Under the pieces are notes generated by a model. The model made no database searches, was not told the origin of the DNA, and worked only from the letters and a program-made list of their open reading frames with translations. From an uncultured Allomuricauda sp. (GTDB taxonomy: Bacteria; Bacteroidota; Bacteroidia; Flavobacteriales; Flavobacteriaceae): a stretch of 51,514 nt of DNA. The first letter of the stretch is position 1. Each line of letters begins with the position of its first letter. The translations under genes and the position numbers were made by a program. Shown one piece after another: positions 1-51,514 of this stretch. The DNA lies in assembly GCF_937884665.1 (NCBI RefSeq), contig NZ_CAKZYF010000207.1, positions 1-51,514 of the forward strand, read 5' to 3'.

Positions 1-72
1 GTTGGAAAATAAGCATTTACCTTTTTGATTAAACACTAACTAGCTAAGTTTTAAACACCTTATTGACGGTAG

Positions 73-618
73 TTATTTTGGCATAAATCTACTCGGGTCT
101 TCTTTTTCCTTTCTAATTCGCTCCTTTTCAATTTCTAATCGTTTCTTTTCTTCATCACTTATTTCACTTCGGGTTTGTGTGCTTTTTTCATTTACTGTAG
201 AATTTAGTTTTCTATTAGGTGTCTTTTGAGGTTTCGATTCAGATGTTCGTTTTAAAAGAGAGATAGCGATAAATACCAGTAATATAATTGAAGAAATGAC
301 TCCAAATAATATTGAATTTTGAAACAAAATTATTGTTCCTAGTACGGAAAAAATTACTCCCCAATACTGCATAGGAATCCAAAAAAGAGTGTGGTTATTT
401 TTAATTTTTAGTTTTTGTCCTGTTTTTTCATCAATTACTATTCGTTCATTTTGTAAATTCCATTTTTTCCCAAAAAACCAACTAAAAATTCCAGTCACAA
501 AAGCAGTTATCACAAACCCATAGTCTGAATATTCGTCTGGTAATACTAAAAAACATAAAAATAGTGTTGCCACTAAAATTAGTATAGATAGAAAACCTCG
601 ACCTGACCATACAATCAT
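73..618 (-). CDS. Hypothetical membrane protein (181 aa)
   Basis: I do not recognise the family. The N-terminus has two close hydrophobic segments (about residues 9-27 and 34-49). A short polar stretch with IDEKTGQK follows, then two more hydrophobic segments (about 80-100 and 103-122). The last 60 residues are highly charged (EEKKRLEIEKERIRKEKE) and probably helical. This predicts a four-helix inner-membrane protein with a charged cytoplasmic tail. The gene is visibly more AT-rich than the core genes to its right. Its ATG overlaps the stop codon of a doubtful upstream ORF, and a ~100-bp dispersed repeat lies 87 bp upstream. No function can be assigned. Confidence 0.7.
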   Translation of the reverse strand: MIVWSGRGFLSILILVATLFLCFLVLPDEYSDYGFVITAFVTGIFSWFFGKKWNLQNERIVIDEKTGQKLKIKNNHTLFWIPMQYWGVIFSVLGTIILFQNSILFGVISSIILLVFIAISLLKRTSESKPQKTPNRKLNSTVNEKSTQTRSEISDEEKKRLEIEKERIRKEKEDPSRFMPK

Positions 619-887
619 TAATTTAATTTTAAAATAAGGCTTACTCCCGTTTTTAGTCTTTTTTCAGCTTGTTCCGACTTTTTATTTCCGAGTTTAAATA
701 CCACTAATGAAATGGGATATAATTCGTTTGAATCAATGATATCTTCCGATAACTGAAGTACTGGAATTTCAATCAAAAATGACCAAGGGAATTGACGGAT
801 GCTGGATTTAAATTGACAATGGGTGTTGTTTATGGTAGTAAATGCTTTTCCTACCAAACCACAACCGACCACTACACACAGGTACAT
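618..887 (-). CDS. Doubtful 89-aa ORF running through a dispersed repeat
   Basis: The frame is open from an ATG and its TAA overlaps the ATG of the next gene (TTAATG), which would allow translational coupling. However, residues of about 28-61 are simply the reverse reading of a ~100-bp repeat. The other two copies of that repeat have stop codons in the same frame. No domain, signal peptide or convincing membrane segment is visible. I think it more likely that this is a fortuitously open repeat copy or a gene remnant than a functional protein. Confidence 0.22.
   Translation of the reverse strand: MYLCVVVGCGLVGKAFTTINNTHCQFKSSIRQFPWSFLIEIPVLQLSEDIIDSNELYPISLVVFKLGNKKSEQAEKRLKTGVSLILKLN
706..806 (-). 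repeat. Dispersed ~100-bp repeat, copy A
   Basis: This stretch aligns without large gaps to 2604-2704 and 35519-35619, all in the same orientation. Shared blocks include gatatgattcg-like, AATTTCAATCAAAAATGA and AAGGGAATTGACGGAT with copy B, and GATATCTTCCG with copy C. It lies 87 bp upstream of the start of the 181-aa orphan gene. It contains no transposase and I see no terminal inverted repeats. It may be a non-autonomous element, a cassette boundary or an old gene remnant. Confidence 0.7.
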
Positions 888-1191
888 AGCTCAGAAATGG
901 GCATCTCAGGATGATGTTTAATGTAAATTCTAAGTGAAGGGTAAAAGGTGGTGGTTTTCCCTTTAATTGTTTTCAAACTTAAAAAAATCCATTCAGAAAA
1001 GATTGCACTTATCCGTTTCGGTTATAATGCGGTAGCGGATGGGCAGTTTTGCGCCAAAGGCCCGCGTCAGGGATAACCGCAAAGGAACTGGCGCGTTTGG
1101 ATGACGAGCAAAAATAACTATCAACAGATTTGCCGGACCTGTTTTGTTTTTTTCAAAGTAAGAAAAGTTGGTTTTTACTTGATAAAGATAG
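888..1191. other. Gene-poor stretch holding most of a composite repeat element
   Basis: I see no credible gene here. A minus-strand frame is open across it, but it only reads through repeat DNA (locally GC-rich at 1030-1100) in the middle of an AT-rich patch. The stretch contains the left boundary block TTGCACTTAT and the middle block GAACTGGCG of the element described at 1003-1223. Confidence 0.6.
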
Positions 1192-1223
1192 CTATGGTTT
1201 ATAGCCATTGTTGGGCACCGTAC
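1003..1223 (-). repeat. Composite 3'-end element, copy 1
   Basis: Three blocks occur in the same order and orientation here and at 34841-35010: TTGCACTTAT at 1003-1012, GAACTGGCG at 1085-1093, and cattgttgggcaccgtac at 1206-1223 (15 of 18 bases match the other copy). The right edge of the element is the 3' end of the minus-strand lipoprotein gene. The last codons of that gene (VPNNGYKP) are encoded by the right-hand block. The sequence between the blocks is diverged. The arrangement suggests a mobile or recombinogenic gene-end element. No integrase is present in the window. Confidence 0.5.
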
Positions 1224-1917
1224 TTTTTTGTTTGAAAATACCATAATCTGAAAACTCATCTGACTTAGTAGTTTTTTTAGGTTTCAGAAAGTAGGTGCGA
1301 TTAGAAATCAGAGTATTCGTTCCATCATTGGATAACTCGAGATTTTCAACTATTATCTCAGTCACTAAATTGTTCGCTATTCCAATTATAATGTTCCCTT
1401 TTTTTACTTTTAAAGTGTCGAGTCGTGAATGATGAACCGATTTGGAATTACATAAATCGTAAAACTCTAAACTGTCTCTCGTTTCCTTAAATTCGGAATA
1501 ATCGAACCAAATTGTTCCTTTTCCTTTTTCCCTTAGACCATTTCGTTGATATTTTAATATTGAAATATTTAATCCATGATCTGCTAGTTCATATGAATCG
1601 ATTGGTTTAAAGGAAATTCCATTTTCTTTATCAGGCCAATTTCGTTCTATTGCATTGATACAAAATTTACTCGGAATACCATTTAATTTGTTGATTGGTA
1701 ATTTATTTATTCCAGCGATTGTAAATTTTTGGGTAGTATCTAAAATTGCATAACCGAATAAGTGAGAATCTCGTCCTCCCCATGCATTATACTTATAAAT
1801 GGCTTTAGATGTTCCCGCTATCTTTTGTTCGAAAAGAGTGATATCCCACTCTCCCGGTTTACAACCGCAGAGAATTATGAAAAATCCGTAACAAACAATT
1901 TTAATTATATTTTTCAA
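1192..1917 (-). CDS. Hypothetical lipoprotein, TTG start (241 aa)
   Basis: An upstream TTG at 2025 also opens this frame, but I choose the TTG at 1917. From there the product begins with lysines, a hydrophobic stretch and a lipobox (IILCGC, Cys near residue 17), a clear lipoprotein signal. The extra upstream codons only translate intergenic repeat DNA, including a perfect 10-bp palindrome TTGTGCACAA. The mature protein is polar and soluble-looking, with no motif I recognise. It is probably anchored in the outer membrane or periplasm. The final codons derive from the composite 3'-end element. AT-rich base composition and orphan status suggest horizontal acquisition. Confidence 0.6.
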   Translation of the reverse strand: MKNIIKIVCYGFFIILCGCKPGEWDITLFEQKIAGTSKAIYKYNAWGGRDSHLFGYAILDTTQKFTIAGINKLPINKLNGIPSKFCINAIERNWPDKENGISFKPIDSYELADHGLNISILKYQRNGLREKGKGTIWFDYSEFKETRDSLEFYDLCNSKSVHHSRLDTLKVKKGNIIIGIANNLVTEIIVENLELSNDGTNTLISNRTYFLKPKKTTKSDEFSDYGIFKQKSTVPNNGYKP

Positions 1918-2021
1918 CTTTGAAATGATTTCGAGTATTGTGCACAACGGGCTTGTATATGAAAAGTAGCAGATTAGAAGTGCTATTACTTTGGTTTTCG
2001 GATTAAGATTAACAGAAGAGC

Positions 2022-2040
2022 ACAAGTTTTTAAAACTTGT
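2022..2040. repeat. Perfect 19-nt palindrome between two orphan genes
   Basis: The sequence acaagttttTaaaacttgt is a 9-bp perfect inverted repeat around one central base. It lies between the 3' end of the 150-aa membrane protein gene and the start of the lipoprotein gene. Two GTGCACAA/GCACACAA-like motifs flank it, at about 1939-1948 and 2070-2081. It could be a small hairpin terminator, a protein-binding site or part of a cassette junction. Confidence 0.5.
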
Positions 2041-2118
2041 ACTTTCTAGACTATTTTTTTTCTCTTGTATTGTGTGCCGTTATTTCTTTGGCTTTAAATA
2101 ATTCGCTTCCTTTCTTTG

Positions 2119-2571
2119 TCAAAAAAAACAGGCAATTGAGCCGATTATATTATAAAGTATAATTATTACCCAACCTGTTCCAAGGCGCCATTCAAAGCCA
2201 AGTTTTAAAATCTTCAGAATCCAGTTGGATGGAAAATAACCTGCTTTCATATCATAATAATGCCACAACATTCCTCCAAAAGGTGAGCTTAATAAAATTG
2301 TTATGATTATTATCAGAAAAGTCAAAAGAATTTGTTTTGTCACTTTCTGTTTTAGAAAAGTTTCAGCAAATAAAGTAGCAATCACTCCATAAAAAAAACA
2401 GGGAATAACGATAAACGAAATGGGATATTCCCAGTGATACAAAAACATTCTGTATAAAGCTCCAAATACATAATGTTCAGGCATTATTACCCATAAAATA
2501 TAGTATAGAATGGTCGCAAGGATAAAACTTGTTATCCAATAAAAAAGAAGTCTTTTAATTGCTTTATTCAA
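2119..2571 (-). CDS. Hypothetical four-helix membrane protein (150 aa)
   Basis: I do not recognise the family. Four hydrophobic helices are visible, at about residues 9-29, 50-69, 81-98 and 132-149. The loops contain aromatic patches such as YHWEYP and MLWHYYDMK. The apparent start is TTG (LNKAIKRLL), with no ATG nearby and no Shine-Dalgarno. The last helix ends with the protein (GSIACFF). Copy B of the dispersed repeat begins 32 bp upstream. It resembles other small orphan membrane proteins of accessory regions, and nothing supports a function. Confidence 0.6.
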   Translation of the reverse strand: MNKAIKRLLFYWITSFILATILYYILWVIMPEHYVFGALYRMFLYHWEYPISFIVIPCFFYGVIATLFAETFLKQKVTKQILLTFLIIIITILLSSPFGGMLWHYYDMKAGYFPSNWILKILKLGFEWRLGTGWVIIILYNIIGSIACFF

Positions 2572-2603
2572 TTTGTTTTAGTCTTTCTGTTTTTATGGAA
2601 CAC

Positions 2604-2704
2604 AGCGAAATAAGATATGATTCGTTTTAATTAATGTTATTGACCAATAACTAAAATACCGGAATTTCAATCAAAAATGATCAAGGGAATTGACGGATAC
2701 AGGA
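2604..2704 (-). repeat. Dispersed ~100-bp repeat, copy B
   Basis: Its left half (CGAAATAAGATATGATTCG, then TTTTAAT) matches copy C almost exactly. Its right half (GGAATTTCAATCAAAAATGA, then CAAGGGAATTGACGGAT) matches copy A almost exactly. Copy B thus bridges the other two and shows that all three are one family. The reverse frame that is open in copy A is closed here by several stops. It lies directly upstream of the 150-aa membrane protein gene. Confidence 0.7.
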
Positions 2705-2794
2705 TATGGGTTGACCATGGACAGAATACTGATAAAGTGACCTTGTTCGTTTTGTATCGGGACGACCTTCCTTCAACTTCCTTGCTCCCATACA

Positions 2795-2881
2795 AGATTT
2801 CTCGCTTCCACCTTGTTTCAGCTCGAAATGACAAGCGTTTTCCTTTTGTCATTTCGAAAGGGTGAAACGACTGAGAAATCT
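2795..2881. repeat. Inverted repeat of the 'GTCATTTCG...GAGAAATCT' type
   Basis: The left arm (2795-2833) is the imperfect reverse complement of the right arm (2847-2881). Both read TGTCATTTCG at the loop end and GAGAAATCT at the outer end, around a loop of about 13 nt. Elements of this general appearance are, from memory, common intergenic palindromes in Flavobacteriia. It lies in a 432-bp gap with no gene between the accessory patch and the gld terminator. ORFs on both strands across it are artefacts of its symmetry. Confidence 0.65.
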
Positions 2882-2942
2882 AAAACCAACAAAGAACTTT
2901 TCCTTTCCAATACGTTTTAATTGGAAATAACAAAATAGGGTA

Positions 2943-2972
2943 ATAAAAAACGCCGCACTTTCGTGCGGCGTT
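2943..2972 (-). terminator. Rho-independent terminator of the gldKLMN operon
   Basis: A perfect 10-bp stem (AACGCCGCAC / GTGCGGCGTT) with a 4-nt loop is followed on the minus strand by a T-rich tail (TTTTTTATTA). It lies 31 bp after the gldN stop codon. Confidence 0.9.
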
Positions 2973-3003
2973 ATATGAATTGAATTGGAAATTATTTATC
3001 GGC

Positions 3004-3906
3004 TTAGTATGCCCACATATCTTGCTCGCGGTCGCGAATCACTTCTTTGATTCTATTAGCTTCCAAAAGTTGGAAAAGCGCATTATCAAAGACGTAATCG
3101 TCTATTTCACGGTCACCGTGCACATTTTCTTCTTTGTAGATTACTCCATTGAAGCGTCTTGCGTTCAAGAGCATATCAAAAGAAATGGGTCTAGCGGAAT
3201 TCCTTTGATTGTACACTTTGGCATCGTGCAAAATCTGTCTGGCTGCAGGATACCACACCCAGAACAATTCCACTTTATTTTCCCCAGGATCAACAGATTC
3301 ATCGTCAATAAAGTTAACGTCAGGAGCAACTGGGGCAATCCCCAACAATCGGTATTTCAATTCACCTTGACGTTTGTCGAAATACCAGATTCCCTTGATT
3401 CGGTACTCTTCAATATCGGCTGCTGTCAAATCCCTTTGGTTGATAAACTCCGCGGAAATTTGTTCACCGGCGTTCAATTGCTCATACCCCAAGTCGGTCG
3501 TATCCACTTTTTGCAAGGTTGCTGACAAATCATCCAATCTACGTTTTTCGGTAAAATAGGAGTCTGCATACACCTCGGTCAAGTTTCCATTTCTGATGTT
3601 TTTCATCAAGACGTGGTACAACGACCTTCTATCTGGACCAATACCTATGGTATCGGTTGGGTAGTACAAGGGAAAGTTTACACGCTCGTCCAGGTCAACG
3701 ATTTCCCATACGGTCTTTGACCAGAGGATATCGCGATCATCCACATAACCATAAGCTAAGGGAGCATCTGCGTCCTGCGCGATTTGTGCTTCGGTCTTTT
3801 TCCCAATATCTTCTGGCAACTTGGCATTCAAAATATTTGCCTGTGCCATTATGGAGACGGGCAGTAGACCTAAAACTCCAATTACGAATACATTTTTCCA
3901 ATTCAT
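3004..3906 (-). CDS. gldN: Gliding motility / type IX secretion protein GldN
   Basis: GldN is a periplasmic partner of the outer-membrane lipoprotein GldK in the type IX secretion system, which exports adhesins and enzymes and supports gliding. A signal peptide (about residues 1-21, ending SIMA) precedes the mature chain. The family-typical stretch DILWSKTVWEIVDLDER lies near residue 60, followed by MKNIRNGNLTEVYADSYF. The C-terminal half contains YRIKGIWYFDKRQGELKYR and a Trp-rich segment (ELFWVWYPAARQIL). The length of 300 aa fits flavobacterial GldN. It is the last gene of gldK-L-M-N and is followed by a strong terminator. Identification rests on both sequence and gene order. Confidence 0.95.
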   Translation of the reverse strand: MNWKNVFVIGVLGLLPVSIMAQANILNAKLPEDIGKKTEAQIAQDADAPLAYGYVDDRDILWSKTVWEIVDLDERVNFPLYYPTDTIGIGPDRRSLYHVLMKNIRNGNLTEVYADSYFTEKRRLDDLSATLQKVDTTDLGYEQLNAGEQISAEFINQRDLTAADIEEYRIKGIWYFDKRQGELKYRLLGIAPVAPDVNFIDDESVDPGENKVELFWVWYPAARQILHDAKVYNQRNSARPISFDMLLNARRFNGVIYKEENVHGDREIDDYVFDNALFQLLEANRIKEVIRDREQDMWAY

Positions 3907-3926
3907 GATTTTCTGTATGCTTTATT

Positions 3927-5498
3927 TTAGTTTGTAAGCTCCACTACCACAGGAGAAACTTTCTTCAACTTGTAGCTCCTATTATTGGTAATGTAAGCGT
4001 TGATATCAAAAATCTGAACAGCTTCACCTCGTCTAGCTCGCTTCAAGGCAGATTTGGCCTGTGCGTTCAATTTGTTTCCGTTTACGACAATGGTAGGTTG
4101 ACCTGGTACTTTGAACTTGAATCCACCAACGGCGAGGTTCAAATCGAAGTCAAAGTCTTCCAACATAGCGCTCACAGTAGAAATTTCAAGGTTTCGCCTT
4201 GGCATTTTCACACTACCCGCTTCACCACGGACGGTTCCACTAGGTCTTGGAATATCCTTGATACGGAATTCTGACTTGGTAGAGATTGGCTTACCATCAG
4301 GCAAGGTACCTGAAGCAGTAATCGTGACTGTTCTACCAGTACCTGGATTCATAACGTAGTTGCTACCACTTCGCTTGGATAGACCAGGAGCAGAAGCTCT
4401 AACTTTATTGTTGGGAATACCGGGAATGGAGATTGTCATAGGGTTGGCAACGCCTCGATACACTACATTCATTTTATCCGCAGAAATTACGGCCGCATTA
4501 GGTTTCGTTATTGTTGCAAAAGTACTGTTTACATCCACCGGAACTTCTTCTCCATCTTGTTGGAAAAATAAGGTTCCTTTAATTGTATGGTCTCCAGCTG
4601 CACCTGCACTAATCAGCAGTTTAACTCCTCCTTCTTCTAGAATATAATCCTTGTCTTCTGCTAATTTTCTTCCGTCCAAGGTCAATTCAGCTCTTTCAGG
4701 TTTAGCAGTATTATCTGTTTTGCTGACAATGATTTTACCATCATACTTCTCTCCTGTGTAAAATGCTGTTTTAGAGGCGTCCAAAGACGTGGCGAAGTTC
4801 TTTAAAGAAACCGCCTCGGTCAAATTACCCTCCAACAGTCCTTTTAAAACTTCTTGCTCCGTAGACATTACATCTGCCTGAAGTTGTGTAACTTTTGTCA
4901 AAGAAGCCACCAATGGGTACCCCTCAAAATGGTAATTTATCCAGTCCACTTTTACCTTATCTCTAAGTCTAGTGACTTTACCATCTTTATCACCAGTCTC
5001 AAATCGGGTCTGTACGGCCCCTTTTATTTCAGACATATTCTCGGGAAGAACCGTAGAGATTTTATCTCTATAATTTGTCAATCTAGACAAAAACTCTTCA
5101 CCTTCTGGTTTCAATTTATCCCCTTGAAAGAATAAGTTGTCCAAATAATCCGATTTATCCATAACCACATAGTTATTGGGATCTTCCTGATCGGCCAACA
5201 TACCTTTTTTCAATTCTTCAAGGTATTCATAATACTCTAGGGATAATTTTTGTACTTCTTTGGCTTTTTCAAACAAAGGTCCATACTTGATTGCATCTTC
5301 CGACGCTTTGGTCTCCAGACCTCCAAAGTATGCCAAATTGTTTGCTTCGGCCTTTTCGTTGGAAGTCTCCAACTTAGCATTCATCAAACCGAATGCCGCC
5401 AGTACTTCCTTGCTCATATTCAATGCCAACATCGCGATGAAGATCAAATACATAAGGTTGATCATCTTCTGACGTGGTGTTGCTTTTCCTGATGCCAT
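3927..5498 (-). CDS. gldM: Gliding motility / type IX secretion protein GldM
   Basis: GldM is an inner-membrane-anchored periplasmic protein. With GldL it forms the proton-driven motor of the type IX secretion system and reaches up to the GldK-GldN ring. The sequence starts MASGKATPRQKMINLMYL, followed by one transmembrane helix (about residues 13-33, LIFIAMLALNMSKEVLAAF). A helical region and several beta-sandwich domains follow, with tandem Ig-like segments such as GVANPMTISIPGIPNN. The 523-aa length is normal. It sits 20 bp upstream of gldN and 67 bp downstream of gldL. Confidence 0.96.
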   Translation of the reverse strand: MASGKATPRQKMINLMYLIFIAMLALNMSKEVLAAFGLMNAKLETSNEKAEANNLAYFGGLETKASEDAIKYGPLFEKAKEVQKLSLEYYEYLEELKKGMLADQEDPNNYVVMDKSDYLDNLFFQGDKLKPEGEEFLSRLTNYRDKISTVLPENMSEIKGAVQTRFETGDKDGKVTRLRDKVKVDWINYHFEGYPLVASLTKVTQLQADVMSTEQEVLKGLLEGNLTEAVSLKNFATSLDASKTAFYTGEKYDGKIIVSKTDNTAKPERAELTLDGRKLAEDKDYILEEGGVKLLISAGAAGDHTIKGTLFFQQDGEEVPVDVNSTFATITKPNAAVISADKMNVVYRGVANPMTISIPGIPNNKVRASAPGLSKRSGSNYVMNPGTGRTVTITASGTLPDGKPISTKSEFRIKDIPRPSGTVRGEAGSVKMPRRNLEISTVSAMLEDFDFDLNLAVGGFKFKVPGQPTIVVNGNKLNAQAKSALKRARRGEAVQIFDINAYITNNRSYKLKKVSPVVVELTN

Positions 5499-5565
5499 GT
5501 TATTTATCTAATTAGAATTAATAATTAATTTGATTTGGGTCTTGGTATATCAATCAATATCCCAA

Positions 5566-6219
5566 TTAGTTTCTGCTACCCATGGCAGATAGCATATTTC
5601 CGTATACGCCGTTCAAGGAAGAAAGATTGGTGGCCAAAGACTCCATTTGTTCTTTCAACGCACCTGCATTTTGAACTACTTCCTCATTGATCGAAGCTTG
5701 ACGGCTTGCACTCTCCAATTGAACTTTGTACAGACTGTTCAAAGATTCCATTTGAGCAGCAGCATGGGACAATTCTTCAGAGTACTTTTTCGTGTGTTGG
5801 ATAGCATCTGTTGTAGGGGCTATATTTTTGGCAGCACCCTCAAAACTCTTGATGCTTTCACCCAAACTGGAGAAAAGCTCAGAATCGATATTCGCCTCTT
5901 TCAATAAATCGTCCAATTTTCTGGAAAGAAGACCTTCAGCCTCTTTGGCCTGCTTAGCGTCATTCTTGTTGCCTTTGGATTGTCCATTGGCCAATTCTGG
6001 ATAAACCAATGACCAATCGTATTCATCGTCCACTGGTTCAAATGCACTGATGGCAAAAATCAATGCCTCAGTAATAAGACCTACCGCAAGAAGTAAACCA
6101 CCAGTAAGGGGTCCGAACTCCCAGTGAAGGATTTTAAATAGTGCACCAATAATTACCACTGATGCTCCAAGCCCGTAGGCCATGTTAAACAGTTTTTTTG
6201 TTGATTTTGACTGTGCCAT
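5566..6219 (-). CDS. gldL: Gliding motility / type IX secretion motor protein GldL
   Basis: GldL supplies the two-helix membrane part of the proton-powered GldLM motor. Two transmembrane helices are visible (about residues 10-30 and 38-58). Lys29, His32 and Glu51 within or beside them match, with a +2 offset, residues I recall as important in Flavobacterium johnsoniae GldL. The cytoplasmic C-terminal half is helical and rich in Glu/Gln/Ser, suggesting coiled coil (about 95-205). The length of 217 aa is typical. It lies between gldK and gldM. Confidence 0.95.
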   Translation of the reverse strand: MAQSKSTKKLFNMAYGLGASVVIIGALFKILHWEFGPLTGGLLLAVGLITEALIFAISAFEPVDDEYDWSLVYPELANGQSKGNKNDAKQAKEAEGLLSRKLDDLLKEANIDSELFSSLGESIKSFEGAAKNIAPTTDAIQHTKKYSEELSHAAAQMESLNSLYKVQLESASRQASINEEVVQNAGALKEQMESLATNLSSLNGVYGNMLSAMGSRN

Positions 6220-6294
6220 AATTCTAGTTTTAATTAAGTTATATAATAAGTATTTGGTTACTGGTTAAAATACTATACTTTAAATTTTGTCCAT

Positions 6295-7677
6295 TTAGTT
6301 GGGAAGTCCTCTTCTTCCGTTGGTGGAGTCTTCTTCACCCATATAATCTTGTACAGTCCTGAAGCCGATATAACTTCTGGCCGAATCTTGATATTCATAA
6401 TCCCTTGTGCTCACCTGAAGGAAGTATGCTACATCCTTCCAAGAACCGCCACGAATCACTTTTCTTTGATTGTTTCCTGAACCGATATTCGGGTTCATCG
6501 TAGAAAGATATTCATACGCCCCTTGGTCAAAGCTGGAACTGGTCCATTCAGAAACATTACCTGCCATATTGTACAAATTGTACTCGTTAGGTTCATAGGA
6601 CTTTGCTTCAACCGTGTAAAGGGCTGCGTCAGCGGCATAATCTCCGCGCTGTGGTTTAAAATTCGCCATGAAACAACCCGTATCACTGATAACATAAGGC
6701 CCACCCCAAGGATAGGTTCCTCCTTCAATACCACCACGGGCAGCATATTCCCATTCGGCTTCAGTAGGCAATCTAAATTGGTTCACGAATTGTCTACCTC
6801 TACTTTTCTGGTCATCATTCTTAAATTTGGTTCTCCAGTTACAGAACGCTTTGGCCTGCATCCAGTTCACCCCTACTACAGGATAATCGCTGTAGGCATC
6901 ATGCCAAAAGTAATCGTTGTGCATGGGTTCATTGTAGGAATATTCAAAATCCCGGATCCAAACCGTGGTATCTGGATATATTTCCAGTTCTTCTTGTCTG
7001 ATAAAATCTTTTCGTCTTCCACTTTTGGCTCTGGCGGCTGCTTCAATATCCATCCAGTTGTAACTGTATTTCAATTTGGTAACGTCAACCGTCCTTTGCC
7101 CATTGTAGCTCTCCTCTTCGGGAATGTAAAGTGAGTCCATGACCTCAGCGTAGTATTCGTCGGGGTAATCTGAAGTATCCCAAACCAAATCCACGTCTTT
7201 GTTCAAAGCACGGCCTTCATAACCCGTTTCACCAAGTCCCGCATAGTTGTCCAACATGTAGCGCTCATAGACTGAAATTTTTGTGGTATCGGTATCCTTA
7301 AAGGCATAATCCCCAATTCCTTCATCTTCTGATCCTAAGCCCAGTTCATCTGCCAAAATGGCCAATTTAGTTCTTGTTATGGAATCTTTTACCCATTCTA
7401 CAAACTGACGGTATTCACTGTTGGTAATTTCAGTATCGTCCATGTAAAACGAACGCACAGTAACGGTACGTGTGGGAGCATTGAGCACCTTGGCCTGGTC
7501 TTCCTCGGCCTTACCCATTACAAATGAACCTCGGGGAATCAATTCCATTCCGTAGGGTTTTTCAGGATACCATTTTTTTCCCTTTACCCCGACTAGTTCA
7601 CCTTTTGACCTTGATTTAGAACCGCAACTGGTCAGTAAAAAAACAAGTGCTAGAGATGAAAAGAATAGCTTTCTCAT
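6295..7677 (-). CDS. gldK: Gliding motility / type IX secretion lipoprotein GldK
   Basis: GldK is an outer-membrane lipoprotein that forms the periplasmic ring with GldN. A lipoprotein signal ends in LLTSC (Cys18). The rest is an FGE-sulfatase/SUMF1-like fold: MELIPRGSFVMG near residue 45, MDDTEITNSEYRQF near 80, then RLPTEAEWEYAARGG, YNMAGNVSEW and RKVIRGGSWKD toward the C-terminus. A family-typical long insert rich in Asp/Tyr lies between the N-terminal and C-terminal parts. It is the first gene of the four-gene operon, preceded by a 120-bp promoter-bearing gap. Confidence 0.95.
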   Translation of the reverse strand: MRKLFFSSLALVFLLTSCGSKSRSKGELVGVKGKKWYPEKPYGMELIPRGSFVMGKAEEDQAKVLNAPTRTVTVRSFYMDDTEITNSEYRQFVEWVKDSITRTKLAILADELGLGSEDEGIGDYAFKDTDTTKISVYERYMLDNYAGLGETGYEGRALNKDVDLVWDTSDYPDEYYAEVMDSLYIPEEESYNGQRTVDVTKLKYSYNWMDIEAAARAKSGRRKDFIRQEELEIYPDTTVWIRDFEYSYNEPMHNDYFWHDAYSDYPVVGVNWMQAKAFCNWRTKFKNDDQKSRGRQFVNQFRLPTEAEWEYAARGGIEGGTYPWGGPYVISDTGCFMANFKPQRGDYAADAALYTVEAKSYEPNEYNLYNMAGNVSEWTSSSFDQGAYEYLSTMNPNIGSGNNQRKVIRGGSWKDVAYFLQVSTRDYEYQDSARSYIGFRTVQDYMGEEDSTNGRRGLPN

Positions 7678-7723
7678 ACTTTAGGTTAAATTATTCGATT
7701 TAGATTTTTTAAACTGTGCAACA

Positions 7724-7757
7724 CAATTTTATATTTCCAAAACTGTTTTTCACCCAA
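7724..7757 (-). promoter_or_regulatory. Possible promoter of gldKLMN
   Basis: On the minus strand a TTG (7757-7755) is followed after 21 nt by TATAAAATTG (7733-7724). This resembles the Bacteroidota -33 TTG / -7 TAnnTTTG pattern with one or two mismatches. It would give a leader of about 40 nt before gldK. Confidence 0.35.
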
Positions 7758-7797
7758 ATTATTGTGCAAAAACAATTTATACTCAAAAATAATTTGT

Positions 7798-8955
7798 TCA
7801 GTTAAAGCCCTTTCTGTAGGCCTTGAACCACCGTTCTGGAATATTCTGGTTGCAAGCTTCCAAATAGTCCTCTTCAGTGCATGGTAATAACGCTGGTGAA
7901 TTTGTTTTAGTATGCCCTGGAAGAATTGTTGGGACTTCTACCCACCATCTTTCGGTTACATGACTTTTGAAGAAGACAAGTTCTTCTGTATCGGTAGGAA
8001 CGGTAAACTTGGTAAAGTCTTCGTTATTTGAGGTGGGATGTTCTTCCACCCGGTAGGTAATTCCTTCTAAAAAATACCAGATAAGCTGGGCTATCATCTG
8101 GAACCCTTGGTGGGAGTTATCGCCCTCATAAATCCCGAAAACTGAGACCGTGTTGCTGAGTCCGGCATAACGGGCTATGGCACAAATCTCCCTTCCCGTG
8201 AAACCATTGGGAGAAAAACTGTTGCCCATTCCCATCTCACTGGCGCGAACCGACCGCAAATCCAGACTCACAAGATGTGCATTTCGCAGCACGGGTTCTG
8301 CAAGCGATAGGTTTGCCGCAATATCCCCGAGGCGGTAGGCATCAAAAAAGAGGCGTTCCATCAAGTCCAATTCTTCTTGGGCGTTGTAATAACTTTGAAA
8401 ACCCAAATTGGAGAAATTAAAGAGATTGTTGGGCTTATCCGTAATGATTTTGCTCATGTAGGAATTGGAAGAAATCAGTTCTTCGTCCTGCCCAAAATCG
8501 AACTTGCTATCTATACTGACCAAGTTCACCATCTCCACTATCTTATCAAAGGCCCTGTACGTGGGGAAGGTGATATCTTGGGTAGCGCCTATTATAATAG
8601 GTATTATTTTTTCTTCTAAAAGACCTGCCACAATTTCCTTGACAACAAAATAGGTATCCTCGACAGTCTCCCCCTCTTCCACATCGCCAACATCCAAGAT
8701 GGTCATGTTCCAGTTTCCCAATAGCAACCGATATAATTGGATACGCATAGCGTCCAAATCCAATGTGAACGGTTTTTTTTCGTAAGCGTTCCGCGTCTCC
8801 AATACACCAAAGATGGCGACCGAGGCATTTGCAAATACCGGCAAGCCCTTTTTTTCTGTGTGCTTATGGATATTTTTCCCAAGCGACTGGGGCGGCAACA
8901 ATTCTGAAAACGCCAGCACTTTATCTTTTACGGGAACCAAAAAATCAAATGCCAT
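7798..8955 (-). CDS. Arginase-fold protein with degraded metal site (formimidoylglutamase-like)
   Basis: The overall pattern is that of the ureohydrolase (arginase/agmatinase/formimidoylglutamase) family: IIPIIIGATQDITFP near residue 118, LVSIDSKFDFG near 145, LVSLDLRSVRASEMG near 228, and SVFGIYEGD near 271. The canonical Mn ligands are partly gone. GG-H is replaced by GATQD (Gln126), DxHxD by D149-S-K151-F-D153, and DxD by D232-L-R234. Catalysis as a binuclear Mn hydrolase is therefore doubtful. Its ATG directly abuts the topA stop, so it is probably the second gene of a topA operon. From memory, such a gene is conserved beside gldK and topA in flavobacteria. Confidence 0.8.
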   Translation of the reverse strand: MAFDFLVPVKDKVLAFSELLPPQSLGKNIHKHTEKKGLPVFANASVAIFGVLETRNAYEKKPFTLDLDAMRIQLYRLLLGNWNMTILDVGDVEEGETVEDTYFVVKEIVAGLLEEKIIPIIIGATQDITFPTYRAFDKIVEMVNLVSIDSKFDFGQDEELISSNSYMSKIITDKPNNLFNFSNLGFQSYYNAQEELDLMERLFFDAYRLGDIAANLSLAEPVLRNAHLVSLDLRSVRASEMGMGNSFSPNGFTGREICAIARYAGLSNTVSVFGIYEGDNSHQGFQMIAQLIWYFLEGITYRVEEHPTSNNEDFTKFTVPTDTEELVFFKSHVTERWWVEVPTILPGHTKTNSPALLPCTEEDYLEACNQNIPERWFKAYRKGFN

Positions 8956-11439
8956 TTACTTTTTTGTCTTTGCCTTGGTCTTTTTCTTTGGGGTTTTCTT
9001 TTCGATAAGCGCCTTGGCTTCGTCCAAGGATATTTTTGAAGCATCAACATCTTTGGAAAGCTCAACTTTGATCCTACCTTTAATTATATTGTGCCGACCC
9101 CATCGCGCTTTTTCAATACGGATGTTTTCTTCGGGCCACTCTTGAACCAGTTTTTCGGCTTCCTTGGTTTTTTTGGCTTCTATCAGTTCTGTGATATCCG
9201 AACTGGAGAGATTATCAAAATCGTATTTCTTTCCTATGTTGATGAACATCCCGTCCCACTTGATAAAAGGGCCAAATCTACCTTTCCCCTTGGTCACATC
9301 TTTGCCTTCGTATGCAGCAATGGGCGCATCTGCTTTTTCCTTTTCCTTAATAAGTTCAATCGCCCTATCCAAATCTACATCAAAGGCGTTCTCGCCCTGC
9401 GCCAAGGAGACAAACTTTTTACCAAAGCGCACGTAAGGTCCGTAACGCCCGACATTAGCTTCAATTTCTTCACCTTTATATACACCAAGTTTCCTGGGCA
9501 GTTCAAAGAGTGACATGGCTTCTTCAAAGGTTATGGTGGTAATGGATTGGTCTGGCAGCAAACTGGCAAACTGTGGTTTTTCTTCCTCCTCTACGGTACC
9601 AATTTGAACCATGGGGCCAAATCTGCCCAAACGCGCGGCAACTTGTCGGCCAGATTTTGGATCAGTTCCCAAAATGCGTTCTCCACTGGCCCGCTCTGCA
9701 TTCTCTTCAACGTCCAATACATTCGGATGAAAATCCTGATAAAAGTCTTTCATCATTTTTTGCCAATCTTCGTCACCCGTAGCGATCTCATCAAAATCTT
9801 CTTCTACCTTCGCCGTAAAATTGTAATCCAAAATGGTGGTAAAATGACTTACTAAAAAGTCGTTGACAATCATACCAATGTCAGTGGGCACCAACTTGCC
9901 TTTATCAGAGCCTATCATCTCCGATAGTTTTTTCTCCAAGACTTTCCCTGATTCCAGCGTCATTTGCAAATACTTCCGTTCCGTTCCTTCCACCGTTCCT
10001 TTTTCTACATAGCCTCTATTTTGTATTGTGGAAATAGTGGGTGCATAGGTAGAAGGTCTACCAATTCCCAACTCCTCCAGTTTTTTCACCAAAGAAGCTT
10101 CGGTATAACGGTAGGGCGGTCTTGAAAATCGTTCAGTCGCTGTTATATACCTATTTATCAGGGTTTCACCAACCTCCATTGCAGGAAGCATACCATCTTG
10201 CTCTTCCGGCTTATCTTCCTCATCAATTCCTTCCAAATATACTTTCAGAAAACCATCAAATTTGACCACTTCCCCATTGGCCAAAAATGTTTCTTCATGC
10301 GTGTTGGCATTGATTTTCACATTGGTTCTTTCCAAAACGGCATCACTCATTTGGGAAGCCAGAGTCCTTTTCCAGATAAGCTCGTAAAGTTTAGCTTGGT
10401 CTCGCTCCAAAGAAGGAGCTTGCAATTTCATATCTGTGGGACGAATGGCCTCGTGGGCTTCTTGGGCTCCTTTTGCTTTACCGGTGTAGTTTCTTGTTTT
10501 ACTGTATGCCTCGCCATAGTTCTGAACAATAGCCTCTTTCGCAGCACCAAGGGCCTCGTTGGAAAGATTGACGCTGTCCGTACGCATGTACGTTATAAGT
10601 CCCGCTTCATACAAACGCTGGGCAACCTGCATGGTTCTGCTGACGGAAAAGTATAGCTTTCTGGAAGCTTCTTGCTGCAATGTAGAGGTTGTAAAAGGAG
10701 GGGCAGGCGATTTTTTCGCAGGTTTTTTATCCAAATTACCCACTGAAAAATCAGCGTTGCCGTTTTGGATCAAGAAGGCCTTGGCGGTTTCCTGTGTTGG
10801 AAAGGTTTTCCCCAGTTTCGCAGAAAAAACTTTTCCTTCGGCGGTTTGGAACTCCGCCTTTATTCGGAACGAAGCTTCTGGTTTAAAAACTTCTATCTCC
10901 CGTTCCCGTTCCACGATGAGCCTTACTGCCACGGACTGTACTCTCCCCGCTGAAAGTCCTGGCTTAATTTTTTTCCAAAGGACCGGTGAAAGTTGATAAC
11001 CCACTAAACGGTCCAAGACCCGTCTTGCTTGTTGGGCATTAACCAAATTATAATTGATCTCCCTGGGATTTTCTATAGCTCTTTGGATCGCAGATTTTGT
11101 AATGGAGTTAAAAACAATTCGTTTGGTTTTTTCCTTATCCAGTTTCAACTCCTCTGCCAAATGCCAGGAGATGGCCTCTCCTTCCCTATCCTCATCACTG
11201 GCCAACCAGATCACATCTGCTTTTTTAGCTAGATCTCTTAACTTTTTGACAAGTGCTTTTTTTTCTTTATCTACCGTGTATTTGGGTTTGAAACCATTGT
11301 CCACATCTACCCCCAACTCTTTGGAAGGGAGATCCACAATGTGTCCAAAACTGGATTCCACTTGATACTCCTTACCTAAAAACCGTTCAATGGTCTTTGC
11401 TTTGGCGGGCGACTCCACTATGACTAAATTCTTTGGCAT
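8956..11439 (-). CDS. topA: DNA topoisomerase I
   Basis: This type IA topoisomerase relaxes negative supercoils by a 5'-phosphotyrosine mechanism. The toprim domain is at the N-terminus (ESPAKAKTIERFLG near residue 9; ASDEDREGEAISWHL near 80). The catalytic tyrosine is Tyr284 in LITYMRTDSVNLS. The strand-passage region includes GIGRPSTYAPTI. In place of Cys4 zinc ribbons, the C-terminus (about 600-800) has cysteine-free repeats around GRFGPM, GRYGPYVRFG and GRFGPFIKW. It ends in a Lys-rich tail (KKTPKKKTKAKTKK). The 827-aa length is normal for Bacteroidota. Confidence 0.97.
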   Translation of the reverse strand: MPKNLVIVESPAKAKTIERFLGKEYQVESSFGHIVDLPSKELGVDVDNGFKPKYTVDKEKKALVKKLRDLAKKADVIWLASDEDREGEAISWHLAEELKLDKEKTKRIVFNSITKSAIQRAIENPREINYNLVNAQQARRVLDRLVGYQLSPVLWKKIKPGLSAGRVQSVAVRLIVEREREIEVFKPEASFRIKAEFQTAEGKVFSAKLGKTFPTQETAKAFLIQNGNADFSVGNLDKKPAKKSPAPPFTTSTLQQEASRKLYFSVSRTMQVAQRLYEAGLITYMRTDSVNLSNEALGAAKEAIVQNYGEAYSKTRNYTGKAKGAQEAHEAIRPTDMKLQAPSLERDQAKLYELIWKRTLASQMSDAVLERTNVKINANTHEETFLANGEVVKFDGFLKVYLEGIDEEDKPEEQDGMLPAMEVGETLINRYITATERFSRPPYRYTEASLVKKLEELGIGRPSTYAPTISTIQNRGYVEKGTVEGTERKYLQMTLESGKVLEKKLSEMIGSDKGKLVPTDIGMIVNDFLVSHFTTILDYNFTAKVEEDFDEIATGDEDWQKMMKDFYQDFHPNVLDVEENAERASGERILGTDPKSGRQVAARLGRFGPMVQIGTVEEEEKPQFASLLPDQSITTITFEEAMSLFELPRKLGVYKGEEIEANVGRYGPYVRFGKKFVSLAQGENAFDVDLDRAIELIKEKEKADAPIAAYEGKDVTKGKGRFGPFIKWDGMFINIGKKYDFDNLSSSDITELIEAKKTKEAEKLVQEWPEENIRIEKARWGRHNIIKGRIKVELSKDVDASKISLDEAKALIEKKTPKKKTKAKTKK

Positions 11440-11507
11440 GCAATTCCTTTTTGAGCTAACAAAAGTATAGCAAATTTTGGATTTCGAATTTTACGGTCAA
11501 AATCAAA

Positions 11508-11537
11508 CAAAAAAATATCCCGTTAAAAACGGGATAT
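11508..11537 (-). terminator. Terminator of the LVIVD lipoprotein gene
   Basis: A perfect 10-bp stem (ATATCCCGTT / AACGGGATAT) with a 3-nt loop is followed on the minus strand by TTTTTGTTTG. It lies 22 bp downstream of the lipoprotein stop codon, between that gene and topA. Confidence 0.85.
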
Positions 11538-11559
11538 CCAGCCGTAAAATAGCGCGACT

Positions 11560-12810
11560 CTAATTGAGTCCTATTTGACTGATGAGCCTTATGTTGTCGT
11601 CCAAATATTCATATTGGTACAATACGTCATCACCAACCATAATGAGATGACTTTCCAAAGGAATGACATCAAACGTAACAATATCTTTAAAGTGGTTTAA
11701 CAAGGTGATTTCCTCCACATTGGTCTTATCATATACCTTAAGACCGGAAGAACCATCGCAAATGAAGAGTTTTTCCTCCCGAACGCCCAGACCATAGGGT
11801 TCTTCCATAGGATACGAGGTGGTAAGTACGGGATTTTCAATATTGGAGATATCCACAATGAACAATCCGCTTTCCAAAGCACCACAGCCATTTCCGCCAC
11901 GCAAGGTCACATAGGCATAATCCCCATCTACCACCACAGGATCACAGGCCGTTCCATGTTGGAATTCGGAAACAAAGGTGGGTGTAGCGGGCGAGGAGAT
12001 ATCGAAAATGTACATTCCGCGCATACTGCCCAAAAACAGATGCTCTCCCCTGTTAAAGATGGTCTCAATATCGAAGCCGGCATACACGTCTTCCATATCT
12101 TTTGGATTTTCCAAATCAGAAATATCAAAGACATTGATGGTATGACTATCTACAGCATATAAAAACTCGCCAACAATCTTAAAGCGCGCCAAAGAGCCAC
12201 CTTCTCCGGTTCCGGCGCTGTCGTTGGCGGCAAGCACTGCCTCATCAGTGAAGAACAGGTCATCGGTACGGACGTCGGCAATCAATCTTCGTTCTGTCAC
12301 CGTTTCCCATCCAACTAATACGTCAGTTTCATAATTGTAAGACCCGTATTCAACAATATCTGCTTCAAACGGAAATATCACCCCCTCGCGAAGTACATTT
12401 TCCAAACGATTTACTTGTTGAATATCAGTAATGTCCGAAATATCCAATACGATAAGGTCCATAATACTATCGGCATACAGGAAATTGTCTTTTATTGAAA
12501 TATCCACATTCCCAGGAATCTCGATAAACGCAATTTTAACGGGTTGCTGCGGGTTGCTATTTTCCACTAGGTGAATACCTCTACTTTTATCGTTTATGAA
12601 AATGTAGTCCCCATAGGTATACACTTTACCAGATTCGTCAATCGGCTGGGGTGGAACAATATCAACGCCATTGGCAAAATCCGCCTTGCTCAAAATCAAG
12701 GGGCGTGCAACCACGTATTCCGCGTATTGATCATCATCTGGAGTGGAATCACTACATGAACTAAAGAAAATCGGGGTGAAGGATAAAAAAAACAACAGTC
12801 TATTTTTCAT
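11560..12810 (-). CDS. LVIVD-repeat lipoprotein
   Basis: A lipoprotein signal ends in FFSSC (Cys19), with an acidic Asp-rich stretch just after it. This is compatible with surface or outer-membrane anchoring. The mature protein has at least five LVIVD-type beta-propeller repeats, for example LIVLDISDITD, INVFDISDLENP, MYIFDISSPATP and LFIVDISNIENP, spaced about 45-60 residues apart. A seven-bladed propeller used for binding is likely. No catalytic motif is visible and the ligand is unknown. It is a single-gene unit with its own terminator, divergent from miaB. Confidence 0.85.
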   Translation of the reverse strand: MKNRLLFFLSFTPIFFSSCSDSTPDDDQYAEYVVARPLILSKADFANGVDIVPPQPIDESGKVYTYGDYIFINDKSRGIHLVENSNPQQPVKIAFIEIPGNVDISIKDNFLYADSIMDLIVLDISDITDIQQVNRLENVLREGVIFPFEADIVEYGSYNYETDVLVGWETVTERRLIADVRTDDLFFTDEAVLAANDSAGTGEGGSLARFKIVGEFLYAVDSHTINVFDISDLENPKDMEDVYAGFDIETIFNRGEHLFLGSMRGMYIFDISSPATPTFVSEFQHGTACDPVVVDGDYAYVTLRGGNGCGALESGLFIVDISNIENPVLTTSYPMEEPYGLGVREEKLFICDGSSGLKVYDKTNVEEITLLNHFKDIVTFDVIPLESHLIMVGDDVLYQYEYLDDNIRLISQIGLN

Positions 12811-12900
12811 TGGTGTTTAAGTTTTTTGGATGAATTACATGATATAGATTGAAAAGGTTAAACAAAGTTGCGTTTTCATCATTCTAAATTTAACTGCCAA

Positions 12901-12933
12901 TTTGTCACCAAAACGGATTAAATAGTATCTTTG
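12901..12933 (+). promoter_or_regulatory. Promoter of miaB (Bacteroidota type)
   Basis: TTTG at 12901-12904 and TATCTTTG at 12926-12933, separated by 21 nt, match the Bacteroidota -33/-7 consensus (TAnnTTTG perfectly). The predicted start of transcription falls about 13 nt before the miaB ATG at 12953. Confidence 0.7.
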
Positions 12934-12952
12934 CCTTCCATTGAAATAAAGA

Positions 12953-14416
12953 ATGAACGGAAAAGGGCATAGTGAAAAAATAATGGACGAAAGTCAACAA
13001 GGGAGCACCCTTACCCTGGAAAAAACAGAGGACAATACCCGAAAGCTTTACATTGAAAGCTATGGGTGTCAAATGAACTTTTCGGATAGTGAGATTGTAG
13101 CTTCCATATTGGCTAAGGAAGGGTTCAATACTACCAATTTGTTGGAAGAGGCCGATTTGGTCCTAGTGAATACCTGCTCTATTCGGGAGAAGGCGGAACT
13201 TACGGTAAGAAAGCGTTTGGAAAAATTCAATGCGGTCAAGAAAATAAACCCCGGGATGAAGGTGGGCGTTCTGGGCTGTATGGCAGAACGCCTGAAAAGC
13301 AAGTTCTTGGAAGAGGAAAAAATTGTGGATATGGTCGTTGGGCCCGACGCCTACAAAGATCTGCCCAATCTCATCCAAGAAATTGATGAGGGAAGAAATG
13401 CGGTCAACGTCCTTCTATCCAAAGATGAGACCTACGGGGATGTCGCTCCGGTGCGATTGAACTCCAACGGGGTAACAGCTTTCGTGTCCATTACCCGCGG
13501 TTGCGACAATATGTGCACATTTTGTGTAGTTCCCTTTACACGAGGGAGGGAACGCAGCCGAAATCCCCAATCCATTTTGGAAGAGGCGAACGACCTTTGG
13601 GAAAAGGGCTTCAAGGAAATCACCCTACTGGGACAAAATGTGGACAGCTACCTTTGGTATGGTGGCGGACTAAAAAAAGATTTCAAAAGAGCTACGGAAA
13701 TGCAAAAAGCAACTTCTGTAAACTTTGCCAAACTTTTGGATATGGTGGCAATGGCACAACCTAAAATGCGGATTCGATTCTCCACATCCAATCCCCAGGA
13801 TATGACGTTGGACGTGATAGAAACCATGGCAAAACATAAGAATATCTGTAATTATATCCATCTCCCCGTGCAAAGTGGAAGTGACCGTATTCTCAAGGCC
13901 ATGAACCGACTGCACACCCGTGCGGAGTATTTTGAACTCATCGACAATATCCGAAGAATCAATCCCGACTGTGCAATCAGCCAAGATATGATAACCGGTT
14001 TCCCGACCGAGACAGAGCAAGACCACCAGGATACCCTTAGCTTAATGGAATATGTGAAATATGATTTTGGTTTTATGTTTGCCTACTCGGAACGTCCGGG
14101 AACACGAGCGGCGCACAAACTGGTAGACGACATTCCCGAAGAAACCAAAAAAAGAAGACTACGGGAAATTATTGCATTGCAACAAAAGCACGGTCTATAT
14201 CGTACCCAACAGCACATAGGCAATATTGAAGAAGTTCTCATAGAAGGGAGTTCCAAGAAATCAGAGGCGCATTGGATGGGAAGAAATTCCCAGAACACGG
14301 TTGTAGTCTTCCCAAAAGAGCATTACAAAATAGGTGAGTTTGTTCATGTAAGTATTAAAGAGTGTACCTCGGCCACGCTGATTGGCGAAGCTGTTGCACT
14401 AAGTAGCAATAACTAA
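12953..14416 (+). CDS. miaB: tRNA-2-methylthio-N6-dimethylallyladenosine synthase MiaB
   Basis: MiaB is a radical-SAM methylthiotransferase that modifies i6A37 in tRNAs reading UNN codons. The N-terminal UPF0004 domain supplies three cysteines ([11 protein letters not shown] near residue 40, [10 protein letters not shown] near 75, LGCMAERLK near 108) for the auxiliary 4Fe-4S cluster. The radical-SAM cluster is bound by [10 protein letters not shown], residues of about 185-194. A TRAM domain ends the protein. I keep the first ATG because it sits just behind a good promoter. A second ATG ten codons in is possible. The length of 487 aa is typical for flavobacteria. Confidence 0.97.
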
Positions 14417-14498
14417 AATATCATTTGGAACGGATTGCGGAAATTTTAGGGGTTTCCCATCGCAAAATCTGTTTGAAACAACCTTATTCGACGAAACA

Positions 14499-15776
14499 TT
14501 GGAAAACGTACAATCCATAAAACAGCGCTTCGAGCTTATCGGTAACGACATCAAGTTGAACCGCGCTATTGAAAAAGCGGTTCAGGTAGCCCCTACGGAC
14601 ATTTCCGTATTGGTGACCGGGGAAAGCGGTGTCGGAAAAGAAGCTATTCCAAAAATAATCCATTCATTATCGCACCGAAAACATGCCAAGTACATTGCGG
14701 TCAATTGTGGGGCCATTCCGGAAGGTACGATAGACAGCGAATTGTTCGGTCATGAGAAAGGAGCGTTCACCGGGGCCACCCAAACCCGAAGTGGTTATTT
14801 TGAAGTGGCTGATGGGGGTACCATTTTTCTGGACGAAGTTGGGGAGCTTCCTTTGACCACACAGGTGAGACTGTTGCGTGTTCTTGAGAATGGGGAATTC
14901 CTTAAAGTGGGATCGTCCCAGGTACAAAAAACAAACGTAAGAATCGTTGCCGCTACCAATGTGAACATGTTTGAGGCCATAAAGAAAGAAAAATTCCGAG
15001 AAGATCTGTACTATCGATTGAGCACTGTTGAAATCAATATTCCACCCCTTCGTGAAAGACAAGACGATATCCATTTGTTGTTTCGAAAATTTGCCTCAGA
15101 TTTTGGACAGAAATATAAAATGCCCACAATTCGGTTGGAAGAAGAGGCCATTGGTCGCTTGTTAAAATACAGGTGGCCTGGAAACATAAGGCAGTTGCGA
15201 AACATTGCCGAACAGATTTCTGTTCTTGAATCCAACCGAAGCGTTTCCGCGCCCACTTTGGCCAGTTACCTCCCCAATGCCAATAGCAGCAATTTGCCGG
15301 CAGTGGTCGGACAGGAGAAAAACGAGAGTGATTTCAGCAATGAACGTGAAATATTGTACAAGGTACTTTTTGATATGAAGAGCGACCTGAACGATTTGAA
15401 AAAGCTAACCCTGGAACTTCTCCAAAACAACGATACAGAAAAAGTCCAGGAAGAGAATGAGACTTTGATTCGAAAGATTTACGGAAATCAAGAAAATCAG
15501 CCTACCAAAATAGAGGAAACCCTATCCACAGAGGTGCTGCATCTTCCTGAGCCCGTCCTGGAAAACTCCTACGTCCAAGTTCAAAGGCCCTCTGAAGATA
15601 GATATCACTTTGCAGAGGAAATCCAAGAGGAAGAAACGCTCTCTTTGCAAGAAAAAGAAATTGAGCTCATTAAAAAGTCCTTGGAGCGCAACAGGGGCAA
15701 ACGTAAAGCTGCCGCCTCAGAACTGGGAATTTCCGAGCGCACCTTGTATCGAAAAATAAAACAATACGATTTATAA
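14499..15776 (+). CDS. Sigma-54 interaction domain transcriptional activator
   Basis: The AAA+ domain occupies about residues 12-245, with Walker A GESGVGKE (41-48), the sigma-54 contact loop GAFTGA (88-93) and Walker B GGTIFLDEV (106-114). A Fis-type helix-turn-helix is at the C-terminus (KRKAAASELGISERTLYRKIK). Between them is a ~150-residue acidic linker. There is no receiver, GAF or PAS input domain, so control must come from elsewhere. The start is TTG, chosen because MENVQSIKQ immediately precedes the AAA+ fold and no ATG is near. It lies between miaB and lptE in a plus-strand run. The target genes are unknown. Confidence 0.9.
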   Translation: MENVQSIKQRFELIGNDIKLNRAIEKAVQVAPTDISVLVTGESGVGKEAIPKIIHSLSHRKHAKYIAVNCGAIPEGTIDSELFGHEKGAFTGATQTRSGYFEVADGGTIFLDEVGELPLTTQVRLLRVLENGEFLKVGSSQVQKTNVRIVAATNVNMFEAIKKEKFREDLYYRLSTVEINIPPLRERQDDIHLLFRKFASDFGQKYKMPTIRLEEEAIGRLLKYRWPGNIRQLRNIAEQISVLESNRSVSAPTLASYLPNANSSNLPAVVGQEKNESDFSNEREILYKVLFDMKSDLNDLKKLTLELLQNNDTEKVQEENETLIRKIYGNQENQPTKIEETLSTEVLHLPEPVLENSYVQVQRPSEDRYHFAEEIQEEETLSLQEKEIELIKKSLERNRGKRKAAASELGISERTLYRKIKQYDL

Positions 15777-15801
15777 GTAGTAAAAACCTTAATTTACACA
15801 G

Positions 15802-16320
15802 ATGGGAAAAAGGATTTTGAGAATGGGTTTTCTATTCGTGCTCTTAGAGCTCGGTGGCTGCGGAGCTTACAATTTTTCAGGTGCTGACATTGGTACGGCA
15901 GAAAGTTTTCAGGTCAACTTTTTTCAAAACTATGCGGACCAAAGTCCAGGGTCCGTGATTGTCCCTAGCCTCGATCGTGATTTCACCTTGGCACTCCAGG
16001 ATCTTATCAATAATTTGACCAGTCTTTCCCTCACCGGAAGCGATGGCGACCTTCTGTACGAGGGTGAAATCGTAGAGTATCGCGTGACTCCCATGACAGC
16101 TACCTCCGATCAATTGGCGGCACAAAACAGACTGACCATGAGCGTCAATGTACGTTTCTTTAACAAAACCAAAGAAGATGCCGATTTTGAAAAGCGTTTC
16201 TCGTTTTTTTTCGATTTTGACGATGGTGAGGATTTGACCAGTATACAGGCGGAGGCCCACGAGGAAATATTTGACCGAATAACCCAAGATATTTTCAATG
16301 CTTCCTTGGGGAATTGGTAA
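15802..16320 (+). CDS. lptE: LPS assembly lipoprotein LptE
   Basis: LptE is the outer-membrane lipoprotein plug of LptD, which inserts LPS into the outer leaflet. A lipoprotein signal ends LELGGC (Cys20), followed by GAYNFSGADIG, the start typical of Bacteroidota LptE. The mid-region contains DFTLALQDLINNLTSLSL and a beta-strand pattern (LLYEGEIVEYRVTPM). The C-terminus is helical. The length is 172 aa, as expected. It follows the sigma-54 activator by 25 bp and precedes the TPR gene by 4 bp, so it probably belongs to one transcript. Confidence 0.9.
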   Translation: MGKRILRMGFLFVLLELGGCGAYNFSGADIGTAESFQVNFFQNYADQSPGSVIVPSLDRDFTLALQDLINNLTSLSLTGSDGDLLYEGEIVEYRVTPMTATSDQLAAQNRLTMSVNVRFFNKTKEDADFEKRFSFFFDFDDGEDLTSIQAEAHEEIFDRITQDIFNASLGNW

Positions 16321-16324
16321 CAAT

Positions 16325-17215
16325 ATGAACATATCCGATTTTTTACATATTCTCAGAAAATCAAATACTATTTTGTCTCCGCAGCAGACGCGCGAGCTCG
16401 AAGATATTATTTCTGAGTATCCTTACTTTCAAGCAGCAAGGGCACTGCATTTAAAAAGTCTCAAAAATCTGGATAGCTACAAGTACAACAGTGCCTTAAA
16501 AGCTACAGCGGCGCACACGGCAGATAGGGATGTGCTTTTCGATTACATCCAATCCAATGCTTTTGTCCAAAATACCATTGCTGATTCCATCGCGGGAAGA
16601 GCTCCGAAATTGGAGGAGAAGAAAACTGTTTCCGAGGAAATAGAACCCAACCCCGACACAAAAATCATTTTAGGCGATACCGAAGAAAAAAGTCCATTGC
16701 CCCAAAATATTCTGCACGCGGAACAAATCCTCAATCCAAAACTTTTTGCTTCGAAAAATCCAGATTTGGAAATTGCTGAAGAAACTGAAGAAAATACAGG
16801 TCAAAATATCCCCTCTAAAACTGAAAAATCAGGATCTCCCCAACAACACGAAAAACACTCCTTTGTAGAATGGTTGCAATTGACCTCGGAGAACACTGTG
16901 AGGCAAATAGACGTGATAGAACCCATCGAAATTGAGAAAAAAAGAAAATTTGAGCTTTTGGACAAGTTCATTGAGAACAACCCTAAAATTGTTCCCAAAG
17001 AATCCAGCGAGACCAAAGTAGATATTAAGGAATCCGTTAAAATGGATAAAAATGAATTGATGACGGAAACCTTGGCCAAGATATATTTGGAGCAAAAAAA
17101 GTACAAAAAAGCCATACAGGCCTATAAAATATTGAGTTTGAAATATCCAGAAAAAAGTGGTTTCTTTGCAGATCAAATTCAAGCGGTCAGGAAACTGCAG
17201 AAAGAAAGAAAATAG
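16325..17215 (+). CDS. TPR-domain protein of unknown role (296 aa)
   Basis: I start at MNISDFLHILRKS. An ATG nine codons upstream lies inside lptE. The N-terminal ~90 residues are helical (DFLHILRKSNTILSPQQTRELEDI). A long low-complexity Glu/Lys/Pro-rich middle follows. The last ~50 residues form a TPR-like helix pair (TETLAKIYLEQKKYKKAIQAYKILSLKYPEK). There is no signal peptide, so it is probably a cytosolic scaffold. Its position between lptE and secG is, as far as I recall, conserved in flavobacteria. A link to envelope assembly is inference only. Confidence 0.8.
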   Translation: MNISDFLHILRKSNTILSPQQTRELEDIISEYPYFQAARALHLKSLKNLDSYKYNSALKATAAHTADRDVLFDYIQSNAFVQNTIADSIAGRAPKLEEKKTVSEEIEPNPDTKIILGDTEEKSPLPQNILHAEQILNPKLFASKNPDLEIAEETEENTGQNIPSKTEKSGSPQQHEKHSFVEWLQLTSENTVRQIDVIEPIEIEKKRKFELLDKFIENNPKIVPKESSETKVDIKESVKMDKNELMTETLAKIYLEQKKYKKAIQAYKILSLKYPEKSGFFADQIQAVRKLQKERK

Positions 17216-17217
17216 CG

Positions 17218-17586
17218 ATGAGCACATTTACCATCTTTTTACTTTTGATAATTTTTGTCTGCCTGTTGTTGATACTGGTGATAATGGTGCAAAATCCAAA
17301 GGGAGGCGGTTTATCCTCTTCATTCGGCGGAAGCGGCAACCAAGTTGTGGGAGGTGTTAAAAAAACTGGGGATTTTTTAGATAAAAGTACTTGGACCTTG
17401 GCAACGCTTCTTATCGTTTTGATTTTACTTTCCAATGTATCCTTGAAGGGTAATTTTGGTCAGGCAGACTCTAAAATCTTAAACGGGGACGATATAGAAA
17501 CCACCGTACCGGAAACCGTGCCCGAGCAAGTACCCGAACAGGTTCCGGCGGGCAATCAAACGAATCCAGCGGATACCATCAACTGA
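17218..17586 (+). CDS. secG: Preprotein translocase subunit SecG
   Basis: SecG assists the SecYEG channel. Two transmembrane helices (about residues 4-22 and 54-74) flank the family signature MVQNPKGGGLSSSFGGSG and the VGGVKKTGDFLDK region. The C-terminal ~35 residues are a Pro/Glu/Val-rich tail (ETVPEQVPEQVPAG), common in Bacteroidota SecG. It begins 2 bp after the TPR gene and is followed by a terminator. Confidence 0.93.
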   Translation: MSTFTIFLLLIIFVCLLLILVIMVQNPKGGGLSSSFGGSGNQVVGGVKKTGDFLDKSTWTLATLLIVLILLSNVSLKGNFGQADSKILNGDDIETTVPETVPEQVPEQVPAGNQTNPADTIN

Positions 17587-17613
17587 CGATAAATGACATA
17601 CCCTGTCAAACCC

Positions 17614-17650
17614 ATGCCAGCCCGAATGACAAGCTGGCATTTTTATTTTA
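17614..17650 (+). terminator. Terminator after secG
   Basis: An 8-bp stem (ATGCCAGC / GCTGGCAT) with an 11-nt loop is followed directly by TTTTATTTTA. It closes the miaB-to-secG run before groES. Confidence 0.85.
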
Positions 17651-17655
17651 ACAGA

Positions 17656-17692
17656 TTGTCAGTTTTTTGGGTAATGGCATAATTTCTGCCAT
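17656..17692 (+). promoter_or_regulatory. Probable groES promoter with overlapping inverted repeat
   Basis: TTG at 17656-17658 and TAATTTCT at 17680-17687, 21 nt apart, approximate the Bacteroidota promoter. An inverted repeat ATGGCA-N7-TGCCAT (17674-17679 / 17687-17692) overlaps the -7 region and extends imperfectly outward (TTTGGGTA / CCAAAT). I do not see the CIRCE sequence TTAGCACTC-N9-GAGTGCTAA here. The inverted repeat is a candidate heat-shock operator. Confidence 0.4.
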
Positions 17693-17735
17693 CCAAATCG
17701 AGAATTTTTAAAACAAATACCTAAAAATTAAGAAT

Positions 17736-19669
<1,934 letters not shown>

Positions 19670-19693
19670 TTCCCACCTTTTTTAATGAATAAG

Positions 19694-19722
19694 AAAACCG
19701 CACCTAAACGTGCGGTTTTTTT
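19694..19722 (+). terminator. Terminator of groES-groEL
   Basis: A 10-bp stem (AAAACCGCAC / GTGCGGTTTT) with a 6-nt loop runs into a T-tract. It lies 24 bp after the groEL stop. Confidence 0.92.
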
Positions 19723-19798
19723 GTTATATCTACTTGTTAAATCCTTGATAAATTGGTTTCTGGGTAGAACTGCTTTTCGTAATTTAAAGCAAAACGAT

Positions 19799-22252
19799 AT
19801 GAAAGCCGTTCGCTTCTGTTCCCTCTGTGGTTTCCTTCTTTTTTTAAACTCCAATTTGGATGCACAAAAACTAGAAACCACCCAATTAAAAGAAACATAC
19901 GAGTCCCGTTTCAGTAATTATAGGGAGTCCATTCATCTACATCTAAACAAAACCACTTTTATTCAAGGGGATGAAATTTGGTGGTCGGCTTATGCGTACA
20001 ACAAGAAAAGCAACACCCCTTCAAATCCAACAAAAAACGTATACTGTAGTATCTATGACAGTGAGTGGAAGTTGGTTCAAAGAGCACTTGTCCTCATGGA
20101 AAAAGGACTTGGCCATGGCAGTTTTAAAATAGATTCCAAATGGAAAGCTGGAACCTATTATGTGAAAGCCGAAACCCAATGGATGAATAATTTTAAAGAA
20201 GAGGTTCCCTTTGTCCAAACAATTACAATTGTTGATCCTTTGTCCCAAATGGAACCCCACCTAGGTAAAACCGCTCATGATTTACAGCTGCTCCCTGAGG
20301 GAGGGCATTTGATATCTGGAACAAATAACATGGTCGGTTTACGTATTGTGGACGATAAAGGTAAAGGAGTACAAATTAAAAAAGGAGGGGTATACGATGA
20401 GGAAGACAATAAATTGACCGAAATTTTTACCAATGAGGCCGGTTTAGGACGATTTGAACTACTTCCAAAAAATCATATTTCCTACACATTAAAGGCAACC
20501 CTTGAAGATGGAAGTACCGTTGAAAAAAAGCTTCCAGAATCAAAAATCCACGGAATTGCTATGACGGTCAATAACATTTTGGCAGCAAAATTGATTGTTT
20601 CGCTGAACACGAACAACAAGACCTTTGAAGCTATTGAAAAAGATTCATTTCATTTGGCCATTCATCGTGATGGGGTTATGACCTTAAAATCCTTTGTCTT
20701 TGATAGCACCACCAAAGACATAAAAATCAATAAAAAAAGTCTTTTGCCCGGCACCAACATAATCACATTGTTCGACCAAAATTTAGAGCCTATCAGTGAG
20801 CGACTCATTTTCAACTTTCAAGGACTTGGGTTGGTCAACGCGGATGTGACAAAAAGCAAAGAAGAGAAGGACTCGGTCTATCTTAAAATAAGGGCTTATA
20901 CCTCTAAAAATAGACCTGTTTCGTTAAGTGTTTCCGCTCTACCTGCTTCTAATGGCCATAATCTAGAGCAATCCAATATTTATGGGTCCTTTCTTTTGCA
21001 TCCATATTTAAAATCAGCTATTGAGAATTCGTTCAGATATTTTTCAGATTCAGATAGAATCAAAGAGTACGAACTGGACCTGGCAATGCTCACACAAGGC
21101 TGGAGCCGTTATGATTGGGAACTCATTTTTAAAGGGGAACCCAAAATCACCCATCCCTTTGAACAAGGGGTAAATGCCCGGTTGAAGCTAAATTCAAAGT
21201 TAAAAAAAGAAGAGCGTTTGGCATTGATTGGAGATGGTGCCAGTTCAATGGTCTTACTTGATTTAGACGACTCCCAAACGCTGAAGTTGACAAATTTACT
21301 TTCAAAAAACGGGGACACCCTTAGATTTTCCATTCGAAAAAAAAGAGGAGGATTGAGAAAACCCAATTTGGAACTTCAATTTGCCCACCCCACTGAAAAT
21401 AAAGACCCTTCCTATCCCAATGAACATTTCTTATCGCAAAAACAGTCTTTGAACACAATTCCAGGTGAATCTGTGGGAAACATCCCCATCAAGCTAATAA
21501 CAGATATCATCGAATTGGATGAAGTTGTATTGACCGAAGAGAAAAACAAAGCGAAGCTCGTTAGGAAATCACCTTTGATGAATGACACATTCAAGGGTTT
21601 CAAAATAGGTGAGAAAGAAATACGAAACAATGTGTATTTATTGGATTTTATCGCAAAACAAGGGTTCAATGTAGATTTTATTGTGCAAACGGGACAAGTG
21701 GTACTTGGTAATAGTAGGCCAGGAACTTCTCAAGGAGGTGCATTTGGCGCAGCTACGCCCAACAACAGTAATGCAAGATTTCCCCTTACTTCAAATTCCA
21801 GGGCTTCCTTTATCAGGGTTTATGAAAATGATTTTTTGGTAAATGATTTGAGACAACTCTTAAATGTACCTATGAGCGAAATCGACGAAATCTATTTTGA
21901 ACGCAATGGTCTGGCAGGGGATTCTTTTGATTCATCGGCCGGGATCATTCGAATCTACAGGAAAATAGGTCCGCGTTCACAATCAAATTCAGTCTATTTT
22001 GCCGAAAAATTGGTAGAGAACAGTTTTTCGAGACCCAAAACCTTCTATAGACCCAAGTATGTTGCAAGTGGAGGTGACGCTTTTGAAAATTACGGCATTG
22101 TACATTGGGAGCCAAAACTGACCACTGACGAAAATGGTGAAGTAGGGTTCAAAATCCCCAAGGACAAGATTTCATCGGTAAAAGTTTTTATAGAAGGTAT
22201 GGGGGAAGATGGCTCCTTGCTCTCCCATACTGAAGAAATTCAATTAGATTAA
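19799..22252 (+). CDS. Secreted MG2-like / TonB-plug-domain protein without barrel (817 aa)
   Basis: The frame is open from 19685, but that part crosses the groEL terminator. I start at MKAVRFCSLCGFLLFL, which gives a clear signal peptide ending near LDAQ. Residues of about 35-200 look like a macroglobulin MG2-type domain (LNKTTFIQGDEIWWSAYAY, AGTYYVKAETQW). A carboxypeptidase-regulatory-like segment follows. Around residues 600-720 there is a TonB-plug-like part ending DSSAGIIRIYRKIG. The terminal segment (ENYGIVHWEPKLTTDENGEVGFKIP) is again Ig-like. It is too short and lacks the beta-barrel of a true receptor. It is probably a periplasmic or surface protein of unknown substrate. Confidence 0.75.
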   Translation: MKAVRFCSLCGFLLFLNSNLDAQKLETTQLKETYESRFSNYRESIHLHLNKTTFIQGDEIWWSAYAYNKKSNTPSNPTKNVYCSIYDSEWKLVQRALVLMEKGLGHGSFKIDSKWKAGTYYVKAETQWMNNFKEEVPFVQTITIVDPLSQMEPHLGKTAHDLQLLPEGGHLISGTNNMVGLRIVDDKGKGVQIKKGGVYDEEDNKLTEIFTNEAGLGRFELLPKNHISYTLKATLEDGSTVEKKLPESKIHGIAMTVNNILAAKLIVSLNTNNKTFEAIEKDSFHLAIHRDGVMTLKSFVFDSTTKDIKINKKSLLPGTNIITLFDQNLEPISERLIFNFQGLGLVNADVTKSKEEKDSVYLKIRAYTSKNRPVSLSVSALPASNGHNLEQSNIYGSFLLHPYLKSAIENSFRYFSDSDRIKEYELDLAMLTQGWSRYDWELIFKGEPKITHPFEQGVNARLKLNSKLKKEERLALIGDGASSMVLLDLDDSQTLKLTNLLSKNGDTLRFSIRKKRGGLRKPNLELQFAHPTENKDPSYPNEHFLSQKQSLNTIPGESVGNIPIKLITDIIELDEVVLTEEKNKAKLVRKSPLMNDTFKGFKIGEKEIRNNVYLLDFIAKQGFNVDFIVQTGQVVLGNSRPGTSQGGAFGAATPNNSNARFPLTSNSRASFIRVYENDFLVNDLRQLLNVPMSEIDEIYFERNGLAGDSFDSSAGIIRIYRKIGPRSQSNSVYFAEKLVENSFSRPKTFYRPKYVASGGDAFENYGIVHWEPKLTTDENGEVGFKIPKDKISSVKVFIEGMGEDGSLLSHTEEIQLD

Positions 22253-22253
22253 A

Positions 22254-22970
22254 TTAAATCACACCAATTAGCATGGAAAGCGCCATTACCAACATGATGG
22301 TATTTTCAATAAAGGTAGCTTCGGTCATAGGAAGGTTCAATGCAGTGCCTAAACACGCACAACGTATGTTTTTTTTATCCAACAAGGTCTTGATAACCCC
22401 AATTGTAGTTATACCGAGAATGGCCACAGTGGCCCATAGTGCAATCGAAACCTGAATTCGCATCAAAAACAAAATCCCCAATAAAAGTTCAATGAAAGGA
22501 TATGCCCATCCATAAAAGGGAACCGCCTTTGCCAGGGGGTCATACATTCGAAAACTTTCAGGAAAGCCCTTTAAATCCAAAAACTTAAAGAAACTGAACA
22601 CAATGTAAAACAATCCCATAAAATCAAGCATCGCTTCCGAAGTGCTCCAGTTCCTATAATTCAGTAAAAAGGCCGAAGCGAAGAGATAAGTAAAGATCAA
22701 GAAAAGGGGACGCAACTGTCCCCATTTTGACTTTTCTTCGGATATGGTCTGAAGTGAATCGATATTCCCTTTTTCTGTAATGACATACTTTGTGGGTAGA
22801 ATCGACTGAATTTCGGTCAAAGGAATGGGATTTGGCATTTCTAGGATGGCCTCCTCTTTTTCCAAATCAACTTTTACTTCCAAAACACCATCAACATTGG
22901 ATAACTTCTCTTGAACCGAAGCCACACAACCTTGACAGGTCATTCCCACTATGGAATAGGTTTGTTGCAT
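22254..22970 (-). CDS. HMA domain-MauE/DoxX-type membrane fusion
   Basis: The N-terminal ~70 residues are a heavy-metal-associated domain with GMTCQGC (Cys12, Cys15). The rest has four or five transmembrane helices (about residues 88-105, 112-128, 148-170, 174-192, 218-237), typical of MauE/DoxX-like proteins. A GxxCRCACLG-type cluster (NIRCACLGTAL) lies near residue 203. A cytosolic HMA domain would bind Cu(I) or a similar soft metal, and the membrane part could be involved in thiol or metal handling. It abuts the upstream secreted HMA protein gene with no gap and is last in the module. Confidence 0.85.
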   Translation of the reverse strand: MQQTYSIVGMTCQGCVASVQEKLSNVDGVLEVKVDLEKEEAILEMPNPIPLTEIQSILPTKYVITEKGNIDSLQTISEEKSKWGQLRPLFLIFTYLFASAFLLNYRNWSTSEAMLDFMGLFYIVFSFFKFLDLKGFPESFRMYDPLAKAVPFYGWAYPFIELLLGILFLMRIQVSIALWATVAILGITTIGVIKTLLDKKNIRCACLGTALNLPMTEATFIENTIMLVMALSMLIGVI

Positions 22971-23327
22971 TTAGTGTTTTTTGCTATCGTCCAAATCGTC
23001 ATCCCGATACCTACAACAAGGATGGACACTGTTATACGCTTCTTGGGTAGCTTTCAACTCCTTGGTATCATGACCCACGTGGACTATGGCAGATTTAATC
23101 TGCATGGTATTGGTTTTACGTTCGTCAACAATCAAAGACAATTGATGCGATGGAATATCCCAAAAAGCATATTTTACTCCGGGTACACCTAGGGCCGCTT
23201 TTTCAATACGCACTTTGCACATTTCGCATACACCATCTACTTCAAAGGTCATTTTCTTGTTTTTTTCTTGCCCAAAACAGACCATCGAAATCAATACGCT
23301 CGTTAAAATTACTATTCCTTTTTTCAT
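22971..23327 (-). CDS. Secreted HMA-domain metal-binding protein
   Basis: A signal peptide (about residues 1-19, ending MVCFG) is followed by an HMA-like domain with VDGVCEMCKVRIEKAAL (Cys34, Cys37). The C-terminus carries an extra thiol pair and acidic/His tail (HPCCRYRDDDLDDSKKH). It looks like a periplasmic metallochaperone. It is 23 bp downstream of the TonB receptor gene and directly abuts the HMA-MauE gene. The metal is unknown, with copper the default inference for CxxC HMA domains. Confidence 0.88.
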   Translation of the reverse strand: MKKGIVILTSVLISMVCFGQEKNKKMTFEVDGVCEMCKVRIEKAALGVPGVKYAFWDIPSHQLSLIVDERKTNTMQIKSAIVHVGHDTKELKATQEAYNSVHPCCRYRDDDLDDSKKH

Positions 23328-23350
23328 TTTTTTAATATTACTTATTCCAA

Positions 23351-25585
23351 TTATGATTTAAATCGAAAACCCATATATACCATTCTTCCCAATATGGGAG
23401 CAAACACAATAGACGTATCAAAGTTTGGTCCAAATGGGTCTTGTGCCCCCAGAACAGGATTGTCCTGCCTAAAGCCTGTCAAGTTCTCTCCTCCTACATA
23501 CCATTCAAACTTGAAAGAAAAGACACGGGTTATTTGTGTATTCATAAGACCATAACCGTCTGCAAAATTCCCTAATTGAAATTCAACTGGGTTTGAAGCC
23601 GTGTTCGGCAACCGCTGCCTTCCCAGAGCTTGGAAGGTATAGTCAAATCGCCATTGACTTCCATTCTCCTTCGGGGCACTATTGTATCCAACGTTTGCAA
23701 AATACCGATGTTGCGCCTGCAAGGGGCGTTGCAATAGCCCTGTCTGATAGGTTGTTTCCACATCGTAATACTTGTAGGCCATTCGCAACTCAAGGTTGTG
23801 CAGTATTTCGTGATTGACCTCGACCTGCAGACTATTGGCAAAACTCTTCCCATCTAAATTGGAAAATCGGACTTCATTGGGATTTTCCCAGTCCACCACT
23901 ACTTGATTTTGGAAATCGGTTCGGTAAAAATCTACAGAAAATGAACCGGGATGGTTCAAAAAAGTGAACTTTTGGAGAAATCCAAATCCGAAGTTGACCG
24001 CTTTTTCCGCATCAAACCCATAAATATTTCCTCCATTACCGTCCAACTGGATAACGCGACTTGAAGCGAACAACTTTTGGTTCTCGGCAAAAATATTAGC
24101 GGCCCTGCGTCCCAGTCCAAAAGACCCTCTCAGACTCCCCCTTTCCCAAGGCGTATAGCGTATATGGATTCGGGGCGTGAAAAAAGTGCCCAGTCTGTTG
24201 TGTGTATCCAAACGCAGTCCGGCGGTCAAACTCAATTTTTCCAGATTGGTATAACTGTACTCAAAGAAAGCCCCCAGGGATTGGTCCGCTCTTCGAAAAC
24301 GTTGGGCATTCACCTGTTCATCATAACCATCATAGGCAAAACTTACGCCAGTAGTAAACTTATGGTTTGTATTTCCGACAATGGAATTGAACAGGAAGTT
24401 GGAATAAACGCTTTCATGGTCAATATCGTACACATTGAGCCCATAAAAAGAATCTTGGGCGTGGTTGCTATAAGAGGCTTGAAATCCGAAACTTTGAAAA
24501 GGAAGTTCTGGGAAAACATAGCCCAACTTTACCGAACTATCAAATCTTCGGGTATCGATCTCACTACCCCAGGTATTGGTGGTGAAACGGTCGGTATCTG
24601 GATTAAAATCCAATTGACCCACTTGTTTTTCATCGTTCAAAAAGCGAATATTGAAGAAGCTCACCCAGCCTTTTTCCGGATTTTGATATTGCCAACGGTT
24701 CATCACATTGATTTGGTTGGCCAGCGGCGCATCTAAAAAACCATCGTCATTGTTATCCACCTCCACATCCCTTCGATTCCCATGGACGTAAAAACCCGTG
24801 CTCCAGGTATCGGATAGTTTCGTATTTAAATGGGTATTGAGTTCCAACCTTCCGTTCAAATTGGCATAACCATTCACAAAAATAGGGACATCCGAAAGGG
24901 GCTTTTGCAGCTCTGTATTGATTTGACCTGAAATGCTTTCATACCCATTGGTCACACTACCTGCCCCCTTGGTAATTTGGATACTCTCTACCCAAGTACC
25001 AGGGGTAAAAGTAAGTCCATAGGCTTGTGACGCCCCACGGACCATCGGAATGTTCTCTTGATTGATCAAAAGATAAGGACTCGTAAGTCCCAACATCTGA
25101 ATCTGTCTCGTCCCGGTCAAGGCATCGTTAAAATTGACATCGATGGCAGGATTGGTCTCAAAACTTTCTGAGAGATTACAACAAGCAGCCTTTAAAAGCT
25201 CCTTGCTATTCACCGTAACCACGTTCTGTGGCGAGAAAAGGGCCTTTTCCACAGCCTCTTTCTTCTGTTCAACAACTACCTCATCCAACTGATTGGAGGG
25301 TTCTAAAAAATGGTTTACCGTTCGTGGTGAGTCAATCATCAACGTATCAGTCTTAAAGCCGATGTAACTAATGACCAACTTGTTATATTCAGACTCATAT
25401 GGAATGGTAAAGGTTCCATCTTCCCGGGTTATCGTTCCTAAAGGAGAATTTAACCAATACACGTTGGCGCCTGAAAGACCAATGCGTTCCTTGTTTGAAT
25501 TGGCCTCCATGACCACCCCTTCTATTTTGTCTTGGGCAGTCAGCAAAATCGGAAACCAAAAGAGTAAAATGCTAATTTTTTTCAT
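23351..25585 (-). CDS. TonB-dependent outer-membrane receptor (probable metal uptake)
   Basis: The order is: signal peptide (residues 1-18), carboxypeptidase-regulatory-like beta-sandwich (about 20-95), TonB-box-like region (LDEVVVEQKK), plug (about 120-225; LLINQENIPMVRG, ITKGAGSVTNGYESISGQIN), and a 22-strand-type barrel to the C-terminal YMGFRFKS. A conserved-looking cysteine pair sits at the start of the plug (KAACCNLSESF, Cys135-136), unusual for outer-membrane receptors. With HMA proteins downstream and a Cys-rich protein upstream, a soft-metal or metallophore substrate is inferred. The length of 744 aa is normal. Confidence 0.93.
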   Translation of the reverse strand: MKKISILLFWFPILLTAQDKIEGVVMEANSNKERIGLSGANVYWLNSPLGTITREDGTFTIPYESEYNKLVISYIGFKTDTLMIDSPRTVNHFLEPSNQLDEVVVEQKKEAVEKALFSPQNVVTVNSKELLKAACCNLSESFETNPAIDVNFNDALTGTRQIQMLGLTSPYLLINQENIPMVRGASQAYGLTFTPGTWVESIQITKGAGSVTNGYESISGQINTELQKPLSDVPIFVNGYANLNGRLELNTHLNTKLSDTWSTGFYVHGNRRDVEVDNNDDGFLDAPLANQINVMNRWQYQNPEKGWVSFFNIRFLNDEKQVGQLDFNPDTDRFTTNTWGSEIDTRRFDSSVKLGYVFPELPFQSFGFQASYSNHAQDSFYGLNVYDIDHESVYSNFLFNSIVGNTNHKFTTGVSFAYDGYDEQVNAQRFRRADQSLGAFFEYSYTNLEKLSLTAGLRLDTHNRLGTFFTPRIHIRYTPWERGSLRGSFGLGRRAANIFAENQKLFASSRVIQLDGNGGNIYGFDAEKAVNFGFGFLQKFTFLNHPGSFSVDFYRTDFQNQVVVDWENPNEVRFSNLDGKSFANSLQVEVNHEILHNLELRMAYKYYDVETTYQTGLLQRPLQAQHRYFANVGYNSAPKENGSQWRFDYTFQALGRQRLPNTASNPVEFQLGNFADGYGLMNTQITRVFSFKFEWYVGGENLTGFRQDNPVLGAQDPFGPNFDTSIVFAPILGRMVYMGFRFKS

Positions 25586-25621
25586 GTATGTATTGAATCA
25601 TTACTAAATAAATAGTTGACA

Positions 25622-25643
25622 CCTCGACTTGTATGAAGTCAAG
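25622..25643. repeat. Small hairpin between HYC-type gene and TonB receptor gene
   Basis: CCTCGACTT and AAGTCAAGG form a near-perfect 9-bp stem with one mismatch around a 4-5-nt loop. No T-tract follows on the minus strand, so it does not look like an ordinary terminator. It could be an RNA-processing site or a binding site. Confidence 0.35.
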
Positions 25644-25666
25644 GGTATTCAGTTAGATCCAATACA

Positions 25667-26077
25667 TCATATTAAAAAGACCTGGTCCAAAAGATGAATG
25701 TCCCTGACCAGAACGGGAGGTGGATATTCCTTATGTGGAATAGTTTGTTCTTCAAGAGGTACAAATAAATCCAAATAGGACATAAAAAAAGCAGAAAAGA
25801 AAACCTGTTGCTCCAATTCCAAATCAGACCAAGTAAGTTTTAAATCGTCTTGACCTGTAAGAACAAAGGATTCATCGTCACAACAACCCGGTTTTTCGAT
25901 GTCTTTTTCCAATATGGCCAGGGCTGTTTCCATTCCGCAGCCATCGGCTTTAGCAAAAAAAGAAATATCCATGACACGACCCATACACAGGTGCTTTTCC
26001 ACACTCCATGAAATAGTGGAAAGGAGCACCAAGAGAGACATGAATACAGAAAATATGTGTTGTAAACTCTTTTTCAC
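25667..26077 (-). CDS. HYC_CC_PP-type small secreted cysteine protein, GTG start
   Basis: From GTG at 26077 the product starts VKKSLQHIFSVFMSLLVLLS, an N-terminal signal with positive charges. Then comes KHLCMGR (His29, Cys31), an isolated Cys47, a vicinal pair GCCDDE (Cys65-66) and, near the C-terminus, KEYPPP. These features match the family I know as HYC_CC_PP, here with HLC rather than HYC. It is about 136 aa. It is first in an apparent operon with a TonB receptor and two HMA proteins. Function is unknown. Periplasmic metal binding is inference. The longer frame upstream is non-coding promoter DNA. Confidence 0.8.
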   Translation of the reverse strand: MKKSLQHIFSVFMSLLVLLSTISWSVEKHLCMGRVMDISFFAKADGCGMETALAILEKDIEKPGCCDDESFVLTGQDDLKLTWSDLELEQQVFFSAFFMSYLDLFVPLEEQTIPHKEYPPPVLVRDIHLLDQVFLI

Positions 26078-26081
26078 AGAG

Positions 26082-26111
26082 CAAAAATACAAAATATGTC
26101 GCTTTTCCAAA
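26082..26111 (-). promoter_or_regulatory. Promoter of the HYC/TonB/HMA module
   Basis: TTTG (26111-26108) and a perfect -7 box TATTTTTG (26089-26082) are separated by 18 nt. The box ends only 4 nt before the GTG start codon, which leaves essentially no leader. Confidence 0.6.
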
Positions 26112-26198
26112 TAAAGTGCGCTAAGACTTAACCAAACTTTAGCGCAATACCGTTGAAATTTTTTCGATTTTTGCACCACTATTTTACACCCAAAATAC

Positions 26199-26204
26199 AA
26201 GGAG
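26199..26204 (+). promoter_or_regulatory. Strong Shine-Dalgarno, rare in this window
   Basis: AAGGAG lies 6 nt before the ATG of the GAF-domain reductase gene. Most other starts in this window lack a recognisable Shine-Dalgarno. It confirms the start at 26211. Confidence 0.65.
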
Positions 26205-26210
26205 AAAATC

Positions 26211-26660
26211 ATGTTTAAAGCCTTAAAACCTCAGGTAGAAGAAATCCTAAAGCAAGATGAAACCGTGAAAAATCGTTTGCAAGCCGTATGTGAACTTTTG
26301 AAAAAGGAAGTCCAATATTATGATTGGGTAGGTTTCTACTTTAGAAATGGAGATAAGGAAGAATTGAAGTTGGGTCCCTACGCCGGGGAACCTACGGACC
26401 ACACCATTATTCCTTTTGGAAAGGGAATTTGCGGACAAGTAGCCTTGAGCAACGAAAATTTTGTTGTCCCGGATGTAGCGGCCCAAGATAATTACATCGC
26501 CTGTAGCATCACCGTAAAATCTGAAATAGTAGTTCCACTTTTTGTAAACGGAGAAAATGTGGGCCAGATCGATATAGATTCCAATACTTCCGATCCCTTT
26601 TCCCAAGAGGACGAGCACTTTTTGGAATTTGTCAATGAAAAGGTAGCGCAGATTCTTTAA
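26211..26660 (+). CDS. GAF-domain protein, free methionine-(R)-sulfoxide reductase-like
   Basis: The 149-aa protein is a single GAF domain of the YebR/fRMsr type, which reduces free methionine-R-sulfoxide. Two of the three cysteines of E. coli fRMsr are present with the same 24-residue spacing: Cys74 in GKGICGQVA and Cys98 in NYIACSI. The third (Cys84 in E. coli) is replaced by His64, so disulfide relay must use two cysteines. SEIVVPLF and GQIDIDSN match the family. It is monocistronic or read together with purH, and divergent from the HYC module. Confidence 0.85.
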   Translation: MFKALKPQVEEILKQDETVKNRLQAVCELLKKEVQYYDWVGFYFRNGDKEELKLGPYAGEPTDHTIIPFGKGICGQVALSNENFVVPDVAAQDNYIACSITVKSEIVVPLFVNGENVGQIDIDSNTSDPFSQEDEHFLEFVNEKVAQIL

Positions 26661-26712
26661 AACTCATCCCTTTTTGTTGATAACCCAAGCTTATTTTTCA
26701 TAACAAAAAAAT

Positions 26713-26720
26713 TACTTTTG
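26713..26720 (+). promoter_or_regulatory. Possible purH -7 box
   Basis: TACTTTTG matches the Bacteroidota -7 consensus TAnnTTTG and lies 32 nt before the purH ATG. No convincing TTG is found at the expected -33 distance, so the call is tentative. Confidence 0.35.
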
Positions 26721-26752
26721 TGTGCTTAAGAAATTGATTTTTAGGACACCAC

Positions 26753-28285
26753 ATGAGCACTACCAAAAAAGCAACCAGCGCCTTAGTTTCAGTATTTCAT
26801 AAAGATAGATTAGAACCCGTTGTTAAAAAATTACACGAACTAGGTGTTACGCTTTATTCCACAGGAGGAACCGAAAAATTCATAAAGGACCTGGGCATTC
26901 CCGTAGTCCCTGTTGAGGATGTTACCAGTTACCCTTCCATTCTTGGAGGAAGAGTAAAAACCCTACATCCGAAGGTTTTCGGTGGAATCTTAAATAGGCA
27001 AGACCATGCGGAAGATGTTGCCCAAATGGAAGAATTTGACATTCCACAACTGGATGTTGTGATTGTGGACCTATATCCTTTTGAAAAAACTGTGGCCAGC
27101 GATGCATCTGAGCAGGATATTATTGAGAAAATTGATATCGGAGGGATTTCCTTGATCAGAGCTGCGGCCAAAAACTATAAAGAGGTGCTCTGCGTATCCT
27201 CAATGGAGGATTATGAGGATTTCCTGAATATGATTACCGAAGGGGGCGGCTCCACGTCTTTAGAAGATAGAAAACGCTTCGCAACCAAAGCTTTTAACAT
27301 TTCTTCGCACTATGACTCGGCTATTTTCAAATATTACAACAAGAACCATGAAGAGGCAACACTGAAAATCAGTGAAAAACAGGGAAAAGTCCTTAGGGAT
27401 GGGGAGAATCCCCATCAAAAAGGTTTTTTCTTCGGAGATTTTGAGGCCATGTTCGACAAGTTGCATGGTAAAGAACTCTCCTATAACAATCTCCTGGATG
27501 TAGACGCCGCGGTAAACTTGATGGAGGAATTCCAGGATGATGACCCTACATTCGCCATCCTTAAACACAACAATGCTTGCGGTTTGGCAACACGAAGTAC
27601 CATAAAGCAAGCTTATGTTGACGCCTTGGCGGGAGATCCTATTTCCGCCTTTGGAGGGATTCTGATTTCCAATACAGAAATAGATGTAGCCACATCCCAA
27701 GAAATCCATAAGCTTTTTTGCGAAGTGGTAATCGCCCCGAGTTACAGTCCTGACGCATTGGAGGTGCTTAAAGGCAAGAAAAATCGAATCATTTTAATTC
27801 AAAAAGAAATCGAACTTCCAAAAACGTTGACAAGAACCTGTCTTAACGGAGCACTCGTTCAAGAAAAAGACTTCAAAACGGATAGTGAAAATGACCTAGA
27901 GGCGGTTACCCTTAAAAAGGCAGGTCCTCAGGAAATTGAAGATCTGTTGTTTGCTTCCAAATTGTGTAAACACACCAAAAGTAATACCATTGTGCTGGCC
28001 AAAAACAAACAGCTTTGCGCCAGTGGAACGGGACAGACCTCTCGTGTAGATGCTTTAAACCAGGCCATCCATAAGGCAAAATCGTTCAACTTTGACTTAA
28101 AAGGGGCAGTAATGGCCAGCGATGCCTTCTTTCCATTTCCCGATTGTGTGGAGATTGCCCACAAGGCAGGAATAGGCAGTGTGATACAGCCCGGCGGTTC
28201 AATAAAAGACCAGTTGAGTATCGATTTTTGCAATGAAAATGGCATGGCCATGGTTATGACCGGCACCCGACATTTTAAGCATTAA
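26753..28285 (+). CDS. purH: Bifunctional AICAR transformylase / IMP cyclohydrolase
   Basis: PurH performs the last two steps of IMP synthesis. The N-terminal MGS-like cyclohydrolase domain shows LYSTGGTEKFI, ILGGRVKTLHPKVFGGIL and DIGGISLIRAAAKN. The C-terminal transformylase domain shows RDGENPHQKG, ILKHNNACGLA, SAFGGI and the terminal SDAFFPFPDCVE and IQPGGSIKDQ. The length of 510 aa is normal. The gene precedes the mreB operon by 53 bp. Confidence 0.98.
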   Translation: MSTTKKATSALVSVFHKDRLEPVVKKLHELGVTLYSTGGTEKFIKDLGIPVVPVEDVTSYPSILGGRVKTLHPKVFGGILNRQDHAEDVAQMEEFDIPQLDVVIVDLYPFEKTVASDASEQDIIEKIDIGGISLIRAAAKNYKEVLCVSSMEDYEDFLNMITEGGGSTSLEDRKRFATKAFNISSHYDSAIFKYYNKNHEEATLKISEKQGKVLRDGENPHQKGFFFGDFEAMFDKLHGKELSYNNLLDVDAAVNLMEEFQDDDPTFAILKHNNACGLATRSTIKQAYVDALAGDPISAFGGILISNTEIDVATSQEIHKLFCEVVIAPSYSPDALEVLKGKKNRIILIQKEIELPKTLTRTCLNGALVQEKDFKTDSENDLEAVTLKKAGPQEIEDLLFASKLCKHTKSNTIVLAKNKQLCASGTGQTSRVDALNQAIHKAKSFNFDLKGAVMASDAFFPFPDCVEIAHKAGIGSVIQPGGSIKDQLSIDFCNENGMAMVMTGTRHFKH

Positions 28286-28338
28286 TTTTAGTACTTTAGC
28301 CGAAATTTTTACCGTTAACCAAAAAACTGACGTTCTTT

Positions 28339-29367
28339 ATGGGATTTTTTGATTTCATGACCGAGGAAATTGCGATTGACCTTGGTACTGCAAATACCCT
28401 GATAATTCATTTGGACAAAGTAGTGGTGGACAGCCCTTCCATTGTAGCAAGGGACCGTGTTTCCGGCAAAATAATTGCCGTAGGAAGGGAAGCCAACATG
28501 ATGCAAGGGAAGACCCATGAGAACATCAAGACCATCAGACCGCTTAAGGATGGTGTAATTGCAGATTTTGATGCCTCTGAAAAGATGATCAATATGTTCA
28601 TCAAGAACATTCCTGCATTAAAGAAGAAGTGGTTTCCCCCCGCCCTACGTATGGTCATTTGTATTCCATCCGGAATAACAGAAGTGGAAATGCGCGCCGT
28701 ACGGGAATCCGCAGAGCGCGTGAATGGCAAAGAAGTATACTTGATCCATGAGCCCATGGCCGCTGCCATTGGTATTGGTTTGGATATCATGCAGCCCAAA
28801 GGGAATATGATTGTCGATATAGGAGGTGGGACAACTGAGATAGCGGTAATAGCGTTGGGTGGAATTGTTTGTGATAAATCGGTTAAGATTGCCGGAGATG
28901 TGTTCACCAACGATATCATTTATTATATGCGAACGCAGCACAATCTTTATGTCGGTGAAAGTACTGCAGAAGCCATTAAAATCGAAATTGGTTCTGCAAC
29001 AGAGGATTTAAAATCACCCCCAGAAGATAAATCCATTCAAGGAAGAGACCTGCTTACCGGTAAACCGAAGCAAGTACAAGTTTCCTATCGTGAAATAGCC
29101 AAAGCACTGGATAAAAGTATTTTACGCGTGGAAGATGCCGTAATGGAAACCCTATCCCAAACCCCTCCGGAACTTGCCGCAGATATTTACAATACGGGCA
29201 TTTATCTTGCTGGTGGGGGTTCCATGTTACGGGGATTGGACAGAAGGCTTTCGCAAAAGACAGATTTACCGGTTTATATTGCCGAAGACCCTTTGAGAGC
29301 GGTTGTACGCGGAACGGGAATCGCCCTAAAAAATCTGGAACGCTACAAAAGCATATTGATTAAATAG
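28339..29367 (+). CDS. mreB: Rod shape-determining protein MreB
   Basis: MreB is the bacterial actin that guides elongation-mode peptidoglycan synthesis. Actin-fold phosphate motifs are visible: AIDLGTANTLI at residues of about 12-22, MIVDIGGGTTEIAVI near 160, and GIYLAGGGSMLRGLD near 290. EPMAAAIGIGLDI is also characteristic. At 342 aa it has normal length and leads the mreBCD-mrdA-rodA operon. Confidence 0.98.
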   Translation: MGFFDFMTEEIAIDLGTANTLIIHLDKVVVDSPSIVARDRVSGKIIAVGREANMMQGKTHENIKTIRPLKDGVIADFDASEKMINMFIKNIPALKKKWFPPALRMVICIPSGITEVEMRAVRESAERVNGKEVYLIHEPMAAAIGIGLDIMQPKGNMIVDIGGGTTEIAVIALGGIVCDKSVKIAGDVFTNDIIYYMRTQHNLYVGESTAEAIKIEIGSATEDLKSPPEDKSIQGRDLLTGKPKQVQVSYREIAKALDKSILRVEDAVMETLSQTPPELAADIYNTGIYLAGGGSMLRGLDRRLSQKTDLPVYIAEDPLRAVVRGTGIALKNLERYKSILIK

Positions 29368-29430
29368 ACGCACACTGAATATTTGTGCGGGAAGACAGGA
29401 GTCCCGCAAGCTTTCTAACCCAACGATTGC

Positions 29431-30249
29431 ATGCAACGCATCATCAATTTAATTCTTAACTATAGAAATACGTTTCTCTATGGTTTTTTGGCGTTGATTT
29501 CCTTAATACTCACCATTCGTTCACATTCGTATCATCAATCGAGATTCTTCAACTCTTCAAAATGGGTAACTGGAAAAGTATACGGCACCGCGGCAAGCAT
29601 TTCTGAATACTTCTCATTAAAAGAAGAAAACCAAATATTGGTCGAAGAAAATGAACGCTTACGAAAGTTACTTTTCAATACATCCACAGAAAATCAAAAA
29701 CTCGCGTTGGACTCCACGGAATTGCGGTACACGGTAACAAATGCCTCGGTAATCAAAAACAGTTTTTCATCACCCAGAAATTATCTAACCATCAACAAAG
29801 GAAAAAATGATGAAGTGGCACAGGACATGGGCGTTATCACTACTAAAGGAATACTGGGTATTGTTGAGAACACATCTTCTAACTTCTCAACGGTTCAAAG
29901 TGTACTGAACACAAAATCAAACATAAACGCAAAAATCAAAAACACAGATTATTTTGGTTCATTGGTTTGGGATGCCCGGGATTACAGAACGGTTCAACTT
30001 GTTGATATTCCCAGATTGGTGCCCATTGTAGTGGGTGACACGATTGTTACCGGAGCAATGTCCAGTATTTTTCCAGAGAACATTCCCATTGGTGTCATCC
30101 AGAAGTATGATTTAAATGACTCCAAAAGTTTTTACAATATTGAGGTTGAGCTATTTAATGATATGGCCAATGTAAAAAATGTCTATTTGGTTAAGAACAA
30201 AAACAAGGAAGAAATAAAGGAATTGGAAGCGTTGACCACAGATGAATAA
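29431..30249 (+). CDS. mreC: Rod shape-determining protein MreC
   Basis: MreC is a bitopic inner-membrane protein that links the Rod complex to PBP2. One transmembrane helix lies at about residues 14-30. It is followed by a coiled-coil stretch (LKEENQILVEENERLRKLL, about 65-84) and the MreC beta-domain, with GILGIVENTSSNFSTVQSVL near 143 and the terminal VGDTIVTGAMSSIFPENIPIG near 215. It overlaps mreD by 8 bp. Confidence 0.95.
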   Translation: MQRIINLILNYRNTFLYGFLALISLILTIRSHSYHQSRFFNSSKWVTGKVYGTAASISEYFSLKEENQILVEENERLRKLLFNTSTENQKLALDSTELRYTVTNASVIKNSFSSPRNYLTINKGKNDEVAQDMGVITTKGILGIVENTSSNFSTVQSVLNTKSNINAKIKNTDYFGSLVWDARDYRTVQLVDIPRLVPIVVGDTIVTGAMSSIFPENIPIGVIQKYDLNDSKSFYNIEVELFNDMANVKNVYLVKNKNKEEIKELEALTTDE

Positions 30250-30748
30250 TGTTGTTGTCTTAAATATTCTACGATTTGTCTTACTTGTACTGACCCAAGT
30301 CCTGATTTTCAATACCCTTAATTTTCTCGGACTTATAAATCCCATGGTGTATGTGATTTTTTTGTACTGGTATCCCATAAAGGGGGATAGGGCCGTTTTT
30401 TTGATCACAGCGTTTTTCTTGGGACTTATTGTCGACGTTTTTTCTGATACCTTGGCATTACATGCCTTAGCTACCCTGACCGCAGCCTTTATACGACCTT
30501 TGATCATGCGGTTTTGTTTTGGAGTAAACTACGAGTTCCAAAACTTTAGTTTCAAAAACACAACGAAGGTCCAGCGCCTCACCTTTTTAGGCTTATTGGT
30601 TTTGGTACATCATCTTGTATTCTTTTTCCTTGAAATTTTAAGTTTATCACATATCCTTTTAATTTTGAAGAAAATTGTAACTACAAGTTTGGTCACGTTT
30701 TTCTTATGTGCCATGTTTAGTTCACTTTTTAGTCCCAAAAGCGAATAA
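30242..30748 (+). CDS. mreD: Rod shape-determining protein MreD
   Basis: MreD is the small multi-pass membrane subunit of the Rod complex. The 168-aa protein has about five hydrophobic helices, with the family-like stretch FLGLIVDVFSDTLALHALA in the middle. The overlap with mreC and the following mrdA support the assignment. Confidence 0.9.
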   Translation: MNNVVVLNILRFVLLVLTQVLIFNTLNFLGLINPMVYVIFLYWYPIKGDRAVFLITAFFLGLIVDVFSDTLALHALATLTAAFIRPLIMRFCFGVNYEFQNFSFKNTTKVQRLTFLGLLVLVHHLVFFFLEILSLSHILLILKKIVTTSLVTFFLCAMFSSLFSPKSE

Positions 30749-30801
30749 AACCGAAGTATATCCGTTAGGAAAATATACGGTTGCCCAATTAGTTCTGACG
30801 T

Positions 30802-32667
30802 ATGAAAAAACTGTTACTATCTTCAGTGGTTGTTGTTATCGGCTTTACTTTTATCAGCCGTCTTACCTATTTACAACTTTTGAGTTTCTCTCCAGATCAA
30901 ACTTTGGATGATCCCGCCATCAAGGCCATCTATGACTACCCGGAACGGGGCTATATCTATGATAGAAACGGTGAGTTGCTGGTGGGCAATCAACCGGCCT
31001 ACGATGTAATGGTCATTCCTAGGGAGGTAAAACCCTTAGATACTTTGGAATTTTGTAAGCTTCTGGGTATTGAAAAAGAGGCATTCATTTCCAAAATGAA
31101 AAAGGCGAAAACCTATTCCCCAAGATTACCGTCAGTTCTTGTGCCGCAACTTTCGAAAGAGGACTATGCTGGACTACAGGAAAAAATGCGGCATTTTGAA
31201 GGTTTTTACATTCAGAAAAGGTCTTTGCGCTACTACGCCACAGACAGTGGCGCCAATGTTCTGGGATACATCAGTGAAGTCAACGAAAGGGATTTACAGA
31301 ACAATCCTTATTATGTTGCTGGGGAGTTAAAAGGTCGCACGGGCATAGAGAAGCAATATGAAGAAGTACTTCGAGGGAGAAAGGGAATACAGTACATTCA
31401 GAAAGACCGTTTCAATCGGGATATCGGTCCGTACAAAGGGGGGAAACTGGATACACTCCCCAAACAGGGAAGAGAAATACGAATAACCCTCGACAAAAAA
31501 CTCCAGGAATATGGTGAACGACTCATGCATGGCAAAAGAGGAGGAATTGTCGCCATAGAACCAAAAAGTGGAGAAATCTTAGCAATGATTTCAGGACCTA
31601 CCTACGATCCATCCCTTTTGGTAGGAAGGAAACGATCACGGAATTACACAAAACTGCATTACGATACCATATCCAAGCCCACTTGGGACAGGTCCATTTT
31701 GGCAGAACCTTCCCCAGGGTCGCCATTTAAAACGTTGAATGCGCTCGTGGCCCTGCAAGAGGGGGTAATAGACACTTCTACCAAATTTAGGTGCTACAAC
31801 GGTTTTTATGTGGGCAGTACCAAAAGAGGGTGCCACTGTGGCGGGGGTGTCCGTGATATGAATTCAGGTATCTTCAAATCATGCAATGCATATTTTGCCG
31901 GGACCTTCAGAAAGATTTACAATAAATATCCCACCACGGATGAAGGCATGGATGTTTGGGAAGGACACATGAAAAGTTTCGGTTTGGGGGGATATCTGGG
32001 CACGGACCTGCCAACAGGAAGACCCGGAAGAATTCCGGACAAAACCTATTATGACCGGGCTTATGGAGATAACAGATGGTCCTCTTCCTTCATTATCTCC
32101 AATTCCATAGGCCAAGGCGAAGTAGCGGCGACCCCGCTACAATTGGCCAATATGACCGCAGCCATAGCCAATCGCGGTTATTTTTACACCCCACATATCA
32201 TTAAAAACATCAGTAACGAAAATATTGACCCAAGATTTACAGAACCACGCTACACCACCATAGATCGGGAACATTTTGATCCTGAAGTGGAAGGTATGGC
32301 CAATGTGTATAAATATGGTACCGCACGTTGGTTGCAGATCCCGGAAATAGAAATCGCGGGTAAAACCGGTACTGTTGAAAATTTTGTCCGCATCGACGGT
32401 GAGCGCATGCAATTGACCGACCACTCCGTTTTTGTCGCCTTTGCACCTGTTGAAAATCCTAAGATAGCATTGGCCGTCTATATTGAAAACGGCTACTATG
32501 GAGCCCGATATGCCGGGCATATTGCATCGCTGTTGATAGAAAAGTATATCAAAGGAGAAATTACGAGAACCGATTTGGAAAAGAGAATGTTGGAGAAAAC
32601 GCTTGAACACGAATATGCCAAACCCTATAGCGGGGAACCTTTCAAGATAAACGAATATGTCTGGTAG
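30802..32667 (+). CDS. mrdA: Penicillin-binding protein 2 (elongation transpeptidase)
   Basis: PBP2 cross-links peptidoglycan during elongation with RodA. An N-terminal transmembrane anchor (about residues 3-22) is followed by the pedestal domain (RGYIYDRNGELLVGN near 50; GYISEVNERDLQNNPYY near 155). In the transpeptidase domain the active-site SxxK is within PSPGSPFKTLNAL near residue 307. The KTG motif is in EIAGKTGTVENF near 518. It overlaps rodA by 11 bp. Confidence 0.96.
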   Translation: MKKLLLSSVVVVIGFTFISRLTYLQLLSFSPDQTLDDPAIKAIYDYPERGYIYDRNGELLVGNQPAYDVMVIPREVKPLDTLEFCKLLGIEKEAFISKMKKAKTYSPRLPSVLVPQLSKEDYAGLQEKMRHFEGFYIQKRSLRYYATDSGANVLGYISEVNERDLQNNPYYVAGELKGRTGIEKQYEEVLRGRKGIQYIQKDRFNRDIGPYKGGKLDTLPKQGREIRITLDKKLQEYGERLMHGKRGGIVAIEPKSGEILAMISGPTYDPSLLVGRKRSRNYTKLHYDTISKPTWDRSILAEPSPGSPFKTLNALVALQEGVIDTSTKFRCYNGFYVGSTKRGCHCGGGVRDMNSGIFKSCNAYFAGTFRKIYNKYPTTDEGMDVWEGHMKSFGLGGYLGTDLPTGRPGRIPDKTYYDRAYGDNRWSSSFIISNSIGQGEVAATPLQLANMTAAIANRGYFYTPHIIKNISNENIDPRFTEPRYTTIDREHFDPEVEGMANVYKYGTARWLQIPEIEIAGKTGTVENFVRIDGERMQLTDHSVFVAFAPVENPKIALAVYIENGYYGARYAGHIASLLIEKYIKGEITRTDLEKRMLEKTLEHEYAKPYSGEPFKINEYVW

Positions 32668-33940
32668 AGGTCTGGTCAAAAGAATAGATTGGTTCACTGT
32701 TTTTTTATATGGTCTTTTGGTTTTTATCGGATGGATAAACATTTATTCCACCACACTTACCGACCCAGATGCCTCTATTTTCAATTTTTCCACGTCTTAC
32801 GGAAAACAGTTGTTTTTCATCATTGCCTCCTTGGCGGTCATTGTTTTGGTGCTCTTTGTGGAATCCAACTTTTTTGAGCGCTTTGCCCCTATTTTTTATG
32901 TGGGTTGTTTGGTGCTTTTAGTGGGTCTTTTCCCTTTTGGCAAAACGATTGCCGGAGCTACTTCGTGGTATGATTTGGGCTTTTTCAATCTGCAGCCTTC
33001 TGAGTTGGCCAAAGTGGCCACGGCACTTGCCCTGGCAAAATATCTTAGTGATATTCAAACCGATATAAAAAATAGAAAGTACCAGTTATATGCGCTATTG
33101 ATTATATTATTGCCTGCATTACTGGTTCTGCCACAGCCAGACCCGGGTAGTGCGCTCATCTATTTTTCACTCTTTTTTGTGCTTTTTAGGGAGGGCTTCC
33201 CGCTGTACTATCTTGGAATTTTGCTTGTAATGATAGTACTCTTTGCCACTACCCTCATGTTTGGTACTGTTTGGGTGTCCATCGCATTGGGCATACTTAC
33301 TGTTCTCGTCTTCGTTTTCAAACGAAAAACTGCCAAAATCCCCCTATTGCCCTTAGTTGTAACACTAATAACATCTGTCTTGTTTTCTTTGTCTGTTGGA
33401 TTTGTATTTGACAACGTTTTTGAACAACGCCATAGGGACCGTTTCGCACTTTGGTTGAGTCTTGAAAAAGATGAAAGGAAACTCGAGGAAATTCGGAAAA
33501 CCATTGGCTACAATACCTATCAATCAGAAAAAGCCATCGAGTCCGGAGGGTTTTTTGGAAAAGGTTTTTTGGAAGGTACGCGGACCAAGGGAGATTTTGT
33601 GCCGGAACAACACACGGATTATATTTTCAGCTCAGTAGGAGAGGAATGGGGCTTTATGGGCACTACCACCGTGATCGTAATTTTTTCCATTTTCTTTCTT
33701 CGTCTTATTTATGTGGCCGAACGGCAAAAGAGCGATTTTAGCCGCATGTATGGTTATGGGGTTATCTCCATTCTACTTTTTCATTATTTCATCAACATAG
33801 GGATGGTCATTGGACTGCTGCCCACCATTGGGATTCCCTTGCCTTTTTTTAGTTATGGCGGTTCCGGACTCATGTTCTTTACCTTGTTGCTGTTCGTTTT
33901 TTTAAAATTAGATTCAAATCGACTGCGGGACGGGCTTTAA
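32657..33940 (+). CDS. rodA: Peptidoglycan glycosyltransferase RodA
   Basis: RodA is a SEDS-family glycan polymerase partnered with PBP2. Ten or so transmembrane helices are visible. Family motifs include GATSWYDLGFFNLQPSELAK near residue 100, PQPDPGSALIY near 158, GGFFGKGFLEGTRTKGDFVPE near 295 with the following HTDYIFSSVGEEWGF, and the terminal GIPLPFFSYGGSGLM. It is the last gene of the operon. Its stop overlaps, tail-to-tail, the stop of the nuclease gene on the other strand. Confidence 0.96.
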   Translation: MSGRGLVKRIDWFTVFLYGLLVFIGWINIYSTTLTDPDASIFNFSTSYGKQLFFIIASLAVIVLVLFVESNFFERFAPIFYVGCLVLLVGLFPFGKTIAGATSWYDLGFFNLQPSELAKVATALALAKYLSDIQTDIKNRKYQLYALLIILLPALLVLPQPDPGSALIYFSLFFVLFREGFPLYYLGILLVMIVLFATTLMFGTVWVSIALGILTVLVFVFKRKTAKIPLLPLVVTLITSVLFSLSVGFVFDNVFEQRHRDRFALWLSLEKDERKLEEIRKTIGYNTYQSEKAIESGGFFGKGFLEGTRTKGDFVPEQHTDYIFSSVGEEWGFMGTTTVIVIFSIFFLRLIYVAERQKSDFSRMYGYGVISILLFHYFINIGMVIGLLPTIGIPLPFFSYGGSGLMFFTLLLFVFLKLDSNRLRDGL

Positions 33941-34743
33941 AGTTTCCAAGCCGCTGCATTGACCTTAGCTTCGATTTCATTTTGCCATTCTTCGGATTTT
34001 TGGGCAAAAAAATCGAGATTTGTCCTTTCTTCCAACTCATCCACGGTCACAATAAAATCACTTAAAGGTAAATTGCTCGCTTGGTTTGGGATTAGGAACG
34101 ATATCACTTGAACCGCTTCGGCACCATCCGTATTTCGAAATACCACTTTGTAAAAAGCCTGGGGCACATCAACATCTTCTTGCCCAATTTCCCTAAGGCC
34201 CTTTTCCAAAACCCCTCCGGTGATCACACCTAAATCACCATACGTTTTACACCAATACCGCACCTGTTGCTCCAGTCGATTCCATACCCCGGCATTGAAG
34301 TCTCGGTCCTGTGGGCTAATGTTGCTGGTATAAAAGGTTTCGTTGTAGGCTTGTTCAGAAAACCTACGGTCCCCTGCTGGGCAAAGATGACCTCTATCAT
34401 AACCTGAACCTCTGTAATTACGCCAGTCCGCAGATTTTGATTTTACTTCGGGGTCTTCTATAAAGTAAGGTCTTTTTCTATCATCATTTGTTAGGTGCTC
34501 TCTGTGAAGAGGATAGGCCACCCATTCTGCTTGTTCATGCGGTTCGCTGTAGGATAAGGTATAATATTCGTGCGTTACAATATTGCCATAGGTAGAGCTT
34601 GGCAGTAAATCAAGTTCTAAAACCTCTGAATTTTCCCCTTCTCCTTCTTTAGAATACGTAGCTGGCGTATAAAAATTCTCAAAAAGCCAAAAGCCTACGA
34701 TACAAAGGGTGATTAGGAGGGTATAAACCATTCTTTTGCTCAT
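33937..34743 (-). CDS. DNA/RNA non-specific endonuclease, membrane-anchored or secreted
   Basis: A hydrophobic N-terminal segment (about residues 5-22) suggests a signal anchor or signal peptide. The nuclease domain carries the beta-beta-alpha-metal motif GYDRGHLCPAGDR (general-base His in DRGH) and the metal-ligand region TSNISPQDRDFNAGVWNRLE. It probably degrades extracellular or periplasmic nucleic acid for nutrient scavenging. No immunity protein gene is adjacent, which argues against a toxin. It faces rodA tail-to-tail, with a 4-bp overlap. Confidence 0.92.
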   Translation of the reverse strand: MSKRMVYTLLITLCIVGFWLFENFYTPATYSKEGEGENSEVLELDLLPSSTYGNIVTHEYYTLSYSEPHEQAEWVAYPLHREHLTNDDRKRPYFIEDPEVKSKSADWRNYRGSGYDRGHLCPAGDRRFSEQAYNETFYTSNISPQDRDFNAGVWNRLEQQVRYWCKTYGDLGVITGGVLEKGLREIGQEDVDVPQAFYKVVFRNTDGAEAVQVISFLIPNQASNLPLSDFIVTVDELEERTNLDFFAQKSEEWQNEIEAKVNAAAWKL

Positions 34744-34840
34744 GGGTGCAAAGTAGGCAAATGAAATGGATTTAAATACATGCTAAAGTAAAGCGCTGTA
34801 CTAATCTTTAGACCGCTTAAAATAGGTATCAATTTTATAC

Positions 34841-35010
34841 TTGCACTTATTGGTCACATATAACGGTCAGTTAAGGTTTTAAAGTTACCGTTTTTCAGAT
34901 AAGAACTGGCGTTAGCAGTTCCGATTGGATTCGTTTAAGCCTGCCCTGAGCAAAGTCGAAGGGTAGTCGAATCCGCTGTAATTGCTGTCATACATTGTTG
35001 TGCATAGTAC
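34841..35010 (-). repeat. Composite 3'-end element, copy 2, with nested hairpins
   Basis: This copy shares three ordered blocks with 1003-1223: TTGCACTTAT (34841-34850), GAACTGGCG (34903-34911) and cattgttgtgcatagtac (34993-35010). Within it an imperfect inverted repeat TAACGGTCAGTT (34861-34872) / AACTGGCGTTA (34904-34914) has one unpaired base, reminiscent of an integron attC stem. A second long hairpin (34914-34986) has AGCA/TGCT at its base and GGATTCG/CGAATCC higher up, with a central CCCTGAGCAAAGTCGAAGGG. The right edge falls one base before the stop codon of the orphan gene. No integrase is present. Confidence 0.55.
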
Positions 35011-35011
35011 T

Positions 35012-35506
35012 TTATTCATTTTCTATTCCGTCAATTCTTGATACAATATGCTCTGTTTTCGGTTTTCTGTTGTCAATCAGTCGCCAAAATTCATTGTATT
35101 CCGATTTGCTTGAATTGGTTGGTATTATTTGCAATTCCGTTTGATTTTTAAATAGGATAGTCAGTCCGCCAACTTTGTCTATTTCTATTTTTGAAACGAT
35201 TAGGTTATCAGATTTTATTATGGCTTCTAATTTTTCGTCTCTTAGATTTCCAGTTTCATAAACAAAGTCTAGTTCAGATTGGTTTTCAGAGTTTGGTTCA
35301 AACAAGTCACGACTGCCAACTAAAATATTCCCTTCATTTATTATTCTCCAATCCGTCTGGATGTGAAGTCCAAATTCTCCAATATTTTGATTTTTATCAT
35401 TAGCCTTAAATCCAAATTTTAGACATTCCATATTTGAACTTCTGCTCGTTTGAGTGAGATTCAATCCGATTAATTCTTGAATTTTATTTTTCCTTTGGTC
35501 AGTCAT
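35012..35506 (-). CDS. Hypothetical protein (164 aa), orphan cassette gene
   Basis: I start at the ATG giving MTDQRKNKIQELIG. A TTG five codons upstream is possible, but it sits at the edge of the dispersed repeat. The protein is soluble and polar, without signal peptide, membrane helix or recognised motif. It looks like a single alpha/beta domain of the kind seen in many immunity or orphan Bacteroidota proteins (IQTDWRIINEGNILVGSRDLF; LTILFKNQTELQIIP). Base composition is AT-rich. It is bounded by copy C of the ~100-bp repeat at its 5' side and by the composite element at its 3' side. Function is unknown. Confidence 0.7.
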   Translation of the reverse strand: MTDQRKNKIQELIGLNLTQTSRSSNMECLKFGFKANDKNQNIGEFGLHIQTDWRIINEGNILVGSRDLFEPNSENQSELDFVYETGNLRDEKLEAIIKSDNLIVSKIEIDKVGGLTILFKNQTELQIIPTNSSKSEYNEFWRLIDNRKPKTEHIVSRIDGIENE

Positions 35507-35518
35507 TCGTATTATGGA

Positions 35519-35619
35519 CAACGAAATAAGATATGATTCGTTTTAATGAACGATATCTTCCGGTAAGTGAAGTTCAAAAATTTCTGTTAAAAATGCCCCG
35601 GGTAATTGATAGATGGTCA
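35519..35619 (-). repeat. Dispersed ~100-bp repeat, copy C
   Basis: The left half (CGAAATAAGATATGATTCG, then TTTTAATGAACGATATCTTCCG) matches copies A and B closely. The right half is more diverged (TTTCTGTTAAAAATG, GGTAATTGATAGAT). It lies immediately upstream of the 164-aa orphan gene. Two short tandem GAATTGACGTATC-like units follow at about 35624-35651. Confidence 0.68.
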
Positions 35620-35682
35620 CTATGAATTGACGTATCTAGATTGACGTATCCAGGGGTAAAAAAACGAAAGGGTTTAAAAACA

Positions 35683-35708
35683 AAAACCGACCTCAAAAGG
35701 TCGGTTTT
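35683..35708 (-). terminator. Terminator of the tail-specific protease gene
   Basis: A perfect 11-bp stem (AAAACCGACCT / AGGTCGGTTTT) with a CAAA loop lies 22 bp after the protease stop codon. On the minus strand the T-rich right arm continues into TGTTTTT. It is symmetrical enough to act on both strands. Confidence 0.85.
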
Positions 35709-35730
35709 CTTTAGGGTCTTATCGTGGACT

Positions 35731-37860
35731 TTATCCTTTAACGCTAGCAAGCCTGCGCTCGGAACTTTTGATATTGTTCAATTTTAAATCCTTCAACACG
35801 TTGATAGCCTCTTCAACATAAATGTCCTTGGCCAAGTTTTTATGCCATCTGTTGCGTTTTTCGCGAAGGATGGAGTCTTGTGTGAACAGTTCCGTTTCAT
35901 ATTTCAAAGATTCAAAGGTCAATTTGGAATCATACTCCCTTAAACTCTTGAATTGCTCTGATTTTTCCTTTGCTTGCTCTTCACGTTGTTTGTACGCATC
36001 GTAATTCAACGAAACGGTAGTCTCATCTTGTTGCTCTTTCAACCATTTAGCATTTTCTTCAATAAGTTCGATGTATGGGTTCTCGGCCATTCGCTTTTTA
36101 CTATTGGCTATGGTGGTCTCAAAATCGATATAGCCTTCCCAAACTTTGTAATCTGCAGCTGAGATTTTATCCCACTCCAAAGGATTTTCCTGATCCCTTT
36201 CACCGAGGTCGATATAGCTGTAACGGTCTGGGACAATGATGTCGCTCTTGACCCCCTCTAGTTGTGTAGAGCCGCCATTAATTCGATAAAACTTCTGGGT
36301 CGTCAATTTAATGGCTCCCAAATTTCCATGTTCATTGCTGCGGACAATATTATCCAAGGGAATCACATTTTGAACGGTTCCCTTTCCAAAGGTCTGTTTG
36401 CTGCCGATAACCACTGCGCGTTTATAGTCCTGCATAGCTGCGGCCAAAATCTCAGAGGCTGATGCCGAAAGTTCGTTGACCAAAATTACCAAGGGACCGT
36501 CCCATTGGATTCTTTCGTCTTTATCTTCGTGCACTTCTTTTCGCTGGCCTGAGGACCTTACCTGGACTATGGGACCGTCTTTAATGAACAATCCGGCCAT
36601 ATCCACAACCGTTTTTAAGGAACCTCCTCCATTATCGCGTAGGTCCAGAATAATACCTTCAACACCTGCTTCTTTGAGGCGTTCGACCTCTTTGGCTACA
36701 TCAGTTGCCGCATTTCTTTCAGTGTAATCCTCAAAATCCACATAAAATTTAGGCAAATTGATGAGCCCATAGGTGTTACCTTCTTCTTTAACTGTGGCCG
36801 ATTTGGCATAGGATTCTTCAAGGACCACAACATCCCGAATAATCGAAACTTCTTCAATGGTTCCATCAACACGACGTACAGTGAGGTCGACGATGGAGCC
36901 TTTTGGACCTTTGATGAGTTTAATCGCATCATCAAGACGCATCCCCACAATATTGATTGGCTCCTCCCCTTCTTGCCCCACTCTTAATATTTCATCACCA
37001 ACTTCCAAACTTTGTTTTCTCCACACTGGTCCTCCTGAAATGATTTCCACTACTTTGGCACCTTCTGGTTTTTTTTGCAACCTTGCGCCAATTCCCTCAA
37101 ATTTTCCCGACATTCCAATATCGAACTTTTCCTTATCATCCGGAGCAAAATAATAGGTATGTGGGTCAAACTCGTCCACAATGGTATTTATATATTGCAC
37201 AAACCAATCCTTACGTTCCAGGTCATTTACAAAGTCAAAGAACTCATTTAGGGTATTTCCTGTTGTTTTTCTTGCCTCTACTTCTATTTCGGATACCGTT
37301 AGGTTACCATTACCCGTAGGATTTTCGCCAAAGGCATCCTCAAATTTGGCATCGTAAACACCCAAAGTATTGTACTTCAATTGTTTTCTCCAGCGTTCAC
37401 GCAGTTGTTTCTTGTTGGCAGCAAACTCTTGCTCTTTGTAATCGATATTGATGGTCTCCTGTTTGGCGTAATCAAAAGGTGTTTTCAAAACCTCTTTGTA
37501 CATCTCTTCAGCCTCTGCCATTCGTTTCATCAAACGTTGATAGACCACATTGAAAAAAGTGATTTCCGTATTTTTTATTTCGTCATCGATCATAAATCGA
37601 TACTTTTCAAAATCCCGGATATCGCTTGCCAGAAAATAGCGCTTGGTAGGGTCTAGAATATCGATAAAATCATCAAAAACATTCGAGGAAAAACTATCAT
37701 TGAGATTTTTAGGTTCGTAATGTCCCTTTTCCAGCACATAGGTAATCAAGTCCAAGAGTAATTTGTCCTTATCATCATTTTCGAATGATTTGTTTGTGAA
37801 ACTACATGAAGCAACAGCGACAAGAATTACCAAAAATGCCAGAGTGAAATTCTTTTTCAT
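35731..37860 (-). CDS. prc: Carboxy-terminal (tail-specific) processing protease
   Basis: This S41-family protease cleaves periplasmic proteins at C-terminal tails and affects peptidoglycan enzymes. I start at MKKNFTLAFLVILVAV; an ATG eight codons upstream would give a poorer signal. The signal ends in VASC, so it is probably a lipoprotein (Cys19). A PDZ domain lies around residues 240-320 (GIGARLQKKPEGAKVVEI; EEPINIVGMRLDDAIKLIKG). The catalytic Ser is in ELSASASEILAAAMQ and the Lys in SKQTFGKGTVQ. A long C-terminal helical DUF3340-like region completes 709 aa. Confidence 0.93.
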   Translation of the reverse strand: MKKNFTLAFLVILVAVASCSFTNKSFENDDKDKLLLDLITYVLEKGHYEPKNLNDSFSSNVFDDFIDILDPTKRYFLASDIRDFEKYRFMIDDEIKNTEITFFNVVYQRLMKRMAEAEEMYKEVLKTPFDYAKQETINIDYKEQEFAANKKQLRERWRKQLKYNTLGVYDAKFEDAFGENPTGNGNLTVSEIEVEARKTTGNTLNEFFDFVNDLERKDWFVQYINTIVDEFDPHTYYFAPDDKEKFDIGMSGKFEGIGARLQKKPEGAKVVEIISGGPVWRKQSLEVGDEILRVGQEGEEPINIVGMRLDDAIKLIKGPKGSIVDLTVRRVDGTIEEVSIIRDVVVLEESYAKSATVKEEGNTYGLINLPKFYVDFEDYTERNAATDVAKEVERLKEAGVEGIILDLRDNGGGSLKTVVDMAGLFIKDGPIVQVRSSGQRKEVHEDKDERIQWDGPLVILVNELSASASEILAAAMQDYKRAVVIGSKQTFGKGTVQNVIPLDNIVRSNEHGNLGAIKLTTQKFYRINGGSTQLEGVKSDIIVPDRYSYIDLGERDQENPLEWDKISAADYKVWEGYIDFETTIANSKKRMAENPYIELIEENAKWLKEQQDETTVSLNYDAYKQREEQAKEKSEQFKSLREYDSKLTFESLKYETELFTQDSILREKRNRWHKNLAKDIYVEEAINVLKDLKLNNIKSSERRLASVKG

Positions 37861-37973
37861 AAAGGAGGTATTTGTTAGGTGCAAATACGATGGGGTAACC
37901 TCACCAAATCCGCATTATATTTTCTTTTTCTATATCTATGAATTCCCTAAGATACTGAAAAAACCATGCCAGA

Positions 37974-37986
37974 CGGGCCGAGCCCG
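37974..37986. other. GC-rich hairpin in the prc-surE divergent spacer
   Basis: CGGGC-CGA-GCCCG is a perfect small stem-loop. On the plus strand it is followed by CATAATTTTTTG, and on the minus strand by CTGGCATGG and then TTTTTT. It could stop stray transcription or fold in the leader of prc. No gene reads into it from the left on the plus strand. Confidence 0.35.
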
Positions 37987-38034
37987 CATAATTTTTTGTT
38001 AATGGGTTCCAACAGCATATCCTTATGAAAAACG

Positions 38035-38042
38035 TATTTTTG
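38035..38042 (+). promoter_or_regulatory. -7 box of the surE promoter
   Basis: TATTTTTG matches TAnnTTTG exactly and lies 18 nt before the surE ATG. The -33 TTG is not obvious at the expected distance. Confidence 0.5.
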
Positions 38043-38060
38043 CGCAGTTAATTATGTACC

Positions 38061-38840
38061 ATGGAAAAACCGCTCATTTTAGTGACCAATGATGACGGAA
38101 TCACGGCCCCGGGCCTTCGCTCCTTAATCCATACCATGAAGGAAATTGGGGATGTAATCGTAGTGGCCCCAGATAGCCCACAAAGCGGAATGGGACATGC
38201 CATAACCATTGATAACACGCTGTATTCCAAAAAAGTGGTCATCGACAGAGAACAAGGAGCACCGGACGAATACAGTTGTAGCGGAACCCCAGCTGATTGT
38301 GTTAAATTGGCACTTCAAGAAATATTGGACCGAAAGCCGGATATCTGTGTCAGTGGTATCAACCACGGGTCCAATTCCTCCATTAATGTTATCTATTCAG
38401 GTACCATGAGCGCAGCCATAGAAGCAGGGATAGAAGGTGTTCCCGCTATCGGTTTTTCACTTTGTGACTATTCGTGGGAGGCTGATTTTGGGCCCGCTCT
38501 AAAAGCAATAAAAAAAATCGTGGTACAAGCCCTTACTTTTGGAATTCCCAAAGGAATTGTCCTGAATGTGAATATTCCCAAGTTGGAAAACGAACCTAAA
38601 GGAATAAAAATATGTAGACAGGCCCGAGCCAATTGGAGGGAACAATTTGATAAAAGGACAAGTCCTACAGGAAAGGATTATTACTGGCTCTCAGGTGAGT
38701 TTGAACTTTTGGACAAAGGCGAGGACACAGATGAATGGGCACTGGCCCAAGGCTATGTTTCTGTGGTTCCTACCCAGTTCGACCTAACCGCCCACCACAT
38801 GATTCCGCAGATAAACAATTGGGGGTTAAATGAATCGTAA
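38061..38840 (+). CDS. surE: 5'-nucleotidase SurE
   Basis: SurE dephosphorylates nucleoside monophosphates. The metal site is seen in ILVTNDDGITAPGLRSL (Asp-Asp near residue 10), and further motifs are VVAPDSPQSGMGHAIT, SGTPADCVKLAL and CVSGINHGSNSSINVIYSGT. The length of 259 aa is normal. It leads a plus-strand run. Its end overlaps the next gene by 11 bp, and lpxB follows, a gene order I recall from other Bacteroidota. Confidence 0.97.
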   Translation: MEKPLILVTNDDGITAPGLRSLIHTMKEIGDVIVVAPDSPQSGMGHAITIDNTLYSKKVVIDREQGAPDEYSCSGTPADCVKLALQEILDRKPDICVSGINHGSNSSINVIYSGTMSAAIEAGIEGVPAIGFSLCDYSWEADFGPALKAIKKIVVQALTFGIPKGIVLNVNIPKLENEPKGIKICRQARANWREQFDKRTSPTGKDYYWLSGEFELLDKGEDTDEWALAQGYVSVVPTQFDLTAHHMIPQINNWGLNES

Positions 38841-39117
38841 AAAAGAAATTGGTATTGGTTTTGGGGTAGGCCTAATAGCAAATACATTGGGCACCCTTTT
38901 GTATATCCTCTTGTTTTCAGAACTCGGTATTGCAGAAACTTACCACGCCGCAGTAGAGCAAGGGCATATTGGCAGTTTATTGGCCTTGGGCGCCATTCCC
39001 AATCTGGTTGCTTTTTTTGGCTTTCTACGACTAAAACGGGATTTTAGGGCCAGAGGCGTCATGATAGCTACCTTACTTACGGCACTCATTATTTTGTATT
39101 ATAAACTTTTTAGTTGA
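38830..39117 (+). CDS. Small conserved-looking membrane protein (95 aa)
   Basis: I do not recognise the family. It has three hydrophobic segments (about residues 8-28, 46-62 and 75-93) and a Lys/Arg-rich N-terminus (MNRKKEIGIGFGVGLIANT), so it is a small inner-membrane protein. It overlaps surE by 11 bp and precedes lpxB by 18 bp, which makes co-translation likely. A role in envelope lipid synthesis is suggested only by context. Confidence 0.8.
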   Translation: MNRKKEIGIGFGVGLIANTLGTLLYILLFSELGIAETYHAAVEQGHIGSLLALGAIPNLVAFFGFLRLKRDFRARGVMIATLLTALIILYYKLFS

Positions 39118-39135
39118 TTCTGAACAATCCCGATA

Positions 39136-40248
39136 ATGAAGTACTACATAATCGCTGGTGAAGCTTCCGGGGACTTGCATGGTTCCAATCTCATCAAGGC
39201 CCTGAAGAAACAGGACGCAGCTGCGCATATTCGCTGTTGGGGTGGGGATTTAATGCAAAAAGCAGGTGGAGAGCTGGCCAAACATTACAAGGATATGGCC
39301 TTCATGGGATTTCTTGAGGTAATCAAGAACATTCCCACCATCTTTAAAAACATTAAATTCTGTAAAGAAGACATTCAAAACTTCAAGCCCGACCTTATCA
39401 TTTTTATTGATTTTTCGGGATTCAATCTGAGAATTGCCAAATGGGCCAAAACAAAAGGGTTCTCAACCAATTACTATATATCACCACAGATTTGGGCCTC
39501 TCGGGAAGGTAGAATAAAGAAAATCAAACGGGATATTGATCACATGTATGTCATTCTTCCCTTTGAAAAGGAATTTTATGAAAAAAAACATGGGTTTCCC
39601 GTTCATTTTGTGGGACATCCACTCATCGATGCCATTACCCATACACCTGTTCAGGATGAAATCATCTTCCGCAAAGACAATGATCTTGATAAAGAAAAAC
39701 CTATAGTCGCCCTCTTGCCCGGAAGTCGAGAACAAGAGGTTCGGAAAATGCTTTCAGTGATGCTTTCCGTCCAAAAGGATTTCCCAGATTACCAATTTGT
39801 AATCGCCGGAGCGCCAAGTTTACCCAATCGATTTTATTCTTCCTTCAGGGAAAATCATAGCGTTGGCTTTGTCTCCGACCAGACCTATTCCCTTTTGAAA
39901 TATGCCCATGCTGCCTTGGTAACCAGTGGTACGGCAACCTTGGAAACGGCTCTCTTCAATGTACCCCAGGTGGTTTGCTACAAGGGAAACTGGATTTCCT
40001 ATCAAATTGCCAAAAGTATCATCACCTTGAATTTTATCTCACTGGTCAATCTCATCATGGACAAGGAAGTAGTAAAAGAATTGATTCAAGGCGATTTTAC
40101 CCATGAAAATCTCAAAACCGAACTCGGAAAAATCCTGAATGGGGCGAATCGCGAACGTATCTTGGCAGATTATGCCCTGTTACAACAAAAATTGGGAGGC
40201 GTAGGCGCCAGCCAAAAAACGGCGCAATTACTCATTAAAAATGTGTAG
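39136..40248 (+). CDS. lpxB: Lipid-A-disaccharide synthase
   Basis: LpxB condenses UDP-diacylglucosamine with lipid X at the inner membrane in lipid A synthesis. The N-terminal motif YYIIAGEASGDLHGSNLI is diagnostic. Later motifs are FIDFSGFNLRIAKWAK, YYISPQIWASREGRI, FVGHPLID, ALLPGSREQEV and TSGTATLETALFNVPQVV. The length is 370 aa. Confidence 0.97.
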   Translation: MKYYIIAGEASGDLHGSNLIKALKKQDAAAHIRCWGGDLMQKAGGELAKHYKDMAFMGFLEVIKNIPTIFKNIKFCKEDIQNFKPDLIIFIDFSGFNLRIAKWAKTKGFSTNYYISPQIWASREGRIKKIKRDIDHMYVILPFEKEFYEKKHGFPVHFVGHPLIDAITHTPVQDEIIFRKDNDLDKEKPIVALLPGSREQEVRKMLSVMLSVQKDFPDYQFVIAGAPSLPNRFYSSFRENHSVGFVSDQTYSLLKYAHAALVTSGTATLETALFNVPQVVCYKGNWISYQIAKSIITLNFISLVNLIMDKEVVKELIQGDFTHENLKTELGKILNGANRERILADYALLQQKLGGVGASQKTAQLLIKNV

Positions 40249-40281
40249 TTTTATAGTCCAAGAAATAAATTGTATTCTTGG

Positions 40282-40827
40282 ATGTTGCGAAAAACCATAG
40301 TTTTGCTCCTTATTTTCGTGCTTATCAGCTGCGGAACGAGCAAAAAACGAACGTACAGCAAGACCCGAACCGTAACGGTAGAGGGGTCATCCGAGGAGAC
40401 TAACCTCACTCCAAAGATTTCCAAAAAGGAAAAAAAGAAGAACCGAAAGGCAACAGAAGTTGTTGCCACCGCCATGACCTTTAGTGGTACCCGCTACAAA
40501 TTTGGAGGGACCACACGAAAGGGAATGGATTGCTCAGGCTTAGTTTTTACTAGCCTACAAGAACATGACATTGCTTTTCCAAGAACGTCATATCAAATGG
40601 CCGAAATGGGAAAGCGTATTAAAGTGGGCCAGGTTCAGAAAGGAGACCTGCTTTTTTTTAAGACCAGTAAAAGCGGAAAACGCATCAACCATGTTGGATT
40701 GGTAGTCGACGTAAAGGGTGACGATATCAAGTTCATACACTCCACAACCTCACGTGGCGTGATAGTCTCTTCCCTTAGGGAAGGATTCTGGAACTACTCC
40801 TTTGTGAAGGCGACTCGAATCCTATAA
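40282..40827 (+). CDS. NlpC/P60 family lipoprotein (peptidoglycan hydrolase)
   Basis: I start at MLRKTIVLLLIFVLISC, which gives a lipoprotein signal (Cys17). An in-frame TTG four codons upstream is weaker. A Lys-rich linker precedes the NlpC/P60 domain, with the catalytic Cys in KGMDCSGLVFTSL, His in INHVGLVVDVKG and third polar residue in FIHSTTSRGV. It likely cleaves peptide stems in the periplasm. Its TAA overlaps the ATG of comEC (TAATG). Confidence 0.92.
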   Translation: MLRKTIVLLLIFVLISCGTSKKRTYSKTRTVTVEGSSEETNLTPKISKKEKKKNRKATEVVATAMTFSGTRYKFGGTTRKGMDCSGLVFTSLQEHDIAFPRTSYQMAEMGKRIKVGQVQKGDLLFFKTSKSGKRINHVGLVVDVKGDDIKFIHSTTSRGVIVSSLREGFWNYSFVKATRIL

Positions 40828-42821
40828 TGCACATTTTTGATTTTGTATCGGTCAAACTGACCTTATTTTTGATTTTCGGGATTGTATTGGGGTTCTACTT
40901 GGAACCTCAACCGCTTCCCGTACTCCTTTGCCTCGGATTATCTATTATCATGATGATAGGGGCTTGGAAAATGGGACACTTTTTTGGGTGGGCTACCTTT
41001 TTTACGATGATTTGTTTAGGCATCCTGATTACCCTCTTTAAATTAGGAAAAGTACTACCCCACCACTATTCCAATGCCAACATTGATAAAATAGGAGCTT
41101 GGAATTTAAAAATCGAAGAAGTCTTAAAACCCAACCAATATCAAAGGCGCTATGTGGTTTGTGTGGACGCTTTCGAAAACAAAAAATGTACTGGAAGGTT
41201 GATTCTTCATGTACCCCAGGATTCTATGGCCCGGTCGTTTTATGTTGATGATAAGATTACTGGTTTGGGTAAACTTGAGGAGATTCAGGGACCCCTAAAC
41301 CCACATCAGTTCAGCTATAAAGATTATCTAAAAAAGCAGGGGATTCATCATCAAATATCCATTTCCCCAAAAAGTGTTCAAAAACAGAAGTTTTCCACTC
41401 CCACCCTTTATGGACTTGCCATGAGTATCCGGGAAAAGATAGTCTTTGGGCTGTCCCAAGAAAAATTTGGAGAAGCGGAATTCGGGGTGATCCAAGCATT
41501 ATTGCTAGGGAAAAGGGATGGGATAACCGAAAGCACCTATACAGATTATAAAAATGCTGGTGCCGTTCATATTTTGGCCGTTTCTGGATTACATGTTGGG
41601 GTACTATTATTGCTTTTCCAATTTTTGTTAAAACCCTTGAGATTCCTTCGTTATGGAAAAACCATTCAACTCGCTTTTGTGGTTCTATTGCTTTGGGGCT
41701 TTGCTTTCATCGCTGGATTATCCCCATCTGTCGTAAGGGCCGTAACCATGTTTTCTTTTTTGGCTTACGCCCAATATCTGAATAGACCCACCAACTCCTT
41801 TAACATCATAGCGCTCTCTATGCTTTTTATGCTTCTGGTCAATCCGTTGTTCTTGTTTCAAGTGGGTTTTCAGATGAGCTATGCCGCGGTTTTCTTTATC
41901 GTTTGGGTCTACCCAAAACTCCAAAAACTATGGCTGCCGGAACAATTTCTGATTCGAAAGGTTTGGCAATTGATATCTGTAAGTGTGGCAGCCCAATTGG
42001 GCGTATTGCCCATAAGTCTTTTCTATTTTCATCAATTTCCAGGACTTTTCTTCGTTTCCAATGTATTGATCATCCCTTTTTTGTCAATCATTTTAGGAGG
42101 AGGTCTTTTGACCATCGTACTTTCATTATGCGATGCACTTCCGGATAAATTGGTCATCGGTTACAACTACCTCATCCGAGGGATGAACACCATTATCTCA
42201 TGGGTGGCAAATCAAGAGCAATTTGTCCTGCAAGAAATTCCTATGGATGGCATCCAAATGATTTTCATATACGTCATTATCTTCAGTATGGTCCTATTCC
42301 TATCCAAACCTAAATTCAAAGTAGTACTGGCAATTTTTTTGGGAATTGCCGGACTGCAGGTTTGGGGAATATGGAAGGTTTCCAAGACCAGGGATAAAAC
42401 TACTTTTTTAATTGCGCATACGTCAAAGTCACCGCTCTTTGTCCACAAAAAGGGAAAGCACCTAATTGCGATGGCTTCGGACAGTTCCCATATCAAAACG
42501 TTGGTCACGCGTATAAAAATAGGGGAGCAAATGGACACCATCTCTTATACTGCTTTGGGAAATATATATGATGTTAAAAGGCAAAAAATCTACAGAGCTG
42601 ACCGCTTTGCTATTTTTCCGCCAGAAATACCCGTGGATATTTTATGGCTTACAGAATCCCCCAAAATAAATATGGAGCGTTGGCTGGATTCTTTAAAGCC
42701 CAAAAGAGTAATCATGGATGGCACAAACTATAAAAGCTACACTGCCCGATGGAAGAAAAGCTGTCAAAACAAAAAGGTATCCTTTCACGATACCCGTGAA
42801 AAGGGAGCCTATGCTTTTTGA
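40827..42821 (+). CDS. comEC: ComEC/Rec2-family membrane protein
   Basis: ComEC forms the inner-membrane channel for DNA uptake. The order is: N-terminal helices, a DUF4131/OB-like domain (about residues 75-180), then the Competence domain with ALLLGKRDGITESTYTDYKNAGAVHILAVSGLHVGV near residue 225 onward and about eight transmembrane helices. The C-terminal ~150 residues resemble the metallo-beta-lactamase part in position but lack HxHxDH, so nuclease activity there is unlikely. The length of 664 aa is typical of Bacteroidota members. It converges with the peptide transporter gene, 14 bp apart. Confidence 0.9.
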   Translation: MHIFDFVSVKLTLFLIFGIVLGFYLEPQPLPVLLCLGLSIIMMIGAWKMGHFFGWATFFTMICLGILITLFKLGKVLPHHYSNANIDKIGAWNLKIEEVLKPNQYQRRYVVCVDAFENKKCTGRLILHVPQDSMARSFYVDDKITGLGKLEEIQGPLNPHQFSYKDYLKKQGIHHQISISPKSVQKQKFSTPTLYGLAMSIREKIVFGLSQEKFGEAEFGVIQALLLGKRDGITESTYTDYKNAGAVHILAVSGLHVGVLLLLFQFLLKPLRFLRYGKTIQLAFVVLLLWGFAFIAGLSPSVVRAVTMFSFLAYAQYLNRPTNSFNIIALSMLFMLLVNPLFLFQVGFQMSYAAVFFIVWVYPKLQKLWLPEQFLIRKVWQLISVSVAAQLGVLPISLFYFHQFPGLFFVSNVLIIPFLSIILGGGLLTIVLSLCDALPDKLVIGYNYLIRGMNTIISWVANQEQFVLQEIPMDGIQMIFIYVIIFSMVLFLSKPKFKVVLAIFLGIAGLQVWGIWKVSKTRDKTTFLIAHTSKSPLFVHKKGKHLIAMASDSSHIKTLVTRIKIGEQMDTISYTALGNIYDVKRQKIYRADRFAIFPPEIPVDILWLTESPKINMERWLDSLKPKRVIMDGTNYKSYTARWKKSCQNKKVSFHDTREKGAYAF

Positions 42822-42835
42822 TATAATCCCTTGTT

Positions 42836-44365
42836 TTATGCGCTCAGGTCCACTTCTTTGTCCTCGGCACCATGGGTTAACCGCTTGAGTGGCTTTAAAA
42901 GTAGAAGTACCAAAATTCCAAACAATACAGCAAAAACAAAAAGCCCACCAAAAACTTTCAACTCTCCGGCCTTCACCGAACTCTCACCAACTATACCAGC
43001 CACTTTGTTTCCAAGTCCGGTAGCTGCCCAGTATACCCCCATCATCAAAGCCATATAACGCGCTGGTGCCAATTTGGTGAAAAACGACAAAGAAACGGGT
43101 GACAAACACAATTCTCCCAAAGTATGGAACAAATAGGCCAAAACCAACCAGTACATAGCGGAACTACCCTGGCTTTCGTACTGAAGAGACGCAAAGACCA
43201 TGTAGGCAAAACCAATTCCCATAATAATAACGCCAACCGCCATTTTAAAAAGTGAAGTGGCCTCCTTTCCCTTTAATTTTCTTTTGGCCCAAAAACCAGC
43301 TACCCCTACAGCAAATAGTATAATAAATCCAGGATTGGCCGATTGAAACCAAGCCGCCGGAACTTCCCATCCTAAAAGCATCCTATTTGTTTTTTCCTGA
43401 GCATACAGGTTCATAAATCAAACCATCTGTACAAAAGAGCCCCAAAAGACGATGACCATTAAAAATGAAATTAGAAGAACCAGATAACGGTCCTTTTCCA
43501 CTTTTCCGTCCAGGTTTTTATAAATCATCATCATCATCCCGGTAATGAGGGACAGAAAAATAAAAAGGATACCAAATCCCCAATTATCAGGTCCTTCATA
43601 CGTAAATCCGGCGTAAATGGAGTATGCCAAAAGTACCACCACGATTCCCAACTGCAACGGTGATCTGAACAGTTGTGAGAACAATTCCCCAAGGCTGATA
43701 TCTGCAGATTTTTCTTCCGCGGTCGGCGGATTTCCAACATGTATCAAATAGCCTTGTCCATAGAGATATACCAATAGTCCCAAAAGCATCCCTATTCCGG
43801 CCATTCCAAATCCGTAGTGCCAGCCATAATACTGAGCAACAAATCCAACGAACAAAGAAGCGAGAAATGAACCTAGATTAATGCCCACATAGAAAATACT
43901 AAATCCTTTGTCCCTTCGGATGTCATTTTGTTTGTATAGACCCCCGACCATGGTCGAAATATTGGGTTTGAGCATACCAACACCCAGAATAACAAAGCCT
44001 AAGCCTGTGTAATACGCCCATAAGTCATCAATGGCCAGGATTCCATGCCCTATGGTCAACAAGATGGCCCCGATGGTGACGGCTTTCTTTTGGCCCAAGT
44101 ATCTGTCCGCTAAAAAACCTCCTGGAATGCTCATCACGTAAACCAGCATCGTATACCAACCGTATAGCGCCAATGCTTCGGTAACGGTCCAACCCAAACC
44201 ACTTTGCGGATCATTCTCCAAGGTTTTCGCGGTCATATACAAAGTGAGTAAGGCCCGCATGCCATAATAGGAAAAACGTTCCCACATTTCGGTAAAAAAA
44301 AGTACATAAAGCCCTACCGGATGTCCAAACAGCTCTTTTTGGTGTTTTGGTTTAGTCTCTGACAT
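42836..44365 (-). pseudogene. POT-family peptide transporter interrupted by an in-frame TGA
   Basis: This proton-coupled di/tripeptide transporter has TEMWERFSYYGMRALL at the N-terminus and the PTR2 signature FSIFYVGINLGSFLA. The frame stops at TGA (43420-43418) after VFWGSFVQMV and resumes in the same frame with FMNLYAQEKTNR, matching the family pattern FWG-FEQ-GG-MNLY. Only one codon is disrupted. No bases are lost or gained, and both parts (315 and 192 residues) are otherwise intact. A recent nonsense mutation, a sequencing error or readthrough are all possible. It follows the DPP-IV gene by 15 bp. Confidence 0.85.
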
Positions 44366-44380
44366 ATTGTGTTGGTTTGA

Positions 44381-46540
44381 TTACAGGTTTTCTTTGATGA
44401 AATTGGTCATCTTCGTAAATAGGTGCAAACGGGTATTTCCTCCGTAAATCCCATGGTTTCTATCTGGATAAATGGCCCAATCAAAGTCCTTGTTCGCTTG
44501 GACCAAAGCTTCTATCATGCGCATGGTGTTCTGCACATGTACATTGTCATCCCCAGATCCGTGTACCACCAAGTACTTCCCTTTTAACAACTCCGGATAG
44601 TTGAAAGGAGAGTTTTCATCATATCCACTCGGATTTTCCTGTGGCGTCTGCATGTAGCGTTCGGTATAAATGGTGTCATAAAAGCGCCAGGAGGTGACGG
44701 GAGCAACGGCTATTCCCATTTCAAAAACGTCATTTCCTTTTAAGAGACAATTGGTCGACATAAATCCTCCATAACTCCAGCCCCATATTCCCGTTCTATT
44801 TTCGTCAACATAAGGTAGTTCACTTAGTTTTTTGGCTGCTGCGATTTGGTCCTCCACTTCATATTTGCCCAATTCTTTTTGCGTTACTTTTTTAAAATCG
44901 CGCCCTTTAAGACCCGTTCCCCTGCCATCTACGCAGACCACAAGATATCCTTGAGAGGCCAACATTTGATGCCAATAATCATTGGCACTAAACCAGCGGT
45001 TGGCCACTTGTTGGGAACCGGGGCCACTGTATTGAAACATGAAAAGGGGATATTCTTTGGATTCATCGAAATCCGTCGGCTTGACCATATACATATTCAA
45101 ATCATTCCCATTGATGGAGATTGTGGAGAATTCCTTGGGGCTCAACTGATAAGTTTCCAATTTGCTATCCAATACGGAATTATCTTTTATCAGCTTCAAT
45201 TCCTTTCCTGTCGACGCCTCATTTAGGGTAAACTGATAAGGTGTTGTAGCACTTGAAAACGTATTGATAAAATAGGTGTAGTCCGCACTGAAGTCGGCAG
45301 CATTGGTCCCTGTTTTTTGGGTAAGCCGTTTTTTGGACTTCCCATTTATCCTAACACTGTAAACATCGCGATTGATCGATCCATTTTCTGTGGATTGATA
45401 ATAAACCATCTTTTTTTTGGTATCATATCCATAATACGCAGTCACTTCCCACTCACCTTGGGTCACTTGGTTTTTCAATTTTCCATCATTTCCATACCAA
45501 TAAATATGATTGTGACCATCTGCTTCACTGGTCCAAATAAAACTGTCATCCGCTAAAAAGGTGAGATTGTCCGTTATGTCCACATACGCCTCATCCTTTT
45601 CCTCCATAAGGGTGATAACTGAATTGTCTATGGCATTTACAGCCAGTAGTTTGAGCTGGTTTTGATGTCTATTCAAGGTCTGTACACTCAAAAGGTCCGG
45701 ATTGTTCATCCATTTGATTCTAGGGATATAATAGGCATCGCCCAAGTTCACTTCCTTGGTGGTCCCAGAAGCTATATCGTACATTTTAAGTTCCACCTTC
45801 GCATTTTCCTCTCCGGCCTTTGGATATTTAAATTCATATTGAAAAGGATATAAGTCCTCGCCATAAACATCCATGGAAAAATGGGGTACCTGCGTCTCGT
45901 CAAAACGCATAAAAGCGATTTTGGTCCCATCACTGTTCCAAGCAAATGCCTTGACAAAGCCAAACTCTTCTTCATAGACCCAATCCGTAACCCCATTGAT
46001 GATGGTGCCGTAGCTACCATCTTTGGTAATCTGTTTGGTGGTTTTTGAGGAAATTTCAAAAATGTACAGATTATTGTCCCAGACAAAAGCCACTTTAGAC
46101 CCGTCTGGAGAAAGCGCTGGTTCCTGGATTTTGTTATCTGAAATTTTGGTTATGCCCTTTGAGGAGACGTCGTACACATAGTATACACCGAGTTGCGACC
46201 TTCTGAAGATTGGTTCAACATCGGTTGCCAAAATTATTTTTGACTCGTCTACACTGAACTCATAAGAAGTAAAATTGGGAATTTCAGCTGACGATGACAC
46301 AACGGTTTCTACTTTTTGTTGTGTCCCATAATCGTACTTATCCAAGCTACTGGTCCCATCGCCTCTATTGAAGTTAAGGATGGTATATTGTTTTCCGTTT
46401 TTCATAGATCGGAGAACATCCAATCGTTCCGTTCTAAAAGTACCGCTCCATATTTCTTCTAGGGTTATTTCTTTTTTTTGGGCTGAGGTGAGGGATAAAA
46501 AACCTATTAAAAATAGGCAAAAGAGTGTTTTTTTATACAT
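44381..46540 (-). CDS. S9 family dipeptidyl peptidase IV
   Basis: DPP-IV releases N-terminal X-Pro (or X-Ala) dipeptides in the periplasm. I start at MYKKTLFCLFLIGFLSLTSAQ, a clear signal peptide; the frame extends nine codons further upstream. An eight-bladed propeller (about residues 30-460) contains FVWDNNLYIFEI and GVTDWVYEEEFGF with the double-Glu substrate motif. The alpha/beta-hydrolase domain has the catalytic Ser in GIWGWSYGGFMS, Asp in VHGSGDDNVHVQNT and His in YPDRNHGIYGG. It is co-directional with the peptide transporter downstream, suggesting linked peptide release and import. Confidence 0.95.
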   Translation of the reverse strand: MYKKTLFCLFLIGFLSLTSAQKKEITLEEIWSGTFRTERLDVLRSMKNGKQYTILNFNRGDGTSSLDKYDYGTQQKVETVVSSSAEIPNFTSYEFSVDESKIILATDVEPIFRRSQLGVYYVYDVSSKGITKISDNKIQEPALSPDGSKVAFVWDNNLYIFEISSKTTKQITKDGSYGTIINGVTDWVYEEEFGFVKAFAWNSDGTKIAFMRFDETQVPHFSMDVYGEDLYPFQYEFKYPKAGEENAKVELKMYDIASGTTKEVNLGDAYYIPRIKWMNNPDLLSVQTLNRHQNQLKLLAVNAIDNSVITLMEEKDEAYVDITDNLTFLADDSFIWTSEADGHNHIYWYGNDGKLKNQVTQGEWEVTAYYGYDTKKKMVYYQSTENGSINRDVYSVRINGKSKKRLTQKTGTNAADFSADYTYFINTFSSATTPYQFTLNEASTGKELKLIKDNSVLDSKLETYQLSPKEFSTISINGNDLNMYMVKPTDFDESKEYPLFMFQYSGPGSQQVANRWFSANDYWHQMLASQGYLVVCVDGRGTGLKGRDFKKVTQKELGKYEVEDQIAAAKKLSELPYVDENRTGIWGWSYGGFMSTNCLLKGNDVFEMGIAVAPVTSWRFYDTIYTERYMQTPQENPSGYDENSPFNYPELLKGKYLVVHGSGDDNVHVQNTMRMIEALVQANKDFDWAIYPDRNHGIYGGNTRLHLFTKMTNFIKENL

Positions 46541-46683
46541 GAAGTGCAAGTATTTAAAATCCACCAAGTTTACTAATATTTATTCGAAATATAAACTTTA
46601 ATGTATCTGATACTGCTCGAATTTGTATTTAGTGTAGCGATTGTGTGGACAATGTTTATATTTTAGCACCAGAACCAAGCAAT

Positions 46684-47997
46684 ATGAATGCGCCTATCGA
46701 AGGATTCTCCAAACTTTCTAAGGAAGAAAAAATCCATTGGATCGCCCACAATTTTACAGAACAGCCCAAAAAGACGGAGCAATTGTTAAAACGATATTGG
46801 AACATCGATGGCGAAGTTCAAAAAATCCATGATGAGTTTATCGAGAACACCCTATCCAATTACTACCTTCCTTTCGCGATAGCGCCAAATTTTTTAATAA
46901 ATGGCGCTTTTTATGCCCTTCCCATGGTCATTGAGGAAAGTTCCGTGGTCGCAGCGGCGAGCAAAGCGGCAAAATTTTGGCTTTCTCGGGGAGGATTTAA
47001 GGCGGAGGTCCTCAGTACGGAAAAAGTAGGTCAGGTACATTTTGTTTTTAAGGGAGATACTTCGAAACTTTTCCATTTTTTTACCGATATACAAGAAACC
47101 CTGCATCGCAGTGTCGAACCTATCACCCGAAATATGGAAAAGCGCGGTGGTGGTCTGAAAAAAATCGAACTGCGCGATAAAACCGGGGATATAGAACAAT
47201 ATTTCCAACTACACTGCACGTTCGAGACATTGGATGCCATGGGGGCCAATTTTATAAATTCATGTCTTGAACAATTGGCATCGACCTTAAAGGAAAGTGC
47301 AAATGCCTATTTTGGTTTCAATGAAACTGAAAAATCAATTGAAGTCGTGATGAGCATCTTGTCCAATTATGTACCCAACTGTTTGGTAAAGGCCGAGGTC
47401 AGTTGCCCGGTGGAGATGCTCAATGAAGATGGAATGCCGCCCGAGGAATTCGCAACCAAAATGATACAAGCCGTTCAAATAGCCAAGGTTGATCCCCATA
47501 GGGCGGTCACACATAACAAGGGTGTCATGAATGGTATTGATGCTGTAGTATTGGCAACGGGCAATGATTTTAGAGCGGTGGAAGCGGGAATTCATGCCTA
47601 CGCCGCAAAAGGGGGTTCCTATTCCAGCTTGACCCATGCATCCATAAAAGAAGGTATTTTCCATTTTTGGATCGAGGTTCCCTTGGCATTAGGTACTGTT
47701 GGGGGGCTTACTTCTTTGCATCCTTTGGTAAAATTGGCCCTGGAAATCCTTCAACATCCCAGGGCGAAACAATTGATGCAAATCACAGCGGTGGCAGGTC
47801 TGGCCCAGAACTTTGCCGCATTGCGTTCCTTGGTCACCACGGGAATCCAAAAAGGTCATATGAAAATGCACCTTTTGAATATTCTGAACCAGATTGGTGC
47901 CAATGATATGGAGAAAAAGGAACTCATCCAGTTCTTTAAGGAACGTACCGTGTCCAACTCCACTGTAAAAGAAGCATTAGAAAACTTAAGGTCATAA
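46684..47997 (+). CDS. Hydroxymethylglutaryl-CoA reductase (class II type)
   Basis: HMG-CoA reductase makes mevalonate for isoprenoids. The start MNAPIEGFSKLSKEEK is chosen over a GTG/TTG 13 codons upstream because homologues begin near here. Motifs are ENTLSNYYLPFAIAPNFLING, MVIEESSVVAAASKAAKFW, ETLDAMGANFINSCLEQ and NKGVMNGIDAVVLATGNDFRAVEAG, matching the catalytic Glu, Lys/Asn and Asp regions of class II enzymes. At 437 aa it is normal length. It directly abuts the GHMP kinase gene, consistent with a mevalonate pathway operon. Confidence 0.93.
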   Translation: MNAPIEGFSKLSKEEKIHWIAHNFTEQPKKTEQLLKRYWNIDGEVQKIHDEFIENTLSNYYLPFAIAPNFLINGAFYALPMVIEESSVVAAASKAAKFWLSRGGFKAEVLSTEKVGQVHFVFKGDTSKLFHFFTDIQETLHRSVEPITRNMEKRGGGLKKIELRDKTGDIEQYFQLHCTFETLDAMGANFINSCLEQLASTLKESANAYFGFNETEKSIEVVMSILSNYVPNCLVKAEVSCPVEMLNEDGMPPEEFATKMIQAVQIAKVDPHRAVTHNKGVMNGIDAVVLATGNDFRAVEAGIHAYAAKGGSYSSLTHASIKEGIFHFWIEVPLALGTVGGLTSLHPLVKLALEILQHPRAKQLMQITAVAGLAQNFAALRSLVTTGIQKGHMKMHLLNILNQIGANDMEKKELIQFFKERTVSNSTVKEALENLRS

Positions 47998-48906
47998 ATG
48001 CAGGAAGAGTTTTACAGTAATGGAAAACTTTTGCTCTCCGGGGAATATGCTATTTTGGACGGTGCCCTCGGTTTGGCGATTCCGACGAAATACGGACAAT
48101 CGTTGGTCGTAAAAACAAGTGACGCGCCTCTTATTCGTTGGAAAAGTTTAAATCCCGATGGTAATGTTTGGTTTACAACTGATTTTTCAATAAATCTTCA
48201 CGAAATTACCAATTGTACTGATGCCGATGTGGCAAGAACGCTTCAAAAGCTGCTTAGAGAGGCCAAAAGACAGAATCCAAATTTTCTTTCGGGAGATACG
48301 GGATTCGAGGTAGAATCCCATTTGGGCTTTCCTCGGAATTGGGGTCTGGGAAGTTCCTCTACGCTCATTAACAATATCGCACAATGGGCAAATGTGGATG
48401 CCTATAAACTGTTGTGGAACGCTTTCGGAGGAAGTGGTTACGATATTGCCTGCGCACAACATCCATCCCCTATTACGTACCAACTGAAAAATGGGCATCC
48501 TATTGTAAAACTGGTCAATTTTGATCCCGTATTTAAAGATTCGCTCTTCTTTGTGCACCTGAATCAAAAACAGAGCAGTAAAGCGGCCATTGCCGCGTAC
48601 CGGAACCGATCTTTCAATACCGCTAAGTTGGTGGAAGAAATCAGCGCGATAACTCAAAAAATGTTACACGCTGGTTCACTTGAAGCGTTTGCAGGTCTAA
48701 TTGAAAAACATGAATTCCTACTATCTGAAATCCTGGGCATCGGGCCGGTAAAAACACACCTTTTCCCAGATTATCCGGGCACCATTAAAAGTCTTGGGGC
48801 TTGGGGTGGGGATTTTGTGTTGGTAGTGGATACTACAGGGTTTATTGATTACTTTAACAAAAAAGGGTTTTATACTATTGTTAGATTTTCAGAAATGTCC
48901 CTCTGA
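47998..48906 (+). CDS. GYDIA-type GHMP kinase
   Basis: A GHMP-superfamily kinase of mevalonate/phosphomevalonate kinase type is indicated. The N-terminus has YSNGKLLLSGEYAILDGALGLAIP, the ATP loop is NWGLGSSSTLINNIAQW near residue 112, and NAFGGSGYDIACAQHPSP near 142 carries the name-giving GYDIA motif. The third GHMP motif is near the C-terminus (IKSLGAWGGDFVLVV). It is 302 aa. Its exact substrate is unknown. Adjacency to HMG-CoA reductase, with stop and start codons back to back, strongly suggests mevalonate or a phosphorylated derivative. Confidence 0.88.
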   Translation: MQEEFYSNGKLLLSGEYAILDGALGLAIPTKYGQSLVVKTSDAPLIRWKSLNPDGNVWFTTDFSINLHEITNCTDADVARTLQKLLREAKRQNPNFLSGDTGFEVESHLGFPRNWGLGSSSTLINNIAQWANVDAYKLLWNAFGGSGYDIACAQHPSPITYQLKNGHPIVKLVNFDPVFKDSLFFVHLNQKQSSKAAIAAYRNRSFNTAKLVEEISAITQKMLHAGSLEAFAGLIEKHEFLLSEILGIGPVKTHLFPDYPGTIKSLGAWGGDFVLVVDTTGFIDYFNKKGFYTIVRFSEMSL

Positions 48907-48911
48907 AGCAG

Positions 48912-48944
48912 GGTCATTTAGGCGAATTAAAATGACCATTTTCG
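48912..48944 (+). terminator. Possible weak terminator after the mevalonate genes
   Basis: GGTCATTT (48912-48919) and AAATGACC (48930-48937) form an 8-bp stem with a 10-nt loop, followed by ATTTTCG. The T-tract is short, so termination may be inefficient. Confidence 0.45.
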
Positions 48945-49025
48945 CTTAAAAGTCACCCATCCGTAGATCTATATCGGGCATCTGTCAATTCTTCTCCTCT
49001 TTATTTCCATGTTTTTAGCTTCTTG

Positions 49026-49697
49026 ATGGTTGAAGATAAAAAATACTTGTCCATGCCATTTTTAAAACAGGTTTCTGTTTCTTTCATGAAAAACTTTTCT
49101 TCTTTTCATCGAAAGTTGATATGGTTTCTCGCATTCCTTATAATCAATAATGTTCTTATCATGGTGTTTTATTGGAAATCGCCACATTCGGCAGAGACTT
49201 TTTTAAACGTTTCACATTGGATTTCTTTACTGGTCTCAACAAGTATTCTTCGAATTTTGATTAAACACACAAAGTCAAAACGTAAGCCCGAAATCGAAAC
49301 CTGTGATTTTAATCAGAAGGACAAGTATGGAAAAACAGGGCTCTCCAGATCATTCTCCCTCGAACTAAAAAACAAATTAGAGTACTTGATGAAAACCGAA
49401 AAAGTATACCTGGTGCACAATCTAAAGTTGGATGACATTGCACAAATGCTGGATGTATCCAGGCATCACGGATCTCAGGTAATTAATGAAAACTTTGGGG
49501 TTAGCTTCTATGAATACATTAATTCTTATCGTATAGAGGAAGTAAAAAAACTACTGAACAGTAGAAACATCCATACAAAATCCATTTCTGATATTGCGTA
49601 TGAGTGCGGGTTCAACAATAGGGTTTCATTTTACAACGCCTTCAGGAAGGTAACACGGATGACTCCAAAAGAATTTATTGCAAAGAGAGTAGCTTAA
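49026..49697 (+). CDS. Membrane-anchored AraC-family regulator
   Basis: I start at the ATG giving MVEDKKYLSMPF; a TTG one codon upstream is less likely. Two hydrophobic helices lie near residues 32-50 and 64-80. A charged linker follows. The C-terminal ~100 residues form an AraC-type double helix-turn-helix, with LKLDDIAQMLDVSRHHGSQVI and KSISDIAYECGFNNRVSFYNAFRKVT plus TPKEFIAKR. Only the truncated membrane part is present, with no sensor domain. It lies 355 bp upstream of a SusC-like receptor and is a candidate regulator of it. Confidence 0.88.
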   Translation: MVEDKKYLSMPFLKQVSVSFMKNFSSFHRKLIWFLAFLIINNVLIMVFYWKSPHSAETFLNVSHWISLLVSTSILRILIKHTKSKRKPEIETCDFNQKDKYGKTGLSRSFSLELKNKLEYLMKTEKVYLVHNLKLDDIAQMLDVSRHHGSQVINENFGVSFYEYINSYRIEEVKKLLNSRNIHTKSISDIAYECGFNNRVSFYNAFRKVTRMTPKEFIAKRVA

Positions 49698-50052
49698 CTA
49701 TCCTATCGGTACCTAAATTCCCAACCATCTATGTTTCTGGTTAAAACTGACTATGTTTCCTGCAATGTCTTCGCTCACAGGAGCTTTGTTAAGCTCTAAG
49801 GTTGTCGTTTATCCCTTGTTGTTTTTCATATAAGACCAAAGTGTTAACCATCTTCGGCTAGTCTGTAAAGGTTATTAAGGATTTACAAGCTCGGCGAGCT
49901 TTTTGCCTTTTTTTGCCCAAAGTTCTAGAGGGCGAGGCCCTAAATCTTATCATTTCTTCTCGTATCTCATGGGAATTTTTGAATAGTCTGAAAGATTTTA
50001 ACTCTCGTCCTCTTTCGCTTAAAAAGATAACTAATTCAAAATTCAAATTTTA
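49698..50052 (+). other. 355-bp spacer with two tandem hairpins upstream of the SusC-like gene
   Basis: I see no credible gene; a 62-codon minus-strand frame has no homology I recognise. Two GC-rich hairpins stand close together: AAGCTC-GGC-GAGCTT (49887-49901) followed by TTTGCCTTTTTTT, which looks like a terminator on the plus strand, and AGGGC-GAG-GCCCT (49929-49941). This could be a leader with attenuation, the end of a small RNA, or the terminator of the regulator gene far upstream. No clear TAnnTTTG box was found next to the receptor start. Confidence 0.5.
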
Positions 50053-51514
50053 ATGAAAGATTATTGGAGGGCTTTCGTGCTATTTATAGGTTTTACCTCT
50101 ATTTCCCTAGCCCAAGAAAGACTAGTTTCCGGGAATGTATCAGACCAAAATGGTCTTCCATTACCCGGAGTATCCGTAGTGGTCGTGGGCACCAGTACGG
50201 GAACACAAACCGATTTTAACGGCGATTATACCATATCTGTTAACATTGGCCAAGTTTTGCGCTTCAGTTACTTGGGGCAAAGAACGGTGAACAGAACTGT
50301 TGGCAATTCTTCGACCATAAACGTACAGCTAGAAGAGGATGCCCAAGCATTGCAGGAGGTAATTGTTACCGGGCAGGGTTCTGGGATTGAACGAAGAAAA
50401 CTGTCCACTACGGTGGATGTTCTCAACGAAGACCAGATAGACAAACTTCCTGCCAATCAAATAGACCAATTACTACAAGCAACAGCTCCAAGTGCACAAA
50501 TAAGACTGAGTTCTGGTCAGCCAGGTACCGCTTCTGTTATTAGAACAAGAGGGCCCATATCCGCAGCAACATCCTCGACCCCGGTAATAATTGTGGATGG
50601 GGTTAGAGTTGATAATTTGAATTCAAACCCCGAGTTAGGTCTAAATACCGGTGGTGCAGACGTTTCTGCCTTGGCAGATATTCCTGTTGAGTCGATCGAA
50701 AGAATTGAGTACATAAAAGGAGGTGCAGCAACTACGCTTTATGGAGCTGACGCAGCCAATGGAATTATTCAAATTATTACAAAAAAGGGGAAAGCGGGTA
50801 AGTCTTCTGCATTTTTTGAGACCCGACTCGGGGTTATCGAAGCAACAAAAGACTTTTTAAAATATGAGCGAACAGGGGAAGCTCTTTTTGAAAACGGCTT
50901 TTCCCAGGAGTTTCGGGTAGGAATTAATGGAGGAGACGAAAAGTTCTCTTATAATTTTGGGGGCAGTCTTTACCGGGATGATTCCTTTAACCAGTTGAAC
51001 GAACAAGTAAGGCGTACGTTTACCTTTGGATTTACGGCAAATATAACCGATAGATTTAAGTATCAAGGGTCATTCGCCTATGTGAACTTTGATTCTAACC
51101 TGGATTATAATGCTAACGTAAACTTTTCTAGATTTTCAAATTTTGAAGGTGCGGCGAGAGGGAATTTAGATTTGCTTACAGATGAGGAATGGCAAGCAGA
51201 ATTGGAAAGATCAAATGAGATAGGACCACTCGTTGATATTACCGGTTCAACGAATCGTTTTACGGCATCCAACAAGTTCATCTATGACTTTACAGACAGC
51301 TTTCAAGGCAACTTTACTATAGGTATTGATAATCGAAATTCAGTCCAGGAGAATTTACAGAGCAATGCGTTATTGATTGCTTTAGGAGCTATAGCCGAAG
51401 GAACAACGGACCAAGCTGAATTAGACCGGGTCTTAAGAGCATCCTTTACGGCAACGGCTGATTTGAACTTTACGCATCGAGCAAATCTGGAAAATTTTTC
51501 ATTTGTGACCATAC
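50053..51514 (+). CDS. SusC/RagA-like TonB-linked outer-membrane protein (5' part, runs off window)
   Basis: The frame is open from ATG to the window edge (487 complete codons). A signal peptide ends ISLAQE (about residue 20). A carboxypeptidase-regulatory-like domain follows (VSGNVSDQNGLPLPGVSVVV, GTQTDFNGDYTISV), then the TonB-box region (ALQEVIVTGQG). The plug contains PVIIVDGVRVDNL, IESIERIEYIKG-like SIERIEYIKGGAATTLYG, and NGIIQIITKKG. Barrel strands begin near residue 260. The substrate is unknown because the SusD partner and enzymes would lie beyond the end. The upstream AraC regulator and hairpin leader suggest controlled expression. Confidence 0.93.
   Translation, partial: MKDYWRAFVLFIGFTSISLAQERLVSGNVSDQNGLPLPGVSVVVVGTSTGTQTDFNGDYTISVNIGQVLRFSYLGQRTVNRTVGNSSTINVQLEEDAQALQEVIVTGQGSGIERRKLSTTVDVLNEDQIDKLPANQIDQLLQATAPSAQIRLSSGQPGTASVIRTRGPISAATSSTPVIIVDGVRVDNLNSNPELGLNTGGADVSALADIPVESIERIEYIKGGAATTLYGADAANGIIQIITKKGKAGKSSAFFETRLGVIEATKDFLKYERTGEALFENGFSQEFRVGINGGDEKFSYNFGGSLYRDDSFNQLNEQVRRTFTFGFTANITDRFKYQGSFAYVNFDSNLDYNANVNFSRFSNFEGAARGNLDLLTDEEWQAELERSNEIGPLVDITGSTNRFTASNKFIYDFTDSFQGNFTIGIDNRNSVQENLQSNALLIALGAIAEGTTDQAELDRVLRASFTATADLNFTHRANLENFSFVTI

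Follow-up and report, generated by a model that had tools for sequence, protein, structure and literature searches.

We propose that the composite elements in this stretch of 51,514 nucleotides (hereafter the window) are the 3' ends of gene cassettes that lie between the two halves of predicted docking hairpins, and that the cassettes were probably inserted there by integron-like site-specific recombination. On the minus strand, such an element closes a gene cassette: an inverse core lies at the stop codon and an attC-like region comes after it. The cassette system to which the element belongs is integron-like.

The preliminary description had reported three blocks that recur in the same order and orientation at two places, and this is borne out: TTGCACTTAT (at 1003 and 34841), GAACTGGCG (at 1085 and 34903) and the 18-bp block CATTGTTGkGCAyyGTAC (at 1206 and 34993) each occur exactly twice in the window, always on the plus strand. 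Both copies are also tied to the 3' end of an orphan gene, as had been claimed. In the copy at 34841-35010, a single base separates the end of the 18-bp block (35010) from the stop codon of ORF 35012-35521 on the minus strand, and in the copy at 1003-1223 the block (1206-1223) lies within the last codons of ORF 1192-2025. The two copies are not close duplicates of each other, and their significance therefore rests on their family rather than on three short words. When the element at 34830-35020 was searched against its own genome, the sole significant match was to itself (next E = 0.7), and the short inverse-core pattern had one exact place there, in the window, and four with one mismatch, with no excess over the reversed control. 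A DNA-similarity search with the 3' element returned few full-length relatives, mostly because just the first 30-40 bases match. An Rfam scan of the window gave nothing above the gathering score, and the window elements mostly show no unusual stability when folded singly (z -0.12, -2.19, -0.68).

The two-sided gene-cassette system that had been outlined from these repeats survives in its core idea but not in its anatomy, since the 5' repeat is one half of the insertion site and TTGCACTTAT the other, and the two stand joined in empty sites (L048, L258, L271 and L275). Just the CATTGTTG block, with the sequence from there to the right half-site, forms the cassette's own attC-like end. The diagnostic feature, which had been missed, is a cassette-specific inverted repeat whose two arms are the 5' core (GTT...) and, at the stop, the inverse core.

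This anatomy can be followed on the minus strand at the locus of cassette C (34841-35610). The left half of the docking site (35523-35610), formerly described as the 5' repeat, consists of an upstream conserved block, CACTTACCGG and an inner stem-loop, GATATCGTTC-ATTAAAAC-GAATCATATC; it scores 82.5 bits (E 4e-14) with model R1, which was built without the window copies, and agrees with the covariation in alignment A1. The 5' core GTTGTCCATA (35513-35522), with the crossover presumably after G, is complementary at 9 of 10 positions to the inverse core. The orphan gene of the cassette (35012-35506) encodes about 164 aa from an ATG chosen by eye, the ORF being listed from a TTG at 35521, and its product has no Pfam match at E <= 1 and no NCBIfam match at E <= 0.001. 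Next comes the attC-like 3' element (34851-35006), which begins with the inverse core TATGCACAAC at 34997-35006 and contains the GAACTGGCG block and most of the CATTGTTG block. In genome G004 the corresponding site holds a different gene, and its attC is 73% identical to this element over about 165 nt. At 34841-34850 lies the docking site's right half, ATAAGTGCAA (plus strand, TTGCACTTAT), which abuts the left half directly in empty sites.

Two further junctions had been noted at about 1939-1948 and 2070-2081, and both are real: 1939-1948 is the core of cassette B and 2069-2078 is the inverse core of cassette A, so that locus 1 can be read as an array of two cassettes, again on the minus strand. 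It opens with a degenerate left half of a docking site (2607-2694; R1 43.2 bits, E 2.2e-5). The decayed 5' core of cassette A, GCTGTGTTCC (2597-2606), is complementary at 7 of 10 positions to 2069-2078, and the listed ORF at 2119-2571 encodes an orphan protein of 150 aa that has no Pfam family above its cut-off and no NCBIfam match. The attC-like element of cassette A (1949-2078), whose inverse core is the former GCACACAA junction, measures 130 nt and thus falls within the 123-131 class. Cassette B begins with the core GTTGTGCACA (1939-1948; the former GTGCACAA junction), which is complementary at 8 of 10 positions to 1210-1219. Its orphan gene (1192-1917), read from a TTG start at 1917, encodes a predicted lipoprotein with a signal sequence recognized by eye; the ORF as listed, 1192-2025, would start at 2025 inside the preceding attC. 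The attC-like 3' element of cassette B (1013-1219, inverse core GGTGCCCAAC at 1210-1219) has 83% identity over 204 nt to a place in genome G027, and the right half of the docking site, located by block search, closes the locus at 1003-1012. With 9, 8 and 7 of 10 complementary positions in cassettes C, B and A, the arms in the window are decayed. Also on the minus strand, a third left half (709-796; R1 57.4 bits, E 1.5e-8) is followed by a putative cassette gene of 181 aa (73-618), assigned by its position only and with no 3' end recognized before the contig end.

Undivided docking sites run from CACTTATCG to CGATAAGTG and are predicted to form a hairpin. By sequence comparison, their layout is CACTTATCG, GTC, an inner stem with the loop ATTAAAAC, TTAAA, and CG followed directly by ATAAGTG; cassettes sit immediately after this CG, with both halves retained. 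The stem covaries (alignment A1), and the site is found in 63 of 71 same-genus genomes, with up to 20 copies found per genome. We speculate that the conserved block 5' of the hairpin could be a source of promoters. The preliminary description had suggested looking for empty sites in sister strains and for diverse genes between conserved ends, and both are found. In the sister pair L048 (empty) and L055 (filled), a 544-bp insert lies exactly between AACG and ATAAGTG, with no target duplication in this comparison. The halves are likewise joined in the empty sites L258, L271 and L275, and in sister genomes one docking site is occupied by two different genes.

The blocks could instead be transcription terminators or other 3' regulatory elements common to unrelated genes, given their location at gene ends and their hairpin potential. 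However, the attC-like elements run for roughly 50-250 nt to a fixed point of exchange and are present between array genes. As a full account this explanation is refuted by sister genomes that have or lack the whole gene together with its element, and we consider it scarcely tenable. The two docking-site halves are inverted repeats, which would also fit a MITE-like transposon with the terminal inverted repeats CACTTATC/GATAAGTG and passenger genes, the entire unit being moved by a transposase supplied in trans. Such a transposon would further suit the protease-gene loci, where a site with a cassette is present at 2 of 30 and was not seen at 28 by motif search (7 of these 28 were also read by eye). 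The idea that docking sites occupy the same places throughout the genus is rejected for this gene, and the 2 occupied loci imply some means by which docking sites themselves spread. For the cassette, by contrast, neither exit with terminal repeats nor, at L048/L055, target duplication, the marks of a MITE or transposon, is found, a result that does not extend to the docking site itself. Both repeats remain in empty sites, the boundary of the insert lies within the repeats and not outside them, the outer halves are constant but the arms differ from gene to gene, and tandem arrays of such cassettes occur without the halves. We therefore regard the transposon as quite improbable.

The arms are particular to each cassette. 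Most cassettes start with GTT and 6-7 bases of their own, the reverse complement of which recurs at the stop codon; the region after this inverse core is most often about 126 nt long (also about 62 or 190) and ends in CC(G). The arms are complementary in 36 of the 46 parsed filled docking sites and fail the test in 10, with 11 of 60 sites unparsable and a parser that is biased towards GTT. Permuted cores gave 0.09% exact and 9.9% one-mismatch matches, and about 4-5 of the 20 one-mismatch matches are expected by chance. The canonical integron core is GTTRRRY, which these cassettes do not match, the bases after GTT varying freely (GTTAGCA, GTTGTGC, GTTACCA, GTTGGCA). GCT or GTC replaces GTT in 4 of 46 filled sites, and several unparsed sites are without GTT.

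In Bacteroidota, cassettes of this make are arrayed next to a tyrosine recombinase. The array finder requires complementarity of 5' core and inverse core. Across 22 recombinase loci, 43 strict cassettes were counted on the array strand versus 1 on the opposite strand, with hits at 13 loci. No plausible strict cassette was found at the other 9, nor at 6 of a group of 20 recombinase loci, 3 of these 6 being cut by contig ends; at L136 the first strict cassette lies about 7 kb from the recombinase. The background of the finder consists of scattered single hits in other phyla, at Xer-like loci such as L353, L363 and L370. Native sites are present between consecutive cassettes, and the arrays are without docking-site halves. 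Two forms of the recombinase occur. The long type, of about 380 aa, carries roughly 100 additional aa at its N terminus and has its array downstream on its own strand; the short type, of about 272-287 aa, has a divergent array. At several loci the first GTT core is preceded by an imperfect palindrome that ends in CAATT or a similar sequence and is a candidate attI.

This architecture raises the alternative that the cassettes are CALINs left by an ordinary IntI integron, its integrase having been lost or lying unseen elsewhere. Arrays, cores and attC are integron-like, the window's genome has cassettes and no array-type recombinase (no match at 1e-30), which is the CALIN condition, and IntI integrons are reported from some Bacteroidota such as Salinibacter ruber (PMC9024848, PMC8618304, PMC2426708). 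However, when translated DNA pieces were scored, 0 of 148 related genomes passed the TIGR02249 cut-off of 265 bits, and four whole array-linked recombinases reached 197-216 bits, in two stretches. The two array-linked recombinases that were compared with 2a3v lack the IntI-specific insertion, having 21-26 residues versus 64-69. We consider a classical remnant improbable. An array-linked recombinase without the hallmark IntI domain is the likely mover of the cassettes.

Recombinases above 190 bits are encoded in 30 of 63 genomes with docking sites and in 4 of 8 without, these 34 being counted by score, with arrays checked at part of them; a genome-by-genome pairing of site and recombinase is thus unsupported. 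Site-rich genomes without such a recombinase include G061 (20 sites), G009 (18), G035 (14) and G023 (13). Because the window's genome is without one and there is no genome-wise co-occurrence, the enzyme at the docking sites is one that we infer. Many genomes with sites and without this recombinase are also what would be seen if homologous recombination between conserved docking sites and attC-like ends swapped the genes, with no dedicated recombinase active today. The site halves and attC ends are indeed similar between loci (L039/L040), and the gldN locus of G000 carries tandem units with a duplicated flank. Nevertheless, we judge this unlikely, as the step from L048 to L055 needs an insertion at one exact point and the gene-specific complementary arms are left unexplained.

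Under site-specific recombination, a cassette would circularize, and its two arms would pair and fold as a single strand in the manner of an integron attC; the predicted folding and the pairing of the arms support recombination of this type. A recombinase without the IntI-specific insertion would do the work, joining the cassette hairpin to one of three partners: the attI next to the recombinase gene, a further attC, or a dispersed docking hairpin. As none is encoded in the window's genome, it may have acted in this lineage in trans or before its loss.

We lean, with some reserve, toward a wider hypothesis: a second, IntI-domain-free integron lineage is widespread in Bacteroidota and distributed, its cassettes circulating between recombinase-linked arrays and genus-specific conserved chromosomal docking hairpins, with the whole genome as the platform. 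The IntegronFinder 2.0 survey (PMC9024848) gives very few integrons in Bacteroidetes: only In0 earlier and, named in 2022, a single complete integron from Salinibacter ruber. Integron surveys detect integrases via the IntI-specific domain, and if domain-free array-linked recombinases move cassettes, many Bacteroidota integrons and orphan genes have been overlooked. The IntI-specific domain would then be dispensable for cassette recombination, a single platform would be unnecessary for cassette capture, and many unexplained orphan genes would be members of a shared mobile pool.

The sources at hand, with preprints absent and subscription papers few, describe no such system in the portions available (including PMC8618304, PMC9668308, PMC9024848, PMC2426708, PMC12444791 and PMC11641012). 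The nearest comparison is with chromosomal integrons, including CALINs, which are defined by two or more attC spaced by less than 4 kb with no integrase in reach (PMC9668308). Locus 1 has two attC-like ends, in a genome with no array-type recombinase. Shared with chromosomal integrons are mostly single-gene cassettes in one orientation, arrayed beside a tyrosine recombinase; a core at the 5' end (GTT, divided after G) and an inverse core at the stop; an attC predicted to form a hairpin, with two sets of arms, outer and inner, and unequal spacers; and variable genes, mostly without a named family. As in integrons, same-orientation cassettes stand in tandem, each with its own attC-type site (the strand count of 43 to 1, and the tandem pair at locus 1), and the 5' core is complementary to the inverse core (the 36 sites above). 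In contrast, the recombinases examined here lack the IntI-specific insertion, the feature by which surveys define IntI (PMC9668308, PMC2426708). Also unlike chromosomal integrons, the long-type recombinase has its N-terminal addition and a co-directional array, the core is free after GTT, the arms measure 9-10 nt, and cassettes also occupy dispersed conserved docking sites.

The recombinase core is close to XerA/Xer both by sequence, 5hxy and 4a8e being the nearest solved relatives, and by fold, compared over the core (model residues 102-364); 2 of 12 Xer candidates were included in the recombinase tree, both on very long branches, with the remaining 10 left out. The task of Xer enzymes is the resolution of chromosome dimers at dif, whereas the recombinases here adjoin cassette arrays and, in the long type, carry the N-terminal addition. 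Loot et al. in 2024 reportedly saw integron cassettes inserted at attG. These are described as widespread genomic sites that are neither attC nor attI (PMC12444791, PMC11641012). Here, too, cassettes enter chromosomal sites outside an integron, but the target, unlike attG, is a conserved genus repeat whose stem covaries and which is found empty, filled or with its cassette exchanged.

On the minus strand, locus 1 of the window reads as an array of two cassettes, A then B, each made of a core (GTT...), an orphan gene, an inverse core at the stop codon and an attC-like region. The array starts with a docking site (2607-2694), a conserved site predicted to fold as a hairpin between whose halves cassettes insert; gene A follows, with the inverse core in the attC of cassette A at 2069-2078, then the core of cassette B (1939-1948), gene B, the attC of cassette B ending at 1013 and the right half-site (1003-1012) that ends the array. 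This arrangement accounts for two extra junctions listed in the preliminary description. The three blocks reported there are confirmed in position, each occurring exactly twice in the window in identical order and orientation; along the direction of the genes, which are minus-strand orphans, the 5' repeat comes first, then the gene, the 18-bp block, the GAACTGGCG block and finally ATAAGTGCAA. The TTGCACTTAT motif assigned to the same composite element is the right half of the docking-site outer stem. Of the 10 core positions, 9, 8 and 7 match the inverse core in the window's three cassettes (cassette C lies at a second site), so these cassettes are somewhat decayed. Their orphan genes match no Pfam and no NCBIfam family over the cut-off. 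Encoded next to cassette genes are GldM and GldN (type IX secretion), which indicate a member of the Bacteroidota. Between two docking units, at window positions 835-905, the beginning of the gene found after gldN in relatives is present as a partial copy; on another contig of this genome (L376, C167) a further docking site and right-end-like sequence precede the true gene, and the gldN locus seems to consist of several units in tandem, interrupted by the contig end.

The 5' repeat, the left half of the docking site, is a repeat of the genus: a DNA similarity search that scored five candidates for each genome detects it in 51 of the 71 genomes of the genus. A covariance model from which the window copies had been left out finds it in 63/71 same-genus genomes versus 3/77 others, with up to 20 copies per genome (29 candidates scored); the genome of the window has five, three of them within the window. 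The best conserved stretch runs from AACTTCACTTATCGG through an inner stem with loop ATTAAAAC to TTAAACG. The inner stem varies in sequence, and its pairing is kept in 96.4% of cells, falling to 23-54% when the partner is slid by 1-3 columns. Five of nine pairs have changes on both sides, and double-sided changes number 25 cells versus 6.0 in shuffles, with none of 500 shuffles reaching 25. Because the inner stem of empty copies (L046, L048, L258, L271, L275) runs directly into CGATAAGTG, CACTTATCG is able to pair with CGATAAGTG in an outer stem that encloses it. A second version of the site (L184, L188, L271, L273 and similar) has another stem, GCTAAA...TTTAGC, and the same loop ATTAAAAC.

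Comparison of related genomes places the insertion point exactly. The empty site in a sister genome that the preliminary description had looked for exists: behind the same upstream gene, the site is empty in L048 (G037) and filled in L055 (G057). Apart from a 17-nt indel some 100 bp upstream, their left flanks align as far as AACG, and apart from a single-base indel their right flanks align from ATAAGTG onward, with the 544-bp insert of L055 exactly between. In L039 (G020) and L040 (G024) the docking site is identical and the flanks nearly so, and the genes differ; the sole similarity found between their inserts (763 and 865 bp) is a 136-nt attC end, at 85%. The window's second docking site follows the gene of a tail-specific protease, a gene found in 70/70 genomes. 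A motif search of 30 protease loci finds a docking site only in the window's genome and G004, whose inserts (672 and 819 bp) have the attC part alone in common, at 73%; cassettes thus vary at a docking site that only some lineages possess. Seven of the 28 loci lacking the site were inspected by eye; the same next gene follows close behind the protease terminator in five, and another gene in two.

In filled sites, CG is usually followed by GTT and cassette-specific bases, whose reverse complement lies at the stop codon, as in GTTGTACACC...GGTGTACAAC, GTTAGCATAC...GTATGCTAAC and GTTGGCAAA...TTTGCCAAC. Among 60 docking sites from six genomes, a parser biased toward GTT resolved 49 (3 empty, 46 filled) and left 11 unparsed. 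Of the 46 filled sites, 36 carry their 10-nt core again downstream as its reverse complement (16 exact, 20 with one mismatch); in the other 10 it was missing from the fetched downstream stretch. Cores permuted among sites gave 0.09% exact and 9.9% one-mismatch matches, rates at which chance would account for four or five of the 20. The attC-like regions (n = 69) measure 123-131 nt in 50 cases, 61-63 in 5 and 186-193 in 7, the other seven being 48, 93, 120, 152, 161, 162 and 334 nt. Over these and the native sites described below, the length classes are mostly spaced about 63 nt apart (62, 126, 190, one of 250); if the region folds as a hairpin, each such step would correspond to roughly three turns of the stem helix. 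In cassette C, a short repeat of CTACCCTTCGACTTTGCTCAGGGCAGG type (34935-34965) may stretch the region to 156 nt. The far end of 56 native sites was defined by the next core (30), a motif (15) or the right half-site (11). Compared with dinucleotide shuffles, 55 of them (omitting one above 200 nt) fold with a mean z of -2.7, and 71% have a z below -2. Inner arms pair over at least 8 bases in 69% of cases within the same site versus 6.5% between different sites.

The cassette gene pool is diverse, as a cassette system would predict and as the preliminary description had anticipated for genes between conserved ends. We scanned 105 of the 120 ORFs delivered by the cassette finder; they contain 71 Pfam families, just five of which are found in at least two proteins (PF00144 in five), and 32 defence-library families, each in one protein among the 25 listed.

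Cassettes of this build also form arrays beside a tyrosine recombinase. A recombinase of this array type scores over 190 bits in 34 of the 71 same-genus genomes (one a partial match; only part checked for arrays), namely 30/63 with docking sites versus 4/8 without. Since the window's genome encodes no array-type recombinase at 1e-30 and four site-rich genomes (G061, G009, G035 and G023) none over 190 bits, we only infer, from the common build of the cassettes, that this enzyme acts at the docking sites; it may have worked in trans or been lost afterwards, or a different recombinase may be responsible, for example the housekeeping Xer pair. Residues 1-100 of the ~380-aa type (e.g., L107:1186-2325), an N-terminal addition, had no Pfam match in the two long-type proteins scanned; in a predicted model of L310 this addition is mixed alpha/beta. 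Outside Bacteroidota, cassette-like units adjoin related-type recombinases in Spirochaetota, Magasanikbacteria and Firmicutes bins (L321, L337 and L344, with one, one and three strict cassette matches).

We found no account of such a cassette and docking-site system in the literature searched (preprints excluded). Bacteroidota are among the integron-bearing phyla in the list of one source (PMC8618304), and the IntegronFinder 2.0 survey names one complete integron in Bacteroidetes proper (PMC9024848). The cassette ends resemble the integron attC as outlined in PMC11641012 in their outer arms, unequal spacers, inner arms and variable tip. Surveys define IntI by its additional domain (PMC9668308, PMC2426708). 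Judged from sequence, the system described here would be integron-like in its working; by the IntI criterion it is no integron.
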